The notes beneath the pieces were generated by a model that was not told the origin of the DNA, made no database searches, and worked only from the letters and a program-made list of their open reading frames with translations. 64,000 bases of DNA from Henriciella sp. (GTDB lineage: Bacteria > Pseudomonadota > Alphaproteobacteria > Caulobacterales > Hyphomonadaceae), in assembly GCA_030066975.1 (NCBI GenBank), contig JASJAO010000001.1, positions 1 through 64,000 on the forward strand. The letters run 5' to 3'. This document shows, piece by piece, positions 1 through 64,000 of this stretch (positions are counted from its first letter, which is position 1; each line of letters begins with the position of its first letter). The translations under genes were made by a program, and so were the position numbers.

Positions 1-223
1 CAGGCTTTCGGATTTTGAACTTGGCCGCAGAGCGCTCGGTCTTGGCGATCCGGTCGATGATGTAGCCACGTCCCCGCAGTCGCGTCAAAGCGGCGCGCAC
101 CGTATGGGGTTGCCACTCAAGCAGGCCTGAAAGTTGAGCAAGTGTTGCGCCTGAGCGGCTGAGCCGCGAAACAAGCTTTGCTTCCTTGGTGCCGGTTTTC
201 GGTGGTGAGATCGTATCTGTCAT
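1..223 (-). CDS. DUF3489-like winged-helix protein, C-terminus cut by window edge
   Basis: Reads leftward from an ATG whose complement lies at 221-223 and is still open at base 1. The visible ~74 residues contain the pattern typical of DUF3489 proteins: a lysine-rich start, a helix like LVSRLSRSGATLAQLSGLLEW, then WQPHTVRAALTRLRGRGY. This resembles a small helix-turn-helix that decides whether to invoke a domain called from the genome edge; members are common near phage, plasmid and IS regions of alphaproteobacteria and no enzymatic role is known. The TAG/TAA stop lies outside the window, although the family is usually short, so probably little is missing. No operon partner is visible. Confidence 0.7.
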   Translation of the reverse strand, partial: MTDTISPPKTGTKEAKLVSRLSRSGATLAQLSGLLEWQPHTVRAALTRLRGRGYIIDRIAKTERSAAKFKIRKP

Positions 224-299
224 GTCTGTCTCCGTGTTCTGGGCGAAACAATCGCCCCACTGAGACAAGCCCGAACTTATACCGGGCGCACGAACAGCA

Positions 300-596
300 A
301 TGCTCGACTTCGCCGAACAGTCCAGTCCAAGTTCGAAAAAGCTGCATGAATTCTCCGGCGACCAGGCGGCGGTAAGTCATATGGACGATCTGGACAAAGC
401 CCGTGAGCAAACTGTCGAAGCGCTGACGAAACTCGATGAAGCAATCGATGAGGCCATGCTCGCGCAAGCACCCAGCTCTGGTGTCGACGAGATCGCAACA
501 GGGTTAAGGGCTTTCAAGCGCGGTTTATATGAAACTCTGGAGATAGTTGACCTCGCCGAAGCATCACTGCAGCGCGCGAAACAACATAGCTCCTAG
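300..596 (+). CDS. Small hypothetical protein
   Basis: A 98-codon reading frame rich in Asp, Glu, Ala and Leu, predicted mostly helical, with no motif I recognise. The ATG at 300 lacks a good ribosome binding site; an internal ATG at 381 (starting MDDLDKAREQ) is an equally plausible start and gives 72 residues. It lies divergently from the DUF3489-like gene and converges on the small minus-strand frame ending at 600. Function unknown. Confidence 0.4.
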   Translation: MLDFAEQSSPSSKKLHEFSGDQAAVSHMDDLDKAREQTVEALTKLDEAIDEAMLAQAPSSGVDEIATGLRAFKRGLYETLEIVDLAEASLQRAKQHSS

Positions 597-599
597 TTC

Positions 600-746
600 C
601 TAATAGGAGACATGCCGGAACTGCTGTTTCATCCCGAAAGCGGTCATAAACAGCGACGCGGGATGATCCCAGAAGCGGTTTCGGAGCTCGAAACCAAAGT
701 CTTGAGTTTTAGTCACACCATCGGACGGCTCATGTTTTTCGGCCAT
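600..746 (-). CDS. Small hypothetical protein coupled to the gene upstream
   Basis: A 48-codon frame starting MAEKHEPSDG and ending with a basic/aromatic tail. Its ATG (complement at 744-746) lies inside the last codons of the IS-truncated gene that stops at 730, an overlap typical of translational coupling, and a GGAG-like ribosome site precedes it on the minus strand. A longer frame from 794 is open but has no better start. I recognise no family. It could be a chance ORF. Confidence 0.3.
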   Translation of the reverse strand: MAEKHEPSDGVTKTQDFGFELRNRFWDHPASLFMTAFGMKQQFRHVSY

Positions 747-1654
747 CACGATCAACCGCTCCTCCCGCGCTGCGATAAGCGGCCAGCAGCTCATTCTGGT
801 CTTGAGTTGAAACGGTTGACACTAGACGGTCAGGCAATGAGCGAAACGCGGCTTCAAAGTCAATCGGTGTGACTCTAACAAACGTTCCGCCATTTTCAGG
901 CCAAATGAAGACGCCGAAGCGCCATAAGAGGCGTTCGAAGTGTCGTCCAAACTTTATGAAGTCTCCGAACTCACTCCACGCTCCATAATCCCGCCAAAGT
1001 CGATTCAGCTCGACACCATATCTCCTCCCCCAATCTATAAGACCGTGTGCCTCTAGGCCTTGAGTTACGGCAGGGTCAGAGAGTGGATCCTCATCTGATC
1101 CGGCCGTTTGGCCGAGATACGTTGCCAGTTCGATCAAAACCGCGCGGCAAGCCACGATCATTGAAGACCATAATGCGTCGAGATCTTGGCTCGATTGGTA
1201 GGCCGCCAGTGCGCTAGGGATATCTTCGCCGTACGCGTCCAGCGCCATCAAAAACTGACTTCTCGTTTCTTCACGCGCCTGATCCGACGTCCCGGTAAGT
1301 TGAGCTGTCAGCCTCCAGCCCCGATAGGCATGTGCCGCAGGATAAACGACCGATACGATTGCGCCATCATGCACCGTCTCCTGCGGCGAAAGAAGCGTGC
1401 CGGGCAGCGCGGCTTCTATCTGGGTTTCCAAGTCAATGTTTGCGGCTTGGTTTGCCAAGATGCGCACCGCTGCCTCAAACGCCGCTTCATCAGCATCAAT
1501 CAAAGAGAGCGCTACACCTGCCCGCCCGATAATGCGAAAGCGTATCTGTCCATTACGCATTACAATCGGCGCCTGAGCGACGCCAATGCCAACATCCTCT
1601 GAAACCGTCTCTGGGCTTCCAAGTCGATCATCACCGCGATCGAGGACCTTCAAA
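730..1654 (-). pseudogene. C-terminal remnant of an unknown protein, truncated by an IS6 element
   Basis: About 305 codons with coding character run leftward from the outer edge of the insertion sequence at 1654 to a TGA at 730. The apparent N-terminus reaching 1920 is only the reverse reading of the transposase gene, so the true start has been lost. The protein has a Trp- and Arg-rich C-terminal part (segments such as WGRRYGVELNRLWRDYG and LLWRFGVFIWPENGG) and a more Ala-rich middle. No known domain recognised. No start signal is seen next to the IS, so expression would require outward transcription from the element. Confidence 0.6.
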
Positions 1655-1678
1655 GGTATTGTCAGCGGAAAGTGAGCC
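1655..1678 (+). repeat. Left terminal inverted repeat of the IS6 element
   Basis: Begins GGTATTGTCAGCGG and pairs with the complement of 2440-2463 at roughly two thirds of its positions. Its distance to the transposase ATG (about 50 bp) is usual for the family. Confidence 0.65.
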
Positions 1679-1705
1679 TTAACCGCGCTGCTCCAGGGTC
1701 GGTCT

Positions 1706-2410
1706 ATGACCAAGAACCCGTTTAGATATTTCAAAACGTCGCCTGAGATTATCCAGCTTGCTGTGATGATGTACGTTCGGTTTCCACTTTCATTGCGCAA
1801 TGTCGAAGACTTGCTCCAGGAGCGTGGGATCGATCTCTGCCATGAAAGTGTGAGAATGTGGGTGGATCGGTTTGGGCCTATGTTCGCTGGTAAGATCAGA
1901 ACAAAGCGCGCTTCACTCATGCGCCAATATACTCAGTGGCGATGGCATCTCGATGAGGTCTTTGTGAAAATTAATGGCGTGCAGCACTATCTCTGGCGCG
2001 CCGTCGATCACGAGGGCGAAGTGCTAGAGTCATACGTGACGAAATCACGGGATAAGCAGGCAGCCCTTACGTTTCTGAAGAAAGCGATGAAGCGATACGG
2101 CGCTCCGAAGGTCATCGTCACTGATCGGCTTCGATCATATGGCGCCGCCATGAAAACCATCGGCAACATCGACCGCCAGGAGGTCGGTCGCCATAAGAAC
2201 AATCGGGCTGAGAATTCACACTTACCGTTCCGACGGCGAGAGCGGGCGATGTCCAGATTTCGAAGGATGAGTAATCTTCAGAAATTCGTTTCAACCCACG
2301 CCTCTCTCCACAATCACTTCAACTTAGACCGCCACCTCAACCGCAGACAGACGTTTAAAACCCACCGTGACGCCGCACTTCTCGAATGGCGGGAACTTCT
2401 CGCCGCGTAG
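1706..2410 (+). CDS. IS6-family transposase
   Basis: 234 residues, the usual IS6 length. The N-terminal part carries the helix-turn-helix with RNVEDLLQERGI and HESVRMWVDRFGP. The DDE catalytic core follows: the first Asp in WRWHLDEVFVKI, the second in VIVTDRLRSYG, and Glu in NNRAENSHLPFRRRER. This protein carries out replicative cointegrate transposition of its own element. The gene looks intact, with no frameshift or missing catalytic residue. The ATG at 1706 is preceded only by a weak ribosome site, which is normal for transposases. Confidence 0.92.
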   Translation: MTKNPFRYFKTSPEIIQLAVMMYVRFPLSLRNVEDLLQERGIDLCHESVRMWVDRFGPMFAGKIRTKRASLMRQYTQWRWHLDEVFVKINGVQHYLWRAVDHEGEVLESYVTKSRDKQAALTFLKKAMKRYGAPKVIVTDRLRSYGAAMKTIGNIDRQEVGRHKNNRAENSHLPFRRRERAMSRFRRMSNLQKFVSTHASLHNHFNLDRHLNRRQTFKTHRDAALLEWRELLAA

Positions 2411-2439
2411 AAGGCCCCAATCAGACGATGCTGGAGACC

Positions 2440-2463
2440 GGTTCGCATTAGACTGACAGCACC
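2440..2463 (-). repeat. Right terminal inverted repeat of the IS6 element
   Basis: Read on the minus strand it begins GGTGCTGTCAGTCT and matches the left repeat imperfectly. It sets the right border of the element. Confidence 0.65.
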
Positions 2464-2464
2464 A

Positions 2465-2614
2465 CCGGAAGAGTTCAAAACTGACGAAAAAGCGGCGTAC
2501 GCACTTTGGCGCGAACGCAACAGATTCGAATGGGAGATAGATTGGGGTCAATATGAACCGCTCGTTGCAGCAACAGCTGAGCGCCGGAGAGTACGACGTG
2601 AGAACGCTGCATGA
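2465..2614 (+). pseudogene. Possible 3' fragment of an unknown gene flanking the IS
   Basis: Immediately right of the IS a plus-strand frame is open for about 50 codons to a TGA at 2612-2614. It has protein-like composition (PPEEFKTDEKAAYALWRERN, then Glu/Arg-rich) but no start. It would be the C-terminal end of a gene whose front was removed with the IS rearrangement. Minus-strand frames are also open here, so coding is uncertain. Confidence 0.3.
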
Positions 2615-2817
2615 TGTGGGGCAAAGTCCCCTTTCGTTCATGGCAAAACATAGGGTAAAGCAGTGCCCCACATGCCCATAAGCTATTGATCTAAATCGTC
2701 TTCTCCGGTCCCTCCAGGCCCACCAAATTCTTCATTGATAGTCACAGTTTGCCTTGCGCTGATCGCTTCCGGGACCGGCGCGGTTTGATCGAAGCATCGG
2801 CCCCGTTGGTGGAGGCG
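2615..2817. other. Gene-free stretch with an in-frame tail after the VOC lipoprotein
   Basis: No independent gene is seen. On the minus strand the VOC gene stops with TAG at 2818, but the same frame then stays open for 44 more codons to TAG at 2683, ending in an acidic Gly-rich tail (EEFGGPGGTGEDDLDQ). At 2608-2672 an 8-bp inverted repeat (gtggggca/tgccccac) spans a long loop. Confidence 0.4.
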
Positions 2818-3906
2818 CTACCTGGCTTCTGCGAATTCGATGGTTGCGCCGTCGGGGGCTTTGATGCTGAACACGCGCAACGCTCCAAAGGCGGGGCGGG
2901 TGGTCTCATAGGCGTTTTGAGCAATCGGCCAACCCCGTGCTTCGATCATCGCTTTCGCTTCGTCTGCTGAATCGACCGGGTAGGTCACCGACAACCAACC
3001 GAGATTTGGCGCGTGACAGCGATCTGCATAGTCGAACCCATCAAGGCCATCGATTTCGATATATTCCATCCGGCCGTACAGAGTCTGGGTCTGCGGGGTA
3101 AAGATCCCGGCTTTGTAGGGCACGCTCGTGGTCAGATTCTGAGGAATGCCGAGCGGCATCAGTGTCGGCTCGTCGTCTGTGTAGGGCGCGCCATACCATA
3201 CGCGTTCAAATCCAAGCACATCTTCCATCAGCACCCTGATCGCTTCACGGTCGCGGGTCATCTGCATGATGTTGAACGGCCGGCTGAGGCGTTCGAACGG
3301 TGTGTAACCTTCCGGCGGCGGGCGATTAAGCCGTTCATAGGCCTGAACCTGCAAGCCATCGGGGCCTTTGAACACGACAATACTGAGCTCTGAACCATTG
3401 AACGAGAGCGGTGCGATCGGGGTTTCCGTACCCCAGCCCATGGCGATCGCGTCATCATACACGCGGTCAATATCTTTGGCGCGCACCATGAACGACCAGA
3501 AACACCCCGTATCCCAAGCGCGTGCGCCGGGTCTTGTCGGCACTTTGCGCCCGGCATTGTCGAACCGAATGAGACGGACATACCCGGCGTCACTGCCGGG
3601 GGCGCGCAGTGTAAGCACTTCACCACCTGCGCCGGGTTGAAGATTGTAGGCGTTCAGTTCTGCAGCATCGAGCGGGCCACGATACACCGTCTCATAGCCG
3701 CCAATCTCAATGAAGAAACGCGCAGTGCGATCAAGGTCGGAGACGCTGGCCGTTGCCATCAGCCAGGGCGCCGAGGTCACTGGCGACGGTAATTCGGCGG
3801 GCGGGGGTGTAACCGACGGCGGTGTCGCCGTGCTTGTTTGACACGATGCAAACAGCCCCAATGCGAACATTGGGGCTGTCGACGTTTTAAGTCCGAAGCG
3901 GATCAT
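2818..3906 (-). CDS. Secreted VOC/glyoxalase-fold lipoprotein with two domains
   Basis: 362 residues. The N-terminus has a short hydrophobic stretch followed by a Cys (LGLFASC) and a Pro/Thr-rich linker, as in exported lipoproteins. Two vicinal-oxygen-chelate domains follow: residues about 45-165, with TASVSDLDRTARFFIEIGGY and FKGPDGLQVQAYER, and about 185-355, ending IKAPDGATIEFAEA. VOC proteins include glyoxalases, epimerases and extradiol dioxygenases, usually with metal-binding His/Glu; the metal ligands are not obvious here, so it may bind rather than convert its ligand. It lies 8 bp downstream of a TonB receptor gene and is surely co-transcribed, suggesting periplasmic handling of the imported compound. 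Confidence 0.75.
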   Translation of the reverse strand: MIRFGLKTSTAPMFALGLFASCQTSTATPPSVTPPPAELPSPVTSAPWLMATASVSDLDRTARFFIEIGGYETVYRGPLDAAELNAYNLQPGAGGEVLTLRAPGSDAGYVRLIRFDNAGRKVPTRPGARAWDTGCFWSFMVRAKDIDRVYDDAIAMGWGTETPIAPLSFNGSELSIVVFKGPDGLQVQAYERLNRPPPEGYTPFERLSRPFNIMQMTRDREAIRVLMEDVLGFERVWYGAPYTDDEPTLMPLGIPQNLTTSVPYKAGIFTPQTQTLYGRMEYIEIDGLDGFDYADRCHAPNLGWLSVTYPVDSADEAKAMIEARGWPIAQNAYETTRPAFGALRVFSIKAPDGATIEFAEAR

Positions 3907-3914
3907 GTCCGGGC

Positions 3915-6086
3915 CTAGAATTCGACATCGAAGTCGATACCGAACACGGCGGGATCGGCACCGTAGGCTGTGACGCTGCCATTGGCGCTCGAACCTGCGC
4001 GATAATACTCCTCGTCCGTGACATTCTTGCCCCAGACGGAGACCGACCAGTTGGCGTCATCGGGCTGGTAGGTCGCGCGCAAATTCAGAACGGTGGTCGC
4101 GTCGGTGAGTGCGTCTTCAGGGCTGTTGGCGAGCAAGATGTAATACTCATCCTCATAGCCGACATCACCCGTCAGTGAGAGTTCACCACCAGCAAAGCTG
4201 GTTGTGTAGGTGGCACCGATCTGGCCTTTAACTTCAGGCGCATTCTTCATGTCCAGTCCAAGCGCACAATCGACCACATCCTGACCTGGGTCACACGACA
4301 CAGACGTCCCATTGATGGTGATCGCATTGGCCTGAGCCTCGGTGACCGACTTATACTCGGTGTCGAGCAGACCAAGGCTACCAAAGAATTGAAGCTCTGG
4401 TGTGGCCTGGAATTGGGCCTCAAGCTCAAAGCCAGAGGTTTCAGCTTCTGCCACATTAAAGCGTGTGAAGCCCAGCCCTGTCACCGTACCTGCCAGCTGG
4501 AGGTTATCATAAGAATTGTGGAAGTAAGTCGCGTTCAGACGGAGGCGATCCTCCAACAGGTCTGAGCGAACCCCGAGTTCAAATGTCCCAACTTCTTCTT
4601 CCTCAACAGGTAGGAAGCACGCCGTCGCGCTGAAACAGTCTGGCGACCAGCCACCGCTTTTGAAGCCAGTCTTATAAGACACATATCCCATGACCGAATC
4701 TGTAATCTGATAATCAGCGATCGCGGTGTAACTCAAGAAGTCAAAGTCCTGATCATCGACTCTTGCATCGCCAGGAATGAACGACACTTCTCGGGCGCCG
4801 TCAAAGTCTTTGGTTTCTTCTGTATACCGCAAACCGCCGGTTAGGGTCAGGCGGTCAGTCACATCATAAGTTCCCTGGCCAAAAAGGGCGAAAGACTCTG
4901 TCTGCGTATCGACCGTGAACGGGAAGACAAAGACAGTCTCAAGCAGCACGTCCTCAGAGAAATAGTACAGGCCCGATACAAAATTGAACGGTCCCTCGAA
5001 ATCAGAGGAAAGCGTAATCTCCTGGCTGATCTGATCCTGATCTGTTTCCTGCATATAGCGCGACTCGCCGACCAGCGTATCAAGCTCGTCATTCATTTCG
5101 CGATAGGCAGTGATGGATGTCAGGTTGAAGTTATCAAGCTCACCATTGATTGTCAGAGACGCGCCCCGCGCGGTGAGGTCATTCGAGTATCCGGTAAAGC
5201 AACCGGTCGCATTAGGTGAAGCATCACAATCAGTGCCGGGGAACGGATCGATGGTGAACAGATCGCCATCGCCGTCTGCATTGCTTGGATAGCTACCCGG
5301 CAAGGGATCGGACTGGTCTTCTGTATTGTCAGCGGCAACCAGCACGTCCCAGCCATTACCAAAGTCATGCGACAGTTGCGCTCTGATACCGAATGTATCG
5401 ATCTCTCCGACATTCGTGCTTTCGCCGGTACGTGAGCCGTTGGGCTCAACCTCGAAGAATCCATCGCGTTGACGGTACATGCCCGAGATACGGATCGCGG
5501 TCTGTTCGGATATAGCAAGATTGCCCATACCACTGATTTCCGCCAAGCCCTCTGTACCGATAGAGAGACCGGCACTGGCTTTCGTTTCGTCCTCGGGCTT
5601 GACGCTGGTCAGCTTGATCGCACCACCATTGGTGCTGCGTCCGTATAAAGTGCCTTGGGGGCCGCGCAGAACTTCGATCGCTTCCAGGTCGACGACGTCG
5701 AACAGCGATCCAACCTGACGGCCAAGATAGACCCCATCGACATAAATACCGATGGCAGGATCCACCGCACCGCGCGATTCATCCTCACCGACACCGCGCA
5801 AGAAGATCCGGGCGGAGTTTGCTGTGCCAGTCCCGGTTGAAAGCGTGAGGTTCGGCACATTGAAGTTCAGGTCGATCACATCGGCGACCTGACGGTCTTC
5901 CAATAGCGCTGTATCAAGAGCGGTAACTGCAACCGGCGTATCCTGCAGGTCCTCCTGCACTCTCTGAGCGGTAACTGTAACAGTTCCGAGGCGAGCGGTG
6001 TCGTCTTGGTCTTGGGCGACCGCAGGAACAGCCCAAGCCGTTGCCAGGGCAGTTAAAGCGGTTGCACCGATTAGGGTCTTTTTCAT
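3915..6086 (-). CDS. TonB-dependent outer-membrane receptor
   Basis: 723 residues with a signal peptide (ATALATAWAVPAVAQDQ), a plug domain (DTPVAVTALDTALLEDRQVAD, then LRGPQGTLYGRSTNGGAIKL) and a 22-strand-type barrel ending in a Phe-terminated strand (VFGIDFDVEF). It should transport a specific ligand across the outer membrane using TonB/ExbBD energy. The ligand is unknown; the sequence most resembles the large FecA/CirA-like group that sphingomonads and hyphomonads use for catabolic substrates. The start has a clear AAGGAG ribosome site. The promoter region carries the shared palindrome at 6136-6151, so it is probably the first gene of a regulated TonB-VOC pair. Confidence 0.93.
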   Translation of the reverse strand: MKKTLIGATALTALATAWAVPAVAQDQDDTARLGTVTVTAQRVQEDLQDTPVAVTALDTALLEDRQVADVIDLNFNVPNLTLSTGTGTANSARIFLRGVGEDESRGAVDPAIGIYVDGVYLGRQVGSLFDVVDLEAIEVLRGPQGTLYGRSTNGGAIKLTSVKPEDETKASAGLSIGTEGLAEISGMGNLAISEQTAIRISGMYRQRDGFFEVEPNGSRTGESTNVGEIDTFGIRAQLSHDFGNGWDVLVAADNTEDQSDPLPGSYPSNADGDGDLFTIDPFPGTDCDASPNATGCFTGYSNDLTARGASLTINGELDNFNLTSITAYREMNDELDTLVGESRYMQETDQDQISQEITLSSDFEGPFNFVSGLYYFSEDVLLETVFVFPFTVDTQTESFALFGQGTYDVTDRLTLTGGLRYTEETKDFDGAREVSFIPGDARVDDQDFDFLSYTAIADYQITDSVMGYVSYKTGFKSGGWSPDCFSATACFLPVEEEEVGTFELGVRSDLLEDRLRLNATYFHNSYDNLQLAGTVTGLGFTRFNVAEAETSGFELEAQFQATPELQFFGSLGLLDTEYKSVTEAQANAITINGTSVSCDPGQDVVDCALGLDMKNAPEVKGQIGATYTTSFAGGELSLTGDVGYEDEYYILLANSPEDALTDATTVLNLRATYQPDDANWSVSVWGKNVTDEEYYRAGSSANGSVTAYGADPAVFGIDFDVEF

Positions 6087-6135
6087 GCTCAGATCTCCTT
6101 ATTTCTGGACTCTTGATAAGCTCTCCTCGCGAAGC

Positions 6136-6151
6136 AAAGGATATATCATTT
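6136..6151. promoter_or_regulatory. GATATATC operator, site 1
   Basis: AAAGGATATATCATTT, one mismatch from the symmetric consensus AAATGATATATCATTT. Lies 50 bp upstream of the TonB receptor start on the minus strand. Confidence 0.75.
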
Positions 6152-6205
6152 ATGGGCAGTGTCCATTTGTCCGGTCATTTCGGTTGGAGGTGTTGCAAAT
6201 CTGCC

Positions 6206-6658
6206 TCAGTCTTGATCAGGGCTGCTTCCTTGCGGAGCAGCCGCAGAAAGGCCCTGAACCAGCAGGACATCGAAATCGCCCCAGGCATTGTCGATCCGCG
6301 CCGCCATCAGCTCAGCATATTCGGGACTGTTCCAGAACGCTCTGGCCGCCGCCATACTGTCCCATTTGCCGATCACGTAACTGGCTGGGGCATAGTCACC
6401 TTCCAGCACTTCGAGGGTCGGTCCGCCACCAAGCGCGATATAGTGCCCGCCATATTTTTCATAAAGCGGCGGTAGTTTGGCGACGTACCCTTCCATGAAG
6501 GCCGGCCGGTCATACACCTCGCCAAGAACGATCATGTAGGCGGGCGGCTCAGATATGGCCTCCTGACTAACGGCCTCAGATGACGGTAAGCCCACACACG
6601 CTGTCGCGGCAAACCCAGCACATAGACCAAGTAGCCCCCCCGCGATAAATCCCTTCAT
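6206..6658 (-). CDS. Exported DUF1330 family protein
   Basis: 150 residues from the ATG at 6658, chosen because GGAGG precedes it and because it opens a signal peptide (MKGFIAGGLLGLCAGFAATAC). The mature part is a DUF1330 domain: AYMIVLGEVYDRPAFMEGYV, GGHYIALGGGPTLEVLEGD, IGKWDSMAAARAFWNSPEY. DUF1330 is a ferredoxin-like dimeric alpha/beta-barrel fold of unknown activity; cytosolic versions are common and an exported or lipidated one is less usual. Its promoter contains operator site 2, shared with the divergent hydrolase operon. Confidence 0.8.
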   Translation of the reverse strand: MKGFIAGGLLGLCAGFAATACVGLPSSEAVSQEAISEPPAYMIVLGEVYDRPAFMEGYVAKLPPLYEKYGGHYIALGGGPTLEVLEGDYAPASYVIGKWDSMAAARAFWNSPEYAELMAARIDNAWGDFDVLLVQGLSAAAPQGSSPDQD

Positions 6659-6687
6659 GATATCCTCCGACCGGCTGGACACGGTTA

Positions 6688-6703
6688 AAAAGATATATCA
6701 TTT
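6688..6703. promoter_or_regulatory. GATATATC operator, site 2
   Basis: AAAAGATATATCATTT, one mismatch from consensus. Sits between the divergent DUF1330 gene and isochorismatase operon, about 30 bp from each start. Confidence 0.8.
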
Positions 6704-6734
6704 AATCCATTCGAATTTGGCAAGTGGAAAATCG

Positions 6735-7430
6735 ATGACGCACGATCTCTCTCAACCGACCATGGTCACCTCCGATAAAACCGCGCGTCAGATTTTTGAG
6801 GAGGTGCGCGCCAATCCGGCCCGGGCCCGGTTCGGGTTCGGGGACAAGCTCGCCATCGTCAATGTCGATCCACAGAAGGCCTATACGCGGCCCGATCTGT
6901 TCAAGACGGCCTATATTACAGACCCACGCCAGATGGAGCATATCAACGCCATTTCAAAGGCGGCGCGCAGCAAAGGGCTGCCCGTGATCTGGACGCATGT
7001 CGCGTATATGGACAATGCCGCCGATGCCGGTGTCTGGGGCACGCGCACCGACACGCCGGACAGTTTGCAGAACATCAAATACGGGTCCGAGCGAACTGAA
7101 TTCGATGACCGGCTTGAGATCGATGAGGCCGTCGATGCCGTCTATACCAAGCGCATGCCGAGTGCCTTCTTTGAGACGCCGCTAAATAGTTTTCTGACTT
7201 GGCACAAAGTCGACACCGTGGTCGTCACTGGCGGCTCGACATCAGGCTGCGTAAGGGCGACGGCGGTTGATGCGCTCAGCCATGGCTACCGCACCATCGT
7301 CCCGGAAGAATGCGTCGCCGACAAGCATGAAAGCTACCACTTCGCCAACCTGACGGACTTGCTGATCAAGTATGCGGATGTGGTGCCGGTGGCTGAGGTG
7401 CATGACGCGATCGCGGGGTATGCGGGATGA
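6735..7430 (+). CDS. Isochorismatase-family amidohydrolase (N-carbamoylsarcosine amidase-like)
   Basis: 231 residues from the ATG at 6735; an upstream in-frame ATG at 6657 would place the start before the operator and is rejected. The cysteine-hydrolase triad is visible: D45 (AIVNVDPQKAY), K139 (VYTKRMPSAFFETPL) and C172 (TGGSTSGCVRATAVDAL). The TSGCVRATAVDA block resembles N-carbamoylsarcosine amidases and maleamate amidases, which release ammonia (and CO2) from an amide or ureido acid. First gene of an operon with two CE4 deacetylases and a nitrilase-fold protein, which supports a role in stepwise opening of an amide, imide or ureide ring. Exact substrate unknown. Confidence 0.85.
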   Translation: MTHDLSQPTMVTSDKTARQIFEEVRANPARARFGFGDKLAIVNVDPQKAYTRPDLFKTAYITDPRQMEHINAISKAARSKGLPVIWTHVAYMDNAADAGVWGTRTDTPDSLQNIKYGSERTEFDDRLEIDEAVDAVYTKRMPSAFFETPLNSFLTWHKVDTVVVTGGSTSGCVRATAVDALSHGYRTIVPEECVADKHESYHFANLTDLLIKYADVVPVAEVHDAIAGYAG

Positions 7431-7438
7431 TAACGCAG

Positions 7439-7551
7439 CCCCACCCCGACCCTCCCCAAAATGGGGAGGGGACCGCACCGGAAGCCATGATGAGACAGCA
7501 TATGACTGACTCAGAATCCCCTTCCCCATTTTGGGGAGGGTCGGGGTGGGG
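7439..7551. repeat. Long inverted repeat (REP-like) between operon genes
   Basis: Two near-identical 33-34 bp arms at 7439-7471 and 7518-7551 are inverse complements with a single one-base insertion and a 46-bp loop. Each arm contains its own CTCCCCAAAATGGGGAG palindrome. In RNA this would fold into a very stable hairpin between the hydrolase and the first deacetylase and could trim or insulate the transcript. The form resembles dispersed intergenic repeats of other alphaproteobacteria. Confidence 0.75.
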
Positions 7552-7568
7552 CACCGCTGGAGGCAGCC

Positions 7569-8513
7569 ATGCACGCTGATCCCAACCTCTACGATTACTG
7601 GCCGTATGAAGGCCGTCCGAAGATCACCTGGCCGGGGGGAAAGAAGCTGGCCTTCTGGATCGCGCCGAATATCGAGTATTACGAGTTCCAGCCCCCCCAC
7701 AATGACAAGCGCCCCGGCTGGCCGCGCGGCAATCCGGACGTAGTCGCCTATTCTCAGCGCACTTGGGGCAACACAGTCGGCCACTGGCGGATGATGGATC
7801 TGTTCGATAAGTATAACCTGCGTGGCTCGATCTCGCTCTCCACAGCGCTCGTCGATCATCACCCGGAAATCATTGAGGCGGTGAATGCGCGGAGCTGGGA
7901 GTTCTTCTCCCACGGGATCTACAACACGCGCTATTCCTATGGCATGTCGCAAAGCCAAGAAGTGGCCGTGCTGAAGGACAGCATTGAAACCGTCGAGCGC
8001 GCCACCGGCCAGCGCATTCGGGGGTATCTCGCCCCAGCGCTGACCCATACCGAGCACACGCTCGGCCTCATCGCCGAGCATGAGTTCTGGTACACCTGCG
8101 ACCTGTTCCAGGACGACCAGCCGCAACCGATCAAGACCAAGACTGGCAAGTTGGTCTCAATGCCCTATTCGCTGGAGGTGAATGACGTCATTACCTACCT
8201 GGTGCAGGGCTATAGCCCGCAACGTTACGCCGATCTGCTGATCCGTCACTTTGATCAGTTGCTGGAAGAAGGCGAGCAGTCCGGCACGGTGATGTGCATT
8301 CCGCTACATGCCTATCTGGTCAGCCAACCGCACCGCTTGCGCGTGTTCGAACAGGCGCTGAAACACATTTGCAGCCACCGCGGCGATGTCTGGTTCGCAA
8401 CCGGGTCAGAGATCGCGGAATATTATCGCGAGACTTATTGGGATCAGACGCTGGCGGACGTCGCCGCGCGCGGTGTTGCGACAGGAGGGACCGGCTTTGC
8501 CCCAATCTCCTAA
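7569..8513 (+). CDS. PuuE-like CE4 polysaccharide-deacetylase-fold hydrolase
   Basis: 314 residues, the size of metal-independent allantoinase PuuE and related urate-catabolism proteins. Recognisable blocks are LAFWIAPNIEYYEF at the N-terminus, WRMMDLFDKYNLRGSISLST, WEFFSHGIYNTRYSYGMSQ and IRGYLAPALTHTEHT. The family hydrolyses cyclic amide or ureide bonds (allantoin, and reportedly cyclic imides) rather than polysaccharides. The start has GGAGG nearby. Second of at least five plus-strand genes; its 3' end overlaps the next deacetylase gene by 17 bp. Together with its two relatives in this window it suggests repeated use of ring-opening chemistry. Confidence 0.82.
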   Translation: MHADPNLYDYWPYEGRPKITWPGGKKLAFWIAPNIEYYEFQPPHNDKRPGWPRGNPDVVAYSQRTWGNTVGHWRMMDLFDKYNLRGSISLSTALVDHHPEIIEAVNARSWEFFSHGIYNTRYSYGMSQSQEVAVLKDSIETVERATGQRIRGYLAPALTHTEHTLGLIAEHEFWYTCDLFQDDQPQPIKTKTGKLVSMPYSLEVNDVITYLVQGYSPQRYADLLIRHFDQLLEEGEQSGTVMCIPLHAYLVSQPHRLRVFEQALKHICSHRGDVWFATGSEIAEYYRETYWDQTLADVAARGVATGGTGFAPIS

Positions 8514-9420
8514 ATTACCTGACGATTATCTAAAATACCCCAACCGCCAGTACGGCATGGACAACCCGCATTATGGCTGGGACCCGGCGGATCGGCGCGC
8601 GCCTTTCAAACTGAAGGGCGACACCAAAGCGACTACGACCATTATCGTACCCGTTGAGTTCTTCCCGCTGAGCCCGCCCGCCAAGCCGTTCGCGCATCCC
8701 GGCGCCATGAAGACGCCTTACCCCGACCTCCGCCATTTCACGACCCGCGATTATGGCAACCGGGTCGGCCTCTATCGCCTGCTGCGCGCCTTTGCGGCCG
8801 AAGGCGTGAAAGCCACATTCGCAGTCAACGCAGAGGTCGCGCGGCGCTATCCGCCACTGCTCGCGACGATAGAAGCAGGCGGGCATGAGATCGCCGCCCA
8901 TGGCGTCTCGACCGCGCACATTCATCATGACGGGCTCAGCGAAGCCGAGGAAAGCGCCCTGATCGCGGAGACGCGCACCGCATTCCCAGAGGCCAAGACC
9001 TGGATGAGCCCGGCGCGCAATGAGAGCTATCGCACGCTAGACCTACTCAGCGAGGCGGGCTTTGAGACGGTCCTCGACTGGGAGGCCGATCAGCGCCCCC
9101 TGTCGATGAGGACCAAGATGGGTTCAATCACCGCCCTGCCTCATTATGGCGAGCTGGGCGATTTCAAACTGCTGCTCGATCGCTCGCACTCTGAAGATGA
9201 GTGGGCTGATCAGATCATCGAGGCGGCGGCCTATAGTGTAGACCTTTACGACAAAGAAGGCGCATCTGCCCTCGCCTTTACGATGACGCCGTACATTGCG
9301 GGCCAACCTTTCCGTATTCACGCTGTGCGCCGCATTCTGAAAGCGCTCACCGCTACAGAAGGCCTAAGTCTCGCCACCGCCACCGACGCATCCGCCGCCT
9401 TCAAGGAGGCCATATCATGA
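8497..9420 (+). CDS. Second CE4 deacetylase-fold hydrolase (TTG start)
   Basis: 307 residues. The ORF is open from 8386 but the likely start is TTG at 8497, 8 bp after AGGAGG at 8483-8488, giving M-PQSPKLPDDY. CE4 features include YGNRVGLYRLLRAFAAEGVKATF, AEVARRYPPLLATIEAGGHEI and AAHGVSTAHIHHDGLSEAEE; His and Asp/Glu positions differ from the metal-binding deacetylases. The protein is related to but clearly distinct from its upstream neighbour. Its stop overlaps the nitrilase-like start (ATGA), so translation is coupled. May act on a related ring or be a partner subunit. Confidence 0.8.
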   Translation: MPQSPKLPDDYLKYPNRQYGMDNPHYGWDPADRRAPFKLKGDTKATTTIIVPVEFFPLSPPAKPFAHPGAMKTPYPDLRHFTTRDYGNRVGLYRLLRAFAAEGVKATFAVNAEVARRYPPLLATIEAGGHEIAAHGVSTAHIHHDGLSEAEESALIAETRTAFPEAKTWMSPARNESYRTLDLLSEAGFETVLDWEADQRPLSMRTKMGSITALPHYGELGDFKLLLDRSHSEDEWADQIIEAAAYSVDLYDKEGASALAFTMTPYIAGQPFRIHAVRRILKALTATEGLSLATATDASAAFKEAIS

Positions 9421-10532
9421 CCCGCCGCGAACTCCTCGCTGCCGCCGGTGCGGCCGCGCTCACTCTTCCCGTTTCCGCTCAAGGAGCCAAGCCCATGCGC
9501 TACACCGCCCTCGCGCTGCAAACCGTCTGCGACGCGGTCAATCAGGATGCCACGACCGAGGCCGCCCATGCGCGCATGGACGCGGCGATTGCCCGCGTGC
9601 GCGGCCAGATCGGATCAGCCAAGGGCTTCCTGAAAGGCTTTAATGGCTATGATGTGAAACTGGTCGTGCTACCGGAATACTGGATGACAGGCTTCCCATT
9701 GCGCGAAACCCGCGAAGAGTGGCAGGACAAGGCGGCGATCCCAATGGAAGGTGCCTTCCCTGATAAGCTCGCCGCCCTCGCGCAGACGTTCGGCATCTAT
9801 CTCTGCTCGAACCATTATGAGACCGACCCGAACTTCCCCGATCTCTATTTTCAGAGCAATGTTGTCTACGGCCCAAATGGCGACACGGTGCTGCGCTATC
9901 GCCGGATGATCTCACTCTACACACCAAGCCCCTATGATGTCTGGGACAAGTATCTCGACGTCTATGGCGAGGATGCGGTCTTCCCAGTGGCTGAGACAGA
10001 AATTGGCGCGCTCGGCACGATTGCGAGCGAGGAAATCCTCTATCCCGAAATCGCGCGGATGCATGCGTTCAAGGGCGCGGAAATCCTGCTCCACCCAACC
10101 AGCGAGGTGGGCGCGCCAACGCTGACGCCCAAGCACATTACCAAGAAAGCCCGCGCGATTGAGAACATTGCCTATGTCGTCTCGGCCAATAGCGCGCAAA
10201 TTATCGGCACACCCGTACCCGCCGCCTCGACCGATGGCATGTCGATCATTCTCGACTGGTATGGTCGCACCCTCGCCGAGGCCAATCAAGGCGAGACCCT
10301 CAATGCGAACGCCGTGCTCGATATAGGCGCCTTGCGCGACACCCGCCGCAAGACCGGCATGACCAACACGCTCTCGCGCCTACCGAACGCGGCTTTTGCC
10401 AGCGGCTATGCCGGCGCCAACCACGCCCCGGCCAACCGTACGCCCAACGGCCAGATGATTGAGCGCGCCGAGGCCATCGCGCAGCAGCAAGCCGTGATCG
10501 ACAAGCTCGCCGCCGCCGGCATCCTGAAATAG
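9417..10532 (+). CDS. Nitrilase-superfamily protein, Tat-exported, with altered catalytic triad
   Basis: 371 residues. The N-terminus MTRRELLAAAGAAALTLP looks like a twin-arginine signal. The carbon-nitrogen hydrolase fold follows: E87 in VVLPEYWMTG is the conserved Glu. The position normally occupied by the catalytic Lys reads YRR (R163), and the position of the nucleophilic Cys reads GTIASEEILYPE (S204). Canonical nitrilases and amidases use Glu-Lys-Cys, so this protein is either a binding or structural homologue or has changed chemistry. The rest of the fold (HPTSEVGAPTLTPKHITKKARAIEN) is well kept. Fourth gene of the amide/imide operon. Confidence 0.8.
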   Translation: MTRRELLAAAGAAALTLPVSAQGAKPMRYTALALQTVCDAVNQDATTEAAHARMDAAIARVRGQIGSAKGFLKGFNGYDVKLVVLPEYWMTGFPLRETREEWQDKAAIPMEGAFPDKLAALAQTFGIYLCSNHYETDPNFPDLYFQSNVVYGPNGDTVLRYRRMISLYTPSPYDVWDKYLDVYGEDAVFPVAETEIGALGTIASEEILYPEIARMHAFKGAEILLHPTSEVGAPTLTPKHITKKARAIENIAYVVSANSAQIIGTPVPAASTDGMSIILDWYGRTLAEANQGETLNANAVLDIGALRDTRRKTGMTNTLSRLPNAAFASGYAGANHAPANRTPNGQMIERAEAIAQQQAVIDKLAAAGILK

Positions 10533-10542
10533 GAGATCAGAC

Positions 10543-10965
10543 ATGACCGACTTCCCTGAATATCCGCCCTTCGTCCCGCGTTTGGACAAGACCTGCTATC
10601 TCGTCACCTGCACCGACGGGCCGGGCAGTGCGCCGCTGCGCGCCGAGCATCTCAAAGGTCATCTCGATCATGTTGAGGCAAACTGGACCCGCTATGTCAC
10701 GGCAGGTCCAATTCGTGAGCCGGGCGGCGAAGCGCTCGTCGGTTCAATTTTTCTGGTCCTCGCCGCCAATCTGGAAGAGGCCAAAGCCCTGATGAATGGT
10801 GATCCTTACCTCACCTGCGGGATGTATCAGACCATCACTTATCACGAATTTTCGAACTCGATCGGCCAGTATATTGGCGGCAAGATCTGGGAAAGCGCTG
10901 AGGCGATTGCCCATCGCGCAGCCGGTGGACCTACAGATGATCTCAGCCAGGGGGTCAAAGCGTGA
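10543..10965 (+). CDS. YciI-like protein
   Basis: 140 residues with the YCII-related pattern: CYLVTCTDGPGSAPLRAEHLKGHLDHVE, then AGPIREPGGEALVGSIFLV and a C-terminal helix. These ferredoxin-like proteins are small dimers that often act as auxiliary enzymes (dehydrochlorinase-like or muconolactone-isomerase-like) in aromatic and halo-compound pathways; the usual His-Asp pair is represented by H in the DGPGSAP/RAEHLKGHLDH region. It begins 10 bp after the nitrilase-like gene with AGGAGATC upstream, and its stop overlaps the next gene. Confidence 0.75.
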   Translation: MTDFPEYPPFVPRLDKTCYLVTCTDGPGSAPLRAEHLKGHLDHVEANWTRYVTAGPIREPGGEALVGSIFLVLAANLEEAKALMNGDPYLTCGMYQTITYHEFSNSIGQYIGGKIWESAEAIAHRAAGGPTDDLSQGVKA

Positions 10966-11717
10966 CGGACCGTATGAAACATCGCCGCATTCGCGGGCGC
11001 ATCCGCTACACCTCCAAAAAGCCTGAAATGCTGGATCAGGTCCGCGGCGATGAGATTTTCAACATCACGCACCATTCCGATGGCAAGATGACGGTCCGCG
11101 CGCATTGCGAGATTCACGAACCCGACCCGACAGTGATGCGGGACATCGTCTATTCAACTGATGAGAACTTCAATCCGATGGATTGCCATGTGCGCCTCAC
11201 CATTGGCGACGCATTCATGGGCTCAGGTTGGTTCAAGTTCAATCTTGACGAGAACCGCTCCGGATCGATCGAATGCGAGAGCTATGGGCCGTCCATCGGG
11301 CGCTTATCACAACGCGTAGAAACCGAAGGCGCGTTTGACGGCTTTGGAACCCACCCGATCATTGGCGATGCCCAAATGTGCCGGGTGATTGATCGTTCAA
11401 ACGGCCCCACCCGGCGCAATGTGCGGGTATTTCTACCCTCGCCAGACCATCGCGGCGCAACGCCCCCGATCATTTCAGAAGTGAATATCGGCCTTGAATA
11501 TGTTGGCGAAGACACGGTCACCGTCGAAGCGGGCACGTTCGAATGTTTCCATTTTCGTTATGTCGATGATGAAGGGCCCGGCATGGGCGGCACCCAACAT
11601 CCGTCTTACGACATGTGGGTGACCAGGGATGACTTCATCTTCGTCCAGGGCGGTGTGGGCGGCTATATGGCCACCTGGTACGAGCTGATCGAGCTCGATC
11701 ACCCAACCATTGGCTAA
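10962..11717 (+). CDS. Hypothetical protein, beta-rich (DUF3108-like C-terminal half)
   Basis: 251 residues. I do not recognise a confirmed family. The start GTG at 10962 overlaps the upstream TGA (GTGA) and follows a GGGG stretch; an ATG at 10974 is an alternative. The second half has the pattern YVGEDTVTVEAGTFECFHFRY, which resembles the beta-barrel core of DUF3108 proteins that bind hydrophobic molecules. No signal peptide, so it is probably cytoplasmic. Last gene of the plus-strand operon; its stop overlaps by 4 bp the stop of the convergent DUF1838 gene. Confidence 0.65.
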   Translation: MTDRMKHRRIRGRIRYTSKKPEMLDQVRGDEIFNITHHSDGKMTVRAHCEIHEPDPTVMRDIVYSTDENFNPMDCHVRLTIGDAFMGSGWFKFNLDENRSGSIECESYGPSIGRLSQRVETEGAFDGFGTHPIIGDAQMCRVIDRSNGPTRRNVRVFLPSPDHRGATPPIISEVNIGLEYVGEDTVTVEAGTFECFHFRYVDDEGPGMGGTQHPSYDMWVTRDDFIFVQGGVGGYMATWYELIELDHPTIG

Positions 11718-12511
11718 CCGCCAAAGCCGGTCGCCGGATCGCCCTGCTGGATGGCCTTAATCTCAGCGAGATCTGCCGGGGGGACAAGCCATTGCGGTTT
11801 ATTCTCTCTCGCCCAGGCCAGCAGCTCTGGCGGGAACTCCTCCTGGCTTTCCACCCGATGAGTCAGCAAGTGATAGATCGCCTGCTCCCCACCTGCCCAG
11901 GCGGGAAGCGCGCCATAGCGTTGCCAGCTCATCTGATGTGGCTCGTCAACACTGCCTTCGGGATGGATGAAGAAATCATAGTTCTCCCAGGCCTGATATT
12001 GCGCGCCGGTCGGAAGTGGAAAGTCGAGGAACACAGAGGCGGTAAAGGCCCACGTATCGCCCATCTTTCGCGCCGCAATACCGTCTTCTGAAATGATCTT
12101 CCGGACACGGTCACCCGTGCCCTGCGTTACGTCGCCATAGATACGCCCGTCTTCATAGCGGTACTCGATCAGCTGATACGGATAGGCGATCGGTTCAACT
12201 TTCTGTCCATTGTACTCCGTGATCACCTCGCCGGTTTCGACATCGGTATAGGCAAAGGTTTTGCGCGTCAGATGGATAACTTTTTCAGCGGGGTCTTCAG
12301 GCCAAATCACAGTGGAGCTGTCAAAGCCGATCATGCCAAACAGCTGCTCACCGGATGGATAGGCATAGATGCCGCCTTCAGACACCCAGTGCACCGGCTC
12401 TCCTGTCCCGGCCCGCGCATCGACCCATGCTTTCAGAGCGCCCTCTTCTGCCGAAGCCATCGCGCCGAGACAAACTGCGGCAACACTCAAACCGAAGAAA
12501 CGTGCAATCAT
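11714..12511 (-). CDS. Exported DUF1838 family protein
   Basis: 265 residues from the ATG at 12511, chosen over 12523 because GGAGG lies directly upstream and it opens the signal peptide MIARFFGLSVAAVCLGAMASAEE. The mature part has the DUF1838 signature of alternating Trp, Tyr and Gly: GGIYAYPSGEQLFGMIGFD, TDVETGEVITEYNGQKVEPIAYPYQLIEY. DUF1838 proteins are secreted, of unknown function, and recur in sphingomonad and hyphomonad catabolic islands. A second member lies at 52453-53373. Operator site 3 is upstream. Confidence 0.78.
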   Translation of the reverse strand: MIARFFGLSVAAVCLGAMASAEEGALKAWVDARAGTGEPVHWVSEGGIYAYPSGEQLFGMIGFDSSTVIWPEDPAEKVIHLTRKTFAYTDVETGEVITEYNGQKVEPIAYPYQLIEYRYEDGRIYGDVTQGTGDRVRKIISEDGIAARKMGDTWAFTASVFLDFPLPTGAQYQAWENYDFFIHPEGSVDEPHQMSWQRYGALPAWAGGEQAIYHLLTHRVESQEEFPPELLAWARENKPQWLVPPADLAEIKAIQQGDPATGFGG

Positions 12512-12528
12512 GGAAACCTCCAACTTTC

Positions 12529-12544
12529 GTTTGGTATATCTTTA
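12529..12544. promoter_or_regulatory. GATATATC operator, site 3 (degenerate)
   Basis: GTTTGGTATATCTTTA keeps the GGTATATC core but only about 10 of 16 consensus positions. It lies between the divergent DUF1838 and GntR genes and could give weak autoregulation of the regulator. Confidence 0.45.
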
Positions 12545-12661
12545 TCTTGAAGCTTTTTGAGAAGGCAATCTGATTCTCGGTCGCACGCGCTGTAGCGGCT
12601 GACGGCTTGGAGTTTGCAGCAAGCAGCGATAAAGCATCCTTACAGATCACGGATCAAAGCC

Positions 12662-13456
12662 ATGCCCGACACCATCTCCATGACCTTCACACCTGCCGAT
12701 ATTGATGAATCGGCGAGCATCCCATTGTACCAGCAGATCTACGACCTGCTGCGGGCGAAGATTATGGACGGCACCATGTCTTTGAATGATCGACTGCCCG
12801 CAGAGCAAGACCTCACTCAAGCGCTGGGTGTCTCCCGGATCACCGTGAAACGTGCAATGAATGAGTTGGCCGTCGCGGGTCTGGTGCGTCGCCAGCGGGG
12901 CATCGGCACGGTCGTGATCTATGATGTCGCGGCGCCGACCGTCAAAGGCAGCTTTGAGACGATGATTGATGGTCTGACCCGAATGGGGGTGGAGACCGAA
13001 GTACAGTTGCTCGACTGTACGGTCGGCACGGCGAGCCCCGCGATCTCAGAAGCGCTGGACCTCAAGGGCGGTAAAAGCGTCCAGCGGATCGTACGCTTAC
13101 GACGGTTGGATGGCGAACCTTTTTCCTATCTGGTCACCTATATCCCATACGACATCGCTGAAGGGTATGACGATGCGCAGCTTGCAACTGAATCTCTGAT
13201 CAAGTTGCTGGAGCAAGCGGGACATGCCCCGGTCGAGGCCGAACAAACCATTACAGCAACAGCAGCGGTGCCCGCCGTGGCGGCGAATCTCGGCGTTGCG
13301 CCAGGCTCGCCGCTCTTGCGCATTCACCGCATCATGAAAGATGCCAGTGGTCGTCCCGTGCAGGATATCACAGCCCACTACCGCGCGGATCGGTTTGAGT
13401 ACCATATGCGTCTGGCTCGCAACAATGCCGGGCAGAGGGACTGGACCACGGAATAA
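12662..13456 (+). CDS. GntR-family transcriptional regulator (HutC/UTRA type), probable regulator of the GATATATC regulon
   Basis: 264 residues from ATG 12662 (an in-frame ATG at 12614 lacks a better site). A GntR winged helix-turn-helix occupies about residues 20-86: IPLYQQIYDLLRAKIMDGT, LPAEQDLTQALGVSRITVKR, AGLVRRQRGIGTVV. A UTRA ligand-binding domain follows at about 105-250 (VQRIVRLRRLDGEPFSYLVTYI, LLRIHRIMKDASGRPVQDI). UTRA domains sense sugars, amino acids or aromatic or heterocyclic intermediates. It is the only regulator located inside the territory of the AAATGATATATC sites and is flanked by sites 3 and 4, so it is the best candidate to bind them. Direct proof is absent. Confidence 0.88.
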   Translation: MPDTISMTFTPADIDESASIPLYQQIYDLLRAKIMDGTMSLNDRLPAEQDLTQALGVSRITVKRAMNELAVAGLVRRQRGIGTVVIYDVAAPTVKGSFETMIDGLTRMGVETEVQLLDCTVGTASPAISEALDLKGGKSVQRIVRLRRLDGEPFSYLVTYIPYDIAEGYDDAQLATESLIKLLEQAGHAPVEAEQTITATAAVPAVAANLGVAPGSPLLRIHRIMKDASGRPVQDITAHYRADRFEYHMRLARNNAGQRDWTTE

Positions 13457-13487
13457 GCGACAAACTGGCGCTCGCCTTTCGCGATTT

Positions 13488-13503
13488 AAATGGTATATCA
13501 TTT
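13488..13503. promoter_or_regulatory. GATATATC operator, site 4
   Basis: AAATGGTATATCATTT, one mismatch from consensus. It ends only 15 bp before the ATG of the membrane-protein gene, so it lies in the leader or core promoter, as expected for repression. Confidence 0.8.
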
Positions 13504-13518
13504 GAATGCGGAGGTCGT

Positions 13519-14181
13519 ATGACTGATCAGGCCCTATTTGCACTCTTGCATGTGCTCGTCTTCGTCTACTGGCTCGGCGGAGATCTTGGCGCGTTTTATA
13601 CGAGCCGCTTCCTGACCCAGCCCAACGTGACCGCCGACCGCCGCTTGATGGCGGCGAAGATTGTCGGCGACGTCGATATGGCCCCTAGAACGGCTTTGAT
13701 CCTTGCTCTGCCGACGGGACTGCTTTTGGCCGAAAGCAATGGATGGCTCAGTCTGGGTTGGCCAGTCATCGGCGCCATCGTCGTTGCGTCACTTGCATGG
13801 TTGGCCATCGCCTGGAAACTTCACCTGGATCATGGCGGTTCGGCCGGTTGGGTAAAGGCGCTCGACTCGATACTTCGCTACGGTCTGCTCCTCTCTCTGA
13901 TCGGTATAAGCGGCCTGGCTTTCAGCCCAGCGATAGAGTTACCTTTATTCCTCACTCTCAAACTCTTGGCCCTGGCCGGCTGCGTCGCCTTGGGGCTATA
14001 CATCCGTGTCGTGCTCAAGCCGCTGGGTCCAGCTCTGGCAGGTTTGACAGGTTCAGACTCTGCGAACTCGGAAGCTGTGCTCGCGCGGACCTTGCAGCGC
14101 GCCCGCCCACTGGTGACGGGCATCTGGGTGCTCCTCATCTTTGCCGCGTTTCTTGGCCTCTGGACGCCGACCTCATTCTAG
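13519..14181 (+). CDS. Multi-pass membrane protein (WLGG family, paralogue A)
   Basis: 220 residues with about five or six hydrophobic segments. The N-terminal helix carries LHVLVFVYWLGGDLGAFYTSRF, which is shared with the protein at 39071 (LHIVAMVYWLGGEWGVFQTS); a conserved His precedes the WLGG loop. The layout recalls CopD-like or small quinone/haem-linked membrane proteins, but no established family name is supported. It starts an operon with an FAD oxidase and aldehyde dehydrogenase, so an electron-transfer or transport role for that oxidase is plausible. AGG-rich ribosome site upstream; operator site 4 overlaps the leader. Confidence 0.75.
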   Translation: MTDQALFALLHVLVFVYWLGGDLGAFYTSRFLTQPNVTADRRLMAAKIVGDVDMAPRTALILALPTGLLLAESNGWLSLGWPVIGAIVVASLAWLAIAWKLHLDHGGSAGWVKALDSILRYGLLLSLIGISGLAFSPAIELPLFLTLKLLALAGCVALGLYIRVVLKPLGPALAGLTGSDSANSEAVLARTLQRARPLVTGIWVLLIFAAFLGLWTPTSF

Positions 14182-14195
14182 GAGACTTTCGCCTC

Positions 14196-15788
14196 ATGGC
14201 TGACGATTTCAAATCCGCTTCCGACCTTTCTGGCGTCCTCAAACAGCAGCTCGGGGAAGACGGCCTGAGAGACGATCAGGCCAGCTGCGAGTTCATGAGC
14301 CAGGACATCTGGACGAAAGGCGAGACTGCCGCATTTGTCGCAACACCGAAGACGATCGAGGAGATGCAGGCGGCGGTGCGTGCCGCGCATGATCGCGGCA
14401 TCTCTCTTAACCCGCGCGGCGGCGGTTATTCCTATACGAAGGGTTACACGCCAGACCGTGACAATGTCGGCATTCTCGATCTGTCGCAGCTTAACAAAGT
14501 GGTCGAGGTCAACACCGAGGACATGTACGTCACCGTTCAGGCGGGTGTGACCTGGGCAGAGCTTTATGAAGCGCTGAGGCCCCATGGGGTTCGGACCCCC
14601 TTCTGGGGACCACTTTCAGGCATCGGATCGACAATTGGTGGCGGCCTGTCCCAGAACAATGCTTTCTTTGGCGCCGGAAAGTACGGCACGACCGGCGAAA
14701 GCTTGCTCTCAATCAGCGTCGTCCTGGCAGACGGCACACTGGTCAGAACCGGCACTGGCGGGACCAAAAACGGCAAACCGTTCTGGCGCTATTACGGCCC
14801 GGATCTGACGGGATTATTCTGCGGCGATACTGGTGCGCTCGGCTATAAGGCCGAAGCTACATTTCGCCTCATCCCCCTGCCAAAGGCGGAAGAAACGGCA
14901 AGCTTCGAATTCAGCACGCGCGCCGCTTGCGCAGAAGCTATGGCGCGGATGATGCGCGAGGATATTGCTTGTGAGATTTTCGGCTTCGACCCCAACCTGA
15001 CAAAAGTCCGCTTGGCCCGGGCCAGTCTGGTGTCTGATGCCAAGGCCCTGACCAACGTGATGAAAAGCCAGGGCTCGCTGCTCAAAGGTCTGCGCGAAGG
15101 CGCAAAGGTCGCGCTGGCCGGTCGCGGCTTTATGGACAAGGTAGATTACTCACTGCACGTCTGTGTCGAGGGACGGTCTGCAGCAGGCGTTAAGGAAGAC
15201 ATCCAGGTGCTCAGGGACATTGCTGCAGACCTTGGCGGCAAGGAGATTGAAAACTCGATCCCGAAAATCATCCGAGCCAACCCGTTTGGGCCGATGAACA
15301 ATATACTCGGTCCGCAGGGTGAGCGCTGGGTGCCGATCCACGGTATCGTGCCGGTCTCCGAAGGTCCGGCAACCTGGGCAGAGATTGAAGCCGGGTTCGA
15401 GGCCATGTCGGACGAACTCGACCAGCATGATATCCTGACCGGTTTTCTGATCACCAGCCTCGGCACAACCGGCTACCTGATTGAGCCGGTTTTCCTATGG
15501 CCTGAGGAAGTCTGGCCGATCCATGAGCACACCGTTGGCGAAGACTGGATGAAAAAGATCAAGCGTCACACCACCAATCCGGAGGCAACTGCGGTTGTCG
15601 AAAAGGCACGCCAAGTCGTGCTCGACGTGTTCAGCAAACGCGGCGGCGCGCATTTCCAGATCGGGCGAACCTATCCCTACCGGGAAGGCCGGGAGGAAGC
15701 CACCTGGAAACTGGTTGAGGCGATCAAGAACGCGGTGGATGAAAAAGGGATCGTGAATCCAGGCTCCCTGGGGCTTGGGGTAGAATGA
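14196..15788 (+). CDS. FAD-linked oxidoreductase (PCMH-type, GlcD/VAO-like)
   Basis: 530 residues from ATG 14196, which has AGGAGAC upstream; the frame is open far upstream (from 13743) but those codons are the antisense-like second frame of the membrane-protein gene. The FAD-binding PCMH domain is clear: LNPRGGGYSYTKGYTPDRDN, VTVQAGVTWAELYEALRPHG and STIGGGLSQNNAFFGAGKYG. The C-terminal half is a cap domain of the alcohol or hydroxy-acid oxidase kind. It probably oxidises a hydroxy or hydroxymethyl group to an aldehyde, which the coupled downstream aldehyde dehydrogenase would take on. Substrate unknown. Confidence 0.85.
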   Translation: MADDFKSASDLSGVLKQQLGEDGLRDDQASCEFMSQDIWTKGETAAFVATPKTIEEMQAAVRAAHDRGISLNPRGGGYSYTKGYTPDRDNVGILDLSQLNKVVEVNTEDMYVTVQAGVTWAELYEALRPHGVRTPFWGPLSGIGSTIGGGLSQNNAFFGAGKYGTTGESLLSISVVLADGTLVRTGTGGTKNGKPFWRYYGPDLTGLFCGDTGALGYKAEATFRLIPLPKAEETASFEFSTRAACAEAMARMMREDIACEIFGFDPNLTKVRLARASLVSDAKALTNVMKSQGSLLKGLREGAKVALAGRGFMDKVDYSLHVCVEGRSAAGVKEDIQVLRDIAADLGGKEIENSIPKIIRANPFGPMNNILGPQGERWVPIHGIVPVSEGPATWAEIEAGFEAMSDELDQHDILTGFLITSLGTTGYLIEPVFLWPEEVWPIHEHTVGEDWMKKIKRHTTNPEATAVVEKARQVVLDVFSKRGGAHFQIGRTYPYREGREEATWKLVEAIKNAVDEKGIVNPGSLGLGVE

Positions 15789-17206
15789 CGATCCTGCACG
15801 CGCGCGATCCACGCACCGGACAGTTTGATTTCCAATTTGAGAGCACATCTCGCGGCGATGTTGAGCGGATCAGCAATCGCCTGCGTGCGGCGGGTCAGGA
15901 TTGGCAGGCGCTTGGTCTTGATGGCCGGATGGCCAAGCTTGGTGAGTTTTCCGACGCGCTGTCCCGTCATCAGGACGCGATTGCACAGCGCCTCAGCGTA
16001 GACACTGGACGCCGTGCCATCGCCGCACGTGAGGTAGATGGCGTCATTGGCGCAATCTTTGGCTGGCTCGCCCAGGCGCCAGACTTGCTGCCCGAAGGCT
16101 GGACCGAAGGGCGAACCAATTCGGCAATCCGCCATACCCCGCAATTTGTTCCGTATTCGCTTGTCGGCGTGATCAGCCCGTGGAATTTTCCACTGACGCT
16201 CAGCATGATCGACACGATCCCGGCGCTTTTGGCGGGGTGTACGGTGATGGTGAAACCCTCAGAAGTTACACCGCGTTTTGTCGACCCTCTAAATTTGGCC
16301 ATCGAAGAAGCCGGCCTCAAAGATGTCCTGAGTTTTGTCCAAGGCGATGGTGGAACCGGTGCAGCATTAATCGACCATGTCGATGCAATCTGTTTCACCG
16401 GATCTGTGGCCACGGGGCGCAAAGTCGCCTCTGCGGCCGCTGGAAACATGATCCCGGCTTTCCTGGAACTTGGTGGCAAAGACCCACTCATCGTGCTGGA
16501 AAGCGCTGATCTTGACAAAGCCACAGACGCCGCCTTGCGCGGTTCGGTTCTCTCAACAGGGCAAGCGTGTCAGTCGATCGAGCGGATCTATGTCGCGCGA
16601 TCTGTGCATGATGCTTTCCTGGAACAGCTAACTGAAAAAGCCAAAACCGTCACCCTCAACTGGCCAGATATCAGCCGCGGTCATCTCGGACCGGTCATTT
16701 TCGATCAGCAGGCCGATACGCTGCAGGCCCATATTGACGATGCAGTTGCCAAAGGCGCCCGCGTCCTCACCGGTGGAACTGTGGAGCATCATGGTGGTGG
16801 CAGGTGGCTTCTGCCAACCGTGCTCGCTGATGTCACCCACGAGATGGACGTGATGCGCGATGAGACGTTTGGGCCTATCCTGCCCGTGATGGCGTTTGAC
16901 ACGGTTGAGGAAACGATACGTCTTGCCAATGACACGGAGTTTGGACTGTCCGCCGCTGTGTTTGCCGGGACTTTGGAGGAAGCTGAAGTCGTCGGACGTC
17001 AGATCGAAGCAGGCGGTGTCTCGCTCAACGATGCGGCTCTGACCGCGCTCTTCCACGAGGCAGAGAAGCACAGTTTCAAACTCTCCGGCATGGGCGGCTC
17101 GCGTATGGGCCCCGCAGGCTTTCAGCGCTTCTTGCGCCGCAAGGCTTTAATTGCCAATACAGGTGCTCCGGCTCCGATCGAAGCCTTTGCCGAGGATGCC
17201 CCTTGA
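15785..17206 (+). CDS. NAD(P)-dependent aldehyde dehydrogenase
   Basis: 473 residues, full family length. Motifs: VGVISPWNFPLTLSMIDTIPALLAG and VKPSEVTP (cofactor site, residues about 127-163), FTGSVATGRKV, E228 in FLELGGKDP, catalytic C262 in STGQACQSIE. Converts an aldehyde to a carboxylic acid. It starts within the stop of the FAD oxidase gene (ATGA overlap) and is followed by an enoyl-CoA hydratase overlap, so the three are co-translated: alcohol to aldehyde to acid, then CoA chemistry. Confidence 0.93.
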   Translation: MTILHARDPRTGQFDFQFESTSRGDVERISNRLRAAGQDWQALGLDGRMAKLGEFSDALSRHQDAIAQRLSVDTGRRAIAAREVDGVIGAIFGWLAQAPDLLPEGWTEGRTNSAIRHTPQFVPYSLVGVISPWNFPLTLSMIDTIPALLAGCTVMVKPSEVTPRFVDPLNLAIEEAGLKDVLSFVQGDGGTGAALIDHVDAICFTGSVATGRKVASAAAGNMIPAFLELGGKDPLIVLESADLDKATDAALRGSVLSTGQACQSIERIYVARSVHDAFLEQLTEKAKTVTLNWPDISRGHLGPVIFDQQADTLQAHIDDAVAKGARVLTGGTVEHHGGGRWLLPTVLADVTHEMDVMRDETFGPILPVMAFDTVEETIRLANDTEFGLSAAVFAGTLEEAEVVGRQIEAGGVSLNDAALTALFHEAEKHSFKLSGMGGSRMGPAGFQRFLRRKALIANTGAPAPIEAFAEDAP

Positions 17207-17985
17207 CCGAAACGATCCGTCTCGACATTGCCCCGCCGCTTGGCGAAATCGTTCTGAATAAACCGGCTAAACGTAACGCCCTTTCAGTTGATATGTGGGC
17301 TGCCATTCCGGCCCTTGTCAACGAAGCAACGGCCAATCCAGACGTCAAAGTCCTCCTGATCCATGGCGGTGATGCTGGCGCCTTCGCCGCGGGTGCCGAT
17401 ATCTCCGAGTTTGAAACCATCTATGCCACACCCGAAAGCGCCAAAGCCTCCGGCGACACGATCGCTGCCGCGCTCAACGCGGTTGAAAACTGCCCCAAAC
17501 CGACCATCGCCGCGATTGACGGTGCCTGTATTGGCGGCGGGGTCAGCCTCGCCATGGCGTGTGATCTTCGCGTCGCCTCAGCGGGCAGTAAGTTTGGCGT
17601 GACGCCCGGCAAGCTCGGGCTGGTCTATCCCGCCGGTGACACACGTCGCCTGCTTGCCGCCATAGGCCCCGGCGCCACCAAAGACATCCTGTTTACCGGC
17701 CGTATCTTCATGGCCGACGAAGCCAAACAGATACAGCTGATTGATCGCCTCGCCCCCAAAGGTAAAGCGCTGAGCGCCGCGCGCACCTTCGCCGCAGAGA
17801 TCGCTGCCATCTCGCAATGGTCCACCCGAGCGACAAAAGCCATGATCAAAGGCCTCCAGTCCGGCTGGGACGACACTGACCAGAAAGCCGAGGCGCTGTT
17901 TCTGGAAGGCTTCTCAAACGAAGATTTCCAGGATGGCTATCGTGCGTTCCTAGAGAAACGCGCGGCGAAGTTTACGTTTGGCTGA
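17203..17985 (+). CDS. Enoyl-CoA hydratase/isomerase (crotonase) family protein
   Basis: 260 residues with a TTG start at 17203 overlapping the previous stop (TTGA). The crotonase oxyanion-hole segments are GDAGAFAAGADISEFE and IDGACIGGGVSLAMACDLRVA. The position usually holding a catalytic Glu in hydratases (PEIxLG) reads TPGKLGLVYPAGDTRRLL, so classical hydratase activity is doubtful and hydrolase, isomerase or C-C bond chemistry is possible. Ends the operon. A CoA ester must be made elsewhere, for example by the CaiB or PaaK-like enzymes in this window. Confidence 0.85.
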   Translation: MTETIRLDIAPPLGEIVLNKPAKRNALSVDMWAAIPALVNEATANPDVKVLLIHGGDAGAFAAGADISEFETIYATPESAKASGDTIAAALNAVENCPKPTIAAIDGACIGGGVSLAMACDLRVASAGSKFGVTPGKLGLVYPAGDTRRLLAAIGPGATKDILFTGRIFMADEAKQIQLIDRLAPKGKALSAARTFAAEIAAISQWSTRATKAMIKGLQSGWDDTDQKAEALFLEGFSNEDFQDGYRAFLEKRAAKFTFG

Positions 17986-18053
17986 GCGCAGTTTATGTCT
18001 GCGTTCGACGATAGCAGCAGCGGATGTCTCAAGGCCTTTGCTAACGGCGTTTT

Positions 18054-18950
18054 TCAATTCAGAACAGAAATGGAGCGAAGCCGATCTTTGGCATAGTCGA
18101 CAAATGTTCTGACCTTTGCTGGTGCGCGTCGTCCTTCGATGTGAACGAGGTGAATAGGCAGCGGGTCCGGCTCAACATTTTCCAAAACAGATTGTAACCG
18201 CCCAGACACAAGATCTGGTCCAACCTGGTACGATAAGACGCGACAAAGTCCCCAGCCCTGGCGTACAATTTCAATTGCTGATGCGACGCTACTGACCTTA
18301 AGCCGAGGGGCGATGCGGACCACATCCCGCCCGTCAGAGCCAAAGCGCCATTCCGGACCAGGACTGACAGGTGCTGCCGAGACAATTTGATGAGATGACA
18401 GGTCGGCTGGCGATTGCGGGATGCCATTTTGCTTAAAATAAGCGGGCGAGCCGCAGACAATGCGTCGGACTGATCCAACTCGCACAGCGGATAGGTTGGA
18501 CGTGGGCAGCGGTCCAATTCGAACGGCAACATCAAACCCCTCCTCGACCATGTTGACGACCCGATCGACCATCAGAACATCGGCGGTCACATCTGGAAAC
18601 GCGTCCAGATAATCAGTCAGGATCGGGGCGACATATAACCGTCCAAATTCGTTCGAACACGTGATTCGCAAACGGCCCCTGGGATTGGTCGCAGCACCTG
18701 ATGCGGCGGCATCAGCAGCTTGCAATTGAGAGAGGATATCGCGCGCGTCCTCAAGATAAGCGCGACCAACGTCCGTCAGCCGAACGCGCCGTGTTGTTCG
18801 AGTAAACAACCTTGCGCCTAGCCTTTGCTCCAACGCATTCACGCCTCGCGTTGCTGATGGCGCACTCAAGTTTAAGGCGCGGGCGCCACTCGCGAAACTT
18901 TCAGCCTCAGCAACGGCAACAAACACTTCGAGACTTTGGATCCGATCCAT
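18054..18950 (-). CDS. LysR-family transcriptional regulator
   Basis: 298 residues. The N-terminal LysR helix-turn-helix reads MDRIQSLEVFVAVAEAESFA, then GARALNLSAPSATRGVNALEQRLG; the effector domain starts near residue 90 (LRITCSNEFGRLYVAPILTDYL). It is divergent from the AhpD-like gene at 19089 across an AT-rich 138-bp region, the classic arrangement for a LysR protein controlling its neighbour. It belongs to the DsdC/AphB-like group of small-effector regulators. No GATATATC site is present, so it probably controls a separate two-gene circuit. Confidence 0.92.
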   Translation of the reverse strand: MDRIQSLEVFVAVAEAESFASGARALNLSAPSATRGVNALEQRLGARLFTRTTRRVRLTDVGRAYLEDARDILSQLQAADAAASGAATNPRGRLRITCSNEFGRLYVAPILTDYLDAFPDVTADVLMVDRVVNMVEEGFDVAVRIGPLPTSNLSAVRVGSVRRIVCGSPAYFKQNGIPQSPADLSSHQIVSAAPVSPGPEWRFGSDGRDVVRIAPRLKVSSVASAIEIVRQGWGLCRVLSYQVGPDLVSGRLQSVLENVEPDPLPIHLVHIEGRRAPAKVRTFVDYAKDRLRSISVLN

Positions 18951-19088
18951 TTATCCAACCACTTATTACTATCAATAACCAAAATAATAAATTTTAAAAT
19001 AAGTATATTCATTCTCTAAGTGATGCAATCTAATTTCACCTCACAGCCAAACGGCTGTCTCAGAACCTCAAACTTAAAGGAAGACATC

Positions 19089-19640
19089 ATGTCTCGCATC
19101 AACACTCCCGCTACTATCAACGACGCCCCAGAAGGCAGCCAGAACCTGCTTAAAGGTGTCGAAAAAATGCTCGGATCAGCACCAAACATGTTCCGCCTGA
19201 TCGGCAATAGCCCTGCGACGCTGGAAGGGTATCTTGGTCTCAATGGCGCGCTTGGCAAAGGCAAGATCAGCGCTGCTACACGTGAGCGTATTGCCCTGGC
19301 CATCGCCAACTATAATGGCTGCGACTATTGCAACAGTGCTCATACTTACCTCGGCCAGAACCTCGCAAAACTCAGCACAGCGGAAATTGAAGCCAACCGC
19401 GCAGGCCGTTCCACGGATGCGAAGGCGGACGCGGCAGTCCGGTTTGCGGTGAAAATTGCCGAAACACGCGGACGCGTTTCTGATCAGGATTTCGCTGAGG
19501 TACGCCTGGCGGGCTATTCAGACGCCGAATTGGTCGAGATCGTTGGCCATGTCGCACTCAATGTCCTGACAAATTATATCAATGAAGTGTTCCACACTGA
19601 GATTGATTTCCCTGTCTTTGAGGCGGCCCGCGCGGCTTAA
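19089..19640 (+). CDS. Carboxymuconolactone decarboxylase/AhpD-family protein
   Basis: 183 residues from ATG 19089, chosen for AGGAAG upstream; an in-frame start at 19020 is less likely. The active-site motif is CDYCNSAH in ALAIANYNGCDYCNSAHTYL, a CxxC typical of AhpD peroxidase partners. Likely a thiol-dependent peroxidase or redox helper. Divergent from LysR, which probably induces it under oxidative or compound stress. A hairpin at 19648-19679 follows. Confidence 0.88.
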   Translation: MSRINTPATINDAPEGSQNLLKGVEKMLGSAPNMFRLIGNSPATLEGYLGLNGALGKGKISAATRERIALAIANYNGCDYCNSAHTYLGQNLAKLSTAEIEANRAGRSTDAKADAAVRFAVKIAETRGRVSDQDFAEVRLAGYSDAELVEIVGHVALNVLTNYINEVFHTEIDFPVFEAARAA

Positions 19641-19647
19641 TTGGTGC

Positions 19648-19679
19648 GGACCGCGGTGTTTATCTGAATGCCGCGGTCC
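19648..19679. terminator. Hairpin, possible terminator
   Basis: A 9-bp perfect stem GGACCGCGG/CCGCGGTCC with a 14-base loop, 8 bp after the AhpD-like stop. There is no long T-run, so termination strength is uncertain. Confidence 0.5.
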
Positions 19680-19773
19680 AGCCAACGTCTCCACAAGAAC
19701 CCCGACAATGATTCAAAGCGGCAGGGACCGCAACACAACACACACTTTGCAAACCTCGGCCTGACTGGGCCAG

Positions 19774-19784
19774 CCCCCCCCCCC
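19774..19784. repeat. 11-C homopolymer tract
   Basis: Eleven consecutive C bases lie immediately before the AAGGA ribosome site of the Dps gene. Such tracts slip during replication, and in the 5' leader they could change promoter-to-start or leader spacing. Confidence 0.8.
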
Positions 19785-19799
19785 TTAAGGAACCTACTC

Positions 19800-20294
19800 A
19801 TGTACACCACACGTCTCGGCCTTGCCGACAATGCACGCAAAACGTCCATCGCACTCTTGCAAGCGGTCTTGATCGATACGCTTGAGCTGCGGCTTACAGT
19901 CAAGCAAGCACATTGGACGGTCCGTGGCCCTCGTTTCCAACAACTTCACGAATTATTTGACAGTTTCGTCGCCCCCTTGGATCAAGAGATCGACGAGATA
20001 GCTGAGCGGATCGCAACGCTAGGGGGTATACCCGACGGCCGATCAGGCTCGATCGCAGCCTCAACTCACTTGCAGGCCTACGAGCTCGATACCCGCGCAG
20101 GGCACGCGCATCTGATTGCTCTCGCAGACCGTTTTGCGACTCTGGGAGATACGGTGCGCAGCAGCATAGATGCCGCAGATCAGGCAGGCGACGCCGATAC
20201 GGCAGATCTGTTGACAGCAACCTCACGTTTTCTCGACAAATCTGTGTGGTTCCTCGAAGCGCATTTGAGTGTCGAAGGTGATGAACTTGAATAA
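19800..20294 (+). CDS. dps: Dps-family ferritin-like DNA-protection protein
   Basis: 164 residues from the ATG at 19800, with AAGGA 8 bp upstream. Dps ferroxidase ligands are visible in VKQAHWTVRGPRFQQLHELFDSF and PLDQEIDEIAERIATLGGIP. Forms a 12-subunit cage that oxidises and stores Fe(II) with H2O2 and protects DNA. The location next to the AhpD-like gene and LysR suggests a small oxidative-stress group embedded in the catabolic island. The 11-C tract in its leader is unusual. Confidence 0.9.
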   Translation: MYTTRLGLADNARKTSIALLQAVLIDTLELRLTVKQAHWTVRGPRFQQLHELFDSFVAPLDQEIDEIAERIATLGGIPDGRSGSIAASTHLQAYELDTRAGHAHLIALADRFATLGDTVRSSIDAADQAGDADTADLLTATSRFLDKSVWFLEAHLSVEGDELE

Positions 20295-20325
20295 GTCGTG
20301 CTGAATTGAGCCAAAGCCTGAAACC

Positions 20326-20361
20326 CCAGTTCAAATCTACCCAAATAGGAGTTTGAACTGG
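20326..20361. terminator. Bidirectional hairpin between convergent genes
   Basis: Perfect 10-bp stem CCAGTTCAAA/TTTGAACTGG with a 16-base loop, between the Dps stop (20294) and the amidase stop (20397). A T-rich tail is absent but placement fits termination for both. Confidence 0.55.
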
Positions 20362-20396
20362 CAGAGTTGCCTACTTTCCCCGAACCCCAAAGAGCA

Positions 20397-21620
20397 TCAC
20401 CCTTCGGCCTGCGGCAAGGGCGGCTTCCCAAACAAGTGCTCCAGTGCGGCAGCGACTTTCAGGGTCTCGCGATCAGCCCCTTCCGGGCCAATCACCTGAA
20501 CTGAGAGTGGCAGACCTGCTTCGCTAAGCCCCGTATAGATGGCTGTGGCAGGCAGAGCTGCAAAGTCTGCCCAGGCGGTAAAGTCCGCCTGATTGGCCGG
20601 TACAGGGTCGTCAAAGCTGAACGCTTCCTGTGGGGCTGTGGGGGCGATCACAAAATCGAGTTTATTCCAGACGTTTGTGGCGGCGGCGCGCACCTCGGCC
20701 ACATGCACATAGGCCGCTTCGATCTTCTCCTTGGGTTGACGAACGCCCCATCGCATAAGGTTTATAAACGTCTTAGAGAATCCCTCCAGTTCGGGCCCAT
20801 CAGCTGTCACGCCATGCACTTTCGCGCCCTCAATCTCAGAGATCAGCAGTCCGGCTCGGCGCGAGCGAGAATAGTCATAGACCGGCGGCGCAAACGGCAC
20901 GAGCACCGCCCCCGCCGCCTGCACGTGTGCGCAAGCAGAAGCAAAGCCGGCTTTCACAGCCTCGGTCAGCTCCACGTCACCGCCGCTATCCCAAAGACCG
21001 ATGCGCAAGCCTGTAAGTGACTTGGGCGCCAGCCCTGGCGGCGCACCCCAATCGGCCATCACGTGCATCGCCTGCCACAAGGTCTCCACATCGCGCGCCA
21101 GCGGGCCGACATGGTCAAGCGTGGTGGACAGCGCGATCACACCCTCCGTCGGCACCACTCCGGTTGTCGGCTTATGCCCCTGCACCCCGCAATAAGCTGC
21201 CGGAATGCGCACACTGCCCATTGTGTCTGACCCAAGCGCGACATCGCAGAGGCCCGCCGCTACGGCAGCCCCCGACCCGCCAGATGACCCGCCAGGTGTC
21301 ACACCCTCCGCCCACGGATTGTGGGTTCGGCCATAGAATTCATTGTCAGTTGTCGCGCCAAGCGCGCCCTCATGCATGTTGAGTGTGCCGAGCACAGTTC
21401 CACCTGCATCTCGGAGACGTTTCACCACAACGGCATCCACCTCAGCCATCTGTTTCGCATAAGCCTCAACACCGGCTGTCCAGGGCAGGCCTTTGACCGC
21501 AATGTTCGATTTTACGCCCCAACAGAGCCCCTCGCCTGGCGCCTCATCCGTCAAATCGACAAAGGCGTTCAGGCGCGGGTTATGCCGCGCAATCCGGGCG
21601 CGATAGTCAGGCCGTCTCAC
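20397..21620 (-). CDS. Amidase-signature family amidase
   Basis: 407 residues with a GTG start at 21620 overlapping the upstream stop (GTGA). The Ser-Ser-Lys triad is complete: Lys in WGVKSNIAVKG, the Ser-rich block TPGGSSGGSGAAVAAG and the nucleophile in LGSDTMGSVRIPAAYCG. It hydrolyses a carboxamide to acid and ammonia. Last gene of a four-gene minus-strand operon headed by two MmgE/PrpD proteins and a PaaK-like ligase. It could provide an amide-cleaving step for the compound the operon handles. Confidence 0.9.
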   Translation of the reverse strand: MRRPDYRARIARHNPRLNAFVDLTDEAPGEGLCWGVKSNIAVKGLPWTAGVEAYAKQMAEVDAVVVKRLRDAGGTVLGTLNMHEGALGATTDNEFYGRTHNPWAEGVTPGGSSGGSGAAVAAGLCDVALGSDTMGSVRIPAAYCGVQGHKPTTGVVPTEGVIALSTTLDHVGPLARDVETLWQAMHVMADWGAPPGLAPKSLTGLRIGLWDSGGDVELTEAVKAGFASACAHVQAAGAVLVPFAPPVYDYSRSRRAGLLISEIEGAKVHGVTADGPELEGFSKTFINLMRWGVRQPKEKIEAAYVHVAEVRAAATNVWNKLDFVIAPTAPQEAFSFDDPVPANQADFTAWADFAALPATAIYTGLSEAGLPLSVQVIGPEGADRETLKVAAALEHLFGKPPLPQAEG

Positions 21621-23011
21621 TTGAAACGCTCATCAATCAGGCGGATCGGCTTCTGTCGTACTTCGGTCTGGGTGAGTTGCGCAAGGTCGCCAGGACCAGA
21701 GAGTTCAACACCACAATCGATGCCAATCTTCTGTTTTAAAAGCGCTTTATACTTGCCAACTTCGCTGTCGCCGCGCGGGCCATTGACCTCGGCGCAGACG
21801 ATAAACTCGTCGCGCCCCGCGCCGTCGCGCTCGGCCCGGCAGATGAACTCCCCGGCAAAACTGTCAACTTCTTCGAGCAGCGGTCCCATCGCCTGCGGGA
21901 AGATATTGATGCCGCGAATCTTCACCATATTATCAGAGCGCCCGAGGAAACCCTCAATCCGTTTGAAGTTCAAACCCAGCGAAGACTGCCCCATCTTCAC
22001 CGCCGTCACATCATGGGTGTTAAACCGAATAGTCGGATAAATATCGTCCTTATAGAGACAGGTGCAAACCATATCACCGCTCGCGCCATCAGCCACCGGC
22101 GCGCCGCTATCAATGTCGCAAACCTCCAGATATTGCGCATCCTCCATGACATAAAGCCCGTCTCGGTCGGGGCCTTCCCCAGCGATACAGCCCGTATCGC
22201 CGACGCCGTACCAATCAAAGCACTCAACTCCGCCCCAGCTCTCCGACAGGCTGTCCTTGTCTTCGCGGCCAAGGTGGCCAGAGACCATACGGATCTTCAG
22301 ATCTTTGACCGGGTCAATCCCCTGCTCCACCGCGACCTTGGCGAGCTTCTTGATATAGTCGGCAAAGCCAACAATCACCGTCGCCCCAAAGTCGCGCATC
22401 AGTTCAACCTGACGCACAGAGCGGGTCTCAACCCCGGTTCCGGCGCTCATAAAGATGGCGCTCGTCCAATGGATCACCGCCTCGCGGACATAATGCCCGC
22501 CATTGATCATGCCATGTCCGTAAACAGAGTGCACGACATCATCTGGCCGCAAGCCTTGAAACCTGTAGAGCCGCCCGAGGAGCAGGTTCTGCGCCTCGCG
22601 TGATTTCGCCCCGAACAGAAGCACTTGCGGGGTGCCGGTCGTACCGGACGTCGTGTGCATGATCACAGGCGGGCGACCGTCGCTATGGCTCTCAAACCCG
22701 GCAAAATCGCCGAGCGGCGGTTTGCGCCCGATTGAGTCCATAATGTCGGACTTGTCGAACATGGGCAGGCTCGCCAGCGTCTCGAGCCCCTTAATGTCGC
22801 CGGGCTCTATCCCAGCATCGCCCCAGAGTTTCTGGTAGAACGGCACTTGCCAAGCGCGGTTCACACAACGGGCAAACAGCTTCTCCTGATGGGCACGGAT
22901 TTCGTCCTGGCTTTTTTGGGCGAAGCTAACGAAAGCGTCGCCGATTGGGTGGTCCGCTTGTAATGCATCCCAGTCGACGGAGTTGAAATAGGTTTTGTGC
23001 TCACCAGCCAT
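21617..23011 (-). CDS. Phenylacetate-CoA ligase-like AMP-forming ligase
   Basis: 464 residues. AMP-binding motif HTTSGTTGTPQVLLFG and the PaaK-like MSGHLGREDKDSLSESWG (MVSGHLGRE), C-terminal EGFLGRSDNMVKIRGINIFP. Activates an aryl- or branched-acid with ATP and CoA. Start ATG overlaps the upstream stop by ATGA. Because PaaK-type enzymes take mostly aryl acids, the operon could feed an aromatic or unsaturated acid into CoA metabolism. No loss of catalytic motifs seen. Confidence 0.88.
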   Translation of the reverse strand: MAGEHKTYFNSVDWDALQADHPIGDAFVSFAQKSQDEIRAHQEKLFARCVNRAWQVPFYQKLWGDAGIEPGDIKGLETLASLPMFDKSDIMDSIGRKPPLGDFAGFESHSDGRPPVIMHTTSGTTGTPQVLLFGAKSREAQNLLLGRLYRFQGLRPDDVVHSVYGHGMINGGHYVREAVIHWTSAIFMSAGTGVETRSVRQVELMRDFGATVIVGFADYIKKLAKVAVEQGIDPVKDLKIRMVSGHLGREDKDSLSESWGGVECFDWYGVGDTGCIAGEGPDRDGLYVMEDAQYLEVCDIDSGAPVADGASGDMVCTCLYKDDIYPTIRFNTHDVTAVKMGQSSLGLNFKRIEGFLGRSDNMVKIRGINIFPQAMGPLLEEVDSFAGEFICRAERDGAGRDEFIVCAEVNGPRGDSEVGKYKALLKQKIGIDCGVELSGPGDLAQLTQTEVRQKPIRLIDERFK

Positions 23012-24384
23012 CAGTCGGCCTCCTGTCCTGCGGCGAGGCGGCTGAGGATTGAGACATCCTCCAACGCCTCAAGATTTTTGGTCAATTCAATCAATCGATC
23101 GGCGATCTCGCAGCGCGGCGCGCCAAAGCCGAAATCGACACAGCTACGAAACTTGGCGAGATGAGCCTCTTCGCTCATGGGATCGGCGGGCGACCCGTAG
23201 AGGGCGTCAATCCGCGCTTCGACGGTGCGTCCATCCTTGAGGTGTGCAGTGGCAACTTGAGGAGTAAAGGCGGCCGCGTCAGGCGAGCCATCGTCGATGA
23301 CTTCGATGTTGGGCGCAAGCGACGCGATCTCGGGATCGCGCAGAGCTGTCTCACTAAAATCAGCAAGTCCCACAGTGCCTTTGGTTAAAGCCACCGCGCC
23401 GCAATATTGAAAGCAGAGCCGGGCGTAGTTTGCTGTCATATCCGACGCATAGGGCCGCCCGACCAAGCGTTGGATTAGCGGTGGAGCCTTTAGCGTAATA
23501 CGCTCGATCTCTGCAGGCGTTACACCTTGTTCACGCAGTTTCTGCATCAGCACAATGCCGCCCTGACACGCGCGGCCGGTCGGGAACGGCTTGTGGCTGA
23601 CCTCTGCGATACGCCAGACCTTGCCGAGCGACGCGATAACATCGGCTGGGTCGGCTTCATCCTCGAACAGGTTAAAATAGCCAAACGGGCCCTCAAGGCT
23701 ATCATGCGGGCCTTCCATTCCGGCCTCGGCGAGGTCGCAGGCCATGATCGCCCCGCGCGCCGCATTGCCGATCTGTATGGGCAGGGCTGGCTTGCCCTCG
23801 ACATGCGCCTGCATCGTCCCGGAATTGAATGCGAGGGCATAGCCGAGCGCATCTTTTGTCTGATCCGCCGTAAACTGACGAAGTCGGGCAAGCCCCAAAG
23901 TCGCCCCAAATATCCCGGCATTGGCCGGGCGGAAAAACTTGATCGGACTGGTCACGCTTACCCCAATCCCAGCCGCGAGATCCACCGCTACGGCAAGCGC
24001 CATGGCCAGCTCCCGGCCAGACACGTTGCTGCGCGCATCGGCCTCCGACATCAGCGCCGCCAGGATTGTCGCTAGTGGATGCACAACGGCCGGTTCATGC
24101 ACACAGTCATATTCCTGGCAGTGGATCTGAAAGCCATTGATGAAAGCCGCATTGGCAGGTGTCGTCGCAAAACTGCCCAGGCCCCAAACCTGCGCCGCGC
24201 CTTCACCGGCCCAATCGCCAGCCGCCTGGCGCACCCGCGCGGTGAGCGGCGCGCCTGCCCCGGCAATGCCAACGCCGAGCGTATCCAGCAAATAAGTCTT
24301 CACCGCCCGCAGTGCCGCGTCAGGCAAGTTCTCAAACCGCGTGCCCAGCCCGTGGGCGACGAAAGCGTCCACCATGCCCGTCAT
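23011..24384 (-). CDS. MmgE/PrpD-family protein (copy B)
   Basis: 457 residues from ATG 24384, which overlaps the previous stop (ATGA); 24423 is also open but lacks the overlap logic. Family blocks: LGTRFENLPDAALRAVKTYLLDTLG, GFQIHCQEYDCVHEPAVVHPL and EVSHKPFPTGRACQGGI. The family includes 2-methylcitrate dehydratase (PrpD), aconitate decarboxylase (CAD/IRG1) and other dehydratases and isomerases of polycarboxylic acids. It pairs with a divergent paralogue immediately upstream, so they may form a heteromer or act on successive substrates. Confidence 0.85.
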   Translation of the reverse strand: MTGMVDAFVAHGLGTRFENLPDAALRAVKTYLLDTLGVGIAGAGAPLTARVRQAAGDWAGEGAAQVWGLGSFATTPANAAFINGFQIHCQEYDCVHEPAVVHPLATILAALMSEADARSNVSGRELAMALAVAVDLAAGIGVSVTSPIKFFRPANAGIFGATLGLARLRQFTADQTKDALGYALAFNSGTMQAHVEGKPALPIQIGNAARGAIMACDLAEAGMEGPHDSLEGPFGYFNLFEDEADPADVIASLGKVWRIAEVSHKPFPTGRACQGGIVLMQKLREQGVTPAEIERITLKAPPLIQRLVGRPYASDMTANYARLCFQYCGAVALTKGTVGLADFSETALRDPEIASLAPNIEVIDDGSPDAAAFTPQVATAHLKDGRTVEARIDALYGSPADPMSEEAHLAKFRSCVDFGFGAPRCEIADRLIELTKNLEALEDVSILSRLAAGQEAD

Positions 24385-25688
24385 GACAGCGCCTCTTGGA
24401 GTGGGGTTAGCAGCTGCGCGCAACTTGCTTGGTTTTCAATCTGCTCAATATGGGCAATCGTTTCCTCAATCTCCTGCGCCGACATTTCGCCCTCTCTCAT
24501 TAACATGCGGGCTTTGTCCTTGAGCTGCGCTTCGCTGACCGGATTTTCGGGATCGCCTAGCGCGTCGGGCGCTTTTACCGTTTGTACCCCGCATGACACC
24601 TCGGCCCCAAAGCGCGCTGGATAGGCCGTTTCATAGTCTTCGCCGACCTCTACGCGCACGCGCTGGCGCAGAGCGCTCAAAGCTTCATTCTGCGTCGCCT
24701 CTACCGAAAAATCCTCCATACCCGGCGCGCCGCGCACCAGGCAGACCGCCATGGCGTGCTGTAGCGAGAACTTCGCCTCGATGACCGATTTGGGATCAGG
24801 CTTGTCGCAGAATTTCAGCGCATCTCCATAAGTCCGCACTGTGATCGGCCCAGCCTGCGGCACGTCAATTTTCTCCCGAAGCTCCAGCGCCGCATCAATC
24901 ACCGCATGCGCATGGCGACAGGCAGGCCAGGGCTTGAAGCTGACCTCATGGATCAACCATTCCCCGCCAAAGTCGGCCATCACATCACTCGCATCTGCTC
25001 CCTTGCACATCGCGGCGAAGAACCCTTGTTCACCCTCAAGGATAGAGAGCGGTCCGGTAAAGCCAGCGCGCGCGAGTTCTGCTGCTTCAAACCCGGCCCG
25101 CGCTGCAACCGCCGTATGCAACTGTTTGCCCATGCTGGCCGGATCATAGCGGGTATGCCAGAGGCCTGCCGACTGGCTCACCGCCAGCGCCATGGCCTGT
25201 GCGGCTTGCGTCTCGTCAAGCTTGAGCAGACTTGCAGAAGCGGCGGCCGCACCGATGGCTCCGCAAGTGCCAGTCGAGTGCCACATGGCATAGTGCGCCG
25301 ATCCGACAGCGCGGCCAAGGCGGATGGTCGCTTCATACCCGCGTACGATCGCGGTGAGTAGATCCTCGCCGCTTGCACTGCCGACACTCGCCATCGCCAA
25401 AGCAGCCGGAAGGATACAGGGCCCCGGATGCAGTAGCGCGCGCTTGTCGACATCATCCATTTCGAGAATGTTTCCCAACCCGCCCCAGATAAAAGCGAGG
25501 CCTGATGCCTGCTCAACCGGTTGCGATCGCAGGATCTGTCCGGCCGGTTCCTTCGCGCCCGCCGTAGCACACCCGATCCAATCGAGCAGATGAAGCCGAG
25601 CCCGGTGCAAATCCCGTTCACCGACTGAGCGCTGTAATCGCTCTGAAAGCGTGATTAGAATGGGAGTTTCGGAAATTTGTCCGGACAT
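24381..25688 (-). CDS. MmgE/PrpD-family protein (copy A)
   Basis: 435 residues from ATG 25688. Blocks: LHLLDWIGCATAGAKEPAGQ, ILEMDDVDKRALLHPGPCILPAAL, HEVSFKPWPACRHAHAVIDA. Same family as the following gene but only distantly similar. First gene of the minus-strand operon; its start codon lies within a TTTGTCCGGACA palindrome, so repression would block initiation. Likely acts on a carboxylic acid dehydration or decarboxylation step; substrate not readable. Confidence 0.85.
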   Translation of the reverse strand: MSGQISETPILITLSERLQRSVGERDLHRARLHLLDWIGCATAGAKEPAGQILRSQPVEQASGLAFIWGGLGNILEMDDVDKRALLHPGPCILPAALAMASVGSASGEDLLTAIVRGYEATIRLGRAVGSAHYAMWHSTGTCGAIGAAAASASLLKLDETQAAQAMALAVSQSAGLWHTRYDPASMGKQLHTAVAARAGFEAAELARAGFTGPLSILEGEQGFFAAMCKGADASDVMADFGGEWLIHEVSFKPWPACRHAHAVIDAALELREKIDVPQAGPITVRTYGDALKFCDKPDPKSVIEAKFSLQHAMAVCLVRGAPGMEDFSVEATQNEALSALRQRVRVEVGEDYETAYPARFGAEVSCGVQTVKAPDALGDPENPVSEAQLKDKARMLMREGEMSAQEIEETIAHIEQIENQASCAQLLTPLQEALS

Positions 25689-25690
25689 AT
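25675..25690. promoter_or_regulatory. TTTGTCCGGACA operator, site A
   Basis: ATTTGTCCGGACATAT is a near-palindrome matching the perfect 16-mer at 33924-33939. It overlaps the ATG of the MmgE/PrpD copy A gene and lies about 60 bp from the divergent CoA-transferase start. Confidence 0.65.
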
Positions 25691-25700
25691 TCTGGTGCTT

Positions 25701-25715
25701 ACACAAAGTTTGTGT
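25701..25715. promoter_or_regulatory. Perfect 15-bp palindrome ACACAAA-G-TTTGTGT
   Basis: Lies in the 63-bp gap between the divergent MmgE and acetyl-CoA hydrolase/transferase genes. Arms are perfect 7-bp inverse repeats. May be a regulator site or overlap the promoters. Confidence 0.5.
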
Positions 25716-25751
25716 TTGAGTGAACCAGAAAGTGACGCGACCGACGAAAAA

Positions 25752-27017
25752 ATGACCCTTGCTCCCCTCTCAAAAGCCTTGGCTGAATTCCACCAGACGC
25801 TACCCACAGAAGCGCGCCTCTATGTTGCGGGGTGTAGCGGAGAACCGCTTGCGGTCGTTGAAGCCTTCGAGCAGGTGCAAGAGCTCGCAGCAGGCCTGAC
25901 ATTCCTTGGCATTTGGATCCCCGGCGTGAACAAGACCGACTGGGCAAGCCTACATCCGACAGCGAACGCAGAAAGCATATTTGTGTCTTCCGCGCTGCGT
26001 CCCTCATTCGACGCTGGACGCACCCATTTCCGTCCGCTGAGCTACACCCAAAGCACAAGCTGGCTGTTATCGACGCCACTTGACGGTGGAATCGTGATGG
26101 TCAGCCCGCCGGACGAGAATGGCCTGGTCAGTCTGGGTGTCTCGGCGGACTTTTCGACGCTGATCCTGGAGCGCGGTTCGGTGCCCGTGTTGGGTGTCAT
26201 CAATCACGCCATGGCAGCGCCCGTCCACGGCCCTAAAGTTCCGCTTGAGCGGTTTGGTCTGGTCACTGAAACCGACACGCCTCTGATCCAAGTTGAAGAG
26301 ACGAGCTTGCCGGAGTCGTTCGGCCAGATCGGGCAGCATATCGCTGGACTTTGCGACACTGGCGATGCGTTGCAATTCGGGCTGGGCAATGTGCAACAGG
26401 CCGTGTTGAAGGCCTTGCAGGGGCACCGACAACTCAGGATCCATGCCGGGATGGTTTCGAACCCCCTTGTCCAGCTGCTTGAAAGCGAAGCCATCGCAGA
26501 CGATTATGGCGCCATCACAACCGGCGTCGCGATCGGCAATTCAGACCTCTATGACCGAGTGGTCCAAGACGATCGTATTCTGTTCGCGCCGGTGACATAT
26601 ACGCACGCGATCTCGACGCTCGCCGCCATCCCGCGTTTCAAGGCGATCAATTCCTGCATTGAAGTAGATCTGTTCGGTCAGGCCAATGCCGAATTCATTA
26701 ATGGACGGCAGGTTTCCGGAACCGGCGGCTTGGTTGATTTCCTGCGTGGGGCTGCGGCATCAAAGTCCGGCAGAGGCATACTGGCGCTCACGTCAACAGC
26801 GCGGAAAGGGACGATCAGCCGAATCGTGCCCCGCCTGCCCCAGGATGCGACATCGATCTCACGCGCAGACGTCGATACGGTCGTAACCGAGCATGGCATT
26901 GCCGAACTCAAGCACAAGACAATTGAACAGCGCGCGCAGGCGCTTATTTCGATTGCAGACCCCCAGTTTCGCGAGTCGCTTGCGGCTGCGTGGCACGCCA
27001 TGCGGAAAGACCTGTAA
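25752..27017 (+). CDS. Acetyl-CoA hydrolase/transferase-family CoA-transferase (family I, Cat1/Cat2-like)
   Basis: 421 residues from ATG 25752. Domains: residues about 1-180 with PLSYTQSTSWLLSTPLDGGIV; C-terminal half with LQFGLGNVQQAVLKAL, the catalytic Glu in INSCIEVDLFGQANAEF, VSGTGGLVDFLRGA and VVTEHGIAELKHKT. Members exchange CoA between acetyl-CoA (or succinyl-CoA) and carboxylates such as 4-hydroxybutyrate, itaconate or propionate. Divergent from the MmgE operon and directly upstream of a GntR regulator with its start just after its stop. Confidence 0.88.
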   Translation: MTLAPLSKALAEFHQTLPTEARLYVAGCSGEPLAVVEAFEQVQELAAGLTFLGIWIPGVNKTDWASLHPTANAESIFVSSALRPSFDAGRTHFRPLSYTQSTSWLLSTPLDGGIVMVSPPDENGLVSLGVSADFSTLILERGSVPVLGVINHAMAAPVHGPKVPLERFGLVTETDTPLIQVEETSLPESFGQIGQHIAGLCDTGDALQFGLGNVQQAVLKALQGHRQLRIHAGMVSNPLVQLLESEAIADDYGAITTGVAIGNSDLYDRVVQDDRILFAPVTYTHAISTLAAIPRFKAINSCIEVDLFGQANAEFINGRQVSGTGGLVDFLRGAAASKSGRGILALTSTARKGTISRIVPRLPQDATSISRADVDTVVTEHGIAELKHKTIEQRAQALISIADPQFRESLAAAWHAMRKDL

Positions 27018-27731
27018 ATGCCAGCAGCAAAACCCCGGTACCGTCAACTGGCAGAGCAGTATCGCAAGGCCATCGCAAACGGCAGATACCAGCCGGGCGA
27101 TGCCCTGCCGACAGAGATGGAGATCTGCGAAAAGCACAGGGTTTCACGCCATACGGCAAGAGATGCGCTTCGGATTCTGACTGATGATGGCTTGATTGAG
27201 CGGCGGCGCGGTGCCGGAACTGTGGTCTGCGCCCCGCGCGCACCGGCCTTTGCGCAACCGCTCAGTGATTTTGACTCCATCCTGCAATATGCCCGCGATG
27301 CACATTTTGAGATTTCGACCTCACAAGATGCCGATCAGGAGACGCTGGATCGCCTTGGACTGACCGGCCGCTATCTGCAGCTGATTGGCTTCCGCCAGGT
27401 TGCCGAACAGCCGCCCCAGGCCATAACGGCGGTGTATATCCGTGCTGATGTTGCGCCCGATCCGACAACGATTGCGGCTCTGCCAGGCTCCGTTTCAGAG
27501 TGGATCGAAGCCAATCATCCGGTCAGCATTGAACGCGTGGCGCAGCGGATGGAAGCGGTTGCTTTGAACAAGAGCCAGGCAGAGCGGCTGGACGTCGAAA
27601 CAGCGTCGCCTGCATTGCGGGTCGTGCGGCGCTACCGCGATGGAAATGGCGAGATCATTTTACTGTCCGAGAGCCTGCACCCGGCGGGCCGTTTCGCTTA
27701 TGAAATGTGGCTTGATCGCACGCGGGCTTAG
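27018..27731 (+). CDS. GntR-family transcriptional regulator with UTRA domain (second)
   Basis: 237 residues. wHTH about 5-68: RYRQLAEQYRKAIANGRYQPG, LPTEMEICEKHRVSRHTARDA, LIERRRGAGTVVCA. UTRA domain about 90-230: YLQLIGFRQVAEQPPQAITAVYI. The ATG immediately follows the TAA of the CoA-transferase gene, so it is co-transcribed. It probably controls its own unit and the neighbouring CoA operons through the TTTGTCCGGACAAA elements at 25675 and 33924, whose GT-N4-AC core is typical for GntR proteins. Assignment is inference. Confidence 0.88.
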   Translation: MPAAKPRYRQLAEQYRKAIANGRYQPGDALPTEMEICEKHRVSRHTARDALRILTDDGLIERRRGAGTVVCAPRAPAFAQPLSDFDSILQYARDAHFEISTSQDADQETLDRLGLTGRYLQLIGFRQVAEQPPQAITAVYIRADVAPDPTTIAALPGSVSEWIEANHPVSIERVAQRMEAVALNKSQAERLDVETASPALRVVRRYRDGNGEIILLSESLHPAGRFAYEMWLDRTRA

Positions 27732-28168
27732 GTCTGACGAACCTCATCGCAGAGCGTGCGCCGGAACAGCTGTCCGCCGCGAAACCAGTGCCAAGTGCGG
27801 GCGCGGTGGGTACCGCCCTCACCCATGATGATCACTTCGACAAAATGCGCGCAAGGTTCGTCCTTGCGCTGCAGATTGGGCAGGATCACACCGTCAGCGG
27901 TTTCCCAGCTCTTGCCAATGAAATTCGGTGTGTCGAACCAGAGGTGATCGCCGCGATCGACGCCGTCAAAGCCCGCTTTGATCACGCTGCCATCCGGGTG
28001 GGTGAGATTGATCGTCTGGCGGTAGAAGACTTTACCATCATCCGGAAACTCACAAACGACGTGTGATTGAATCAGCTCTTCTTCCTGCCCCATCAGGTCG
28101 ATATGGCGATAGGTGCCTGTCCAGGTACCTTCATGCGCGCGATGAGCGGGAAATTTCAGCGCGCTCAT
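27728..28168 (-). CDS. DUF3598-like protein
   Basis: 146 residues, beginning FPAHRAHEGTWTGTYRHIDLMG and with HARTWHWFRGGQLFRRTLCDE at the end. The pattern H-x-G-x-W-x-G-T...D...G and W-W-F-RTL is shared with the protein at 51890-52396 (ARHEGVWEGTYRFYDPQG, ARVWQWFKADRLFQRT). This fits DUF3598, a lipocalin-like beta barrel that may bind a hydrophobic ligand. ATGA overlap with the CaiB gene upstream, so it is part of that operon. Confidence 0.65.
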   Translation of the reverse strand: MSALKFPAHRAHEGTWTGTYRHIDLMGQEEELIQSHVVCEFPDDGKVFYRQTINLTHPDGSVIKAGFDGVDRGDHLWFDTPNFIGKSWETADGVILPNLQRKDEPCAHFVEVIIMGEGGTHRARTWHWFRGGQLFRRTLCDEVRQT

Positions 28169-29334
28169 ATCACACCTTTCTCTTTCAACGCCGCAATCTC
28201 CTCCGCGTTTAGCCCAGCTTCAGCAGCGATGTCCGCGCTGTGCTCCCCAAAACCGGGGACACGTGAATTAGGCTCAGGAGGCTCATCCGCGAACTTGACC
28301 GGCGGCCCGATATGTCGGTGCCCGTCCCCGTCGGTGAACACCATGCCCCGTTCCGCTGTGAAGGGATCCTCGAACGCATCTTTCAAACTGCGGACCCAGC
28401 CCCAGGCACAGTCAATCGGCTCCAGAAAGGCTTGCCAATGCGAAAGCGGTTTCGCGCCAATCGTGTCTTTCAAGAAGGCGCGCAGCGGCGCCTGCTCCGG
28501 CCCTGGCGGGTGCTTGGCCACCCTGATCAAATCTTCTCTCCCCAACGCTGTCAGCAGGTTGGTCGCAAACTTCAGCTCCGGCCCGCTAAACGCGATGAAC
28601 TGATCGTCAGAGGTCTCATACAAATTCGTCAAAGCCGAGCCGCCAAAGCTGCGCATGTCTTTGACCGGCGGGTGCTTGTCGTCTGCAAAAGTCGGCCCAA
28701 GCACGTTCGGGGTCCAGGCGAGCGCGGCGTCATACATCGCCATGTCGATATAGTCGCCCTTGCCGGTTGTCTCGCGCCGATAAAGCGCCATCAGGATTGC
28801 TGACAAGGCCATCAGTGAAGCGCTCGCGTCTGCGAACGGAATGGACGGCATGGTCGGCTTGCCATCCTCCAAGCCGCGGTTCAGGTCAATCAGCCCCGCC
28901 ATCGCCTCAACGCCGGTATCATGCGAAGGCTTTGCGGCGAGCGAACTGTCCTGCCCAAACGCGGAGATGGAGCAATAGACCAGCCGCGCATTGTGCGCGC
29001 GCAGCGTGTCATAGTCGACACCCAGTCGCTTCACCACGCCAGGCCGGAACGCCTCCACGACCACATCCGCTGTCGCCGCCAGGCGATAGAACAGCGCGCG
29101 GCCATCCTCGTCCTTGAGGTTGAGTTTCAAGCTGCGCTTGCCCCGCGCGACATTGCGAAACCAAACCGAGACGCCGTCGGCCGTCTTCTCGCCAATCTCA
29201 CGCACCGGCTCACCAACCCCATTGGCCGGCTCGACCATGATCACATCGGCGCCATGATCGGCCATCATCATGGTCATATGCGGCCCCGGTAGAAAGGCGG
29301 AGAGATCGAGGACTTTAAGGCCAGAGAGTTTCAT
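28165..29334 (-). CDS. CaiB/BaiF CoA-transferase (family III), copy 1
   Basis: 389 residues. Family III signatures: MKLSGLKVLDLSAFLPGPHM, GADVIMVEPANGVGEP, AFRPGVVKRLGVDYDTLRAHN, and the catalytic Asp in FADASASLMALSAIL. Transfers CoA from a donor (formyl-, succinyl- or benzylsuccinyl-like) to a carboxylate. In an operon with a second CaiB, an acyl-CoA dehydrogenase, MaoC and CitE-like genes. The two CaiB proteins could form a heterodimer or act on successive acids. Confidence 0.92.
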   Translation of the reverse strand: MKLSGLKVLDLSAFLPGPHMTMMMADHGADVIMVEPANGVGEPVREIGEKTADGVSVWFRNVARGKRSLKLNLKDEDGRALFYRLAATADVVVEAFRPGVVKRLGVDYDTLRAHNARLVYCSISAFGQDSSLAAKPSHDTGVEAMAGLIDLNRGLEDGKPTMPSIPFADASASLMALSAILMALYRRETTGKGDYIDMAMYDAALAWTPNVLGPTFADDKHPPVKDMRSFGGSALTNLYETSDDQFIAFSGPELKFATNLLTALGREDLIRVAKHPPGPEQAPLRAFLKDTIGAKPLSHWQAFLEPIDCAWGWVRSLKDAFEDPFTAERGMVFTDGDGHRHIGPPVKFADEPPEPNSRVPGFGEHSADIAAEAGLNAEEIAALKEKGVI

Positions 29335-29657
29335 TAATTGCTAGGTTCCTCAACTGCGATCTGAACAAGGTAGTCTGGGTTTTCGATTTCCTTGCCAGTG
29401 CTACGCAGGCGATACACACCAGGGGCAGCAGGCTCAAACCAATGAAGGGCTGGGGGCATGCTCCAGTCAGAACCGTCGCGTAGTTGCACGTGAATTGTGT
29501 CACTCTCTGCCGCAGAAACAACTGTGCCAGCGAACTGAGTCATTTCTGTTTCGCCCGTCGATTTTATCCGTCGCACCCCGATCAAAACGAACGCACCAAT
29601 AAGATTCTCCGCAAACTCTGCGTCCCATTCCGGCGGTAAGTTCTGATTGTCATCCAT
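29334..29657 (-). CDS. Small hypothetical protein between two CaiB genes
   Basis: 107 residues with no signal peptide or membrane helix. Segments AGTVVSAAESDTIHVQLRDG and ALHWFEPAAPGVYRLRSTG suggest a small beta-rich fold. It overlaps the stop codon of the upstream CaiB gene by 8 bp and touches the start of the downstream one, so it is fully embedded in the operon. Function unknown; it resembles no named family I can recognise. Confidence 0.65.
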   Translation of the reverse strand: MDDNQNLPPEWDAEFAENLIGAFVLIGVRRIKSTGETEMTQFAGTVVSAAESDTIHVQLRDGSDWSMPPALHWFEPAAPGVYRLRSTGKEIENPDYLVQIAVEEPSN

Positions 29658-30795
29658 TGATCAGCGACGTCGTTTGCTCACCCAGCTTCGGCGCGCGGGT
29701 CGGCTGTGGGCGTTCTCCATTCACCCGGAAGGGTGAGGCGAGCACGCGCACGCCTTCCTCCGTATCTGGATGATCTACTTCGCGCGTCATCTCGACGCTC
29801 TCGACATAAGCGCTGTCGAGCGCCGCAGAGATGTCGAGCACGGGCGCGAATGGGACTTTGCCACCAAGCACCTCCGTCCACTCCGCCGTGGTCTTTGTCA
29901 TCATCACCGCATCGACCGCCTCGCTCAGCGCCGCCAGGTTCTCACGCCGGGCCGGGATGGTTGCAAACCGTTCATCCTGACCAAGATCCGTGCCAGTAAT
30001 CTGACACCATAAATCCCAGAATTTTGGCGTCTGGCACATTAACATGCCCCAGCCATCCTTTGTGCGTACGAGCTGGCTCGGCGCGATGGAGGGGTGGCTG
30101 CCGCGCGGCAGGCGCCCGGTCACATGCCCCTGATTGAGATACCAGGTCGCCGGATAGGAGAGCTGATGCAAGGCGGTATCAAACAGGCAGACATCCACAT
30201 CGCAGCCCTCGCCCGTCCGCATCGCGCCGACGACCCCCGCGAGCAAAGCTGTCGCCATCTGGCTGCCGGTATGGAAGTCGATGATGGACAGGCCGCAGCG
30301 CACCGGCGGTCCATCCGGCTCGCCGCTCATCTTCATAAACCCGGCCTCGGCTTGCATCAGATAATCATAGCCCGGCCAGGCCGCGCGCTCAGACTTGCGC
30401 CCATAGGCCGACAGATGCGCGCACACGATTTTGGGATTGATCGCTTTCAGTACGTCATAGGTCAGACCGAGCTTACCCGGCTGATCCCCACGCAAATTGT
30501 TCGCCACCGCATCGGCGGTTTTGACCAAGGCCTCAAATTGCGCCCGCCCCATGTTCGATTTCAAGTCCAGCGCGACCGATGTCTTGCCCAGCGAAAAAGT
30601 CTGGAAGAACTCGCTGTCGCCTTCCCCCAGCATGTAAGGCCCGACCGAGCGAGATACATCGCCGCCGCGAGACGGGTCTTCAATCTTGATCACTTCAGCG
30701 CCAAGATCGGCCAGCAGCATCGTGCCATACGGCCCGGCGCCATATTGCTCGACGCTGAGGATGCGAAGGCCTTTTAAGGGGAGGGTTTGTGTCAT
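29650..30795 (-). CDS. CaiB/BaiF CoA-transferase (family III), copy 2
   Basis: 381 residues: LRILSVEQYGAGPYGTMLLADLG, GAEVIKIEDPSRGGDVSR, ALDLKSNMGRAQFEALVK, and the catalytic Asp in GLSIIDFHTGSQMATALL. CoA transferase for a carboxylic acid. It starts with GGGAGAC upstream and a ~90-bp REP-like region separates it from the acyl-CoA dehydrogenase gene. It could form the partner of the first CaiB. Confidence 0.92.
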   Translation of the reverse strand: MTQTLPLKGLRILSVEQYGAGPYGTMLLADLGAEVIKIEDPSRGGDVSRSVGPYMLGEGDSEFFQTFSLGKTSVALDLKSNMGRAQFEALVKTADAVANNLRGDQPGKLGLTYDVLKAINPKIVCAHLSAYGRKSERAAWPGYDYLMQAEAGFMKMSGEPDGPPVRCGLSIIDFHTGSQMATALLAGVVGAMRTGEGCDVDVCLFDTALHQLSYPATWYLNQGHVTGRLPRGSHPSIAPSQLVRTKDGWGMLMCQTPKFWDLWCQITGTDLGQDERFATIPARRENLAALSEAVDAVMMTKTTAEWTEVLGGKVPFAPVLDISAALDSAYVESVEMTREVDHPDTEEGVRVLASPFRVNGERPQPTRAPKLGEQTTSLING

Positions 30796-30800
30796 GGTCC

Positions 30801-30880
30801 GTCTCCCCGGGCCTGACCCAGGGTCTCCTGCAACATGTCTGTCTCAACGCCCAACAGACCCCGGCTCTCGCCGGGGATAC
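30801..30880. repeat. REP-like palindromic unit
   Basis: Two GC-rich inverted-repeat halves: one around 30805-30826 (CCCCGGGCCTGACCCAGGG type) and a perfect 7-bp hairpin CCCCGGC-TCTC-GCCGGGG at 30859-30876, 12 bp after the acyl-CoA dehydrogenase stop on the minus strand. It sits in the gap between two operon genes. Confidence 0.55.
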
Positions 30881-30888
30881 GAGTTTTG

Positions 30889-32088
30889 TTAAACCGGGTT
30901 CCGCTTCACCAGCTGTTTCGCGATGATAATCCGCTGCATCTCATTGGTGCCCTCGCCAATGCACATCAGGGGCGCATCGCGATAGAGCCGCTCGATCACA
31001 TACTCTTTCGAATAACCATAGCCGCCATGGATGCGCATCGCTTCGGTCGCGACTTCGACAGCAGTCTCGGAGGCGAAATACTTCGCCATCCCGGCCTCCA
31101 TATCGATCCGCTCTCCGGTATCGTAAGCCCGCGCTGCGTCCGCGACCAAAAGCTCAGCTGCCCGCGTCTTGGCACCCATTTCACCGAGCTTCAGCTGTAT
31201 GGCCTGATGCTCACAGATCAGTTTGCCCATGGATTTGCGGGTCTGGGCATAGGCGATGCTCTCGTTCAGCGCGCGGCGGGCGATCCCGACCGAGCGAGCC
31301 GCAATATTGATCCGTCCAATCTCCAGCCCGCCGGTGGCCATGAAGAAGCCCTTGCCCTCTTCGCCGCCAACCAGGCTCAGCTCAGCATCGCACTCATAAC
31401 CCTCATAGATGAGCTCACCGCTATCGATACCCTTATAGCCAAGCTTGGAAAGCTTATTGCCATTCTTGACGCCCGGCAAATCTTCGCGCGTTTCGGCGTC
31501 TTTGGTCTGCGTGATCAGGATCGACATGCCTTTATAGCGCGGTTCTGCTTTTGGATCGGTTTTGACCAGCAGGGCGACGACATGGCCCTCAATCGCATTC
31601 GAAATCCAGGTCTTCGCGCCCTCGACGACATATTTATCGCCCACCCGCGTCGCCTTTGTGGTCAGCGCCTGCAGGTCGGTCCCGGCATTCGGCTCGGTCA
31701 GCGCCAGACCGCCACGCAGCTCGCCTGTCGCAAATTTCGGCAGCCAGTGCTCTTTCTGTTTGTCGGTGCCAAAGCGCTGAACAATCTGCGCCATCATAAG
31801 GTGAGAGTTGAAAATACCCGTCAGGCTCATCCACTCTTCAGCAATCTTGGTCACGATCTTGGAATAGGTCGTCGCCGAAAGGCCCAGCCCGCCATATTCA
31901 GGATCGATCAGCGCCCCGAACAGGCCCATCTCCTTCATATCCTCGACGAGGTCAGCGGGCCATTCATTGTCATGCTCCAGCTGCATCGCAACCGGCTTGA
32001 CCTTCTGTTCCAGCCATTTGTCGATGGCATCCAGCATGATCGCTTCTTCTTCGACGGCCTCTGCCGATATGTAGGCTGTATCTGCCAT
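30889..32088 (-). CDS. Acyl-CoA dehydrogenase
   Basis: 399 residues, typical length. FAD-binding and catalytic blocks: FGTDKQKEHWLPKFATGELRGGLALTEPNAGTDL, MSILITQTKDAETREDLPGV, C-terminal IHGGYGYSKEYVIERLYRDA and CIGEGTNEMQRIIIAKQLV, which places the catalytic base Glu in GEGTNE. Reverse-electron transfer is through ETF. It likely dehydrogenates a short or branched acyl-CoA, such as methylsuccinyl-CoA, given the MaoC and CitE neighbours. Strong AAGGAGG ribosome site before ATG 32088. Confidence 0.94.
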   Translation of the reverse strand: MADTAYISAEAVEEEAIMLDAIDKWLEQKVKPVAMQLEHDNEWPADLVEDMKEMGLFGALIDPEYGGLGLSATTYSKIVTKIAEEWMSLTGIFNSHLMMAQIVQRFGTDKQKEHWLPKFATGELRGGLALTEPNAGTDLQALTTKATRVGDKYVVEGAKTWISNAIEGHVVALLVKTDPKAEPRYKGMSILITQTKDAETREDLPGVKNGNKLSKLGYKGIDSGELIYEGYECDAELSLVGGEEGKGFFMATGGLEIGRINIAARSVGIARRALNESIAYAQTRKSMGKLICEHQAIQLKLGEMGAKTRAAELLVADAARAYDTGERIDMEAGMAKYFASETAVEVATEAMRIHGGYGYSKEYVIERLYRDAPLMCIGEGTNEMQRIIIAKQLVKRNPV

Positions 32089-32104
32089 AATGGCCTCCTT
32101 GAAT

Positions 32105-32563
32105 TTACCAGTAATTCTTCATTAGTTCGCCGGCCCATTCAGGCTGGCGGGTGTCCTCACGGGGTTGGAACCCACGCATCAGCGGCTTGATATCGAGGAC
32201 AGGTGTACCCTCAATGGCATCAAGGCCCTCGACCGTCAGCGTCGTTCCCTCGACGGAGATCAGCTTGCACGTGCACAGGCCCAATCGGTTCGGGCGGTTC
32301 TTCCCACGCTGCCCGAAAATGCCGACCAACGGCCAGTCCTTATTGTTTCGCGGATGCCGGGCGCCGGTTTGAACCTTAGTGTCCGGCACGCGATCAAAGT
32401 AGAAAATGATCTCCAGATGGCTGAAGTCAGACAGTCCAAACAAGGCCTCGGGCCCATAGGCATCTGTCAGCTCAATACGGCAGCGCTCGCTCCCCCAATG
32501 ATCATCTTGAACTTCGCTGCGTCCGTCTCGGACATAGCCGATGGGCTCCAACTCTATCTGCAT
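32105..32563 (-). CDS. TrmO/UPF0066-family protein
   Basis: 152 residues from ATG 32563 (the ORF extends one TTG further). The family pattern is clear: ELEPIGYVRDGRSEVQDDHWG, AFGLSDFSHLEIIFYFDRVP, ARHPRNNKDWPLVGIFGQRG and NRPNRLGLCTCKLISVEG. TrmO transfers a methyl group from SAM to the t6A37 of certain tRNAs; distant members may be small-molecule methyltransferases. Its ATG overlaps the MaoC stop (ATGA), so a tRNA or SAM enzyme is co-translated with CoA-ester enzymes, which is unexpected. Confidence 0.85.
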   Translation of the reverse strand: MQIELEPIGYVRDGRSEVQDDHWGSERCRIELTDAYGPEALFGLSDFSHLEIIFYFDRVPDTKVQTGARHPRNNKDWPLVGIFGQRGKNRPNRLGLCTCKLISVEGTTLTVEGLDAIEGTPVLDIKPLMRGFQPREDTRQPEWAGELMKNYW

Positions 32564-33084
32564 CAATAGGTCTCGATCTTGTCTTCCACAGCATGCCCCC
32601 GTGCCGGGATCAGCATGTTGCGTTTGAACGTGCAGACCATGGTGCCGTCCTGGTTGTAGCCGCGCGTCACGATGGTCACGATGCCCTGGCCGGGGCGCGA
32701 CTTGCTCTCACGTTTGCCGAGCACTTCACTCTCGGCATAGAGCGTGTCGCCTGCAAAGACCGGCGCGGTGAACTTCACCTCGTCCATGCCGAGATTGGCA
32801 ATCGCTTTCTGGCTGCAATCGGTTACGCTCATGCCGATGATCAGCGCCAGCGTGTAGGGTGAGACCACAAGGTTCTTTTTGAACTCAGAGGCGGCCGCAA
32901 ACTCGGCGTCAAAGTGCATGGGATGGGTGTTCAGCGTCAGCAGCGTGAACATGTGGTTGTCATATTCGGTGACGGTCTTACCCGGGCGGTGTTCATAGAC
33001 GTCGCCTTCCTTAAAGTCCTCAAAATAGCGCCCGAACGTTTCACGATAACGATTTGGGCCAACCTCTTTCCAGTTCTGAACCAT
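32563..33084 (-). CDS. MaoC-like (R)-hydratase
   Basis: 173 residues, single hot-dog domain. The (R)-specific enoyl-CoA hydratase core is TEYDNHMFTLLTLNTHPMHFDAEFA, with the Asp and His of the hydratase site. The subgroup resembles mesaconyl-CoA and beta-methylmalyl-CoA hydratases. In the same unit a CitE-like lyase (33097) would cleave the hydroxyacyl-CoA product. Together with the acyl-CoA dehydrogenase this is the classical order dehydrogenase, hydratase, C-C lyase. Confidence 0.9.
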   Translation of the reverse strand: MVQNWKEVGPNRYRETFGRYFEDFKEGDVYEHRPGKTVTEYDNHMFTLLTLNTHPMHFDAEFAAASEFKKNLVVSPYTLALIIGMSVTDCSQKAIANLGMDEVKFTAPVFAGDTLYAESEVLGKRESKSRPGQGIVTIVTRGYNQDGTMVCTFKRNMLIPARGHAVEDKIETY

Positions 33085-33096
33085 ATGATGTCCTCT

Positions 33097-33912
33097 CTAT
33101 TCGCCTGCTTTGGCGAGTGTTCTTTGCGCCGCCAGGATGACCGGGCGATCAATCAGTTTCCCATTGTGCAGGACAGCGCCGCCTTTGCTGTCCTCAAGCG
33201 CCTTGATAATCGCACGTGCTTCAACCACTTCAGCTGGACTCGGGCTAAAAACACCATTCACCGTCTCTACCTGGGCCGGATGGATGCAAGCGCGTCCGGC
33301 AAATCCCATCGCTTTGGCTTTTCGTGTTTTTTCATCCAAGCCGGCGGTATCTTTCACGTCGAGATAGGGCACATCATAAGCTGGCACCCCGGCTGCCCCG
33401 CACGCCCCGGCTATCGTTCCACGTGCGACAACCATGGCATCCCAATTCGACAGGTCTGCGCCGAGGCTCGCGCTGTAATCTGCGCCGCCGAACAGAACCC
33501 CTGAGCTGGATTGTTTGGCGATGTCGAAAGCCCGGCGCAGGCCGCGTCCGCTTTCGATCACCGCAATCAGCGGGGCGCCGTGGCCGAGTGCTTCGTCGAC
33601 AATTTCCATGTCCACGCCGGTTTCCGCCTTGGGCACCATGACAAAATCCGGGGAACAGCCAGACACAGCCAGTGCGGCAATATCTGCACATCCCTCTGCG
33701 GTACGCGGACTGTTGATGCGAATGCCCGCCGTCACCTCCCCGCGATGGGCGAGCCAGCCCAGCGCGGCGGCGCGCGCCTCAGTCTTCGCCTCTGGCAAGA
33801 CCGCGTCCTCAAGATCGATGATGATCGAATCCGCACCGCTCGCAGCAGCTTTGTCGAAGCGGTCCGGTCGTGCTCCCGGCACGAAGAGAAGGGATTTGAA
33901 AGTCAATGACAT
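33097..33912 (-). CDS. CitE/HpcH-HpaI-like C-C lyase
   Basis: 271 residues. FKSLLFVPGARPDRFDKAAASG, SIIIDLEDAVLPEAK (metal-binding Glu/Asp), VMVPKAETGVDMEI, LIAVIESGRGLRRAF and LFGGADYSASLGADL. Such proteins are malyl-CoA, beta-methylmalyl-CoA or citramalyl-CoA lyases. First gene of the minus operon with MaoC. The perfect palindrome at 33924-33939 sits 12 bp upstream of its start, a strong sign of direct control. Confidence 0.9.
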   Translation of the reverse strand: MSLTFKSLLFVPGARPDRFDKAAASGADSIIIDLEDAVLPEAKTEARAAALGWLAHRGEVTAGIRINSPRTAEGCADIAALAVSGCSPDFVMVPKAETGVDMEIVDEALGHGAPLIAVIESGRGLRRAFDIAKQSSSGVLFGGADYSASLGADLSNWDAMVVARGTIAGACGAAGVPAYDVPYLDVKDTAGLDEKTRKAKAMGFAGRACIHPAQVETVNGVFSPSPAEVVEARAIIKALEDSKGGAVLHNGKLIDRPVILAAQRTLAKAGE

Positions 33913-33923
33913 AGGTGATCCAG

Positions 33924-33939
33924 ATTTGTCCGGACAAAT
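33924..33939. promoter_or_regulatory. TTTGTCCGGACAAA operator, site B (perfect 16-bp palindrome)
   Basis: ATTTGTCCGGACAAAT is exactly self-complementary. It lies between the AhpD-like stop (33954) and the CitE-like start (33912). The inner GTCCGGAC has the GT-N4-AC form of GntR operators. Confidence 0.75.
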
Positions 33940-33953
33940 TAGAGCGCTGAGCG

Positions 33954-34514
33954 CTAAAGGTCAAACTGATTCACAGTCTCGAGCGGTAACGGTTCCAGTG
34001 CCGTCCCCAGCGTCGTATTCCAGCGATTGAGAAAGCCGAACATCGCAATCACGGCAACAATCTCAACAATCTGATTGTCCGAGAAATACGCTTTCAGACG
34101 ATCGAAATCCGCGTCGGTTGTTGCGTTCGGCACGACCCCCGCCTTGATGGCTAGATTGATGGCGGCGCGTTCGGCTTCGGAAAGGAGCGGACTGTCTTCG
34201 AAGCTCCAGACCGCCTCGATTTTCTCTGGGGCGACACCGTGTTGCCGCGCGCCATGCGCGGCATGGGCTGAACAGTAAAAACAGCCCGCCGCTTTGCTGG
34301 CTGCCTCGCCAATCAGGCGCTTTAGCCCATTATCGACTTCACCCGGCCCGTAGATCGCTGCAACAAGGCCCCAAATCGCTTTGGTCAGCGAAGGATGACG
34401 CGCCATCACCAAGGCATCATTCGGGACGAATCCCATCAAGCGCTCAGCCTGCTCGACCATCTCCCGCGTGTCGGGATCGACTTCGGCTAAATTCAAAGGT
34501 GGTAGGCGGCTCAT
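33954..34514 (-). CDS. Carboxymuconolactone decarboxylase/AhpD-family protein
   Basis: 186 residues with the active-site CxxC in KAAGCFYCSAHAAHGARQHG. Same superfamily as 19089-19640 but less similar to it than to each other in the motif. Probably a thiol peroxidase or redox helper. It ends the minus operon headed by the HapK-like gene: HapK, SDR, CE4, VOC, then this gene. Confidence 0.88.
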   Translation of the reverse strand: MSRLPPLNLAEVDPDTREMVEQAERLMGFVPNDALVMARHPSLTKAIWGLVAAIYGPGEVDNGLKRLIGEAASKAAGCFYCSAHAAHGARQHGVAPEKIEAVWSFEDSPLLSEAERAAINLAIKAGVVPNATTDADFDRLKAYFSDNQIVEIVAVIAMFGFLNRWNTTLGTALEPLPLETVNQFDL

Positions 34515-34517
34515 CGC

Positions 34518-35138
34518 CTAGTCCGTGCGGGGGTCTGAGATAAGCTGGTTCAGCTCCACCGTATGGCCATCATTGTCGACCAGCATCGACACCATGACGA
34601 CAATATCTCCAGCAGGTGAGGGATAGCGGCGTGCTTTCGGCGCGCCGATGATGGTGACGCCAGGTGCGGTAGCCGCAGCCGGAAACGTTGTGTCGAGTGT
34701 GTTGGAGTTGAATAGAAGCACGATTTCACCGGGTGTAAAATCGGCCGGGTCCGGCTCGGCCAGATCTTTCTCGGTCTGGTCGAGAAACTGCCACAGGCCC
34801 AGCATGCCGATAAAGCTGTCATTGGCCTTCAACAAAACAAGCCGCGAGCGGTTCTGCCCGTCCGCGCCATAGCGCCCCGTGAGGCTTGGTGAGGTCAATT
34901 CCTGATCATATTCCACGGTCATGCCCAGCGCATCGCGGTATAGAGCCAGCGACTTTTCAATGTCACGCACCACCAGTGTTGTCCGCCGCAAGTCGAGCGG
35001 ATTGTCTGCGACAGGTGTCGGGTCTTCGACCTCAACAATAACTTCGCGTTCCACTTCGCGGGTAATTTCGTCGCTTTCAATAATGATGCAGCCGCTCAAT
35101 GCGAACGCTCCACACACGGCCAAAATGATTGATCTCAT
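34518..35138 (-). CDS. VOC-fold lipoprotein
   Basis: 206 residues. Signal peptide ending in a clear lipobox (AFALSGCIIIESDE), an acidic/Val linker (about 25-50), then one VOC domain: RRTTLVVRDIEKSLALYRDALG, GLWQFLDQTEKDLAEPDPADF, MLVDNDGHTVELNQL. Exported, membrane-anchored VOC proteins are uncommon; together with 2818-3906 this is the second such lipoprotein. Tight spacing to neighbours (3 and 0 bp) shows co-transcription. Confidence 0.82.
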   Translation of the reverse strand: MRSIILAVCGAFALSGCIIIESDEITREVEREVIVEVEDPTPVADNPLDLRRTTLVVRDIEKSLALYRDALGMTVEYDQELTSPSLTGRYGADGQNRSRLVLLKANDSFIGMLGLWQFLDQTEKDLAEPDPADFTPGEIVLLFNSNTLDTTFPAAATAPGVTIIGAPKARRYPSPAGDIVVMVSMLVDNDGHTVELNQLISDPRTD

Positions 35139-36041
35139 CTAATGCTCTCCCGGTTTCACATGCGCTTCGAAGTAGCGCGCAATCTCTTCGCGCGGCGCGA
35201 TCCACACGCCGTCATGAGATTTGGCATAATCGAGAAAGCGCTGAAACGCCTCGATCCGCCCAGGCCGCCCGATGATCCGCAAATGCAGGCCGAGCGACAT
35301 CATCCGTGCGCCTTCGTCCCGGGACTCGCTTAACAGCCAGTCAAAACTCCGCTTGGCATAGTCGAGCCACATGTCCGGCGTGAAGCTGGGGCTCAGCCAG
35401 AACTTCATGTCATTGCTGTCAATCGCATAGGGCAGGATCACCATCGGTTCGGTTCGCCCATCGCCCATATCGACATCGGCCCAATAAGGAAAATCATCGG
35501 AATAATCGTCCATATGGTAGAGATAGCCCTGGGCTTTCAGGATACGGCGTGTGATGTCTGTGTGCAGATAACGCGAGAGCCAGCCGGCCGGGCGGCGCCC
35601 GCAGGTTGCCGCAATTGACTCTGTGCCCTTCTTGATAAACGCCGTCTCCTCGGCTTCATCCATAAAGGCGGTAAACGCCCATTTATGCCCGTGATTACAG
35701 GGCTCATCCCCGCGTGCGACAATCGCCTGGGCCAGCCAGGGTGCCTTTTCCAGCGCCTGACCACAGACCGTCCAGGTCGCGTTCACATCAGCTTGGTCGA
35801 GAATTTTGAGGACACGCGGCGCGCCGCGATTGATGCCGTATTGATAGTTGCTCTCATTACCATGAATACGGATCGGCTTGCCCGGCACAGCGCCAAGCTC
35901 ATCAACCGGCTCAGGGCGCTTGTCGCCCTCATCGATCCGGCGCTCAGCACCTTCTTCAACATTGACGACAATTGACAAGGCAAGCTTCGCGCCGCCCGGC
36001 CAGGTAAAACCCGCTGGCGCGGGATCAGGAGGCAAACTCAA
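35139..36041 (-). CDS. PuuE-like CE4 hydrolase (third in the window)
   Basis: 300 residues with a TTG start at 36041 that overlaps the SDR stop (TTGA). Motifs: LSIVVNVEEGAERRIDEGD, YQYGINRGAPRVLKILDQ, WTVCGQALEKAPWLAQAIVA, NHGHKWAFTAFMDEAEE, RPAGWLSRYLHTDITRRIL, ending FLDYAKSHDGVWIAPREEIA. This is the closest of the three to allantoinase PuuE and to peptidoglycan or imide hydrolases. Cyclic amide or ureide ring opening is likely. Part of the operator-site-5 operon. Confidence 0.85.
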   Translation of the reverse strand: MSLPPDPAPAGFTWPGGAKLALSIVVNVEEGAERRIDEGDKRPEPVDELGAVPGKPIRIHGNESNYQYGINRGAPRVLKILDQADVNATWTVCGQALEKAPWLAQAIVARGDEPCNHGHKWAFTAFMDEAEETAFIKKGTESIAATCGRRPAGWLSRYLHTDITRRILKAQGYLYHMDDYSDDFPYWADVDMGDGRTEPMVILPYAIDSNDMKFWLSPSFTPDMWLDYAKRSFDWLLSESRDEGARMMSLGLHLRIIGRPGRIEAFQRFLDYAKSHDGVWIAPREEIARYFEAHVKPGEH

Positions 36042-36874
36042 TGCGGCTCCTCCCCGCCGGAGACATTCATGCTCTCTGCCGTAATGTAATTGGCTTCATC
36101 ACTGCAAAGGAACGCAACGGCATTGGCGGTATCTTCCGGCAAGCCGGGACGCCCCATCGGAATGCGATCTGCCATCGCCGCCATATAGTCCTCAACCGAA
36201 TCCGCGCCGACGACTTTCGAGAAATACTCATTCTGCCAAGCCCCCAGCCCGGTGGTGACATGGTTCGGACAGACATTGTTGACGGTGATCTTGTCACCGC
36301 CAAGCTCCACCGCGGCTGAGCGAACGAGGCCCACAAGACCGTGCTTTGAAGACGTATAGGCCTGCGCATGCGGAAAACCGGACTTTGCCGCCTGGCTCGC
36401 AATATTTATGATCCGCCCGCCCTTGCCTTGCTTGACCATGACCTCAGCGGCCGCTTTCACGCCGAAGAAAGCGCCGGTCAGATTGACGTCGATCACCGCC
36501 CGCCAATCATCTTCGGTGACCTGCAGAAGCGGCTTCATGATATAGCCGATGCCTGCATTGTTGACCCAGATATCCAGGCTGCCATGCGTGTCGACAGCGT
36601 GTTGCGCGAGTGCGCGCACATCCTCGAGGGAGCGCACATCGCAAACCTTGGTTGACGCCTCAACACCAAGTGCGCGCATGTCCGCGGCAATCGCATCCAT
36701 CTCATCGGTAGAGCCGATATGCTCGGCGCCCGTCGCAGCATCACGCGGCGCGCCAATATCGGAGATCACAATGTTCGCGCCGTCTTCGGCGAGGCGTTTG
36801 GCAATCGCTTCACCCAAACCCTTGCGGCGACCTGATCCGGTGATCACAGCCGTTTTGCCGGTAAACCTTCCCAT
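36038..36874 (-). CDS. Short-chain dehydrogenase/reductase
   Basis: 278 residues from ATG 36874. Classical SDR: cofactor loop AVITGSGRRKGLGEAIAKRL, NNAG in DIWVNNAGIGYIM, catalytic Ser in IINIASQAAKSG, YxxxK in AQAYTSSKHGLVG. C-terminal NVCPNHVTTGLGAWQNEYF resembles mycofactocin-type SDRs, though the inserts were not verified. Oxidises or reduces an alcohol/ketone of the pathway. In operon with the HapK-like gene and CE4. Confidence 0.93.
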   Translation of the reverse strand: MGRFTGKTAVITGSGRRKGLGEAIAKRLAEDGANIVISDIGAPRDAATGAEHIGSTDEMDAIAADMRALGVEASTKVCDVRSLEDVRALAQHAVDTHGSLDIWVNNAGIGYIMKPLLQVTEDDWRAVIDVNLTGAFFGVKAAAEVMVKQGKGGRIINIASQAAKSGFPHAQAYTSSKHGLVGLVRSAAVELGGDKITVNNVCPNHVTTGLGAWQNEYFSKVVGADSVEDYMAAMADRIPMGRPGLPEDTANAVAFLCSDEANYITAESMNVSGGEEPH

Positions 36875-36883
36875 CAAAGCCCC

Positions 36884-37198
36884 CTAGCCAAGCTTGTTGG
36901 TCAGAATAAAGGACAGGTCATCTGCCATAGCCTGAAACTCACCCGCGATCGCCTGCATGGTCTCGGTTGAAACCTCGCCGCCAAACTGGTCCATGTCATT
37001 GACGTCAATGATCTCGATATAGGCATACGGCGGCTTGTCGTCCGAGCCCAACAAGCCAACGGATTTGAATACCGCAAATTCGTCGACCGATTTCAGGCCG
37101 TTCACCGTCGGAATGTCCTTGGACTTTGCCCACGCCTCATAATCTGCAACGCTGACCCCCGGCTTGAGATTAAAGAGTGCGACAATCTTGGTACTCAT
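36884..37198 (-). CDS. HapK/REDY-like small protein
   Basis: 104 residues from ATG 37198, where a GAAGG-like site precedes it; an earlier ATG at 37231 would lie in the operator. The sequence IVALFNLKPGVSVADYEAWAKS, then SKDIPTVNGLKSVDEFAVFK and a C-terminal helix is typical of HapK/REDY-like dimeric alpha/beta-barrel proteins seen beside prodiginine and other tailoring pathways. Its role is not known; it may be a small lyase or cyclase-like enzyme. First gene of a five-gene minus operon with site 5 32 bp upstream. Confidence 0.75.
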   Translation of the reverse strand: MSTKIVALFNLKPGVSVADYEAWAKSKDIPTVNGLKSVDEFAVFKSVGLLGSDDKPPYAYIEIIDVNDMDQFGGEVSTETMQAIAGEFQAMADDLSFILTNKLG

Positions 37199-37229
37199 AT
37201 CAGGAACCTTCCCTATAGCTTCTTGTCTC

Positions 37230-37245
37230 AAATGATATATCTTTT
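37230..37245. promoter_or_regulatory. GATATATC operator, site 5
   Basis: AAATGATATATCTTTT. Lies between the divergent HapK-like operon and the methyltransferase gene. Confidence 0.85.
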
Positions 37246-37320
37246 AAGCCAATTGCATAGCCCTCACGTTGAAACTGTTGCGAAAACGCGGCAGTTTGTG
37301 AAGCGAAAAAGGAGTTGGCC

Positions 37321-38547
37321 ATGGCCGATACAGAGCGCGACCCCCGTCCGGAACCGATCGCTTATGATGGCCCGCCCGATTACCGCGTCGTCGGTCGGCA
37401 CGGTGTGTATCCCGAAACCAGCCACGATGAGATCGCGCGGTTCAATTTCCTCGCACAAATGAACCGGCATCTCTCCACCAAAGTCATGCCCGGTGTGGCC
37501 GAAGCGTTTGAGGCCCGGATCGAACCAAAACGTAAAACGCCTTACACAACCCGGCATCAGGTCCGCAAAGACCTCACCAAAGACCCGATGTTTCAATGGT
37601 GGTCTGCCATGCGCCGCGCAACGATGGAAACTCGCCAGCAGGCTGGCCGCTGGGTGACGCTCCGCCAGGCAGAAGCGCTGAACGAGAAAGTCCGTGAACT
37701 GACCGAAGACGACCCACGTCTCGTCCTTGATCCAGATTTCAAACAACCGCGCTCAACCGACGCCATTGATCATCACTGTATGCCGGGGTCCTACCATACC
37801 GAGCTCGTTCCCGGCGACATTACCGGGCCCGCCAATTACGATGCCGGTATCTTTGCGACCACAGGCGGTATGCTCGGTCGTTTCAATGATGGCGGCGGCA
37901 TCGCTGTGGCCCAATGGGTTCAACAGAACCTGCCAGACTTCAAACCAAAGCGTATTCTCGATATCGGCGCCGGGTTAGGTCATAATGTCCTCCCCATTGC
38001 ACAGGCCTTCCCGGACGCCGAGGTCATTGCCGTGGACGCGGGCGCCCCCATGCTGCGCTACGGCCTCGCCCGCGCCAAGAGCATGGGCATTGAGAACGTG
38101 ACCTTTATTCAGGGCGACGTTTCCAACCTCAAGGACATGTTTGAAGATGAGAGTTTTGACTGGGTGCAGTCGACCATGTTCCTGCACGAAACCAGCTACA
38201 AGACCATGCCGATGATCTTTGCCGAGACACAGCGCCTGCTCAAACCCGGCGGCATCGTCTTGCACGTCGAGCAGCCGCAATACTCAGATGAGATGCCATT
38301 GTTCGAGCAAGCCATGCGCGACTGGGACGCCTTCTATAACAACGAGCCGTTCTGGACGAAAATGCACGAAGTTGATCTGGACGCGTGGATGGAGAAGGCC
38401 GGCTTCAGCAAGGACAGCCTGATCCATGGCGGCGTGGCCGCGGTTGTTGATCCCGAAGTCTTCCCGGAGGCGGCAGAAGACACCGAACAGGAAGACTACG
38501 GACGCAAGGCAGCCTGGCATGTCGTCGGCGCCCGCAAGGAGGGATAG
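37321..38547 (+). CDS. SAM-dependent methyltransferase with a long N-terminal extension
   Basis: 408 residues from ATG 37321, with AAGGAG 7 bp upstream. The class I Rossmann domain begins only at about residue 200: RILDIGAGLGHNVLPIAQAFP (motif I), EVIAVDAGAPMLRYG, FDWVQSTMFLHETSY and RLLKPGGIVLHVEQP. Residues 1-190 form a separate part with no recognised domain and may bind the substrate. Methylates an O, N or C atom of an unknown acceptor. Site 5 precedes it. Confidence 0.85.
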   Translation: MADTERDPRPEPIAYDGPPDYRVVGRHGVYPETSHDEIARFNFLAQMNRHLSTKVMPGVAEAFEARIEPKRKTPYTTRHQVRKDLTKDPMFQWWSAMRRATMETRQQAGRWVTLRQAEALNEKVRELTEDDPRLVLDPDFKQPRSTDAIDHHCMPGSYHTELVPGDITGPANYDAGIFATTGGMLGRFNDGGGIAVAQWVQQNLPDFKPKRILDIGAGLGHNVLPIAQAFPDAEVIAVDAGAPMLRYGLARAKSMGIENVTFIQGDVSNLKDMFEDESFDWVQSTMFLHETSYKTMPMIFAETQRLLKPGGIVLHVEQPQYSDEMPLFEQAMRDWDAFYNNEPFWTKMHEVDLDAWMEKAGFSKDSLIHGGVAAVVDPEVFPEAAEDTEQEDYGRKAAWHVVGARKEG

Positions 38548-38549
38548 AC

Positions 38550-38918
38550 ATGAGCACGGACACCCTCGACCCTCTCAAACTCGCAGGCAGCAAAGCCAAA
38601 GGCAAACGACCCTGGTTTTTTGAGAATCCCGACACAGAGCGGGTGATGAACATCACCCTCGCCCTGATGCAGGAAGTCGCCGTTATGCGTGAGCGTATGG
38701 ACACAATCGAGCGCCTGCTGGAGCGCGACGGTGTCGTCACCCGAGAAGCGATCGAGACCTTCGAGCCCGACAAGACCCAAGCCGATGAGCGCGGGTATTG
38801 GATGCAGGAATATATCGCGCGATGCCTGCGGATCCTGCAGCAGGACCGCGAGGCGATTGCACGGGGAAAAGAGGCGTCCAGCGAAGATGTCGCAGACGAG
38901 TTTGCGAAGGTCGACTAG
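38550..38918 (+). CDS. Small coiled-coil-like hypothetical protein
   Basis: 122 residues beginning 2 bp after the methyltransferase stop with a GAGGGAT ribosome site. Middle region heptad-like (TLALMQEVAVMRERMDTIER, LLERDGVVTREAIETF) and an acidic C-terminus. Probably a partner of the methyltransferase. No recognised domain. Confidence 0.7.
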   Translation: MSTDTLDPLKLAGSKAKGKRPWFFENPDTERVMNITLALMQEVAVMRERMDTIERLLERDGVVTREAIETFEPDKTQADERGYWMQEYIARCLRILQQDREAIARGKEASSEDVADEFAKVD

Positions 38919-39012
38919 TCCACAGACGCGAACTGACGGCGAACTGCTGTTCGGCAACCCGGACGACGAATTGTATATCTGGCCCCGGGTTGAGCCCGTA
39001 GAGTCGGACTAG
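38902..39012 (+). CDS. Possible tiny ORF (frame-shifted tail)
   Basis: A frame that overlaps the end of the previous gene stays open to TAG at 39010-39012 and reads GELLFGNPDDELYIWPRVE in its last third, which looks coding. The only start is TTG at 38902 without a ribosome site. It may be a +1-shifted extension of the previous protein or chance. Confidence 0.25.
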   Translation: MRRSTSPQTRTDGELLFGNPDDELYIWPRVEPVESD

Positions 39013-39024
39013 ACATACACTCAG

Positions 39025-39048
39025 ATTTAAATGATATATCATTTAAAT
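39025..39048. promoter_or_regulatory. GATATATC operator, site 6 (perfect 24-bp palindrome)
   Basis: Centre AAATGATATATCATTT at 39029-39044 is an exact consensus, and self-complementarity extends to 24 bp (ATTT...AAAT at both sides). It ends 22 bp before the ATG of the second WLGG membrane-protein gene. Confidence 0.9.
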
Positions 39049-39070
39049 CGTATTCGAATGGGAGGCGAGC

Positions 39071-39763
39071 ATGGGTGAATTTCTGGCTGCAAATGAGTTG
39101 GCAATCCTGCGCTGGCTGCACATTGTTGCGATGGTCTATTGGCTCGGCGGCGAGTGGGGTGTTTTCCAGACCTCCTACAAGGTGGTCAATCCGGCTCTGC
39201 CTCTGGAAGAACGCCAGCGGCATATGGATACCGCCTATCGGATCGACATCCTGGCGCGGACCGGCATTATCAGCCTGCTCCCGCTTGGCCTTCACATGGG
39301 CTATCTCTGGGGTGTTCAGCCGCTCGGCGGGGGTTGGCTGGTCGCGATGTGGGTGGTCTGGGCGGCCTGGATGGCGCTAACCTGGGGCGCTTTCGCGAAG
39401 CGCGGCACGCCGATGTTCAAACCGCTTTCAGATATCGAGGACTGGACCCGCTATATTCTGATCCCGACCCTGCTGATCACATCCTTGATGTCTTTGAGCG
39501 GCAACGGACCGTTTGCCAGCGGTCCGGGGCAGATGTGGTTTGCTGCAAAGATCCTGACCTATGGAACCGCGCTGATCATTGGCGTGATCTTGCGCCTGAT
39601 CATGCATGAGTGGCAGAAAATGTTCCCGGTCCTCGCCGCTGGACCCAACCCCGAAGTCGAAACGAAGCTGAAAAAGTCGATACAGCTTGGACGCAACGTC
39701 GCTTATCTCTATTGGGTCCTGATCCTGACCACAGCCTTCTTTGGCGCGGTAAAGCCGTTTTAG
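39071..39763 (+). CDS. Multi-pass membrane protein (WLGG family, paralogue B)
   Basis: 230 residues with about five or six transmembrane segments. The start of the first helix, LHIVAMVYWLGGEWGVFQTS, matches the paralogue at 13519. A terminal pair of hydrophobic segments ends NVAYLYWVLILTTAFFGAVKPF. Both paralogues have a GATATATC site just before the start. Function unknown; location next to oxidases and transporters suggests an electron-transfer or permease role. GGGAGG ribosome site. Confidence 0.78.
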   Translation: MGEFLAANELAILRWLHIVAMVYWLGGEWGVFQTSYKVVNPALPLEERQRHMDTAYRIDILARTGIISLLPLGLHMGYLWGVQPLGGGWLVAMWVVWAAWMALTWGAFAKRGTPMFKPLSDIEDWTRYILIPTLLITSLMSLSGNGPFASGPGQMWFAAKILTYGTALIIGVILRLIMHEWQKMFPVLAAGPNPEVETKLKKSIQLGRNVAYLYWVLILTTAFFGAVKPF

Positions 39764-40602
39764 TCAAAGCTGGGCGAGGTTGGCGCGGCTGATATCGCGA
39801 ATAGGTCATCGGAATAGGCTTCGCCGATTTTGAAATCGGTCCAGACAGCTTCATTCGCCATCACGCCATCATAGAATAGGCGGACGCGTCCGGCCTGTTG
39901 CCAACTGACGCCGGGCTTTGAGAAATAGTCGGAGTATCGACGCTCATGCCAGCCGCGCGGCGTGTCGAACCCGACATAGAGAATCTGAGCGGTCTCGCGG
40001 TGTATGCCGAACAGGGTCGTCCCGCCTGAGGGATCGGTAAGCTGCACCATATAGGCCGGTTTGCCATCCACGGTTCGATCTGCGCGGCGATCTTGGGTCC
40101 AGCCGTCATCCAGCGCATTACGGATCGCCCCGAAGCCGAAATTATTGCTCCACATCGCATTGGCGGATTGGTCTTCCATGCGGCCATCCTGATTGTAGGT
40201 GGCCTTGCCATCAAAGCTCAACAGCATCGCAAGGTCGCCGGACTGCCACGCCTCAATCCGAACCCGCCCATTGGCCGCATGCGCGTCGGCTTTCTCATCT
40301 GCAAAGACACGCCACATCGCATACTGGTCCCAGGTTCTGACGCTGCCATCGGGGCCGTAAAGCCGGTTATAGCCCAACAGGAACAAGGACCCTGGGTTTA
40401 CAAATGTCTCGCCGCCAGCCGCTTCATGCGCCATGGCGATAATCTCGCCGCCTGTCAGGCTTGGATCGGACCGATCAGGATCAGACACCTGGATGGCTTC
40501 AACAGATGCCGCCCCGGTCGCGTCCTGAGCGACGCTTATCGGCGCTGTCTCGCACGCGGCGAGGACCAGAACACTGGCAAACAGAATGAAGCCTCGACGC
40601 AT
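39760..40602 (-). CDS. Lipoprotein of unknown function (LolA-like fold possible)
   Basis: 280 residues. Signal peptide with lipobox (ASVLVLAACETAPIS). The mature part has a beta-rich pattern: GGETFVNPGSLFLLGYNRLYG, DGKPAYMVQLTDPSGGTTLFG, YVGFDTPRGWHERRYSDYF, which resembles LolA/LolB-type lipid-binding barrels. Convergent with the membrane-protein gene by 4 bp and directly followed by the DUF1330 gene, whose promoter carries site 7. Confidence 0.72.
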   Translation of the reverse strand: MRRGFILFASVLVLAACETAPISVAQDATGAASVEAIQVSDPDRSDPSLTGGEIIAMAHEAAGGETFVNPGSLFLLGYNRLYGPDGSVRTWDQYAMWRVFADEKADAHAANGRVRIEAWQSGDLAMLLSFDGKATYNQDGRMEDQSANAMWSNNFGFGAIRNALDDGWTQDRRADRTVDGKPAYMVQLTDPSGGTTLFGIHRETAQILYVGFDTPRGWHERRYSDYFSKPGVSWQQAGRVRLFYDGVMANEAVWTDFKIGEAYSDDLFAISAAPTSPSFD

Positions 40603-40893
40603 TTATCCCTCCACGATCATGACATGCGCCTCCGCCAGCGGTTGGCGCCCGGCCTTGAGCTTGGCATAGGCCTCGCTGTTCCAGAAGGCTTTTATAGCCT
40701 CTTTGCTTGGCCATTTCGAAATGACCGCGCTTGTCCCGTCAAACAGTCCGCCTTCGAGCGCCTCTACACCCGGTCCACGCACAATGTATTCGCCACCATA
40801 CTCACCGATCAGTTTCGCCGTCGGCATGCCATATTCGCTAACAAAACGATCTCGGTCATGAATCTTTGCAAACACAATCATGTAAGCGCTCAT
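40603..40893 (-). CDS. DUF1330 family protein
   Basis: 96 residues if the start is ATG 40893 (40896 is equally possible; AGGAG lies 8 or 5 bp upstream). SAYMIVFAKIHDRDRFVSEYG, GGEYIVRGPGVEALEGGLFDG, KWPSKEAIKAFWNSEAY. Ferredoxin-like dimeric fold; activity unknown. Second DUF1330 protein of the window, cytoplasmic unlike 6206-6658. Site 7 lies upstream, shared with the divergent VOC operon. Confidence 0.85.
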   Translation of the reverse strand: MSAYMIVFAKIHDRDRFVSEYGMPTAKLIGEYGGEYIVRGPGVEALEGGLFDGTSAVISKWPSKEAIKAFWNSEAYAKLKAGRQPLAEAHVMIVEG

Positions 40894-40930
40894 CATCTTT
40901 TCTCCTGAGGGTGCTAGCCGCCGCCCATAC

Positions 40931-40946
40931 AAATGATATATCTTTT
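40931..40946. promoter_or_regulatory. GATATATC operator, site 7
   Basis: AAATGATATATCTTTT, between the divergent DUF1330 and VOC-reductase-hydrolase units. Confidence 0.85.
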
Positions 40947-40988
40947 CTTATGACGCCCTTTCCCGGGCATTGCAAAGGGCCGATCTTC

Positions 40989-41870
40989 ATGAAACTTCTG
41001 CGCGCGGCAACCGTAACGGTTTCTGATCTCAATCGAACGCAAGATCTCTATGCCACGTTCTTTGACTATAGTGTGGTCGAGCAAGGCAGGATTGGCGACG
41101 ATCTGGCCGCAAGCTGGGGCGCACCGAACTCGGCGGGCTGTTCCTACAGCGTAATGCAACCCAAGTCCGGAGCCGACATCTTTCTGCGTTTCATCGAACA
41201 GCCCGCCGTTGAAGGCTTCAAGGCCCTGCGGTCCTATGGCTGGAACGCGATTGAGATCTGCGTTCAGGACGTGATGGCGGTGAATGCACGCATGCTGGAC
41301 AGCCCGTTCGAGATTATCGGTCCGCCCAACAAAATCCCGGGCCTTGATGCCATTCACCCCATGCAGGTCAAAGGCCCGGACGAAGAGATCGTCTACCTGA
41401 CTCAGATCAATGATGACTTGCCGGAGTACAATCTGCCGCGCGCCGGAAGCCTGATCGACAAACTATTCATTCTGGTGATGGGCAATTCCGATATGGATCG
41501 CGCTTCGGCCTGGATGCAGGAGAAATGCGGTCTGGCTTTCGGGCGTGAGATGGAAATTCCCTACACAATGATTGCCAAAGCCTACGGCACCCCGCTCGAT
41601 GAGTTGCATCGCATCTGCACGCTGATCCACGACAAGGACGTCTTTCTGGAATTGGATCAGTATCCGGAGGCAGCGATCCAGCGCCCGCACCATGAGGGCA
41701 TGCTTGTGCCGGGCTGTGCGATTGGCACGCTGTTCCACCCCGACTTCGACGCGCTGCCTGGCCCGTGGCTGACCGCGCCAACTGTGCGGGATGGCGCAAT
41801 CTACAAAGGCAAACGCGTCGGCGTCCTGAAAGATCCGGATGGGACGCTTATCGAAATGGTCGAAGGATAA
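40989..41870 (+). CDS. VOC/glyoxalase-family protein, two domains
   Basis: 293 residues from ATG 40989, where AAAGGG lies upstream; an alternative start at 40950 is just 4 bp from the operator. Two VOC modules: LLRAATVTVSDLNRTQDLYATFFDY at the N-terminus and LFILVMGNSDMDRASAWMQEK from about residue 160, ending LKDPDGTLIEMVEG. Cytoplasmic, unlike the two lipoprotein VOC proteins. Could be an extradiol-type dioxygenase or isomerase; metal ligands not confirmed. First of three coupled plus genes. Confidence 0.8.
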   Translation: MKLLRAATVTVSDLNRTQDLYATFFDYSVVEQGRIGDDLAASWGAPNSAGCSYSVMQPKSGADIFLRFIEQPAVEGFKALRSYGWNAIEICVQDVMAVNARMLDSPFEIIGPPNKIPGLDAIHPMQVKGPDEEIVYLTQINDDLPEYNLPRAGSLIDKLFILVMGNSDMDRASAWMQEKCGLAFGREMEIPYTMIAKAYGTPLDELHRICTLIHDKDVFLELDQYPEAAIQRPHHEGMLVPGCAIGTLFHPDFDALPGPWLTAPTVRDGAIYKGKRVGVLKDPDGTLIEMVEG

Positions 41871-41873
41871 GGC

Positions 41874-42887
41874 ATGAAGCTTGGCACCCTAAAACACGCG
41901 ATTGATCACAAGCCCGTCGCCGATGATTTCGCGATCATCGAAGCAGATCGCCCCACATGCCCTGAGAACGGTATTCTCGTTCGGGTCGTACATCTTTCGC
42001 TCGACCCTTATGTCGGTTCGCGTTTGCGTGGACGCCACATGGGCGAACCGGCTCCGGAGCCGATGAAAAGGGCCATCCCCGGCGCGATTGTCGGTCAGGT
42101 CATTGAAAGCGAGGCAGCGGGCTTTGCTGAAGGCGACTGGGTCCACGCCATGGAAGGCGGCTGGCAGGAATATGTTGCCCTGAGCGCGAGTGAAGCGCGC
42201 AAGATCGATCCGAGCGTGGCGCCGCTTGCCGCCCATGCTGGTGTGCTTGGCATGCCGGGTCTCACCGCTTGGGCCGGTATCACCCAGCTCGCGAAAGTCG
42301 GCGCTGGTGACACCGTCCTGATCGACGCAGCGGCGGGCCCGGTTGGCGGTACGGTCGGACAGATCGCACGCATCAAGGGCGCAGACCGCGTCGTCGGGAT
42401 TGCGGGGGGCCCTGAAAAGTGCGCACTCGTCACCGGCGCTTACGGATTCGATGCCTGTATCGATTATAAAACCGATGGCTGGCGCGAGCGCCTGGCCGAC
42501 GCCCTGCCGGATGGCCTGTCGGTCTTCTTTGAGAACGTATCGGCCGACATGGCCATGCTCGCCCTCACCCATGCACGGCTTTATGCCCGCGGTGTCCTCT
42601 GCGGTCTGGTCGACGCCTATCACACTGACACGCAGAGCCAGCATCCTCTCAATGCGGGCCTCATCATCGGCAAGCGCGCGCAGCTGTCAGGTCTAGTCGT
42701 CTATGACTTCTATCCCCGTTGGGATGAGTACATAGCTGAAGCCGCACCCTGGATCGCCAGTGGTCAGCTGAAATTTGCAGAAGATCGCGCAGGCGGCCTG
42801 GAGCAGGCCCCTGCCCTGTTCGAGCGTCTGATGAACGGCAAGAATAAAGGCAAGGCGGTCGTCACCGTCGCTCCGGAACAGGTATGA
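41874..42887 (+). CDS. Zinc-independent MDR oxidoreductase (PTGR/CurA-like)
   Basis: 337 residues with NADPH-binding AAAGPVGGTVGQIARIKGA and GIAGGPEKCALV, and the leukotriene/curcumin reductase-like blocks LSLDPYVGSRLRG and GLTAWAGITQLAKVG. Reduces alpha,beta-unsaturated carbonyls with NADPH. It follows the VOC gene by 3 bp and overlaps the hydrolase gene (ATGA), so a CurA-like reductase, alpha/beta hydrolase and VOC protein act in one unit. Operator site 7 controls it. Confidence 0.9.
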   Translation: MKLGTLKHAIDHKPVADDFAIIEADRPTCPENGILVRVVHLSLDPYVGSRLRGRHMGEPAPEPMKRAIPGAIVGQVIESEAAGFAEGDWVHAMEGGWQEYVALSASEARKIDPSVAPLAAHAGVLGMPGLTAWAGITQLAKVGAGDTVLIDAAAGPVGGTVGQIARIKGADRVVGIAGGPEKCALVTGAYGFDACIDYKTDGWRERLADALPDGLSVFFENVSADMAMLALTHARLYARGVLCGLVDAYHTDTQSQHPLNAGLIIGKRAQLSGLVVYDFYPRWDEYIAEAAPWIASGQLKFAEDRAGGLEQAPALFERLMNGKNKGKAVVTVAPEQV

Positions 42888-43693
42888 CCGTCCGTAAAGC
42901 CTATATCGACGGGACACATGGCCAAATCCACTTTCGGGTTGCGGAAGCGAAAACGGACGCGGGTAAGCCGCCTCTGATCTGTTTGCATCAGAGTCCCAAA
43001 TGCGGTCTGGAATTCGAGACGTTCATGCAGGTTGCAAGCCGTGACCGGCGTGTGATTGCACCCGATTATCCAGGATACGGAATGTCGGATGCCGCCCCGT
43101 CCGAGGCAGAGACGACAATCCCGATGTACGCGCGGGAGATGTGGCGCATGGCCGATGCGATCGGCCTGGAAACCGTAGACTTGTTCGGCAATCACACTGG
43201 GGCGAAAGTTGCGGCCGAAATGGCAACGCAACAGGGCGATCGGGTCCATGCGATTGCGATGATTTCAGCGGCCATTCTCACCGACGAAGAGCGTGAGATG
43301 TTCAAGGACATGTTCACGCCCATTCCGCTTGATAAGGAGAATACCCGGTTTCGGGTGAGTTGGGAGCGGATTATCGAGCGTCAGGGGCCAGGGCAGACGC
43401 TGGAGATGATGGACCGGTCCATGTACATGAACATGATGGGCGGCGAGGCTTACGAATGGGGCCATGTTGCCGCCTTTGCTTGGGGCAAACCGTTTGACGA
43501 CGCGCTCACCCGGCTGCCGCACCGGATTACTTTGCTGAACCCGACCGACGACCTCACCGAATGCACACGCCGCGCTGCACCGCTTCTGCGCAATGGCGAA
43601 GTCATCGAGTGCCCGCAATGGGGCTACGGCTTCATGGATGCGTTCCCTGAAGACGTCGCGGATCTGGTGCTAGAAAAGCTCGACGCGTCCTAG
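42884..43693 (+). CDS. Alpha/beta-hydrolase-fold protein with His at the nucleophile elbow
   Basis: 269 residues. Oxyanion-region ICLHQSPKCGLEFETF and VIAPDYPGYGMSDAAP are typical of the fold. The nucleophile elbow, normally G-x-S/C/D-x-G, reads FGNHTGAKVAAEM, so the expected Ser is His104. The fold otherwise looks intact. Either a catalytically different hydrolase subfamily or a binding protein. Partner of the MDR reductase and VOC gene. Its stop overlaps the convergent MFS gene by 4 bp. Confidence 0.82.
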   Translation: MTVRKAYIDGTHGQIHFRVAEAKTDAGKPPLICLHQSPKCGLEFETFMQVASRDRRVIAPDYPGYGMSDAAPSEAETTIPMYAREMWRMADAIGLETVDLFGNHTGAKVAAEMATQQGDRVHAIAMISAAILTDEEREMFKDMFTPIPLDKENTRFRVSWERIIERQGPGQTLEMMDRSMYMNMMGGEAYEWGHVAAFAWGKPFDDALTRLPHRITLLNPTDDLTECTRRAAPLLRNGEVIECPQWGYGFMDAFPEDVADLVLEKLDAS

Positions 43694-45252
43694 GCGTGAC
43701 CAGTTTCCACGGTCTCTTCCGCTTCGGTGAGAGCGTCATCTAGGTCGCTCTCGTGGCCATACTTATACTTGCCGAGGAAGAGAAGCGGGATCGTAAAGGC
43801 GAACAGTAACAGCGCCGATTTGGTCAGGGTGAAGGCCCAATCCTGACCGGTTAGAAGACCGGTCTCCAATCCCATGAGAGACAGGCCGCGGCCATCAGCG
43901 ATATTTGTCATGATGGATGGCCCCAGCCCCGCACCCAGCGCAAAGAAGCCGTAAATCGCGCCATAGATGGCCGAATAGGATTTCATGCCGAAATATTTCG
44001 ACACCATGTAGGCCATAAAGTCATATTCAACGCCCGCCCCAAATCCGATCATCAGGATGGCGATGGTCGCGGTCGTTACGGAGACGTCCGGCTGCCCTAG
44101 CAAATGCAGCGCAATTGCCGGTGAAGCGAGGAATACGAAAGCCACACCCGGTGCCCAGAAGCGATCGATCAGATAGCCACCAATGATCCGCCCACCCAGG
44201 ACCGCCAATCCGGTCAAGGTCGCAAGACCAACCGCTTCATTCATTCCCATGCCGGTTGTCGTCAGGACACGCTCAATGTTCGGAATGACCGCTCCAATCG
44301 CGTAGGAGATCGGCACAAAGCAAATTGCCAGCAACCAGAAGCGCCAGGTCTTAAGGGCCTCCCCAAGCATCATACCGGGAAGTTCAACGCGTTCTGAGTT
44401 TGCGCTTTGCACCGGCGCTGTCTTGATGTTGAGGACCATCATCATCACGGTCGGGACAAATACGAGCAGGGAAAATCCGACGGCCATAATGTATTCAAGC
44501 CGCCAGCCATTCTCTGAGGCGAGCGGCAGAACTTGGCGCATCACAATCCAGACAAGTCCAATCGTCCCTACTAAGGCGATCGCGAGAATTGGAAGTTTGT
44601 ACTGAGTGGACTTGGCGTCGCGCGCCGGAGTATCGTTCAGATCACGAAGGCCGAGCCAGACAATCGGCAAAGCAATCACCAGCGGCAACAGCCCCAACAG
44701 GACATAGGCGCTTCGCCATCCTGATCCGGCGACGAAATGCCAGTCTGGATTGGAAACGATATATTGCGCGAAAAACTTCGCCAGCGCCCCAAACACGCCC
44801 GTGGCGATCAAGGCGATCCCGAGCGCAATTCCACGATTCTTGTCAAACCAGTTGGCGACCGGACGGGTGAAGGTGATCGGCAGTGTACCTGCTCCGGCAA
44901 ACGCGAGGACCAGCCAAAGCACGATGTAAAGCGACTTCGAGCCCGTATTGAGCGCCAGCGCCATCATCGCGAAACTGAACGTCACCACGGAAATCAAGGC
45001 AACGCGTCTCGCGCCGTAGCGTTCGGCAAGGATCCCGATAATTGGTGAAGCCGCGAAGGCACCGAACGTATAGATGGCCAGCGCATTCAAGATATCGCCC
45101 GGTGTCCACCCCATCGGCCCAAACTCCTGGAGCAGGGGCGGGATCATGACGCCAATCGTATAGAAGGGGAGCGGCGACAGGCCGAGACCAACCCCGACCG
45201 CGGCAGCAGATAGCACCGGCCAACCGCGCTTGAATTCGCCGTCCTGCACCAT
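43690..45252 (-). CDS. Major-facilitator-superfamily permease
   Basis: 520 residues with about 12 transmembrane helices, from ATG 45252 with GGAGG upstream; the open frame to 45414 has no good start. Characteristic MFS loop after TM2: GILAERYGARRVALISVV. A TM6-7 cytoplasmic loop and a C-terminal part with VGLATLTGLAVLGGRIIGG follow. The subgroup resembles oxalate:formate or monocarboxylate permeases. It would move the substrate or an intermediate across the inner membrane. Operator site 8 lies between it and the divergent amine oxidase. Confidence 0.9.
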   Translation of the reverse strand: MVQDGEFKRGWPVLSAAAVGVGLGLSPLPFYTIGVMIPPLLQEFGPMGWTPGDILNALAIYTFGAFAASPIIGILAERYGARRVALISVVTFSFAMMALALNTGSKSLYIVLWLVLAFAGAGTLPITFTRPVANWFDKNRGIALGIALIATGVFGALAKFFAQYIVSNPDWHFVAGSGWRSAYVLLGLLPLVIALPIVWLGLRDLNDTPARDAKSTQYKLPILAIALVGTIGLVWIVMRQVLPLASENGWRLEYIMAVGFSLLVFVPTVMMMVLNIKTAPVQSANSERVELPGMMLGEALKTWRFWLLAICFVPISYAIGAVIPNIERVLTTTGMGMNEAVGLATLTGLAVLGGRIIGGYLIDRFWAPGVAFVFLASPAIALHLLGQPDVSVTTATIAILMIGFGAGVEYDFMAYMVSKYFGMKSYSAIYGAIYGFFALGAGLGPSIMTNIADGRGLSLMGLETGLLTGQDWAFTLTKSALLLFAFTIPLLFLGKYKYGHESDLDDALTEAEETVETGHA

Positions 45253-45305
45253 GAAATCCTCCAGAGTGTTCAAATCGCTCTTGGCGAGCCTCGGTTCCTG
45301 AGGTC

Positions 45306-45321
45306 TATTGGTATATCTTTT
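45306..45321. promoter_or_regulatory. GATATATC operator, site 8 (degenerate)
   Basis: TATTGGTATATCTTTT matches 12 of 16 symmetric consensus positions. Sits between the divergent MFS and amine-oxidase genes. Confidence 0.6.
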
Positions 45322-45347
45322 CCAGCGGGCGTCGAGGAAAATCTGAT

Positions 45348-46754
45348 ATGCAACTGACGAGACGTGATTTTGTCGCGCTAGGTAGTCTGGCTCTGACTGC
45401 GAGTTGTGCACCAAGCATACGCCCCGGACAGGATGCAGACGTGCTGATCCTCGGCGCGGGTCTTGCGGGTCTGCATGCAGCGCGCATGCTGGAAACGGAC
45501 GGTTTCAAGGTTGTGGTTCTGGAGGCGAGTGAACGAATTGGCGGGCGGATGTGGACCCTGGATGACTTGCCCGGTCGCCCGGAAGCCGGAGGCCAGCAAG
45601 TCGGTCAATCCTATGCCCGCATCCGGTCAACAGCCCTCGATCTCGGCCTGAAGGTTGTGCCCCCTCCGCCGGGACGGTCGCGCGACAAAACCATGGTCCT
45701 GAACGGGCGGACCTTTGATGCGCGCGAATGGGCTTTGGCGCCGGACAATCCCTTCCCGGAAGACTTCAAACGCGCAACACCGGACACCGCTCTGTTCATG
45801 GCGGCCGCCCGTCAAAACCCGCTGGTGGATCAGTATGCCTGGCGGGAAGTGGGCGAGGAGTTTGATATCAGCGCGGACGCCTTTCTTGAAGCAGCCGGAT
45901 TCGACGCCGCCTCGCGCGGGCTGTGTAATATCGCCCTGAACGCCAATGAGCTCAGCACTTATTCGATGCTCAATCTATGGCGCACTCTCGCCTTGTTTTC
46001 GCTCGATTCCGCCTCCGGTCCATCAGAGGAAATCGAAGGTGGATCACAGCGCTTACCGGAAGCCATGGCCGCGAGCCTCAGTGAGGGCGCATTGCAAACC
46101 GGGCGGACAGTCTCCGCGATCCAGGTCAAGGCGGATGGGGTTGAGGTCTATGCGGACGGACAGACCTATCGGGCTCCATTTGCAATCAGCACCTTGCCCT
46201 TCCCGGTTCTGCGGCAACTCGACTTCGAGCTGCCTGACAGCACTGCGCCCATCCAGCCGATCATTGACCAAATGTCCTACACACAGATCCAGCAGGTGCA
46301 TCTGGAGCTGGAGAGTAGTCCGACGGACGACTTGCCCCTGATGATGTGGACCGACACGCCGATTGAGCGGGTTTTTCCCGTGCGCAACGGATCAGGTGAA
46401 ACCGTGGCTCTAACCTGTTGGATCAATGGCACAGGCATCCGGCGGACCACCAGTGATGGAGATTGGAAAGCGTTGGCGGAGCAGACCCTTGCGGACACAC
46501 GCGGCATCAAAGCCAAGGCGCATAAAGTCGTGCGCTGGGATCAAGACCAAACCTTGAGTGGCGGCGCCTACATGCATTGGGCGCCAGGACAGATTCAGCC
46601 CTGGGCCGAGCGGGTGACCCACCCCGCCGGTCGCCTCCATTTTGCCGGTGAACATACATCCTACCTCCACACCGGCATGGAAGGCGCGATGGAATCCGGG
46701 GAACGGGCGGCTTATGCGATCATGGAAGCCGCAGCAGGGGCTGCCGCGTCATAA
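45348..46754 (+). CDS. Tat-exported FAD amine oxidase-like flavoprotein
   Basis: 468 residues. Tat motif [16 protein letters not shown] with a following Cys, so a Tat lipoprotein is possible. FAD-binding [17 protein letters not shown] (GxGxxG) and [15 protein letters not shown], then C-terminal [22 protein letters not shown] typical of monoamine-oxidase/L-amino-acid-oxidase flavoproteins. Oxidises an amine or, in relatives, a C-C bond in the periplasm. Operator site 8 is 27 bp upstream. The end overlaps the convergent PLP enzyme gene by 43 bp. Confidence 0.88.
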
Positions 46755-47788
46755 GGCACACTTTCAAAGCCGATCAGCTCAACATCCGGAGCGAGATAGG
46801 CTGGTTGAACAGGTTCGCGGCGCGCGAGATCGGTCGAGAGGTACTTCTTGTTGTCATCGCAGAAAACAGTGGCGACCCTGGCCGCGCCGCCGAGTTGATC
46901 CTGAACCTTCAGCGCGCCGATCAAATTAGCCCCTGATGAGATGCCGACGGCAAGGCCGAGCTCGGTTGCAAGTCTCTGGGCCATAATGATCGCATCGCCG
47001 TCGTGGGCAGAAATCACGGCATCCAGTTCATCAAGTTTGACGATCGACGGAATGAAGTCATCCGATACGCCTTGAATGCGGTGTGAGCCGGTCTTGTAAC
47101 CGGTCGACAGCGTGGGAGACTCAGCAGGTTCCAAAGGATGGATACTCACATTTGGCACCACGCGACGCAGGGCACGCCCAACCCCCATAATCGTGCCGCC
47201 GGTGCCAACCCCGGCAATAAAGGCGTCAGGGGCTACATTGATGGAGGCCAGCTGACTGAGCAGTTCCGGGCCCGTTGTCGCCTCGTGGGCATTGCAGTTT
47301 TCACAATTGGCAAACTGGCAAGGCAGGAACACATCGTCCCGTTCAGCCGCAAGGGCCTCCGTTGCCGCGATGGCCCCGAGAAAGCCACCTTCTTCGCGGC
47401 TGACCAGGTGCAGATCGGCCCCGAGCGATCTCAACAGAGACTTGCGCTCGTCGCTCATCCAGTCTGGCATATAGATGTGCACTGGGTGCCCCAGCGCCCG
47501 GCCAAGCGAGGCGATCGCTATGCCCGCATTGCCGCTGGTCGCCTCGGCAATCGTGTCGCCGGGCTTAAGGGCGCCACTTTCATAAGCACAGCGCAAGATG
47601 TTCAGCGCCATACGGTCTTTGATGCTGCCGGTGAGATTATAGTGTTCGGCCTTGGCGAAGATCACGCGTCGTTCGCCTTTCCAGCGCAGATGAAGCGCCA
47701 AGAGCGGCGTCCGTCCAATCATTCCGGCGAGCGCGTTGAACCGCTTCTGCTCACAGAACTCAACCGGATCAGAACCTGAGAAAGCCAT
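46712..47788 (-). CDS. PLP-dependent cysteine synthase/CBS-family protein
   Basis: 358 residues from ATG 47788, with AAGGAG upstream. PLP Lys in [16 protein letters not shown], phosphate loop [18 protein letters not shown], and [16 protein letters not shown]. Family members include cysteine synthase, threonine/serine dehydratases and specialised desulfhydrases. Divergent from an Lrp/AsnC regulator with a palindrome at 47829-47845, an arrangement typical of amino-acid or cysteine-handling genes. Confidence 0.9.
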
Positions 47789-47828
47789 CACATACTCCTT
47801 GATGCAGAGCATATCCCGGGTGGAACCG

Positions 47829-47845
47829 AATATCATTATGATATT
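47829..47845. promoter_or_regulatory. Near-palindrome AATATCAT-TATGATATT, possible Lrp/AsnC site
   Basis: 17-bp, 7-bp arms (AATATCA/TGATATT) with a TTA centre in the divergent region between the PLP enzyme and Lrp genes. Related in A/T composition to but not identical with the GATATATC element. Confidence 0.5.
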
Positions 47846-47895
47846 TCGTTTTTATACGCGTACTTTGCTAATATTTTTCGATATACTCCCCAACC

Positions 47896-48354
47896 ATGAG
47901 AAGTATTGATGATACCGATCGCCAGATTCTGCGGCTCCTACAGACGGATGCCACGACCTCTCTTGAGACCATCGCCGAGCGGCTAAGCGTCTCGGTCAAT
48001 ACGTGCTGGCGCCGGGTCAGACGGCTTGAAGAGGACGGTGTCATTCAAGCTCGCGTGGCGATTTGTGATCCCGATAAACTTGATGTGGGGCAGACGGTTT
48101 TCGTCGCCATCAGAACCAGCGATCACTCATCCGCCTGGCTCGACACATTCGCCAAAACCGTCACTGAGATACCTGAAGTGGTGGAGTTCTACAGGATGGC
48201 GGGCGATGTCGACTATCTGCTCAAAGTCGCCGTGCGCTCGGTTGCGGACTATGACCGGGTTTACAAAACGCTGATTTCAAAACTCGAAATCGCTGATGTC
48301 AGCGCGACATTCGCTATGGAATGTCTCAAGAACACCACCAGGTTGCCGATCTAA
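47896..48354 (+). CDS. Lrp/AsnC-family transcriptional regulator
   Basis: 152 residues: IDDTDRQILRLLQTDATTSLE, ERLSVSVNTCWRRVRRLEEDG (helix-turn-helix), then a RAM effector domain with VEFYRMAGDVDYLLKVAVRS and DYDRVYKTLISKLE. Local regulator, probably of the divergent PLP gene in response to an amino acid. Its stop lies 3 bp from the convergent CpcT-like gene. Confidence 0.93.
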   Translation: MRSIDDTDRQILRLLQTDATTSLETIAERLSVSVNTCWRRVRRLEEDGVIQARVAICDPDKLDVGQTVFVAIRTSDHSSAWLDTFAKTVTEIPEVVEFYRMAGDVDYLLKVAVRSVADYDRVYKTLISKLEIADVSATFAMECLKNTTRLPI

Positions 48355-48357
48355 CAC

Positions 48358-49299
48358 CTACTCGTCGTTCACCGGCGGGGTATAGGTGCAGCTTGCCTGT
48401 AACCAGCGCAGATTGATGCCGATGCGATCTGCGCCGCCCTCCGTCCAGGCATAGGAGACAGCCCGATCACTGTCGCCTTCCATGACATAGAGGGTGAGGG
48501 ATGGGCGATTGGTGCCATAGGGCCAGTCCACATTGCGAAGCCGCAAGCGGATCCGACGCGGTTCGGGCTCGTCGGACATCAGCTCAGCTTCACCGCCCTG
48601 ATCGTGGAGTTTCACGCCGCGGCGAAAATCCCAGTCGCGCATACCTTCGCCAGAGTCGCCGTGCTCCGCGCCACGAAGGATCGCCGTCCAGCACTCAAAC
48701 GGACGGGCCCGGCGCAAACGGGCTTCGATCGTATTGTTCCCTCGGCTTGAGGTGACCCAGAAATCGTTCTCAGACAAGGTCAGGGTCGCCTCAAGCGGTC
48801 CCCCTTCCGCTGGGCGAGGGAACAGCGCGTCGCATCCCACTCCTTCAGCTTTACCCTGAAACTGCGCCCCCTGACGATGCCAAAGCACATGGCAATCCAT
48901 CGGTGTGGGCGCGAGCACGCCACCGGACGTGGAGACCGATTGCCGGATCGCCTGCCTGTCACTGTCGATTGTGAATGTGTGGATCAGCGTCGCGGGGGGC
49001 TCTCCATCGACACTGCGGGTCGCTTGAAAGACGGCCTGACCTGCGCTCAACTCTTCACCGGCGGCAAGTGTCGCAGGCACGATCTCAATATGCTGTCGCG
49101 GGGCAACCTGATCGAGATCCATGCCAGCAGCCTCAGCGAAAAAGGCATGCCGGTCACTGTCCCAACGCCCTTCAAACAAGGCCGTCAGTTCGCCAAAGTC
49201 TTTCTCAAGCCAACCCGGAACGGTGTTGTCCTGTGCAGCGGCCTGCAAACAAAACGCCGCCGTGCCAAACAGCACCAAAAGTTTCGATATGGGCTTCAT
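48358..49299 (-). CDS. Exported protein resembling CpcT/CpeT bilin lyases
   Basis: 313 residues. Signal peptide LLVLFGTAAFCLQAAAQDN. The middle has the CpcT/CpeT-type pattern: ELTALFEGRWDSDRHAFFAEA, VFQATRSVDGEPPATLIHTF, MDCHVLWHRQGAQFQGKAEG and VGCDALFPRPAEGGPLEATL. In cyanobacteria these beta-barrels attach phycobilins; non-photosynthetic homologues are uncharacterised and could bind a tetrapyrrole or other hydrophobic ligand. Exported here, unlike cyanobacterial ones. It ends 57 bp from the second TonB receptor stop and may be co-transcribed with it. Family match is moderate. Confidence 0.55.
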   Translation of the reverse strand: MKPISKLLVLFGTAAFCLQAAAQDNTVPGWLEKDFGELTALFEGRWDSDRHAFFAEAAGMDLDQVAPRQHIEIVPATLAAGEELSAGQAVFQATRSVDGEPPATLIHTFTIDSDRQAIRQSVSTSGGVLAPTPMDCHVLWHRQGAQFQGKAEGVGCDALFPRPAEGGPLEATLTLSENDFWVTSSRGNNTIEARLRRARPFECWTAILRGAEHGDSGEGMRDWDFRRGVKLHDQGGEAELMSDEPEPRRIRLRLRNVDWPYGTNRPSLTLYVMEGDSDRAVSYAWTEGGADRIGINLRWLQASCTYTPPVNDE

Positions 49300-49356
49300 G
49301 CCAATGTCTCCCAGATCTCCAGGCCTTTGATGCTGTCGGCAGCTGAGTTCGGCGCG

Positions 49357-51723
49357 TTAGAACGAGAACGTCGCTGTCGCGCCAATCTGACGGGCAGCAG
49401 GCGGCGTCAGACCGAAAGCACGTGTTGAGCCAGCAGGCGAATCTGGCGCGTTGAAGTCAACATACCGCAGGATGCCAACCGGTGTGTCATCCTCGAATAT
49501 GTTCTTGCCCCAGATCTGGAAATTGATGTCGCCGAGATCAAAGCCTGCCCGGAAATTGACTTGCGTCGCATCGCCTGTTTCGGCTTCGTTGTGCACCTGC
49601 GCATAGAAGGATGAGCGATAGGTGAGGTCGCCTCCAACATAAAAGTCAGGTGCCGCTTCACCTACTTTAAAGTCGTAGCGCGCACCGAGCGCCAACTGGT
49701 GGTCTGACACCAGTGGCGGTGTCTGACCCACAATGCTGGCAAGACCCACACACTCTGCAGGACCAGCAAAGTCTTCGCCCGTAGCGCCGTCACAATCTGC
49801 GCCGCCTAGCAAGATCGCCTGGTCGTCATCGGCGCCCTCTGTGATTTCAGCATCGAGATAGCCGTAGGAGCCATACACAAGCAGATCATCTGTAATGTAG
49901 CGCGCGAATTCGATCTCAAGTCCAAAAATCTCAGTCTCACCAACATTCGTACTGAAGGAGTTGGTCCCGCCTTGCGCCGTTGTATAGGTGTTGGTCAGAA
50001 CCTGATTGTCATAGATGTTGAAAAACCCTGAGACGTTGAGGCGATCAAAGCCAAACTTTGAGGTTTTTGCACCCACCTCGAAATTGGTCAGGGTCTCTTC
50101 GTCGAATGTCGTCTGTGGGGCATCTGTTGCGTTGAAGCCACCCGGTGAGTTGCCTTCTGCAAACTGTCCGTAAACCAGGAGGTCCTCGTTCACCCGATAG
50201 TCAACGGTTATGCGCGGTGTGAAGGAATCGAAGGAGGCCTCTCGCACCGAATCTCCGCCAACAATCTGGTTAGGTTGGGCAGGATTGAAGAATGGCAGTG
50301 GCAAGGCGTTGGTGACGCTTGGGTCGACATATTGAGACAGCACATATTGCTGCTCTGCCCGCATGATGTCGTCTTCCGCGTAGCGAATTTCACCGCCAAT
50401 GGTCAGACGATCATTTACGTCATACTCAGCGCCGCCGAAGAAGGCGACGTTATCGACTTCCACCCGGTCACCCAACGAATCGGGACCAAACTCTGTAAAC
50501 TCAATATACTCTGCAAGGCCTTTACGATCGTCACTCGAGGTGAAGGCACCCAGGCGCCATCTGAACGGCATGTCCTGAGGCGATGACAGTCGCAGTTCGT
50601 TTGTAAACCCGGTCCGTCTGATCGCGCCGGTGTCGTTGAAAGCAGAGGCATTCGGATCACAGTTTGTAATGAAGAACACACATGATCCACCGATGAAGAA
50701 CGCCTGGTTCTCGTCAAAGGTTGAGTCGGTTCCGGTGCGCTCATAAATGTCGGTGATGCCAGCCTGATAGGTCAGCGAGTACCCGGACCCCATGACATCC
50801 CAGTCAACTGTAAGGAAGCCGCGGTCTGTTTCGCGATACAGGCCTGGCTCCAGGATGCTGTCAGTATTAATCGCATAGCTGTCCGGTACGGGCACTTCGC
50901 CGCAAATGTATCCGCGTGTGTCGAGGAAACAATTATTATCGGCGGTGTCAGTCAGCGCGATTGCATAATGCCCGTCATCGTCTTTCGAGTAGATGTAACG
51001 GGCCTGAATTGAGATATCGTCTGTCGGATCGAAGAATGCAGCTGCGCTATAGGTGGTCGTCTGGCGCTCATTCAGTTTTCCGCCGAGTTCATTGTCATAG
51101 TCGCCGCCAAAGTCGTAAAACTTTCCGCTCAAGCTGAAGGCCAGCTGATCGTTTACGCGAAAGTTGGCGAAGCCCGTTGCCTGGTGATGCTCATGCTCAC
51201 CAAACTCGGCCGAGATGCGACCTTCAATAGGTGCGTCGCCAGGTGTGCGTGTGACATAGTTGATGGCGCCAGACAGCGTACCGCGACCGAACACAGCGCT
51301 CTGCGGGCCCTTAATTACCTCAACCCGTTCGAGCGTTGAGAGGTCTAGCGAGCTTGAATCACCGAGGAAGGGGATCCCGTCGATAAAGATACCGACTTTA
51401 CCCTCAGAAATCAGGATATTGGATGTGCCGCGAATAACCGGGCGATCGCCGTCGCGTCCAAAGGCTTGCTGCTGCTGAAACCCTGGAATGAAGTCTGAGA
51501 GTTGAGAAATCCCGAGAATACCCTGCTCGTTAATCGCGTCGCCGGTGATTGCGGAGACAGAAATCGGAATATCCTGAATGTTCTCTTCGGACTTACGGGC
51601 GGTAACCGTGATCACGTTCTGGCGTGCTTCGGCCTCTTCTTCACCGTCTTGAGCTAAAGCTGGAGCAGCGTAAGCGGTCATCGCGACGGCAGCGGCTCCG
51701 AACATCAAAAAGTTCTTTGACAT
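49357..51723 (-). CDS. TonB-dependent outer-membrane receptor (second)
   Basis: 788 residues. Signal peptide FGAAAVAMTAYAAPALAQD, TonB box region VITVTARKSEENIQDIPISV, plug DFIPGFQQQQAFGRDGDRPV, then LERVEVIKGPQSAVFGRGTL, barrel ending GATATFSF. Imports a specific ligand; sphingomonad-type TonB receptors of this length often take up plant or microbial oligomers. GGGGAG ribosome site. Site 9 lies 45 bp upstream. Not closely similar to the receptor at 3915-6086. Confidence 0.93.
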   Translation of the reverse strand: MSKNFLMFGAAAVAMTAYAAPALAQDGEEEAEARQNVITVTARKSEENIQDIPISVSAITGDAINEQGILGISQLSDFIPGFQQQQAFGRDGDRPVIRGTSNILISEGKVGIFIDGIPFLGDSSSLDLSTLERVEVIKGPQSAVFGRGTLSGAINYVTRTPGDAPIEGRISAEFGEHEHHQATGFANFRVNDQLAFSLSGKFYDFGGDYDNELGGKLNERQTTTYSAAAFFDPTDDISIQARYIYSKDDDGHYAIALTDTADNNCFLDTRGYICGEVPVPDSYAINTDSILEPGLYRETDRGFLTVDWDVMGSGYSLTYQAGITDIYERTGTDSTFDENQAFFIGGSCVFFITNCDPNASAFNDTGAIRRTGFTNELRLSSPQDMPFRWRLGAFTSSDDRKGLAEYIEFTEFGPDSLGDRVEVDNVAFFGGAEYDVNDRLTIGGEIRYAEDDIMRAEQQYVLSQYVDPSVTNALPLPFFNPAQPNQIVGGDSVREASFDSFTPRITVDYRVNEDLLVYGQFAEGNSPGGFNATDAPQTTFDEETLTNFEVGAKTSKFGFDRLNVSGFFNIYDNQVLTNTYTTAQGGTNSFSTNVGETEIFGLEIEFARYITDDLLVYGSYGYLDAEITEGADDDQAILLGGADCDGATGEDFAGPAECVGLASIVGQTPPLVSDHQLALGARYDFKVGEAAPDFYVGGDLTYRSSFYAQVHNEAETGDATQVNFRAGFDLGDINFQIWGKNIFEDDTPVGILRYVDFNAPDSPAGSTRAFGLTPPAARQIGATATFSF

Positions 51724-51767
51724 GATAGTCTCCCCTGTGCGGCATCGTGTTCATCGACACGCATACC

Positions 51768-51783
51768 AAATGATATATCTTTT
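51768..51783. promoter_or_regulatory. GATATATC operator, site 9
   Basis: AAATGATATATCTTTT, between the divergent TonB receptor and DUF3598 genes. Confidence 0.85.
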
Positions 51784-51889
51784 GCAGGCTCTACCCTCTT
51801 AGAGCGAAATCAGAATTTGACCAGCCCATGCGATTTTTTTGTCAGCCTCGCGTGGCCCAAAAAACACACTTGTTTGAAAGGATCGAACA

Positions 51890-52396
51890 ATGGCCGATGG
51901 AATGAGCGCCAATGAGCTCAAAAAGATCATGCCGCTTCTGGCCCGTCACGAAGGGGTTTGGGAGGGGACATACCGGTTCTATGATCCCCAAGGGGCGCTC
52001 ATCGATGAGCACGCCTCGCGCTTAATCTGCCGGTTCCCGGACACAGGACACCCTTATCATCAAACGAATTATTATCGCTGGGCCGACGGCAAGTGCGACA
52101 CACGCGACTTTCCAGCCATGGTCGAAAATGGCCGTCTGAAATGGGACAATGAGTTTATCAATGGCTGGGCCTGCGATGTTGCGCTGGATGATTTCAACCG
52201 CACCACAATGCTGAACTGGACCCGGACCGGCGAGCCCGATCTCTATCTCTATGAAATGATCCAGCTCTCTGATGACGGCCTCGCCCGCGCCCGCGTCTGG
52301 CAATGGTTCAAAGCCGATCGCTTGTTCCAACGCACACTGGTAGATGAGCGCTTTGTGACCAAAGACTGGCAGTCCTATGAGGGTCAGGACTTCTAG
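51890..52396 (+). CDS. DUF3598-like protein
   Basis: 168 residues; AAAGGATCGAACA precedes the ATG. ARHEGVWEGTYRFYDPQGALIDEHA and MLNWTRTGEPDLYLYEMIQ, ending ARVWQWFKADRLFQRTLVDE. The same arrangement as the 27728-28168 protein. A lipocalin-like ligand-binding role is inferred. Ends 8 bp before a strong terminator. Confidence 0.68.
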   Translation: MADGMSANELKKIMPLLARHEGVWEGTYRFYDPQGALIDEHASRLICRFPDTGHPYHQTNYYRWADGKCDTRDFPAMVENGRLKWDNEFINGWACDVALDDFNRTTMLNWTRTGEPDLYLYEMIQLSDDGLARARVWQWFKADRLFQRTLVDERFVTKDWQSYEGQDF

Positions 52397-52403
52397 AGAA
52401 AAG

Positions 52404-52431
52404 AAAGGCCGGGGTTTCAGCCCCGGCCTTT
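52404..52431. terminator. Strong bidirectional terminator
   Basis: Perfect 11-bp stem AAAGGCCGGGG/CCCCGGCCTTT with a 6-base loop (TTTCAG), between the convergent DUF3598 and DUF1838 genes. Confidence 0.9.
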
Positions 52432-52452
52432 GATCAATTTGGTCTGGTTTTG

Positions 52453-53373
52453 TTACTCAACACCGCGATCAGGTGGCGTGATCGATCCGTCCCTAATCCC
52501 TTTATAGTATTTCCAGCTGGTCATATTGGCGCGCGGGTCACCAGACGGCGGCGGGCTGGTATACTCTGGATAGTGTGTGGCAATTTCGGCTTTCATCGTG
52601 TCCGACAATTGATCGAAAGTCTCCAGTTTGTAGCCTGCGGTGTGCATGTAGAGCATGCCTTGCCGTCCGTTCATGTCCATCCAGGGCAACCAGTCGGCCA
52701 TGCGTGCCCAGCCAACTGTGATCTTGGCAGAATCTGTCTCTGGATCGAGCAGATCATCGACCCGGCCAAAGAAGTTGAACATTTCGGTCGCGTGATAGGT
52801 GCCGCCAATCTCTTTCTGGAACTCGCTGGCCAGCGGATTTGGATACCAGAGCGGCACGGTGCTGCGCATCCACCAGGTGCCATCTTCACCAATCTCGCCG
52901 TTCCACTCCAGCGGAGACCCATCACGGGCGGTTTCGTACATTTTGAAGTTCACCGGATCATTCGCGACATGCAGCACATCGACGGTTTCACCGGTCCAGG
53001 GATTGTCCCAGGTCGACAAGACTTCGCCGGTGTCCGGATCCTTGTAGAGCAGGATTTCGCGGGAGACCAAATGCAGCCCCGTACCTTTGTCCTCATCTTC
53101 GATGGTCGAACAGGCGCGGATATTCATGCCCTCAACATCAAACACATGCCGATCACGCTCGCCGGTGACGCGTGACAGGGCAATGCCGTGCCACCAGTAG
53201 ACTTCGGGCTGATCATCAATGGTGGAGCACATGATCTTCCGCATAATGGTCAGAGAATCTGTCGCGTCTGTCGGATCAAGCTGTACGTTTTCCTGCGCCT
53301 GGCCCACCGTTGCGCAAGCCGCAAGGGCACTCAATGCTACACCAAGCGCAGCAACCTTGGAAAAGAGTTTCAT
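52453..53373 (-). CDS. DUF1838 lipoprotein
   Basis: 306 residues from ATG 53373 (AGGTGG upstream). Signal peptide with lipobox (VALSALAACATVG). DUF1838 blocks: PEVYWWHGIALSRVTGERDRH, LVSREILLYKDPDTGEVLST, WDNPWTGETVDVLHVAND. Exported function unknown. Site 10 lies between it and the symporter gene, about 14 bp upstream of its start. Second DUF1838 member in the regulon. Confidence 0.82.
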   Translation of the reverse strand: MKLFSKVAALGVALSALAACATVGQAQENVQLDPTDATDSLTIMRKIMCSTIDDQPEVYWWHGIALSRVTGERDRHVFDVEGMNIRACSTIEDEDKGTGLHLVSREILLYKDPDTGEVLSTWDNPWTGETVDVLHVANDPVNFKMYETARDGSPLEWNGEIGEDGTWWMRSTVPLWYPNPLASEFQKEIGGTYHATEMFNFFGRVDDLLDPETDSAKITVGWARMADWLPWMDMNGRQGMLYMHTAGYKLETFDQLSDTMKAEIATHYPEYTSPPPSGDPRANMTSWKYYKGIRDGSITPPDRGVE

Positions 53374-53386
53374 GGGTTCCACCTCT

Positions 53387-53402
53387 AAATGATATATCCT
53401 TT
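53387..53402. promoter_or_regulatory. GATATATC operator, site 10
   Basis: AAATGATATATCCTTT, one mismatch. Lies between the DUF1838 start (53373) and the stop of the symporter gene (53415). Confidence 0.8.
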
Positions 53403-53414
53403 AGGGTGACACGG

Positions 53415-54863
53415 TTAATCGCGAACGCCAAGCCCCATTTCGTCTGTGACGCGAGATTTTCTGGTCGCCGCAACAAGCGACATTGTGAGCAGCGCACCGA
53501 TCCATGGTGCAATCGTCTTCCACATTGCGCCTGGTCCAGTGCCGATCCAACCGACTTCATAGGCGACAGCCAAACCAAATCCGGTCACCATACCGGTTAG
53601 CACGGTCCGTCCTCTCGGCCGGAACCCGCACGCGCGGGCCACGACAATCGGCCCAAACGAGGCCCCGAGGGCGACCCAGGCAAACAGGATCCGGTCAAAA
53701 ATGCTCGACGGTGCCAGGAAGGTCAGCGTGAGGGCGGCAATGCAAACACCGATGATCGCCAGACGCGACACCAGAACTTCGCGCCCCCCAAGCGCTTTTC
53801 CAAGCCCAAGGTCGTGCGAGACCGCACCGCCGGCCACCAGCAATTGACTGTCCACAGTCGACATGATGGCAGACAAAGTGGCCGCCGCAACAATGCCCGC
53901 GAGGACTCCGGGAAGCAGGTCGTCCGCGAGCGTGAAGAATACGCTTTCGGGGGCAGCGTCACCTCCGAGAATGGCACGCCCTGACAAGCCGAGCACCGCC
54001 ATGCCCGCAAAGACCAGCGTGGCCCAGCTCATGGCGACCACCGCGCCCTTGACCCGGGCCGAAGTATCTTTTGTGGCCATAATCCAGGCCACCAGATGCG
54101 GCTGGCCAAGCGCGCCGAACCCGGTCGCGGTGAGACCAAGCACAAACCCCAAGGCGGCCCAGCCTGTGCGGGCGCCGAAAGCATCGCCGTAGGCCTCCGG
54201 TGCTTCAGCCATCGCTGCGCCAATTGCGGTGACACCACCTGCTTCAACAAAGGCGAGTGTCGGCAGCAATATCGCTACAAAGGCCATCAACAAGCCTTGG
54301 ATCGTGTCCGTGACCGACACCGCCATGAACCCGCCGAGAAAGACGTAAGCCAGAATGATCAGCGCCCCGATCAGGACGCCAGGACCAAATCCAGTGGCGA
54401 ACAGGTCATTGATGGCGATTCCCGCGCCCTGAAACTGGCCCGCGACATAAAAGGAGAAACAGATTGCGATGAGAAGGGAGGCAGCGATCCGGATCAAGCG
54501 TGCCGATCCCGGATGAGCAAACTGGGTCAGAAACTCCGTCAGGGTGAGCTGGTTGGCCTCGCGGCTGGCGGTCTGCAAGACCTTCCCGGCCCACAGCCAC
54601 ACTGCAGCATATCCGGCGATGATCCCTGGCACCATCCAGAGGGCCGACGGGCCTGCAACATAAACAAATCCTGAAAAGCCGAGCAGGACCCAGGCACTTG
54701 AACTTGACGCGGCATAAGCCAGCCCAGCGACCCAAGGCCCGAGACTGCGACCGCCCAGCAGGAAGTCCTCTTGCGATTTGGCTTTCTGCGCCGCCCAGAG
54801 GCCAATCCCGAACAAAATAAAGGAATAGGCGAGCAGTGTGATCAGCGCGGGCAGGTTCGGCAC
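53415..54863 (-). CDS. Sodium:solute symporter (SSS family)
   Basis: 482 residues with about 13 transmembrane helices; GTG start at 54863 with AGGAGACC upstream. SSS signature GGRSLGPWVAGLAYAASSSSAW and STVDSQLLVAGGAVSHDLGLGK. Likely Na+-coupled uptake of a carboxylate or amino-acid-like compound, such as a product of the pathway. No GATATATC site directly at its own start (it follows the HMG-CoA-lyase-like gene by 21 bp), so it is probably expressed from the site 11/12 promoter. Confidence 0.92.
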   Translation of the reverse strand: MPNLPALITLLAYSFILFGIGLWAAQKAKSQEDFLLGGRSLGPWVAGLAYAASSSSAWVLLGFSGFVYVAGPSALWMVPGIIAGYAAVWLWAGKVLQTASREANQLTLTEFLTQFAHPGSARLIRIAASLLIAICFSFYVAGQFQGAGIAINDLFATGFGPGVLIGALIILAYVFLGGFMAVSVTDTIQGLLMAFVAILLPTLAFVEAGGVTAIGAAMAEAPEAYGDAFGARTGWAALGFVLGLTATGFGALGQPHLVAWIMATKDTSARVKGAVVAMSWATLVFAGMAVLGLSGRAILGGDAAPESVFFTLADDLLPGVLAGIVAAATLSAIMSTVDSQLLVAGGAVSHDLGLGKALGGREVLVSRLAIIGVCIAALTLTFLAPSSIFDRILFAWVALGASFGPIVVARACGFRPRGRTVLTGMVTGFGLAVAYEVGWIGTGPGAMWKTIAPWIGALLTMSLVAATRKSRVTDEMGLGVRD

Positions 54864-54884
54864 AAGGGTCTCCTGAAGCCTGGA

Positions 54885-55835
54885 CTATTCGGCGGCGACA
54901 GGAACTGGCGCACCTTTAAAGCCAAGCGGTAGCCCAGCGCGCGGGGTAAAGCCATAGAGGTCTTCATCCGGCAAGGCGGCCTGGACCAGTTCACGCGTCG
55001 CCATCAAGGCTTCAAGGTCAATGCCCGTGTCCACGCCCATCGACTCGAACATGAAGACCAGATCTTCCGTCACCACATTACCGCTGGCGCCGGGCGCGGT
55101 CGGGCACCCACCGAGGCCACCGAGCGAGCTGTCAAATGTCGTGATCCCCTCTTCATAGGCGGCCAGCACATTGGCGAGGCCGAGGCCACGCGTATTGTGC
55201 AAATGCACGCCGGTCAGGTTCTCGGCGCCCACCACGCCCCGCACAGCGCGGATCAAGCGCTTCATCGACATCGGGTCGCCATAACCCGTTGTGTCTGACA
55301 GGCCGACTTCGTCACATCCTGCTGCCATCAATCGCTCTGCGCAGCGCAGAATCACCGCCTCGTCAATCGGACCTTCCAACGTGCAACCAAAGGCGGTCGA
55401 TAGCGACCCTTCAAAGTGAGGGCGGCGCTCTTCCGGCAAGGTCTGGATCAGATCGGAGATCGCTTTGGCTTCGTCGATGACCTGGTCATGCGTGCGACGA
55501 ATGTTGCGCAGTGAATGGGTTTCGCTGACCGACAGCGGCAGCGTGATCTTGTGTGCCCCGGCCTCGACCGCCAATTGCGCCCCTTTCAGGTTTGGCACCA
55601 GAACAGCGACTTCGAGACCGGGAATCTCGATCGCGTGACGGACAATTTCGCCTGTATCAGCCATTTGCGGCAGCAGTTTCGGGGACACGAAAGACCCGAC
55701 TTCTATTTCCTTGACCCCTGCTGCAGCCAGCGCCGTAATCCAGCGTTTCTTCGCCGCCGTCGGCATAATCGCCTGGCAATTCTGCAGGCCGTCCCGCGGT
55801 CCGACTTCACTGATCAAGACGCTGTTTGTCGTCAT
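54885..55835 (-). CDS. HMG-CoA lyase-like aldolase (HMGL/DRE-TIM)
   Basis: 316 residues from ATG 55835. DRE-TIM family signature in SVLISEVGPRDGLQNCQ (metal site R-D), EVGSFVSPKLLPQMADT, LSDTTGYGDPMSMKRLIR, HLHNTRGLGLANVLAAYEEG with the catalytic-loop Cys in LGGLGGCPTAPGASGN. Cleaves a 3-hydroxy-3-methyl-type acyl-CoA (for example HMG-CoA to acetyl-CoA and acetoacetate). A CaiB transferase and LeuCD-like hydratase lie across the divergent promoter, so a branched dicarboxylate could be hydrated, activated and cleaved. Tandem sites 11 and 12 upstream. Confidence 0.9.
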   Translation of the reverse strand: MTTNSVLISEVGPRDGLQNCQAIMPTAAKKRWITALAAAGVKEIEVGSFVSPKLLPQMADTGEIVRHAIEIPGLEVAVLVPNLKGAQLAVEAGAHKITLPLSVSETHSLRNIRRTHDQVIDEAKAISDLIQTLPEERRPHFEGSLSTAFGCTLEGPIDEAVILRCAERLMAAGCDEVGLSDTTGYGDPMSMKRLIRAVRGVVGAENLTGVHLHNTRGLGLANVLAAYEEGITTFDSSLGGLGGCPTAPGASGNVVTEDLVFMFESMGVDTGIDLEALMATRELVQAALPDEDLYGFTPRAGLPLGFKGAPVPVAAE

Positions 55836-55877
55836 TCTGTCCGCCTTTGTCTTTGGTCTAAGTGTGACCTTCTTGCC

Positions 55878-55893
55878 AAATGATATATCTAAT
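55878..55893. promoter_or_regulatory. GATATATC operator, site 11
   Basis: AAATGATATATCTAAT. First of a tandem pair; core spacing to site 12 is 18 bp. Confidence 0.75.
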
Positions 55894-55895
55894 TC

Positions 55896-55911
55896 AATTG
55901 ATATATCTATT
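55896..55911. promoter_or_regulatory. GATATATC operator, site 12
   Basis: AATTGATATATCTATT. Second of the tandem pair between HMGL-like and CaiB genes. Confidence 0.75.
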
Positions 55912-55963
55912 AAAGATGTACAGGAAGGCAAAGCATGATCTACTTTGCTCATGGGAGAGAAAT

Positions 55964-57181
55964 ATGAACAGTGAAACAGGCCTGCTGGCCGGGATCAAGG
56001 TTGTCGAATTCACTCACATGGTCATGGGGCCAGCCGCGGGGCTCGTGCTTGCCGACCTGGGCGCGGAAGTGATCAAGGTCGAACCGGTCGGTGGCGACAA
56101 GACTCGGCGCCTCCGCGGATCGGGGGCCGGCTATTTCTCGATGTATAACCGTAACAAAAAGAGCCTGGCGATCGATCTGAAGTCACCTGAGGGCAAGGAG
56201 ATTGCACTCAAACTGATCGACGAGGCCGATGTGTTTATCGAAAACTTCCGTCCCGGGGCACTCGATAAATTGGGGTTTGATTACGCAACGCTCTCGGCGC
56301 GCAACCCGAGACTGATTTATTGCTCGGAGAAAGGTTTTCTGGACGGCCCTTATGCGCATCGCACGGCGCTCGACGAGGTGGCGCAAATGATGGGCGGCCT
56401 CGCCTATATGACCGGCCCACCCGGTCGTCCGCTTCGCGCGGGCAGCAGCGTGATCGATGTGACAGGGGGCATGTTCGGGGCCATTGCGGTTCTCGCGGCG
56501 CTGCAGGATCGGACACGAACCGGCAAGGGCCGTCATGTCAGCGCCTCTCTGTATGAAACAACGGTCTTCCTGGTCGGTCAGCATATGGCGCAATATGCGG
56601 TGACCGGCACACCTGCCGCGCCGATGCCAGCACGCGTGTCAGCCTGGGCGGTCTATGATGTCTTCGACGTCAAAGACGATGAAAAAGTGTTTGTCGGCGT
56701 GGTCTCAGACAGCCAATGGCGGGCCTTTTGTGAGGCGTTTGGTCTTGAGGATTGGGCGGCAGACAACTCGCTCGCGGCGAACAATAACCGCGTCGCTCGC
56801 CGCGATGAGATTATTCCGGTCTTGCGTGACCTGTTTGCAGCTTTCACGCAGGCCGAACTGATGGCGAAGCTGGAAACGACAGGCCTGCCTTTCGCGCCGA
56901 TCCAGCGCCCGGAAGATCTCGCCGAAGACCCGCACTTGGTCGAAAGTGGCGGCCTGCTCGACATGACCATTCCAGATGGGGGTGAGATTTCACTGCCCGC
57001 CATGCCGATCTCGATTGATGGTGCCCGACCCGGTCTAAGCATCAATCCACCGGAGATTGGCGCGCACTCAGAAGAGGTCTTACGCAGTCTTGGGCTGGAC
57101 GATAGTGAAATCGATCGCTTGATTGAACGCGGTCTGGTTGATGCCTTCAAGGCAAAACAAGCCCCTCAGGCGGCAGAATAG
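55964..57181 (+). CDS. CaiB/BaiF CoA-transferase (family III), copy 3
   Basis: 405 residues from ATG 55964, with GGGAGAG upstream (the open frame to 55880 would include the operator). GIKVVEFTHMVMGPAAGLVLADLG, GAEVIKVEPVGGDKTRRLRG, FRPGALDKLGFDYATLSARN and catalytic Asp in SSVIDVTGGMFGAIAVLAAL. Family III CoA transfer. Divergent from the HMGL-like gene across tandem operators and convergent on the LeuD-like gene with a 16-bp overlap of stops. Confidence 0.93.
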   Translation: MNSETGLLAGIKVVEFTHMVMGPAAGLVLADLGAEVIKVEPVGGDKTRRLRGSGAGYFSMYNRNKKSLAIDLKSPEGKEIALKLIDEADVFIENFRPGALDKLGFDYATLSARNPRLIYCSEKGFLDGPYAHRTALDEVAQMMGGLAYMTGPPGRPLRAGSSVIDVTGGMFGAIAVLAALQDRTRTGKGRHVSASLYETTVFLVGQHMAQYAVTGTPAAPMPARVSAWAVYDVFDVKDDEKVFVGVVSDSQWRAFCEAFGLEDWAADNSLAANNNRVARRDEIIPVLRDLFAAFTQAELMAKLETTGLPFAPIQRPEDLAEDPHLVESGGLLDMTIPDGGEISLPAMPISIDGARPGLSINPPEIGAHSEEVLRSLGLDDSEIDRLIERGLVDAFKAKQAPQAAE

Positions 57182-57789
57182 ACCCAGGGACGCTGCGCGG
57201 TGTCGCGGTCGAGGAACGCGTCGATCTGATCTTGCTCGGTCAGGGTCAGGGCGATGGGATCAAGCCCTTCGATCAGCAGTCGCTTGGCAAAGGCGCCAAT
57301 CTCGAACTCGATTTGTCCGTTTCGCAGGTGCTCGCTGCGAACGGTTTGGGCTCCAAGGTCCACGGACACGCTTACCGGCTGTTCACCTGCAGCGAGCGCG
57401 TCGATATCCTCTGCCGACAGCGTGATTGGCAAAATGCCATTGCGCACGCAATTACCGTGGAAAATCTCGCCAAAGCTCTTCGCCAAAATGACCCGGATGC
57501 CATACTCCTCAAGCGCCCACACAGCATGTTCGCGCGACGACCCACATCCAAAATTTTCTCCCGCGATAAGGATGCTTGTCCCGGTTTGCTCGGGCCGGTT
57601 CAGCACAAATTCCGGATTGATCGCACGACCACCCGGTTCAAGATATCGCCAACCCGCAAACAGGCCCTCGCCCAGGCCCGCGCGGCTCACCTGTTTCATT
57701 TCGCGTGAGGGAATGATTTGGTCGGTATCAATATTATCGCGCAGAAGAACAGCCGCGATCCCTTCATGCTGCACCAGCGGTTGTCTCAT
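57166..57789 (-). CDS. LeuD-like hydro-lyase small subunit
   Basis: 207 residues from ATG 57789, overlapping the LeuC-like stop (ATGA). AAVLLRDNIDTDQIIPSREMK, GENFGCGSSREHAVWALEEYG and ILAKSFGEIFHGNCVRNGILP. Partner of the large subunit in an iron-sulfur hydro-lyase. Family enzymes interconvert isopropylmalate isomers, citraconate or dimethylmaleate hydrates. Here it lies with CoA-pathway genes and no leuB, so catabolic use is more likely than leucine biosynthesis. Confidence 0.9.
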   Translation of the reverse strand: MRQPLVQHEGIAAVLLRDNIDTDQIIPSREMKQVSRAGLGEGLFAGWRYLEPGGRAINPEFVLNRPEQTGTSILIAGENFGCGSSREHAVWALEEYGIRVILAKSFGEIFHGNCVRNGILPITLSAEDIDALAAGEQPVSVSVDLGAQTVRSEHLRNGQIEFEIGAFAKRLLIEGLDPIALTLTEQDQIDAFLDRDTAQRPWVYSAA

Positions 57790-59180
57790 CACACGACCTC
57801 CGGCTCAAGCGCAGGCAGGTTCACGGGCGCACAGATCTTTCCGGCCACCGCACACGCCGCAACCGTGGCCGGGCTTGTAATATGTGTGCGCACGCCAGGG
57901 CCCTGGCGCCCCTCAAAGTTACGATTGGTTGAGGAGACGACACGCGCGCCCGGTGGGAAGGTCTCGCCGCCTGCGTAGAAACACATCGCGCATCCGGGTT
58001 CGCCCCATTCGAAGCCTGCCGCGATGAACACCTGATCGACACCGAGCGCTTCGGCTTCGGCTCGCACCTGCTGAGAGCCAGGTACACACACGGCCCGAAC
58101 GCCTGATGCGACCCGACGCCCTTTCAGGACGGTGGCCGCTGCCTGAAGGTCAGACAGACGACCATTCGTGCATGATCCGATAAACGCGCCCTGGATGGGC
58201 AATCCGGCAATAGGTTGCGCTGGCGACAAGCCCATATATTCGAGGGCCCGGGCGGGGGCAGTCAAAGGAATGTGCCCGCCGAGTGGCATACTCTCTTCCG
58301 GACTCGTGCCCCAACTGATCTGAGGGGTGATCTCACATGCATCCACATGGATCTCATAGTCAAAAACAGCATGATCGTCCGTCGTTAGCGTGCGCCAGTG
58401 TGCCATAGCTTTGTCAACGTCGCTGCGGTCTGCAAGGCGGGACCGAGCGTATGAGAAAATCTGCTCGTCCGGTGCAATCAGGGCCGAAAATGCGGCGAAC
58501 TCAACCGCCATATTGCAGAGCGTCAGGCGCCCTTCGATCGACAGGTCCGCCACAGTCGATCCGGCATATTCAATCGCGCAACGCTTGCCGCCCGCAGCGC
58601 CATACTTGGCGATCACATAAAGCGCGATATCCTTGGCGCTGCATCCCGCGGGTAATTCACCATCAATCGAAACCCGCATCTGTGGCGGCTTTTTAGCCCG
58701 TATGACACCTGTCGCCATGACGTGTTCGGCTTCGCTGGACCCGATCCCCCAAGCCATCGCGCCGAAAGCGCCCAGACTGCACGTATGACTGTCCGGGCAC
58801 ACGATTGAGTATCCAGGAAGGACGATCCCCTGTTCTGGCGCGGTCACATGTACAATGCCCTGAGCAGGGCTATCTGTATCGATAAGGTGAATGCCTGCGG
58901 CCTCTGCCATTTGCCGGGTTTCGGTGATGAAAGCTTCCCCACCTGGGCTGCGCGACTCGTCACGGCCTCGGCCCGCTCGGAAAGACACGATATGATCCAT
59001 GATCGCATAAACCCGGGAGGGATCGCGCACCGAATACCCGTTCTCCGCCAAGGATTTCAGGGCCACGCCGCCTGTTCGCTCATGTAAAAGCAACCGGTCG
59101 ATGGCGAGCAGGTCTGCGCCGTCACCAGCGTCACAGACGCGGTGTTCTGCCCACAACTTATCAAACAGGGTTTGCGCCAA
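57789..59180 (-). CDS. LeuC-like hydro-lyase large subunit (4Fe-4S)
   Basis: 463 residues. Start TTG at 59180 is chosen over TTG 59198 because GGAGG-type AGGAGAGAG precedes it and the product begins MAQTLFDKLWAEH as in LeuC; TTG 59198 lies inside the operator. Fe-S Cys ligands: SIVCPDSHTCSLGAFGAMAWG, FIGSCTNGRLSDLQAA, GEPGCAMCFYAGG. Catalyses stereospecific addition or removal of water on a substituted dicarboxylate. Site 13 is just upstream. Confidence 0.92.
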   Translation of the reverse strand: MAQTLFDKLWAEHRVCDAGDGADLLAIDRLLLHERTGGVALKSLAENGYSVRDPSRVYAIMDHIVSFRAGRGRDESRSPGGEAFITETRQMAEAAGIHLIDTDSPAQGIVHVTAPEQGIVLPGYSIVCPDSHTCSLGAFGAMAWGIGSSEAEHVMATGVIRAKKPPQMRVSIDGELPAGCSAKDIALYVIAKYGAAGGKRCAIEYAGSTVADLSIEGRLTLCNMAVEFAAFSALIAPDEQIFSYARSRLADRSDVDKAMAHWRTLTTDDHAVFDYEIHVDACEITPQISWGTSPEESMPLGGHIPLTAPARALEYMGLSPAQPIAGLPIQGAFIGSCTNGRLSDLQAAATVLKGRRVASGVRAVCVPGSQQVRAEAEALGVDQVFIAAGFEWGEPGCAMCFYAGGETFPPGARVVSSTNRNFEGRQGPGVRTHITSPATVAACAVAGKICAPVNLPALEPEVV

Positions 59181-59196
59181 CTCTCTCCTCCGGACC

Positions 59197-59212
59197 AAAT
59201 GATATATCTTTT
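59197..59212. promoter_or_regulatory. GATATATC operator, site 13
   Basis: AAATGATATATCTTTT, 16 bp upstream of the LeuC-like start. Confidence 0.85.
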
Positions 59213-59321
59213 AAGGGGCACCTTGCAAGCGTCTGTCAGACCGAACGCGCGGTTGGGACGCTCAGCACCGTGATCTGAACGTGGAGGTTCCTATATTGGA
59301 TTTCTGATGTAGAGGGCCAGC

Positions 59322-59789
59322 ATGACCAAAACAGAAACCTATGCCGCGCTGAAAACTGAAATCGCTTCTGTTATATCGGGAGAGACATTCCTGCCCGCCC
59401 GTTATGCCAGTGCCGCATGCTTGTTGTCGCAGGCCTTCCGCCCGCGCTTCTTCTGGACCGGGTTTTACATCGTCGATCCGCTCAAAACCGATGAGCTTGT
59501 TGTCGGGCCGTATCAGGGCACTTTGGGATGCCTGCGCATTCCGTTTGGCAAGGGCGTTTGCGGAACGTGCGCCGTTCAGCGCCAGACGGTGATTGTTCCA
59601 GACGTCCACGTCTTTCCAGGGCACATTGCCTGTGACAGTCGGACGAATTCCGAAATCGTCGTACCTGTATTTGACGCGCAAGGGGAACTGGCGGCTGTCC
59701 TCGATGCCGACAGCGAAATGCCGGATGCGTTTGATGCCGAGGACGCCCGAGGACTGGAAGCGATCTGTGAGATTCTGCTCACCACCTAG
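59322..59789 (+). CDS. msrC: Free methionine-(R)-sulfoxide reductase (GAF domain)
   Basis: 155 residues. GAF domain FRPRFFWTGFYIVDPLKTDEL, catalytic Cys cluster in TLGCLRIPFGKGVCGTCAVQ and GHIACDSRTNSEIVVPV (three conserved Cys of fRMsr). Reduces free methionine-(R)-sulfoxide. No GATATATC site, and it lies beyond the catabolic operons, so probably ordinary stress repair. Convergent overlap with the GST gene. Confidence 0.93.
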   Translation: MTKTETYAALKTEIASVISGETFLPARYASAACLLSQAFRPRFFWTGFYIVDPLKTDELVVGPYQGTLGCLRIPFGKGVCGTCAVQRQTVIVPDVHVFPGHIACDSRTNSEIVVPVFDAQGELAAVLDADSEMPDAFDAEDARGLEAICEILLTT

Positions 59790-60772
59790 GGCGCCAGAAT
59801 CGAGACGTTCGGGCCAATCCACTCGGTAAGCTGGTGCCGGGATTGAGGGTCGAGTTCGGCCCAGAATGATCTCAAAGCCTTCAGGCATTTCGCCTGATAC
59901 CCGAATGTGCCCTGCTGATAGGTCCCACCTTCGATCTCAAGCGAGAAGGTCTTCTCGCCCGTTTCAAGCGCGTTCAGGTTGGCTTTCAGGAAAGGCAGAT
60001 AAGCCGTTCCGGCAATCTCAAGCAGAGACCTGACCGGATCGCTAATCTCGTTCGACCAGTCTCCCTGCAGTCCGCTCGCATCATCGGCATGGTCAATCCA
60101 GCGATAGAGATAGGGCACGTCGGAGCGCATCCATGCCATCGGGGTTGGGTCCGTCGACATGACTTTGATCTGTCCATAGAAGCCCAAATCCGCAAGCGAG
60201 GGACGGTTCCCGAACAGATAGCGTTGGTCGGACAGCGCCACCGCTTCGAGCAGTTTGCAGCATCGCTTCCAACTCGCTTCGATGAGTGGCCCGGTTTCGG
60301 GTGTGCACCCGACCAGTGCCATACGACTGATCTGGCGCGCTCGAATGTCAGCTGCCGCTGTTTCGACCCCCTCGCGCCCGGCATTCGGCAACGTGTCAAA
60401 CATCAACCAGTTCGCGACCCACTCGGCATCCGCCTCATAGGCCCAGCGATAGTGAAACATCGCTTTCATGAACCACTCATCGGCCATGTCTTCGAGCAAA
60501 AGACACGCGAAACGGGCGACCGGGTCGGGTGGCAGCAAATCGCGGCCCTGGCCTTCAATCGAAAGCAGGAACGGGGTGGAGTCGCTGATCCAGTCCCCGT
60601 CCGGCGTTTTGATCAGCGGGATCACGGGAACTTTCGCATTCGGCATCACCCGCATGCGATCTTCAGCTGTCATCCCGGTCCAGGTATGAACCAGGCGCTT
60701 CGCCCGCAGCGCGGCGCGGACTTTCATGGAATAGGGCGATCCAAGCGCCCCATAGATCTCATAATGGCTCAT
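59786..60772 (-). CDS. Glutathione S-transferase-like protein with extended C-terminus
   Basis: 328 residues, longer than a standard GST (about 210-230). N-terminal thioredoxin-like domain: YEIYGALGSPYSMKVRAALRAK (Ser near the active site) and NAKVPVIPLIKTPDGDWISDS. The helical C-terminal domain includes LFGNRPSLADLGFYGQI. Its substrate is unknown. Start ATG overlaps the YbjN stop (ATGA). Confidence 0.85.
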   Translation of the reverse strand: MSHYEIYGALGSPYSMKVRAALRAKRLVHTWTGMTAEDRMRVMPNAKVPVIPLIKTPDGDWISDSTPFLLSIEGQGRDLLPPDPVARFACLLLEDMADEWFMKAMFHYRWAYEADAEWVANWLMFDTLPNAGREGVETAAADIRARQISRMALVGCTPETGPLIEASWKRCCKLLEAVALSDQRYLFGNRPSLADLGFYGQIKVMSTDPTPMAWMRSDVPYLYRWIDHADDASGLQGDWSNEISDPVRSLLEIAGTAYLPFLKANLNALETGEKTFSLEIEGGTYQQGTFGYQAKCLKALRSFWAELDPQSRHQLTEWIGPNVSILAP

Positions 60773-61203
60773 TGAAAGGTCTCCGCTTCAAACCAGCCTA
60801 AAGCTTTCGCAAAGTTGTAGACTTCATCGCCAAACCACCGAAGCGTCGCCATAAAGTTCGCATCACTCACGCCTTCACGCATGTTAACTGGAAAATCCAG
60901 AATGACATTGTCGCTGAGGTCAAAATAGGCCTTGCTCCAGGAATTAAGATTCCACTCATCGACCTGCCTTCGACCAATCTGCTTCTCATTGTTCGCGAAG
61001 ACGCTGGAGAAACGCATCAGCGCACAATATTTGCAGGTTTCATCACATTGGCTGAACTCTACCCAGAACACGAAATCATGCATCTCCGTGCGGATTGAAG
61101 CCCAGTCCTCGCTCACCTCCAATTTGGCTTTATACCCCGCCTCTCGGATCAGATCTGCAATCTGTTGATGCGACGACTGGAAGACCAGTTTTGTTTCGCT
61201 CAT
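60769..61203 (-). CDS. YbjN-domain protein
   Basis: 144 residues from ATG 61203, which overlaps the DUF1330 stop (ATGA). HQQIADLIREAGYKAKLEVSED, CDETCKYCALMRFSSVFANNEK and LDFPVNMREGVSDANFMATL fit the YbjN superfamily. YbjN proteins are type III-secretion-chaperone-like and often act in stress adaptation. Contains a CxxxCxxC cluster (CDETCKYCA) of unknown role. Confidence 0.8.
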   Translation of the reverse strand: MSETKLVFQSSHQQIADLIREAGYKAKLEVSEDWASIRTEMHDFVFWVEFSQCDETCKYCALMRFSSVFANNEKQIGRRQVDEWNLNSWSKAYFDLSDNVILDFPVNMREGVSDANFMATLRWFGDEVYNFAKALGWFEAETFQ

Positions 61204-61625
61204 TCCTGTCGTTCCCCGTGTAACCAGAGCGGGCGCGTGACGATTAGCTCCTGGCACAACAAGCCCGCATCTCTGTGACGTGACATGGACTTGTAGCTGG
61301 GGTGATTTAACGTCGCGATAAAAGCTTGGCGGCTCGGAAAATGGTTGACCAGCACGCCGTCCCAGTTTCCGCCGCCGATAAAGTAACGCTCAGTGGACGC
61401 GAGCAGTGTCGTGACGCCGCCAACCTCCGCTGCAGCTTTGGTGAAGGCTTCAGAATAGCGCTGATAGGCTTTTTCGCCGGTGATCTGTTCACCATATTCA
61501 GGGTCGCCTTCGGCATATTCGGCTTTCACCCTGAATTTCAGCAGATTGACCTGCGCAACGGGGCCGTCATAGGGGTCATCACGAAACGCGCGAAACTGGT
61601 CAGCGGTGGGTTGAAAAGCTGGCAT
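61200..61625 (-). CDS. DUF1330-like protein
   Basis: 141 residues from ATG 61625 with GGAGGAGACGT upstream. AFQPTADQFRAFRDDPYDGPVAQVNLL, EYGEQITGEKAYQRYSEAF and VNHFPSRQAFIATLNHPSY. Ferredoxin-like dimeric fold; unknown role. Third DUF1330-type protein in the window but with no GATATATC site, so it belongs to the housekeeping cluster. Confidence 0.8.
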   Translation of the reverse strand: MPAFQPTADQFRAFRDDPYDGPVAQVNLLKFRVKAEYAEGDPEYGEQITGEKAYQRYSEAFTKAAAEVGGVTTLLASTERYFIGGGNWDGVLVNHFPSRQAFIATLNHPSYKSMSRHRDAGLLCQELIVTRPLWLHGERQE

Positions 61626-61682
61626 ACGTCTCCTCCATGGCGTTTTCGGCATTAGCCGCGCCTGAAGGATTTCTGACAAGAC

Positions 61683-62252
61683 TCACCCAGCGTTAGGCCG
61701 CACACCGGGAAACTTCGCGAAATAGCGTTCGGCATAGAATAGGCCCGTCGCGTGCAAGCCATGCTGCACCGGAAGCGTGCCATAGTCGAGAAACTGGTCA
61801 TAAGGCATTTCGAGCACTTCAATCTGTTCGTTCGGATCAAGCTTTTGCCCGGCGTCGGGCATACAATCGAGTGCCAGATAGAAATGCAGAAGATTGTCCT
61901 GCGTCGCAGGATTTGGATAACAGGTGCCGACGGGGATCATCGACCCGGCGCGATAACCCGTTTCTTCCTGCAATTCGCGCCGACCGACGGCTTCCCAATC
62001 GGTCTCCCCGGGATCAGACACCCCGCCGGGCAAGCCGATCATGACCTCGCCAGAGGCATGGCGATATTCGCGCACCAGAACGATATTGCCTGCAGAGGTC
62101 ACCGGAATGATGGTGACCCAATCGGTGAACTCCAACACGTGATAAGTCGGCACGACATGCCCGTCCTCTCGCTCACATCGATCGGTGCGCAAAGTCAGGA
62201 ACTGGTCCTTCAGCACCTGTTTCGAGGACAGTGTTTTCCAGGGTTTGATCAT
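61683..62252 (-). CDS. Nudix hydrolase (copy B)
   Basis: 189 residues. Nudix box GGVSDPGETDWEAVGRRELQ followed by EETGY is complete (GX5EX7REUXEEXGU). Hydrolyses nucleoside diphosphate-X substrates such as ADP-ribose; ADP-ribose pyrophosphatase-like because of EFTDWVTIIPVTSAGNIVLV. Start overlaps the upstream Nudix stop (ATGA). Confidence 0.92.
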   Translation of the reverse strand: MIKPWKTLSSKQVLKDQFLTLRTDRCEREDGHVVPTYHVLEFTDWVTIIPVTSAGNIVLVREYRHASGEVMIGLPGGVSDPGETDWEAVGRRELQEETGYRAGSMIPVGTCYPNPATQDNLLHFYLALDCMPDAGQKLDPNEQIEVLEMPYDQFLDYGTLPVQHGLHATGLFYAERYFAKFPGVRPNAG

Positions 62253-62812
62253 TTGGGGCGTTGGTCAGGATGGCGGTTAAAATAGCGCTCTGCAAAGAAC
62301 AGGGCGGCGGCATGGTGGGTGTGTTTGGGCCCATCAAAGCTGTAATCGGCAAAGTCTGAATAGGGTTGCAGGCGCACTTCGATCTCTTCATTCGGATCAA
62401 GGTTCACCGTGCCGGTTGGCTTCGCCCCGAAACCAAGAAAATAGATGATCTCGTTGTCCTGGTTCGCCCAATTGGCAAACGCACGACCGGTCTCAATCAG
62501 CGTGTCGCAGAGATAGCCCGTCTCTTCTTCCAGCTCGCGCGCGGCAGATACAGAAAATTCGCCGTCCTCAGCGTCGCACACCCCACCGGGTACCCCGAGC
62601 GTCACCTGCCCGGCCCCATGGCGATACTCTTCGATCAGGACCACGTCGCCGCCCTCCGTCAGTGCGACAATATTCGTCCAGGTCTGGGCCTCAATGACGT
62701 GAAACGGTTCAATGATGCGACCGGCCGCCGTCTGGCACCGATCAGAGCGGATCGACAACCAGTCATCCCGAAAGGTTTGCTGGCTCGACAGGATCTTCCA
62801 CGGCCTGATCAC
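62249..62812 (-). CDS. Nudix hydrolase (copy A)
   Basis: 187 residues with a GTG start at 62812 overlapping the peptidase stop (GTGA). Nudix box GGVCDAEDGEFSVSAARELE then EETGY. Paralogue of the downstream gene with near-identical arrangement (tandem duplication). Same ADP-ribose pyrophosphatase-like class. Confidence 0.92.
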   Translation of the reverse strand: MIRPWKILSSQQTFRDDWLSIRSDRCQTAAGRIIEPFHVIEAQTWTNIVALTEGGDVVLIEEYRHGAGQVTLGVPGGVCDAEDGEFSVSAARELEEETGYLCDTLIETGRAFANWANQDNEIIYFLGFGAKPTGTVNLDPNEEIEVRLQPYSDFADYSFDGPKHTHHAAALFFAERYFNRHPDQRPK

Positions 62813-64000
62813 TTGTCTTTCAGTTTCCGGTCCAGAAACGCCATGCGGGTTTTCATCAGATGCACCAGCCGTGTTTCGCCGCGAATGCCATGACGTTCAC
62901 CCGGATAAGTCATCAATTCGAACGGAAGCCCTTTATCTTGCAGCTCCGCCATCAGCCGCGTGGTATTGTCGAACGTGACATTATCATCCGCCATGCCATG
63001 GATCAGCAGCAGAGGTGTCAACTCGCCCTGCAGTCTGTCGAGATGATAGAACACCGAAGATTTCTCGTAGCCGTCCGGATTGTCCTGCGGCGTGTCCATA
63101 TAGCGCTCAGTGTAGAACGTATCGTACAGGCTCCAGTCGGTGACCGGCGCGCCAGCCACAGCGGCGGCAAAAGTTCCCTCAGGGGCCTGCAGGATGGTCA
63201 TCAGCACCATATAGCCGCCATAAGACCAGCCCTGAATGCCGATCCGGTCCGCATCAACAAAAGGCTGGCTCTTGAGCCAGTCGACCCCGACCAGCTGATC
63301 GCGCACTTCCGGGCCACCCATCTGGCGATAGATCGCGTCTTCAAACTTTTTCCCGCGATTGGCCGACCCGCGATTGTCGAGACGAAAGACGACATAGCCT
63401 TGTCGCGAATAGAATTGATCGGTCATCCGTTCCCAATCACGATCCACCATTTGTGCATGCGGACCGCCATAGACCTCAACCAGCGCCGGGTACTTTCTGC
63501 TCGGGTCAAAGTCCGGCGGTAATTGGACGGAGTAGTAAAGCGTCTGGCCATCCTCAGCGGTGAGCGTGCCAAACTCAGGGACTGTGTGTTCGGCGAGATA
63601 AGGCGCGTAAGGGTGCGTCTCATCCAGCTTGTTTTCTTCGATCCAGGTGATCAGCGACCCATCTTCGGTGCGATAAAGTCCGGTCTGGGCGGATTGCGTG
63701 GGTGACGAGGACGTCCCGACGAAAGACCGCCCATCCGGCGCCATCGTAATCGACCACGACTTTCCGCGCTCGGTCAGCAAGACCGGGTCATAGGAATCAG
63801 CTCTTTCACCGGTGTTCTGCCGATAGAGATGTCGCTCTAGCGGGGTATCCATATAACCCGTGAAGTAAAAGTATTTGCCATCTGGAGCGACGTACTTCAG
63901 CTCATCAACTGCCCACTCGCCTTCGGTGAGGTGTCGCCGGCCAATCCCGTCATATACCTGCACATGCCGATAGCCGGTTTGTTCGCCCGTCGTCCAAAGC
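62809..64000 (-). CDS. S9 prolyl oligopeptidase/DPP4-like peptidase, N-terminus outside window
   Basis: Reads leftward from the right edge, still open at base 64000 (LWTTGEQTGYRHVQVYD). The visible ~397 residues include the beta-propeller end (EDGSLITWIEENKLDETHPYAP) and the catalytic alpha/beta domain: nucleophile GWSYGGYMVLM, Asp in GMADDNVTFDNT, His in YPGERHGIRG. Cleaves dipeptides after Pro/Ala from peptides, typically exported. The start lies beyond the window. Confidence 0.92.
   Translation of the reverse strand, partial: LWTTGEQTGYRHVQVYDGIGRRHLTEGEWAVDELKYVAPDGKYFYFTGYMDTPLERHLYRQNTGERADSYDPVLLTERGKSWSITMAPDGRSFVGTSSSPTQSAQTGLYRTEDGSLITWIEENKLDETHPYAPYLAEHTVPEFGTLTAEDGQTLYYSVQLPPDFDPSRKYPALVEVYGGPHAQMVDRDWERMTDQFYSRQGYVVFRLDNRGSANRGKKFEDAIYRQMGGPEVRDQLVGVDWLKSQPFVDADRIGIQGWSYGGYMVLMTILQAPEGTFAAAVAGAPVTDWSLYDTFYTERYMDTPQDNPDGYEKSSVFYHLDRLQGELTPLLLIHGMADDNVTFDNTTRLMAELQDKGLPFELMTYPGERHGIRGETRLVHLMKTRMAFLDRKLKDK

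Follow-up and report, generated by a model that had tools for sequence, protein, structure and literature searches.

Across the window analyzed here, a 64,000-nt stretch of a Henriciella genome, one palindrome recurs 13 times, which raises the question of whether these copies mark a single regulon, which protein reads them, and what the genes behind them do together. The reading we favor, at a probability of about 0.87, is that the palindrome serves a HutC-subfamily GntR repressor, GntR1 (12662–13456), as its operator. A GntR1 dimer would bind AAATGATATATCATTT-type sites near promoters and start codons and thereby block uptake genes (two TonB receptors, an MFS transporter, and a sodium symporter behind an HMG-CoA lyase-type gene) as well as the enzymes of one catabolic programme. 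It would probably repress its own gene too, and a pathway acid bound by the UTRA domain would release it. Some 40 window genes (operons assumed) without an evident joint purpose could then be tested as one regulon whose regulator and operator have been named.

Palindromic sites in the window and in related genomes

All 13 places at which the earlier note had located the palindrome do carry it, and a search with AAATGATATATCWTTT allowing up to three mismatches recovered 12 of them (23 strand-matches; shuffled controls gave a mean of 0.33 and at most 4). The remaining site, 12529 (GTTTGGTATATCTTTA), is weak and lies more than three mismatches from AAATGATATATCWTTT; better counterparts of it are found upstream of the GntR1 ortholog in several relatives. 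TATA stands at the centre of all 13, with G at −4 and C at +4, while −3 is A in 23 of the 26 half-sites and G in the other three. The best site, 39029, had been described as a perfect palindrome of 24 bp; it is indeed perfect but extends over 26 bp, and the AAATGATATATCTTTT form, previously counted four times, occurs five times, including 6688 on the minus strand. With start codons picked by hand, every site is 13–75 bp from a plausible start and all are intergenic, as had been claimed, while some of the longest ORFs (e.g., 6657, 55880) start upstream of or within a site.

Stretches fetched around the sites of nine relatives (up to two mismatches) contained 100 sites, 87 of them at starts of genes homologous to window genes, with the palindrome at six target genes in 8/9 genomes each and at four in 7/9. 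The predicted operator at 6136..6151 is 49 bp before a TonB receptor gene (3915–6086, minus strand; TonB1 homolog with a site in 8/9 relatives), and that at 6688..6703 separates a DUF1330 protein (−) from an isochorismatase-fold hydrolase gene run (+; 8/9), with two PuuE/polysaccharide-deacetylase-type hydrolases and a carbon-nitrogen hydrolase downstream (7569..10532, +). Weak site 12529..12544, between a DUF1838 gene (−) and GntR1 (+), is a candidate for autoregulation. The operator at 13488..13503 (8/9) stands 15 bp before the six-helix membrane protein gene 13519, which is followed by FAD oxidase, aldehyde dehydrogenase, and enoyl-CoA hydratase genes, and 37230..37245 (8/9) lies between a HapK-type gene run (−) and a methyltransferase (+). 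Next come 39029..39044, the core of the 26-bp palindrome, 26 bp before a second six-helix membrane protein (39071; 7/9), and 40931..40946, between a DUF1330 gene (−) and a VOC-like gene (40950/40989, +; 7/9). A weak site at 45306..45321, between the MFS transporter (−) and a flavin amine oxidase-type gene (+), recurs at the latter in just 1/9 relatives. Further operators are predicted at 51768..51783, between a TonB receptor (−) and a DUF3598-like gene (+) (TonB2 homolog, 8/9), and at 53387..53402, before a DUF1838 gene (52453–53382, −; 7/9). The tandem sites 55878 and 55896 (55878..55911), 18 bp apart, lie between the HMG-CoA lyase-type gene (−) and a class III CoA transferase (+); 5/9 relatives have a site at the latter within two mismatches, and three more have weaker tandem copies. 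The last operator, 59197..59212 (7/9), precedes LeuC/LeuD-type hydro-lyase genes (59198 to 57166, −).

The earlier note had proposed searching the whole genome and related genomes for the motif, and both searches support, at the sequence level, the view that it behaves as a regulon operator. In the 3.57-Mb genome, ten sites were found within one mismatch, nine of them in the window (reversed motif, 0 sites), and in the relatives the palindrome recurs at orthologous promoters. The regulon is not confined to the suggested 53-kb territory, since one site (C13:58485, before a glyoxalase-type VOC protein) is on another contig and sites are scattered in relatives, for instance at 280 kb, 730–800 kb, 1.53 Mb, and 2.50 Mb in G028. 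In another relative (G042), the gene that follows is not a homolog of any window gene at 8 of 21 sites. A Hirschia site was also seen about 220 bp before a gene of the aromatic amino acid lyase family, which includes histidine ammonia-lyases.

GntR1 and competing candidate readers of the palindrome

GntR1 (264 aa, plus strand) combines an N-terminal GntR winged helix-turn-helix (PF00392, 72.4 bits; cut-off 27) with a C-terminal UTRA domain (PF07702, 124.5 bits; cut-off 23.8). Its best NCBIfam matches, PhnF (TIGR02325, 128.9 bits) and HutC (TIGR02018, 113.4 bits), remain below the curated cut-offs of 156.8 and 220, and no phosphonate gene turned up in the family matches for the window. Both the two-domain build and a palindromic operator with G at −4 and C at +4 are shared with NagR/YvoA, a HutC-subfamily protein of Bacillus subtilis; NagR has a small target set, whereas many target genes are predicted for GntR1. 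As described for NagR (PMC4333415), Arg48 reads the −4/+4 G/C base, and Arg is kept at this place in all 81 rows compared, whereas the counterpart of Arg38, ten residues earlier, is Gln in the window protein, Q in 60/81 rows, and Arg in none. NagR is also described there as reading two neighbouring G, while the core of the window operator is GATATATC. None of the 13 window sites literally fits the HutC operator consensus GTMTAKAC (PMC4494728), with G invariant at −4 and A or G, not T, at −3; the account giving this consensus also lists exceptions, so the mismatch weakens the resemblance to the typical motif but leaves the domain assignment as it is.

Co-occurrence and position indicate that GntR1 very probably reads the palindrome. 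Among 101 relatives, 13 of the 15 genomes with a close GntR1 ortholog (at least 55% identity) are motif-rich (at least four sites), against 1 of 86 others, although Fisher tests on such counts ignore shared descent. The exceptions are G001 (60% ortholog; no site within one mismatch, but a three-mismatch site upstream of the ortholog), G052 (57% ortholog; two variant sites only), and G044 (88% complete; five sites, no ortholog found). The core lies beside GntR1 (no more than 300 bp before or 150 bp after the gene) in 17/18 loci at 54% identity or more, and upstream of the gene in 10/19 loci at 37–46%. At least 12 of the 18 close loci come from genomes of the co-occurrence count, so this positional evidence is not independent of it.

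Two other regulators in the window fit worse in these comparisons. GntR2 (27018..27731, +), a second UTRA-type protein of the same family, has a match at E ≤ 1e−20 in 11/14 motif-rich genomes, and 10 of 11 GntR2 genomes (E ≤ 1e−75) have the GntR1-type motif, so that co-occurrence by itself could scarcely tell the two proteins apart. However, GntR2 was not found in G035, G038, and G044, all of them motif-rich, and its neighbour genes adjoin a different palindrome, ATTTGTCCGGACAAAT, which is present within one mismatch in 10/10 GntR2-positive and 0/6 GntR2-negative genomes examined; that GntR2 reads the GntR1-type palindrome is thus highly improbable. It is likewise very unlikely that GntR1 merely travels along with a motif read by the AsnC/Lrp-type regulator (47896–48354) or by a regulator outside the window. 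The AsnC protein occurs in 10/14 motif-rich genomes (E ≤ 1e−30) but was not found in G035, G036, G038, and G044 and is present in many genomes without the motif. Linkage does not speak against an unlinked regulator, but the core lies beside GntR1 in nearly all close loci and also beside distant homologs, and a wide form of the motif follows GntR1 in the Brevundimonas group (see below). The GntR at 12662, already singled out as the natural candidate, is the best fit by co-occurrence, position, orthologous promoters, and the wide form of the half-site.

We infer binding by GntR1, and repression rather than activation, from these patterns. Activation or a dual action is conceivable for sites 44–75 bp from the start codon, but several others are 13–31 bp from the chosen start, which is close for ordinary activation. 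NagR, a characterised UTRA member, is moreover described as a repressor (PMC4333415), and we consider an activating or dual role unlikely.

Two operator geometries

Beside GntR1 orthologs, ATGATA and TATCAT are separated by either 0 or 8 bp. Distant orthologs have the same half-site in the wider form, ATGATATA-N4-TATATCAT, ahead of the same genes, with 73 sites in 35/43 distant-ortholog loci (control, 0). Neither form lies beside the gene in 30/81 rows, 21 of which are among the 43 loci at 47–53% identity. Within the Brevundimonas group (101 genomes), 14 genomes have a GntR1 ortholog and 13 the wide motif, all 13 falling within the 14 (13/14 carriers vs. 0/87 non-carriers); without the eight genomes that supplied the pattern, the ratio is 5/6 vs. 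0/87.

This wide-spaced form appears to be a new observation for a GntR1 operator. A partial likeness is offered by AraR of B. subtilis, a GntR-family protein whose half-sites are described as spaced by either six or eight nucleotides (PMC4333415); the spacings given there differ by 2 nt, whereas those of GntR1 orthologs from different lineages differ by 8 bp, site after site. Half-site, recognition helix, and the length of the DNA-to-UTRA linker would all have been kept in the switch. The shift appears to be a clear example from nature in which a repressor and its sites have jointly adopted a new geometry, and a change without altered half-site or linker length would bear on the flexibility of UTRA repressors.

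Target genes, a possible pathway, and the second palindrome

The window enzymes suggest cyclic imides as the substrate, perhaps fragments of tetrapyrroles. Maleimides and succinimides left by tetrapyrrole (chlorophyll, haem) breakdown would be ring-opened by the PuuE-type hydrolases and lose their amide through the isochorismatase/CN hydrolase; maleate would be hydrated by the LeuCD-type enzyme, with CoA transfer and then C–C cleavage by the HMG-CoA lyase-type enzyme. A parallel succinate/itaconate-like arm would comprise the acyl-CoA dehydrogenase and the RipB-like and RipC-like enzymes. Cyclic imide hydrolases are linked to the PuuE group, which the window hydrolases match at the level of fold family; our literature search returned no paper with both terms.

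Family scores for these genes are mixed. Genes 7569, 8386, and 35139 reach 117.3, 52.1, and 222.7 bits against PuuE allantoinase (TIGR03212), below its cut-off of 424.6. In the CoA transferase, HMG-CoA lyase-type, and LeuCD-type set (54885..59198, both strands), the lyase gene (54885–55952) exceeds its subfamily cut-off (NF004283, 286.4 vs. 246 bits), and the LeuD/LeuC-type genes (57166–59198), compared with the two subunits of 3-isopropylmalate dehydratase, score 205 vs. 116.25 (LeuD, TIGR00171) and 474.8 vs. 560.25 (LeuC, TIGR00170). RipC/Ccl and RipB/Ich of itaconate degradation are the top matches of genes 33097 and 32563 but below equivalog cut-offs (232.6 vs. 375 and 239.2 vs. 340 bits), and, unlike in that pathway, they are joined in the window by LeuCD-type genes and three PuuE-type hydrolases. 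Should the imide reading be right, the set would provide genes for last steps in tetrapyrrole recycling. The combined proposal, that the operators of one orthologous repressor and its entire regulon changed their geometry by 8 bp between alphaproteobacterial lineages and that the regulon mineralises alkyl-substituted cyclic imides, is tentative and rather doubtful as a whole.

The GntR1-type palindrome is absent between 15 and 37 kb, as first reported. Part of this region nonetheless falls within the proposed regulon, as gene runs starting at 13488 and 37230 reach into it (operons assumed from strand and spacing), the former covering 13519 to 17985 and the latter 37231 to at least 33954 (−; HapK, SDR, PuuE-type hydrolase, VOC, CMD protein), perhaps extending down to 28165. 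The other palindrome noticed there, ATTTGTCCGGACAAAT, tracks GntR2. One copy (33924..33939) precedes the RipC-like lyase gene (33097–33912, −) and heads a run (28165..33912, −) of RipC-like lyase, RipB-like hydratase, TrmO-like, acyl-CoA dehydrogenase, and two class III CoA transferase genes; transcription from 37230 may continue into this run as well. Another, with one mismatch (25675..25690), lies where an MmgE/PrpD gene (−) and an acetyl-CoA hydrolase-type gene (+) start divergently. Through this operator, some of the lower pathway (the MmgE/PrpD genes and the run of RipC-like lyase and CoA genes) is probably under the control of GntR2.

The palindrome and the genes beside it

All 13 copies of the palindrome that the earlier note had taken to define a 53-kb regulon are present in the window where it placed them. 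A scan with AAATGATATATCWTTT at up to 3 mismatches recovered 12 of the 13 (shuffled sequence mean 0.33, maximum 4), the site at 12529 being weaker than this level; the core GnTATAnC is common to all 13, and a plausible start codon, picked by hand, lies 13-75 bp from every site. The whole-genome motif search proposed with that claim returned 10 sites with at most 1 mismatch in 3.57 Mb, 9 of them in the window and the tenth at C13:58485, on another contig (reversed-pattern control, 0). Two details needed amending: AAATGATATATCTTTT, counted as four identical copies, occurs five times, and the perfect palindrome at 39029 measures 26 bp instead of 24 bp. The site at C13:58485 (G000, L007) is the sole strong operator of this genome outside the window and precedes a VOC protein.

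Gene families in the window, assigned with Pfam and NCBIfam, include two TonB receptors, three PuuE/polysaccharide-deacetylase-type hydrolases (two at 7.6-9.4 kb, one at 35.1 kb), an isochorismatase-fold hydrolase, a carbon-nitrogen hydrolase, VOC, YCII and DUF1330 proteins, an FAD oxidase, an aldehyde dehydrogenase, an enoyl-CoA hydratase, a HapK-type protein, an SDR, a methyltransferase, a CurA-type reductase, MFS symporter/transporter and sodium symporter genes, an HMG-CoA lyase-type protein, a class III CoA transferase and a LeuCD-type pair; a RipC-like lyase, a RipB-like hydratase, an acyl-CoA dehydrogenase and two further CoA transferases are encoded at 33.9-28.2 kb. Large parts of this set also occur in Hirschia, Parvularcula, Niveispirillum, Brevundimonas and Kordiimonadaceae. 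Two paralogous helical membrane-type proteins with no Pfam family (13519-14181 and 39071-39763) share conserved His, Tyr-Trp-Leu-Gly, Asp and Arg residues, each with its own operator ahead. An operator also adjoins both DUF1838 genes (52453-53382 and 11714-12523), the former encoding a protein predicted to fold mostly as beta strands, with no clear solved relative.

In stretches around sites from nine relatives, 87 of 100 sites (at most 2 mismatches) sit where a gene with a homolog in the window begins; since these stretches were picked for their sites, the gene identities are informative and the site density is not. Homologs of TonB1, TonB2, the isochorismatase, the 13519 gene, HapK and the methyltransferase each have a site in 8 of the 9 relatives, those of LeuC, DUF1838, DUF1330 and the 39071 gene in 7, DUF3598 in 6, the CoA transferase in 5 and VOC in 3 (G008, G024 and G028). 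Sites in G028 are dispersed along a single 3.63-Mb contig (280 kb, 730-800 kb, 1.53 Mb and 2.50 Mb). Seven of 15 stretches from Hirschia (G042) lack a window homolog, including sites ahead of a 3-hydroxyacyl-CoA dehydrogenase and a VOC protein, and Parvularcula (G072) has one extra site ahead of a PrpD gene. Tandem operators 18 bp apart (55878-55911) separate the window's CoA transferase and HMG-CoA lyase-type genes; a tandem pair with this 18-bp spacing is also present in G008, G024 and G028.

Candidate readers of the palindrome

The UTRA-type GntR regulator at 12662..13456 (+), GntR1, whose closest named relatives are from Henriciella and Hyphomonas (87-91% identity), had been put forward as the reader, and its distribution argues for this. 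Among 101 genomes of relatives, own genome included, 26 carry at least one site (at most 1 mismatch), 14 carry at least four (motif-rich) and 15 encode a GntR1 ortholog at 55% identity or above; 13 of the 15 ortholog-bearing genomes are motif-rich vs 1 of the 86 others (Fisher 1.8e-13, ignoring shared descent). The exceptions are G001 (60% ortholog, zero sites), G052 (57% ortholog, two variant sites) and G044 (five sites, no ortholog found in a genome 88% complete). Much less probable readers are a second UTRA-type regulator, GntR2 (27018..27731, +), and AsnC (47896), found in 11 (E<=1e-20) and 10 (E<=1e-30) of the 14 motif-rich genomes, respectively; at these thresholds neither was found in motif-rich G035, G038 and G044, nor AsnC in G036.

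GntR1 was further examined through its neighbourhood in 80 named homologs, where the core GRTATAYC was sought up to 300 bp upstream and 150 bp downstream of the gene. Of the 18 loci with at least 54% identity, 17 have it; at least 12 of these 18 come from genomes also in the 101-genome count, so that the two counts overlap. At lower identity it was found in 3 of the 43 loci at 47-53% and in 10 of the 19 at 37-46%. The 10 (Hwanghaeella, Kordiimonadaceae, Emcibacter and others) have the core invariably upstream. In NagR, Arg48 is described as reading G-4 and Arg38 as reading G-5 (PMC4333415). The Arg48 place is Arg in 81/81 rows of the GntR1 homolog alignment, and operator G-4 is invariant; ten residues earlier, by contrast, the Arg38 place is Gln in 60/81 and Arg in none, and operator position -5 is T or A, rarely G, across the 13 sites. 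The pairing of these GntR1 residues with operator bases is inferred from residue spacing.

A second palindrome and the putative pathway

Another palindrome, reported between 15 and 37 kb, is indeed there: ATTTGTCCGGACAAAT occurs exactly at 33924-33939 and with one mismatch at 25675-25690. At up to 1 mismatch it is found in 10/10 GntR2-positive vs 0/6 GntR2-negative genomes compared; at 2 mismatches G003 and G038 match too, and the reversed control gives one match in three genomes. ATTTGTCCGGACAAAT tracks GntR2 over these 16 genomes and probably marks a nested lower-pathway regulon. Its copy at 33924 suggests a separate promoter for the genes from 33912 to 28165. G035, which lacks GntR2, has GntR1 sites at its RipC-like and MmgE/PrpD promoters, a pattern that is only suggestive because G042, which has GntR2, also carries GntR1-type sites at both, one of them weak.

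On the favoured reading, GntR1 would repress its target genes, with a pathway acid acting as inducer. A chain from imide hydrolase through amidase, LeuCD-type maleate hydration and CoA transfer to HMG-CoA lyase-type cleavage makes coherent chemistry, with a parallel arm that fits alkyl-succinates or itaconates; alkylated cyclic imides are a tentative, rather doubtful candidate substrate. Methyl vinyl maleimide, methyl ethyl maleimide and hematinic acid are named among haem/chlorophyll breakdown products in an account whose own study detected hematinic acid and not the maleimides (PMC7318184). No tetrapyrrole-cleaving enzyme was identified among the genes examined, so a tetrapyrrole-derived imide would be a reading from family chemistry only.

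Narrow and wide forms of the operator

In the 43 loci at 47-53% identity, a gapped-palindrome scan picked up GATATA-N4-TATATC downstream in 4 of them, against at most 2 in the control. Tallying ATGRTA facing TAYCAT by gap gave 23 pairs at gap 0 (narrow) and 0 at gap 8 (wide) at 54% or above (18 loci, 330 kb), 3 and 27 (the latter in 19 loci) at 47-53% (43 loci, 751 kb), and 7 and 1 at 37-46%. A relaxed search (at most 2 mismatches, A or G allowed per half) returned 73 wide sites in 35 of the 43 loci, many of them near copies, with 0 in the reversed control. Among genes mapped via window homology, none of the 73 lies inside a gene and 70 precede one, foremost the 13519 gene (18), isochorismatase (11), TonB1 (9) and LeuC (9).

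Twenty genomes picked from wide-form loci hold 83 wide sites (control 0 in each). Across 101 Brevundimonas genomes (the genus of G111), the wide motif (at most 1 mismatch) occurs in 13, all among the 14 carriers of a GntR1 ortholog (E<=1e-50, 47-52% identity; Fisher 1.7e-15). Eight of the 13 had supplied pattern loci (six named among the twenty genomes above, and two by matching coordinates, G156 to L094 and G214 to L086); leaving these out, the motif is found in 5/6 genomes with the ortholog vs 0/87 (1.2e-7). On a GntR1 tree built by a quick method, the distribution of narrow and wide forms requires 2 changes among the 45 rows with one form alone; 30 have neither form and 6 have both. VSRITVKRA is exact in 76/81 rows, and no linker indel was seen among the rows listed. 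At four distant homologs (L110, L113, L116 and L119), half-sites stand in a row upstream of the GntR gene so that the narrow and the wide form overlap, which may represent an intermediate geometry.
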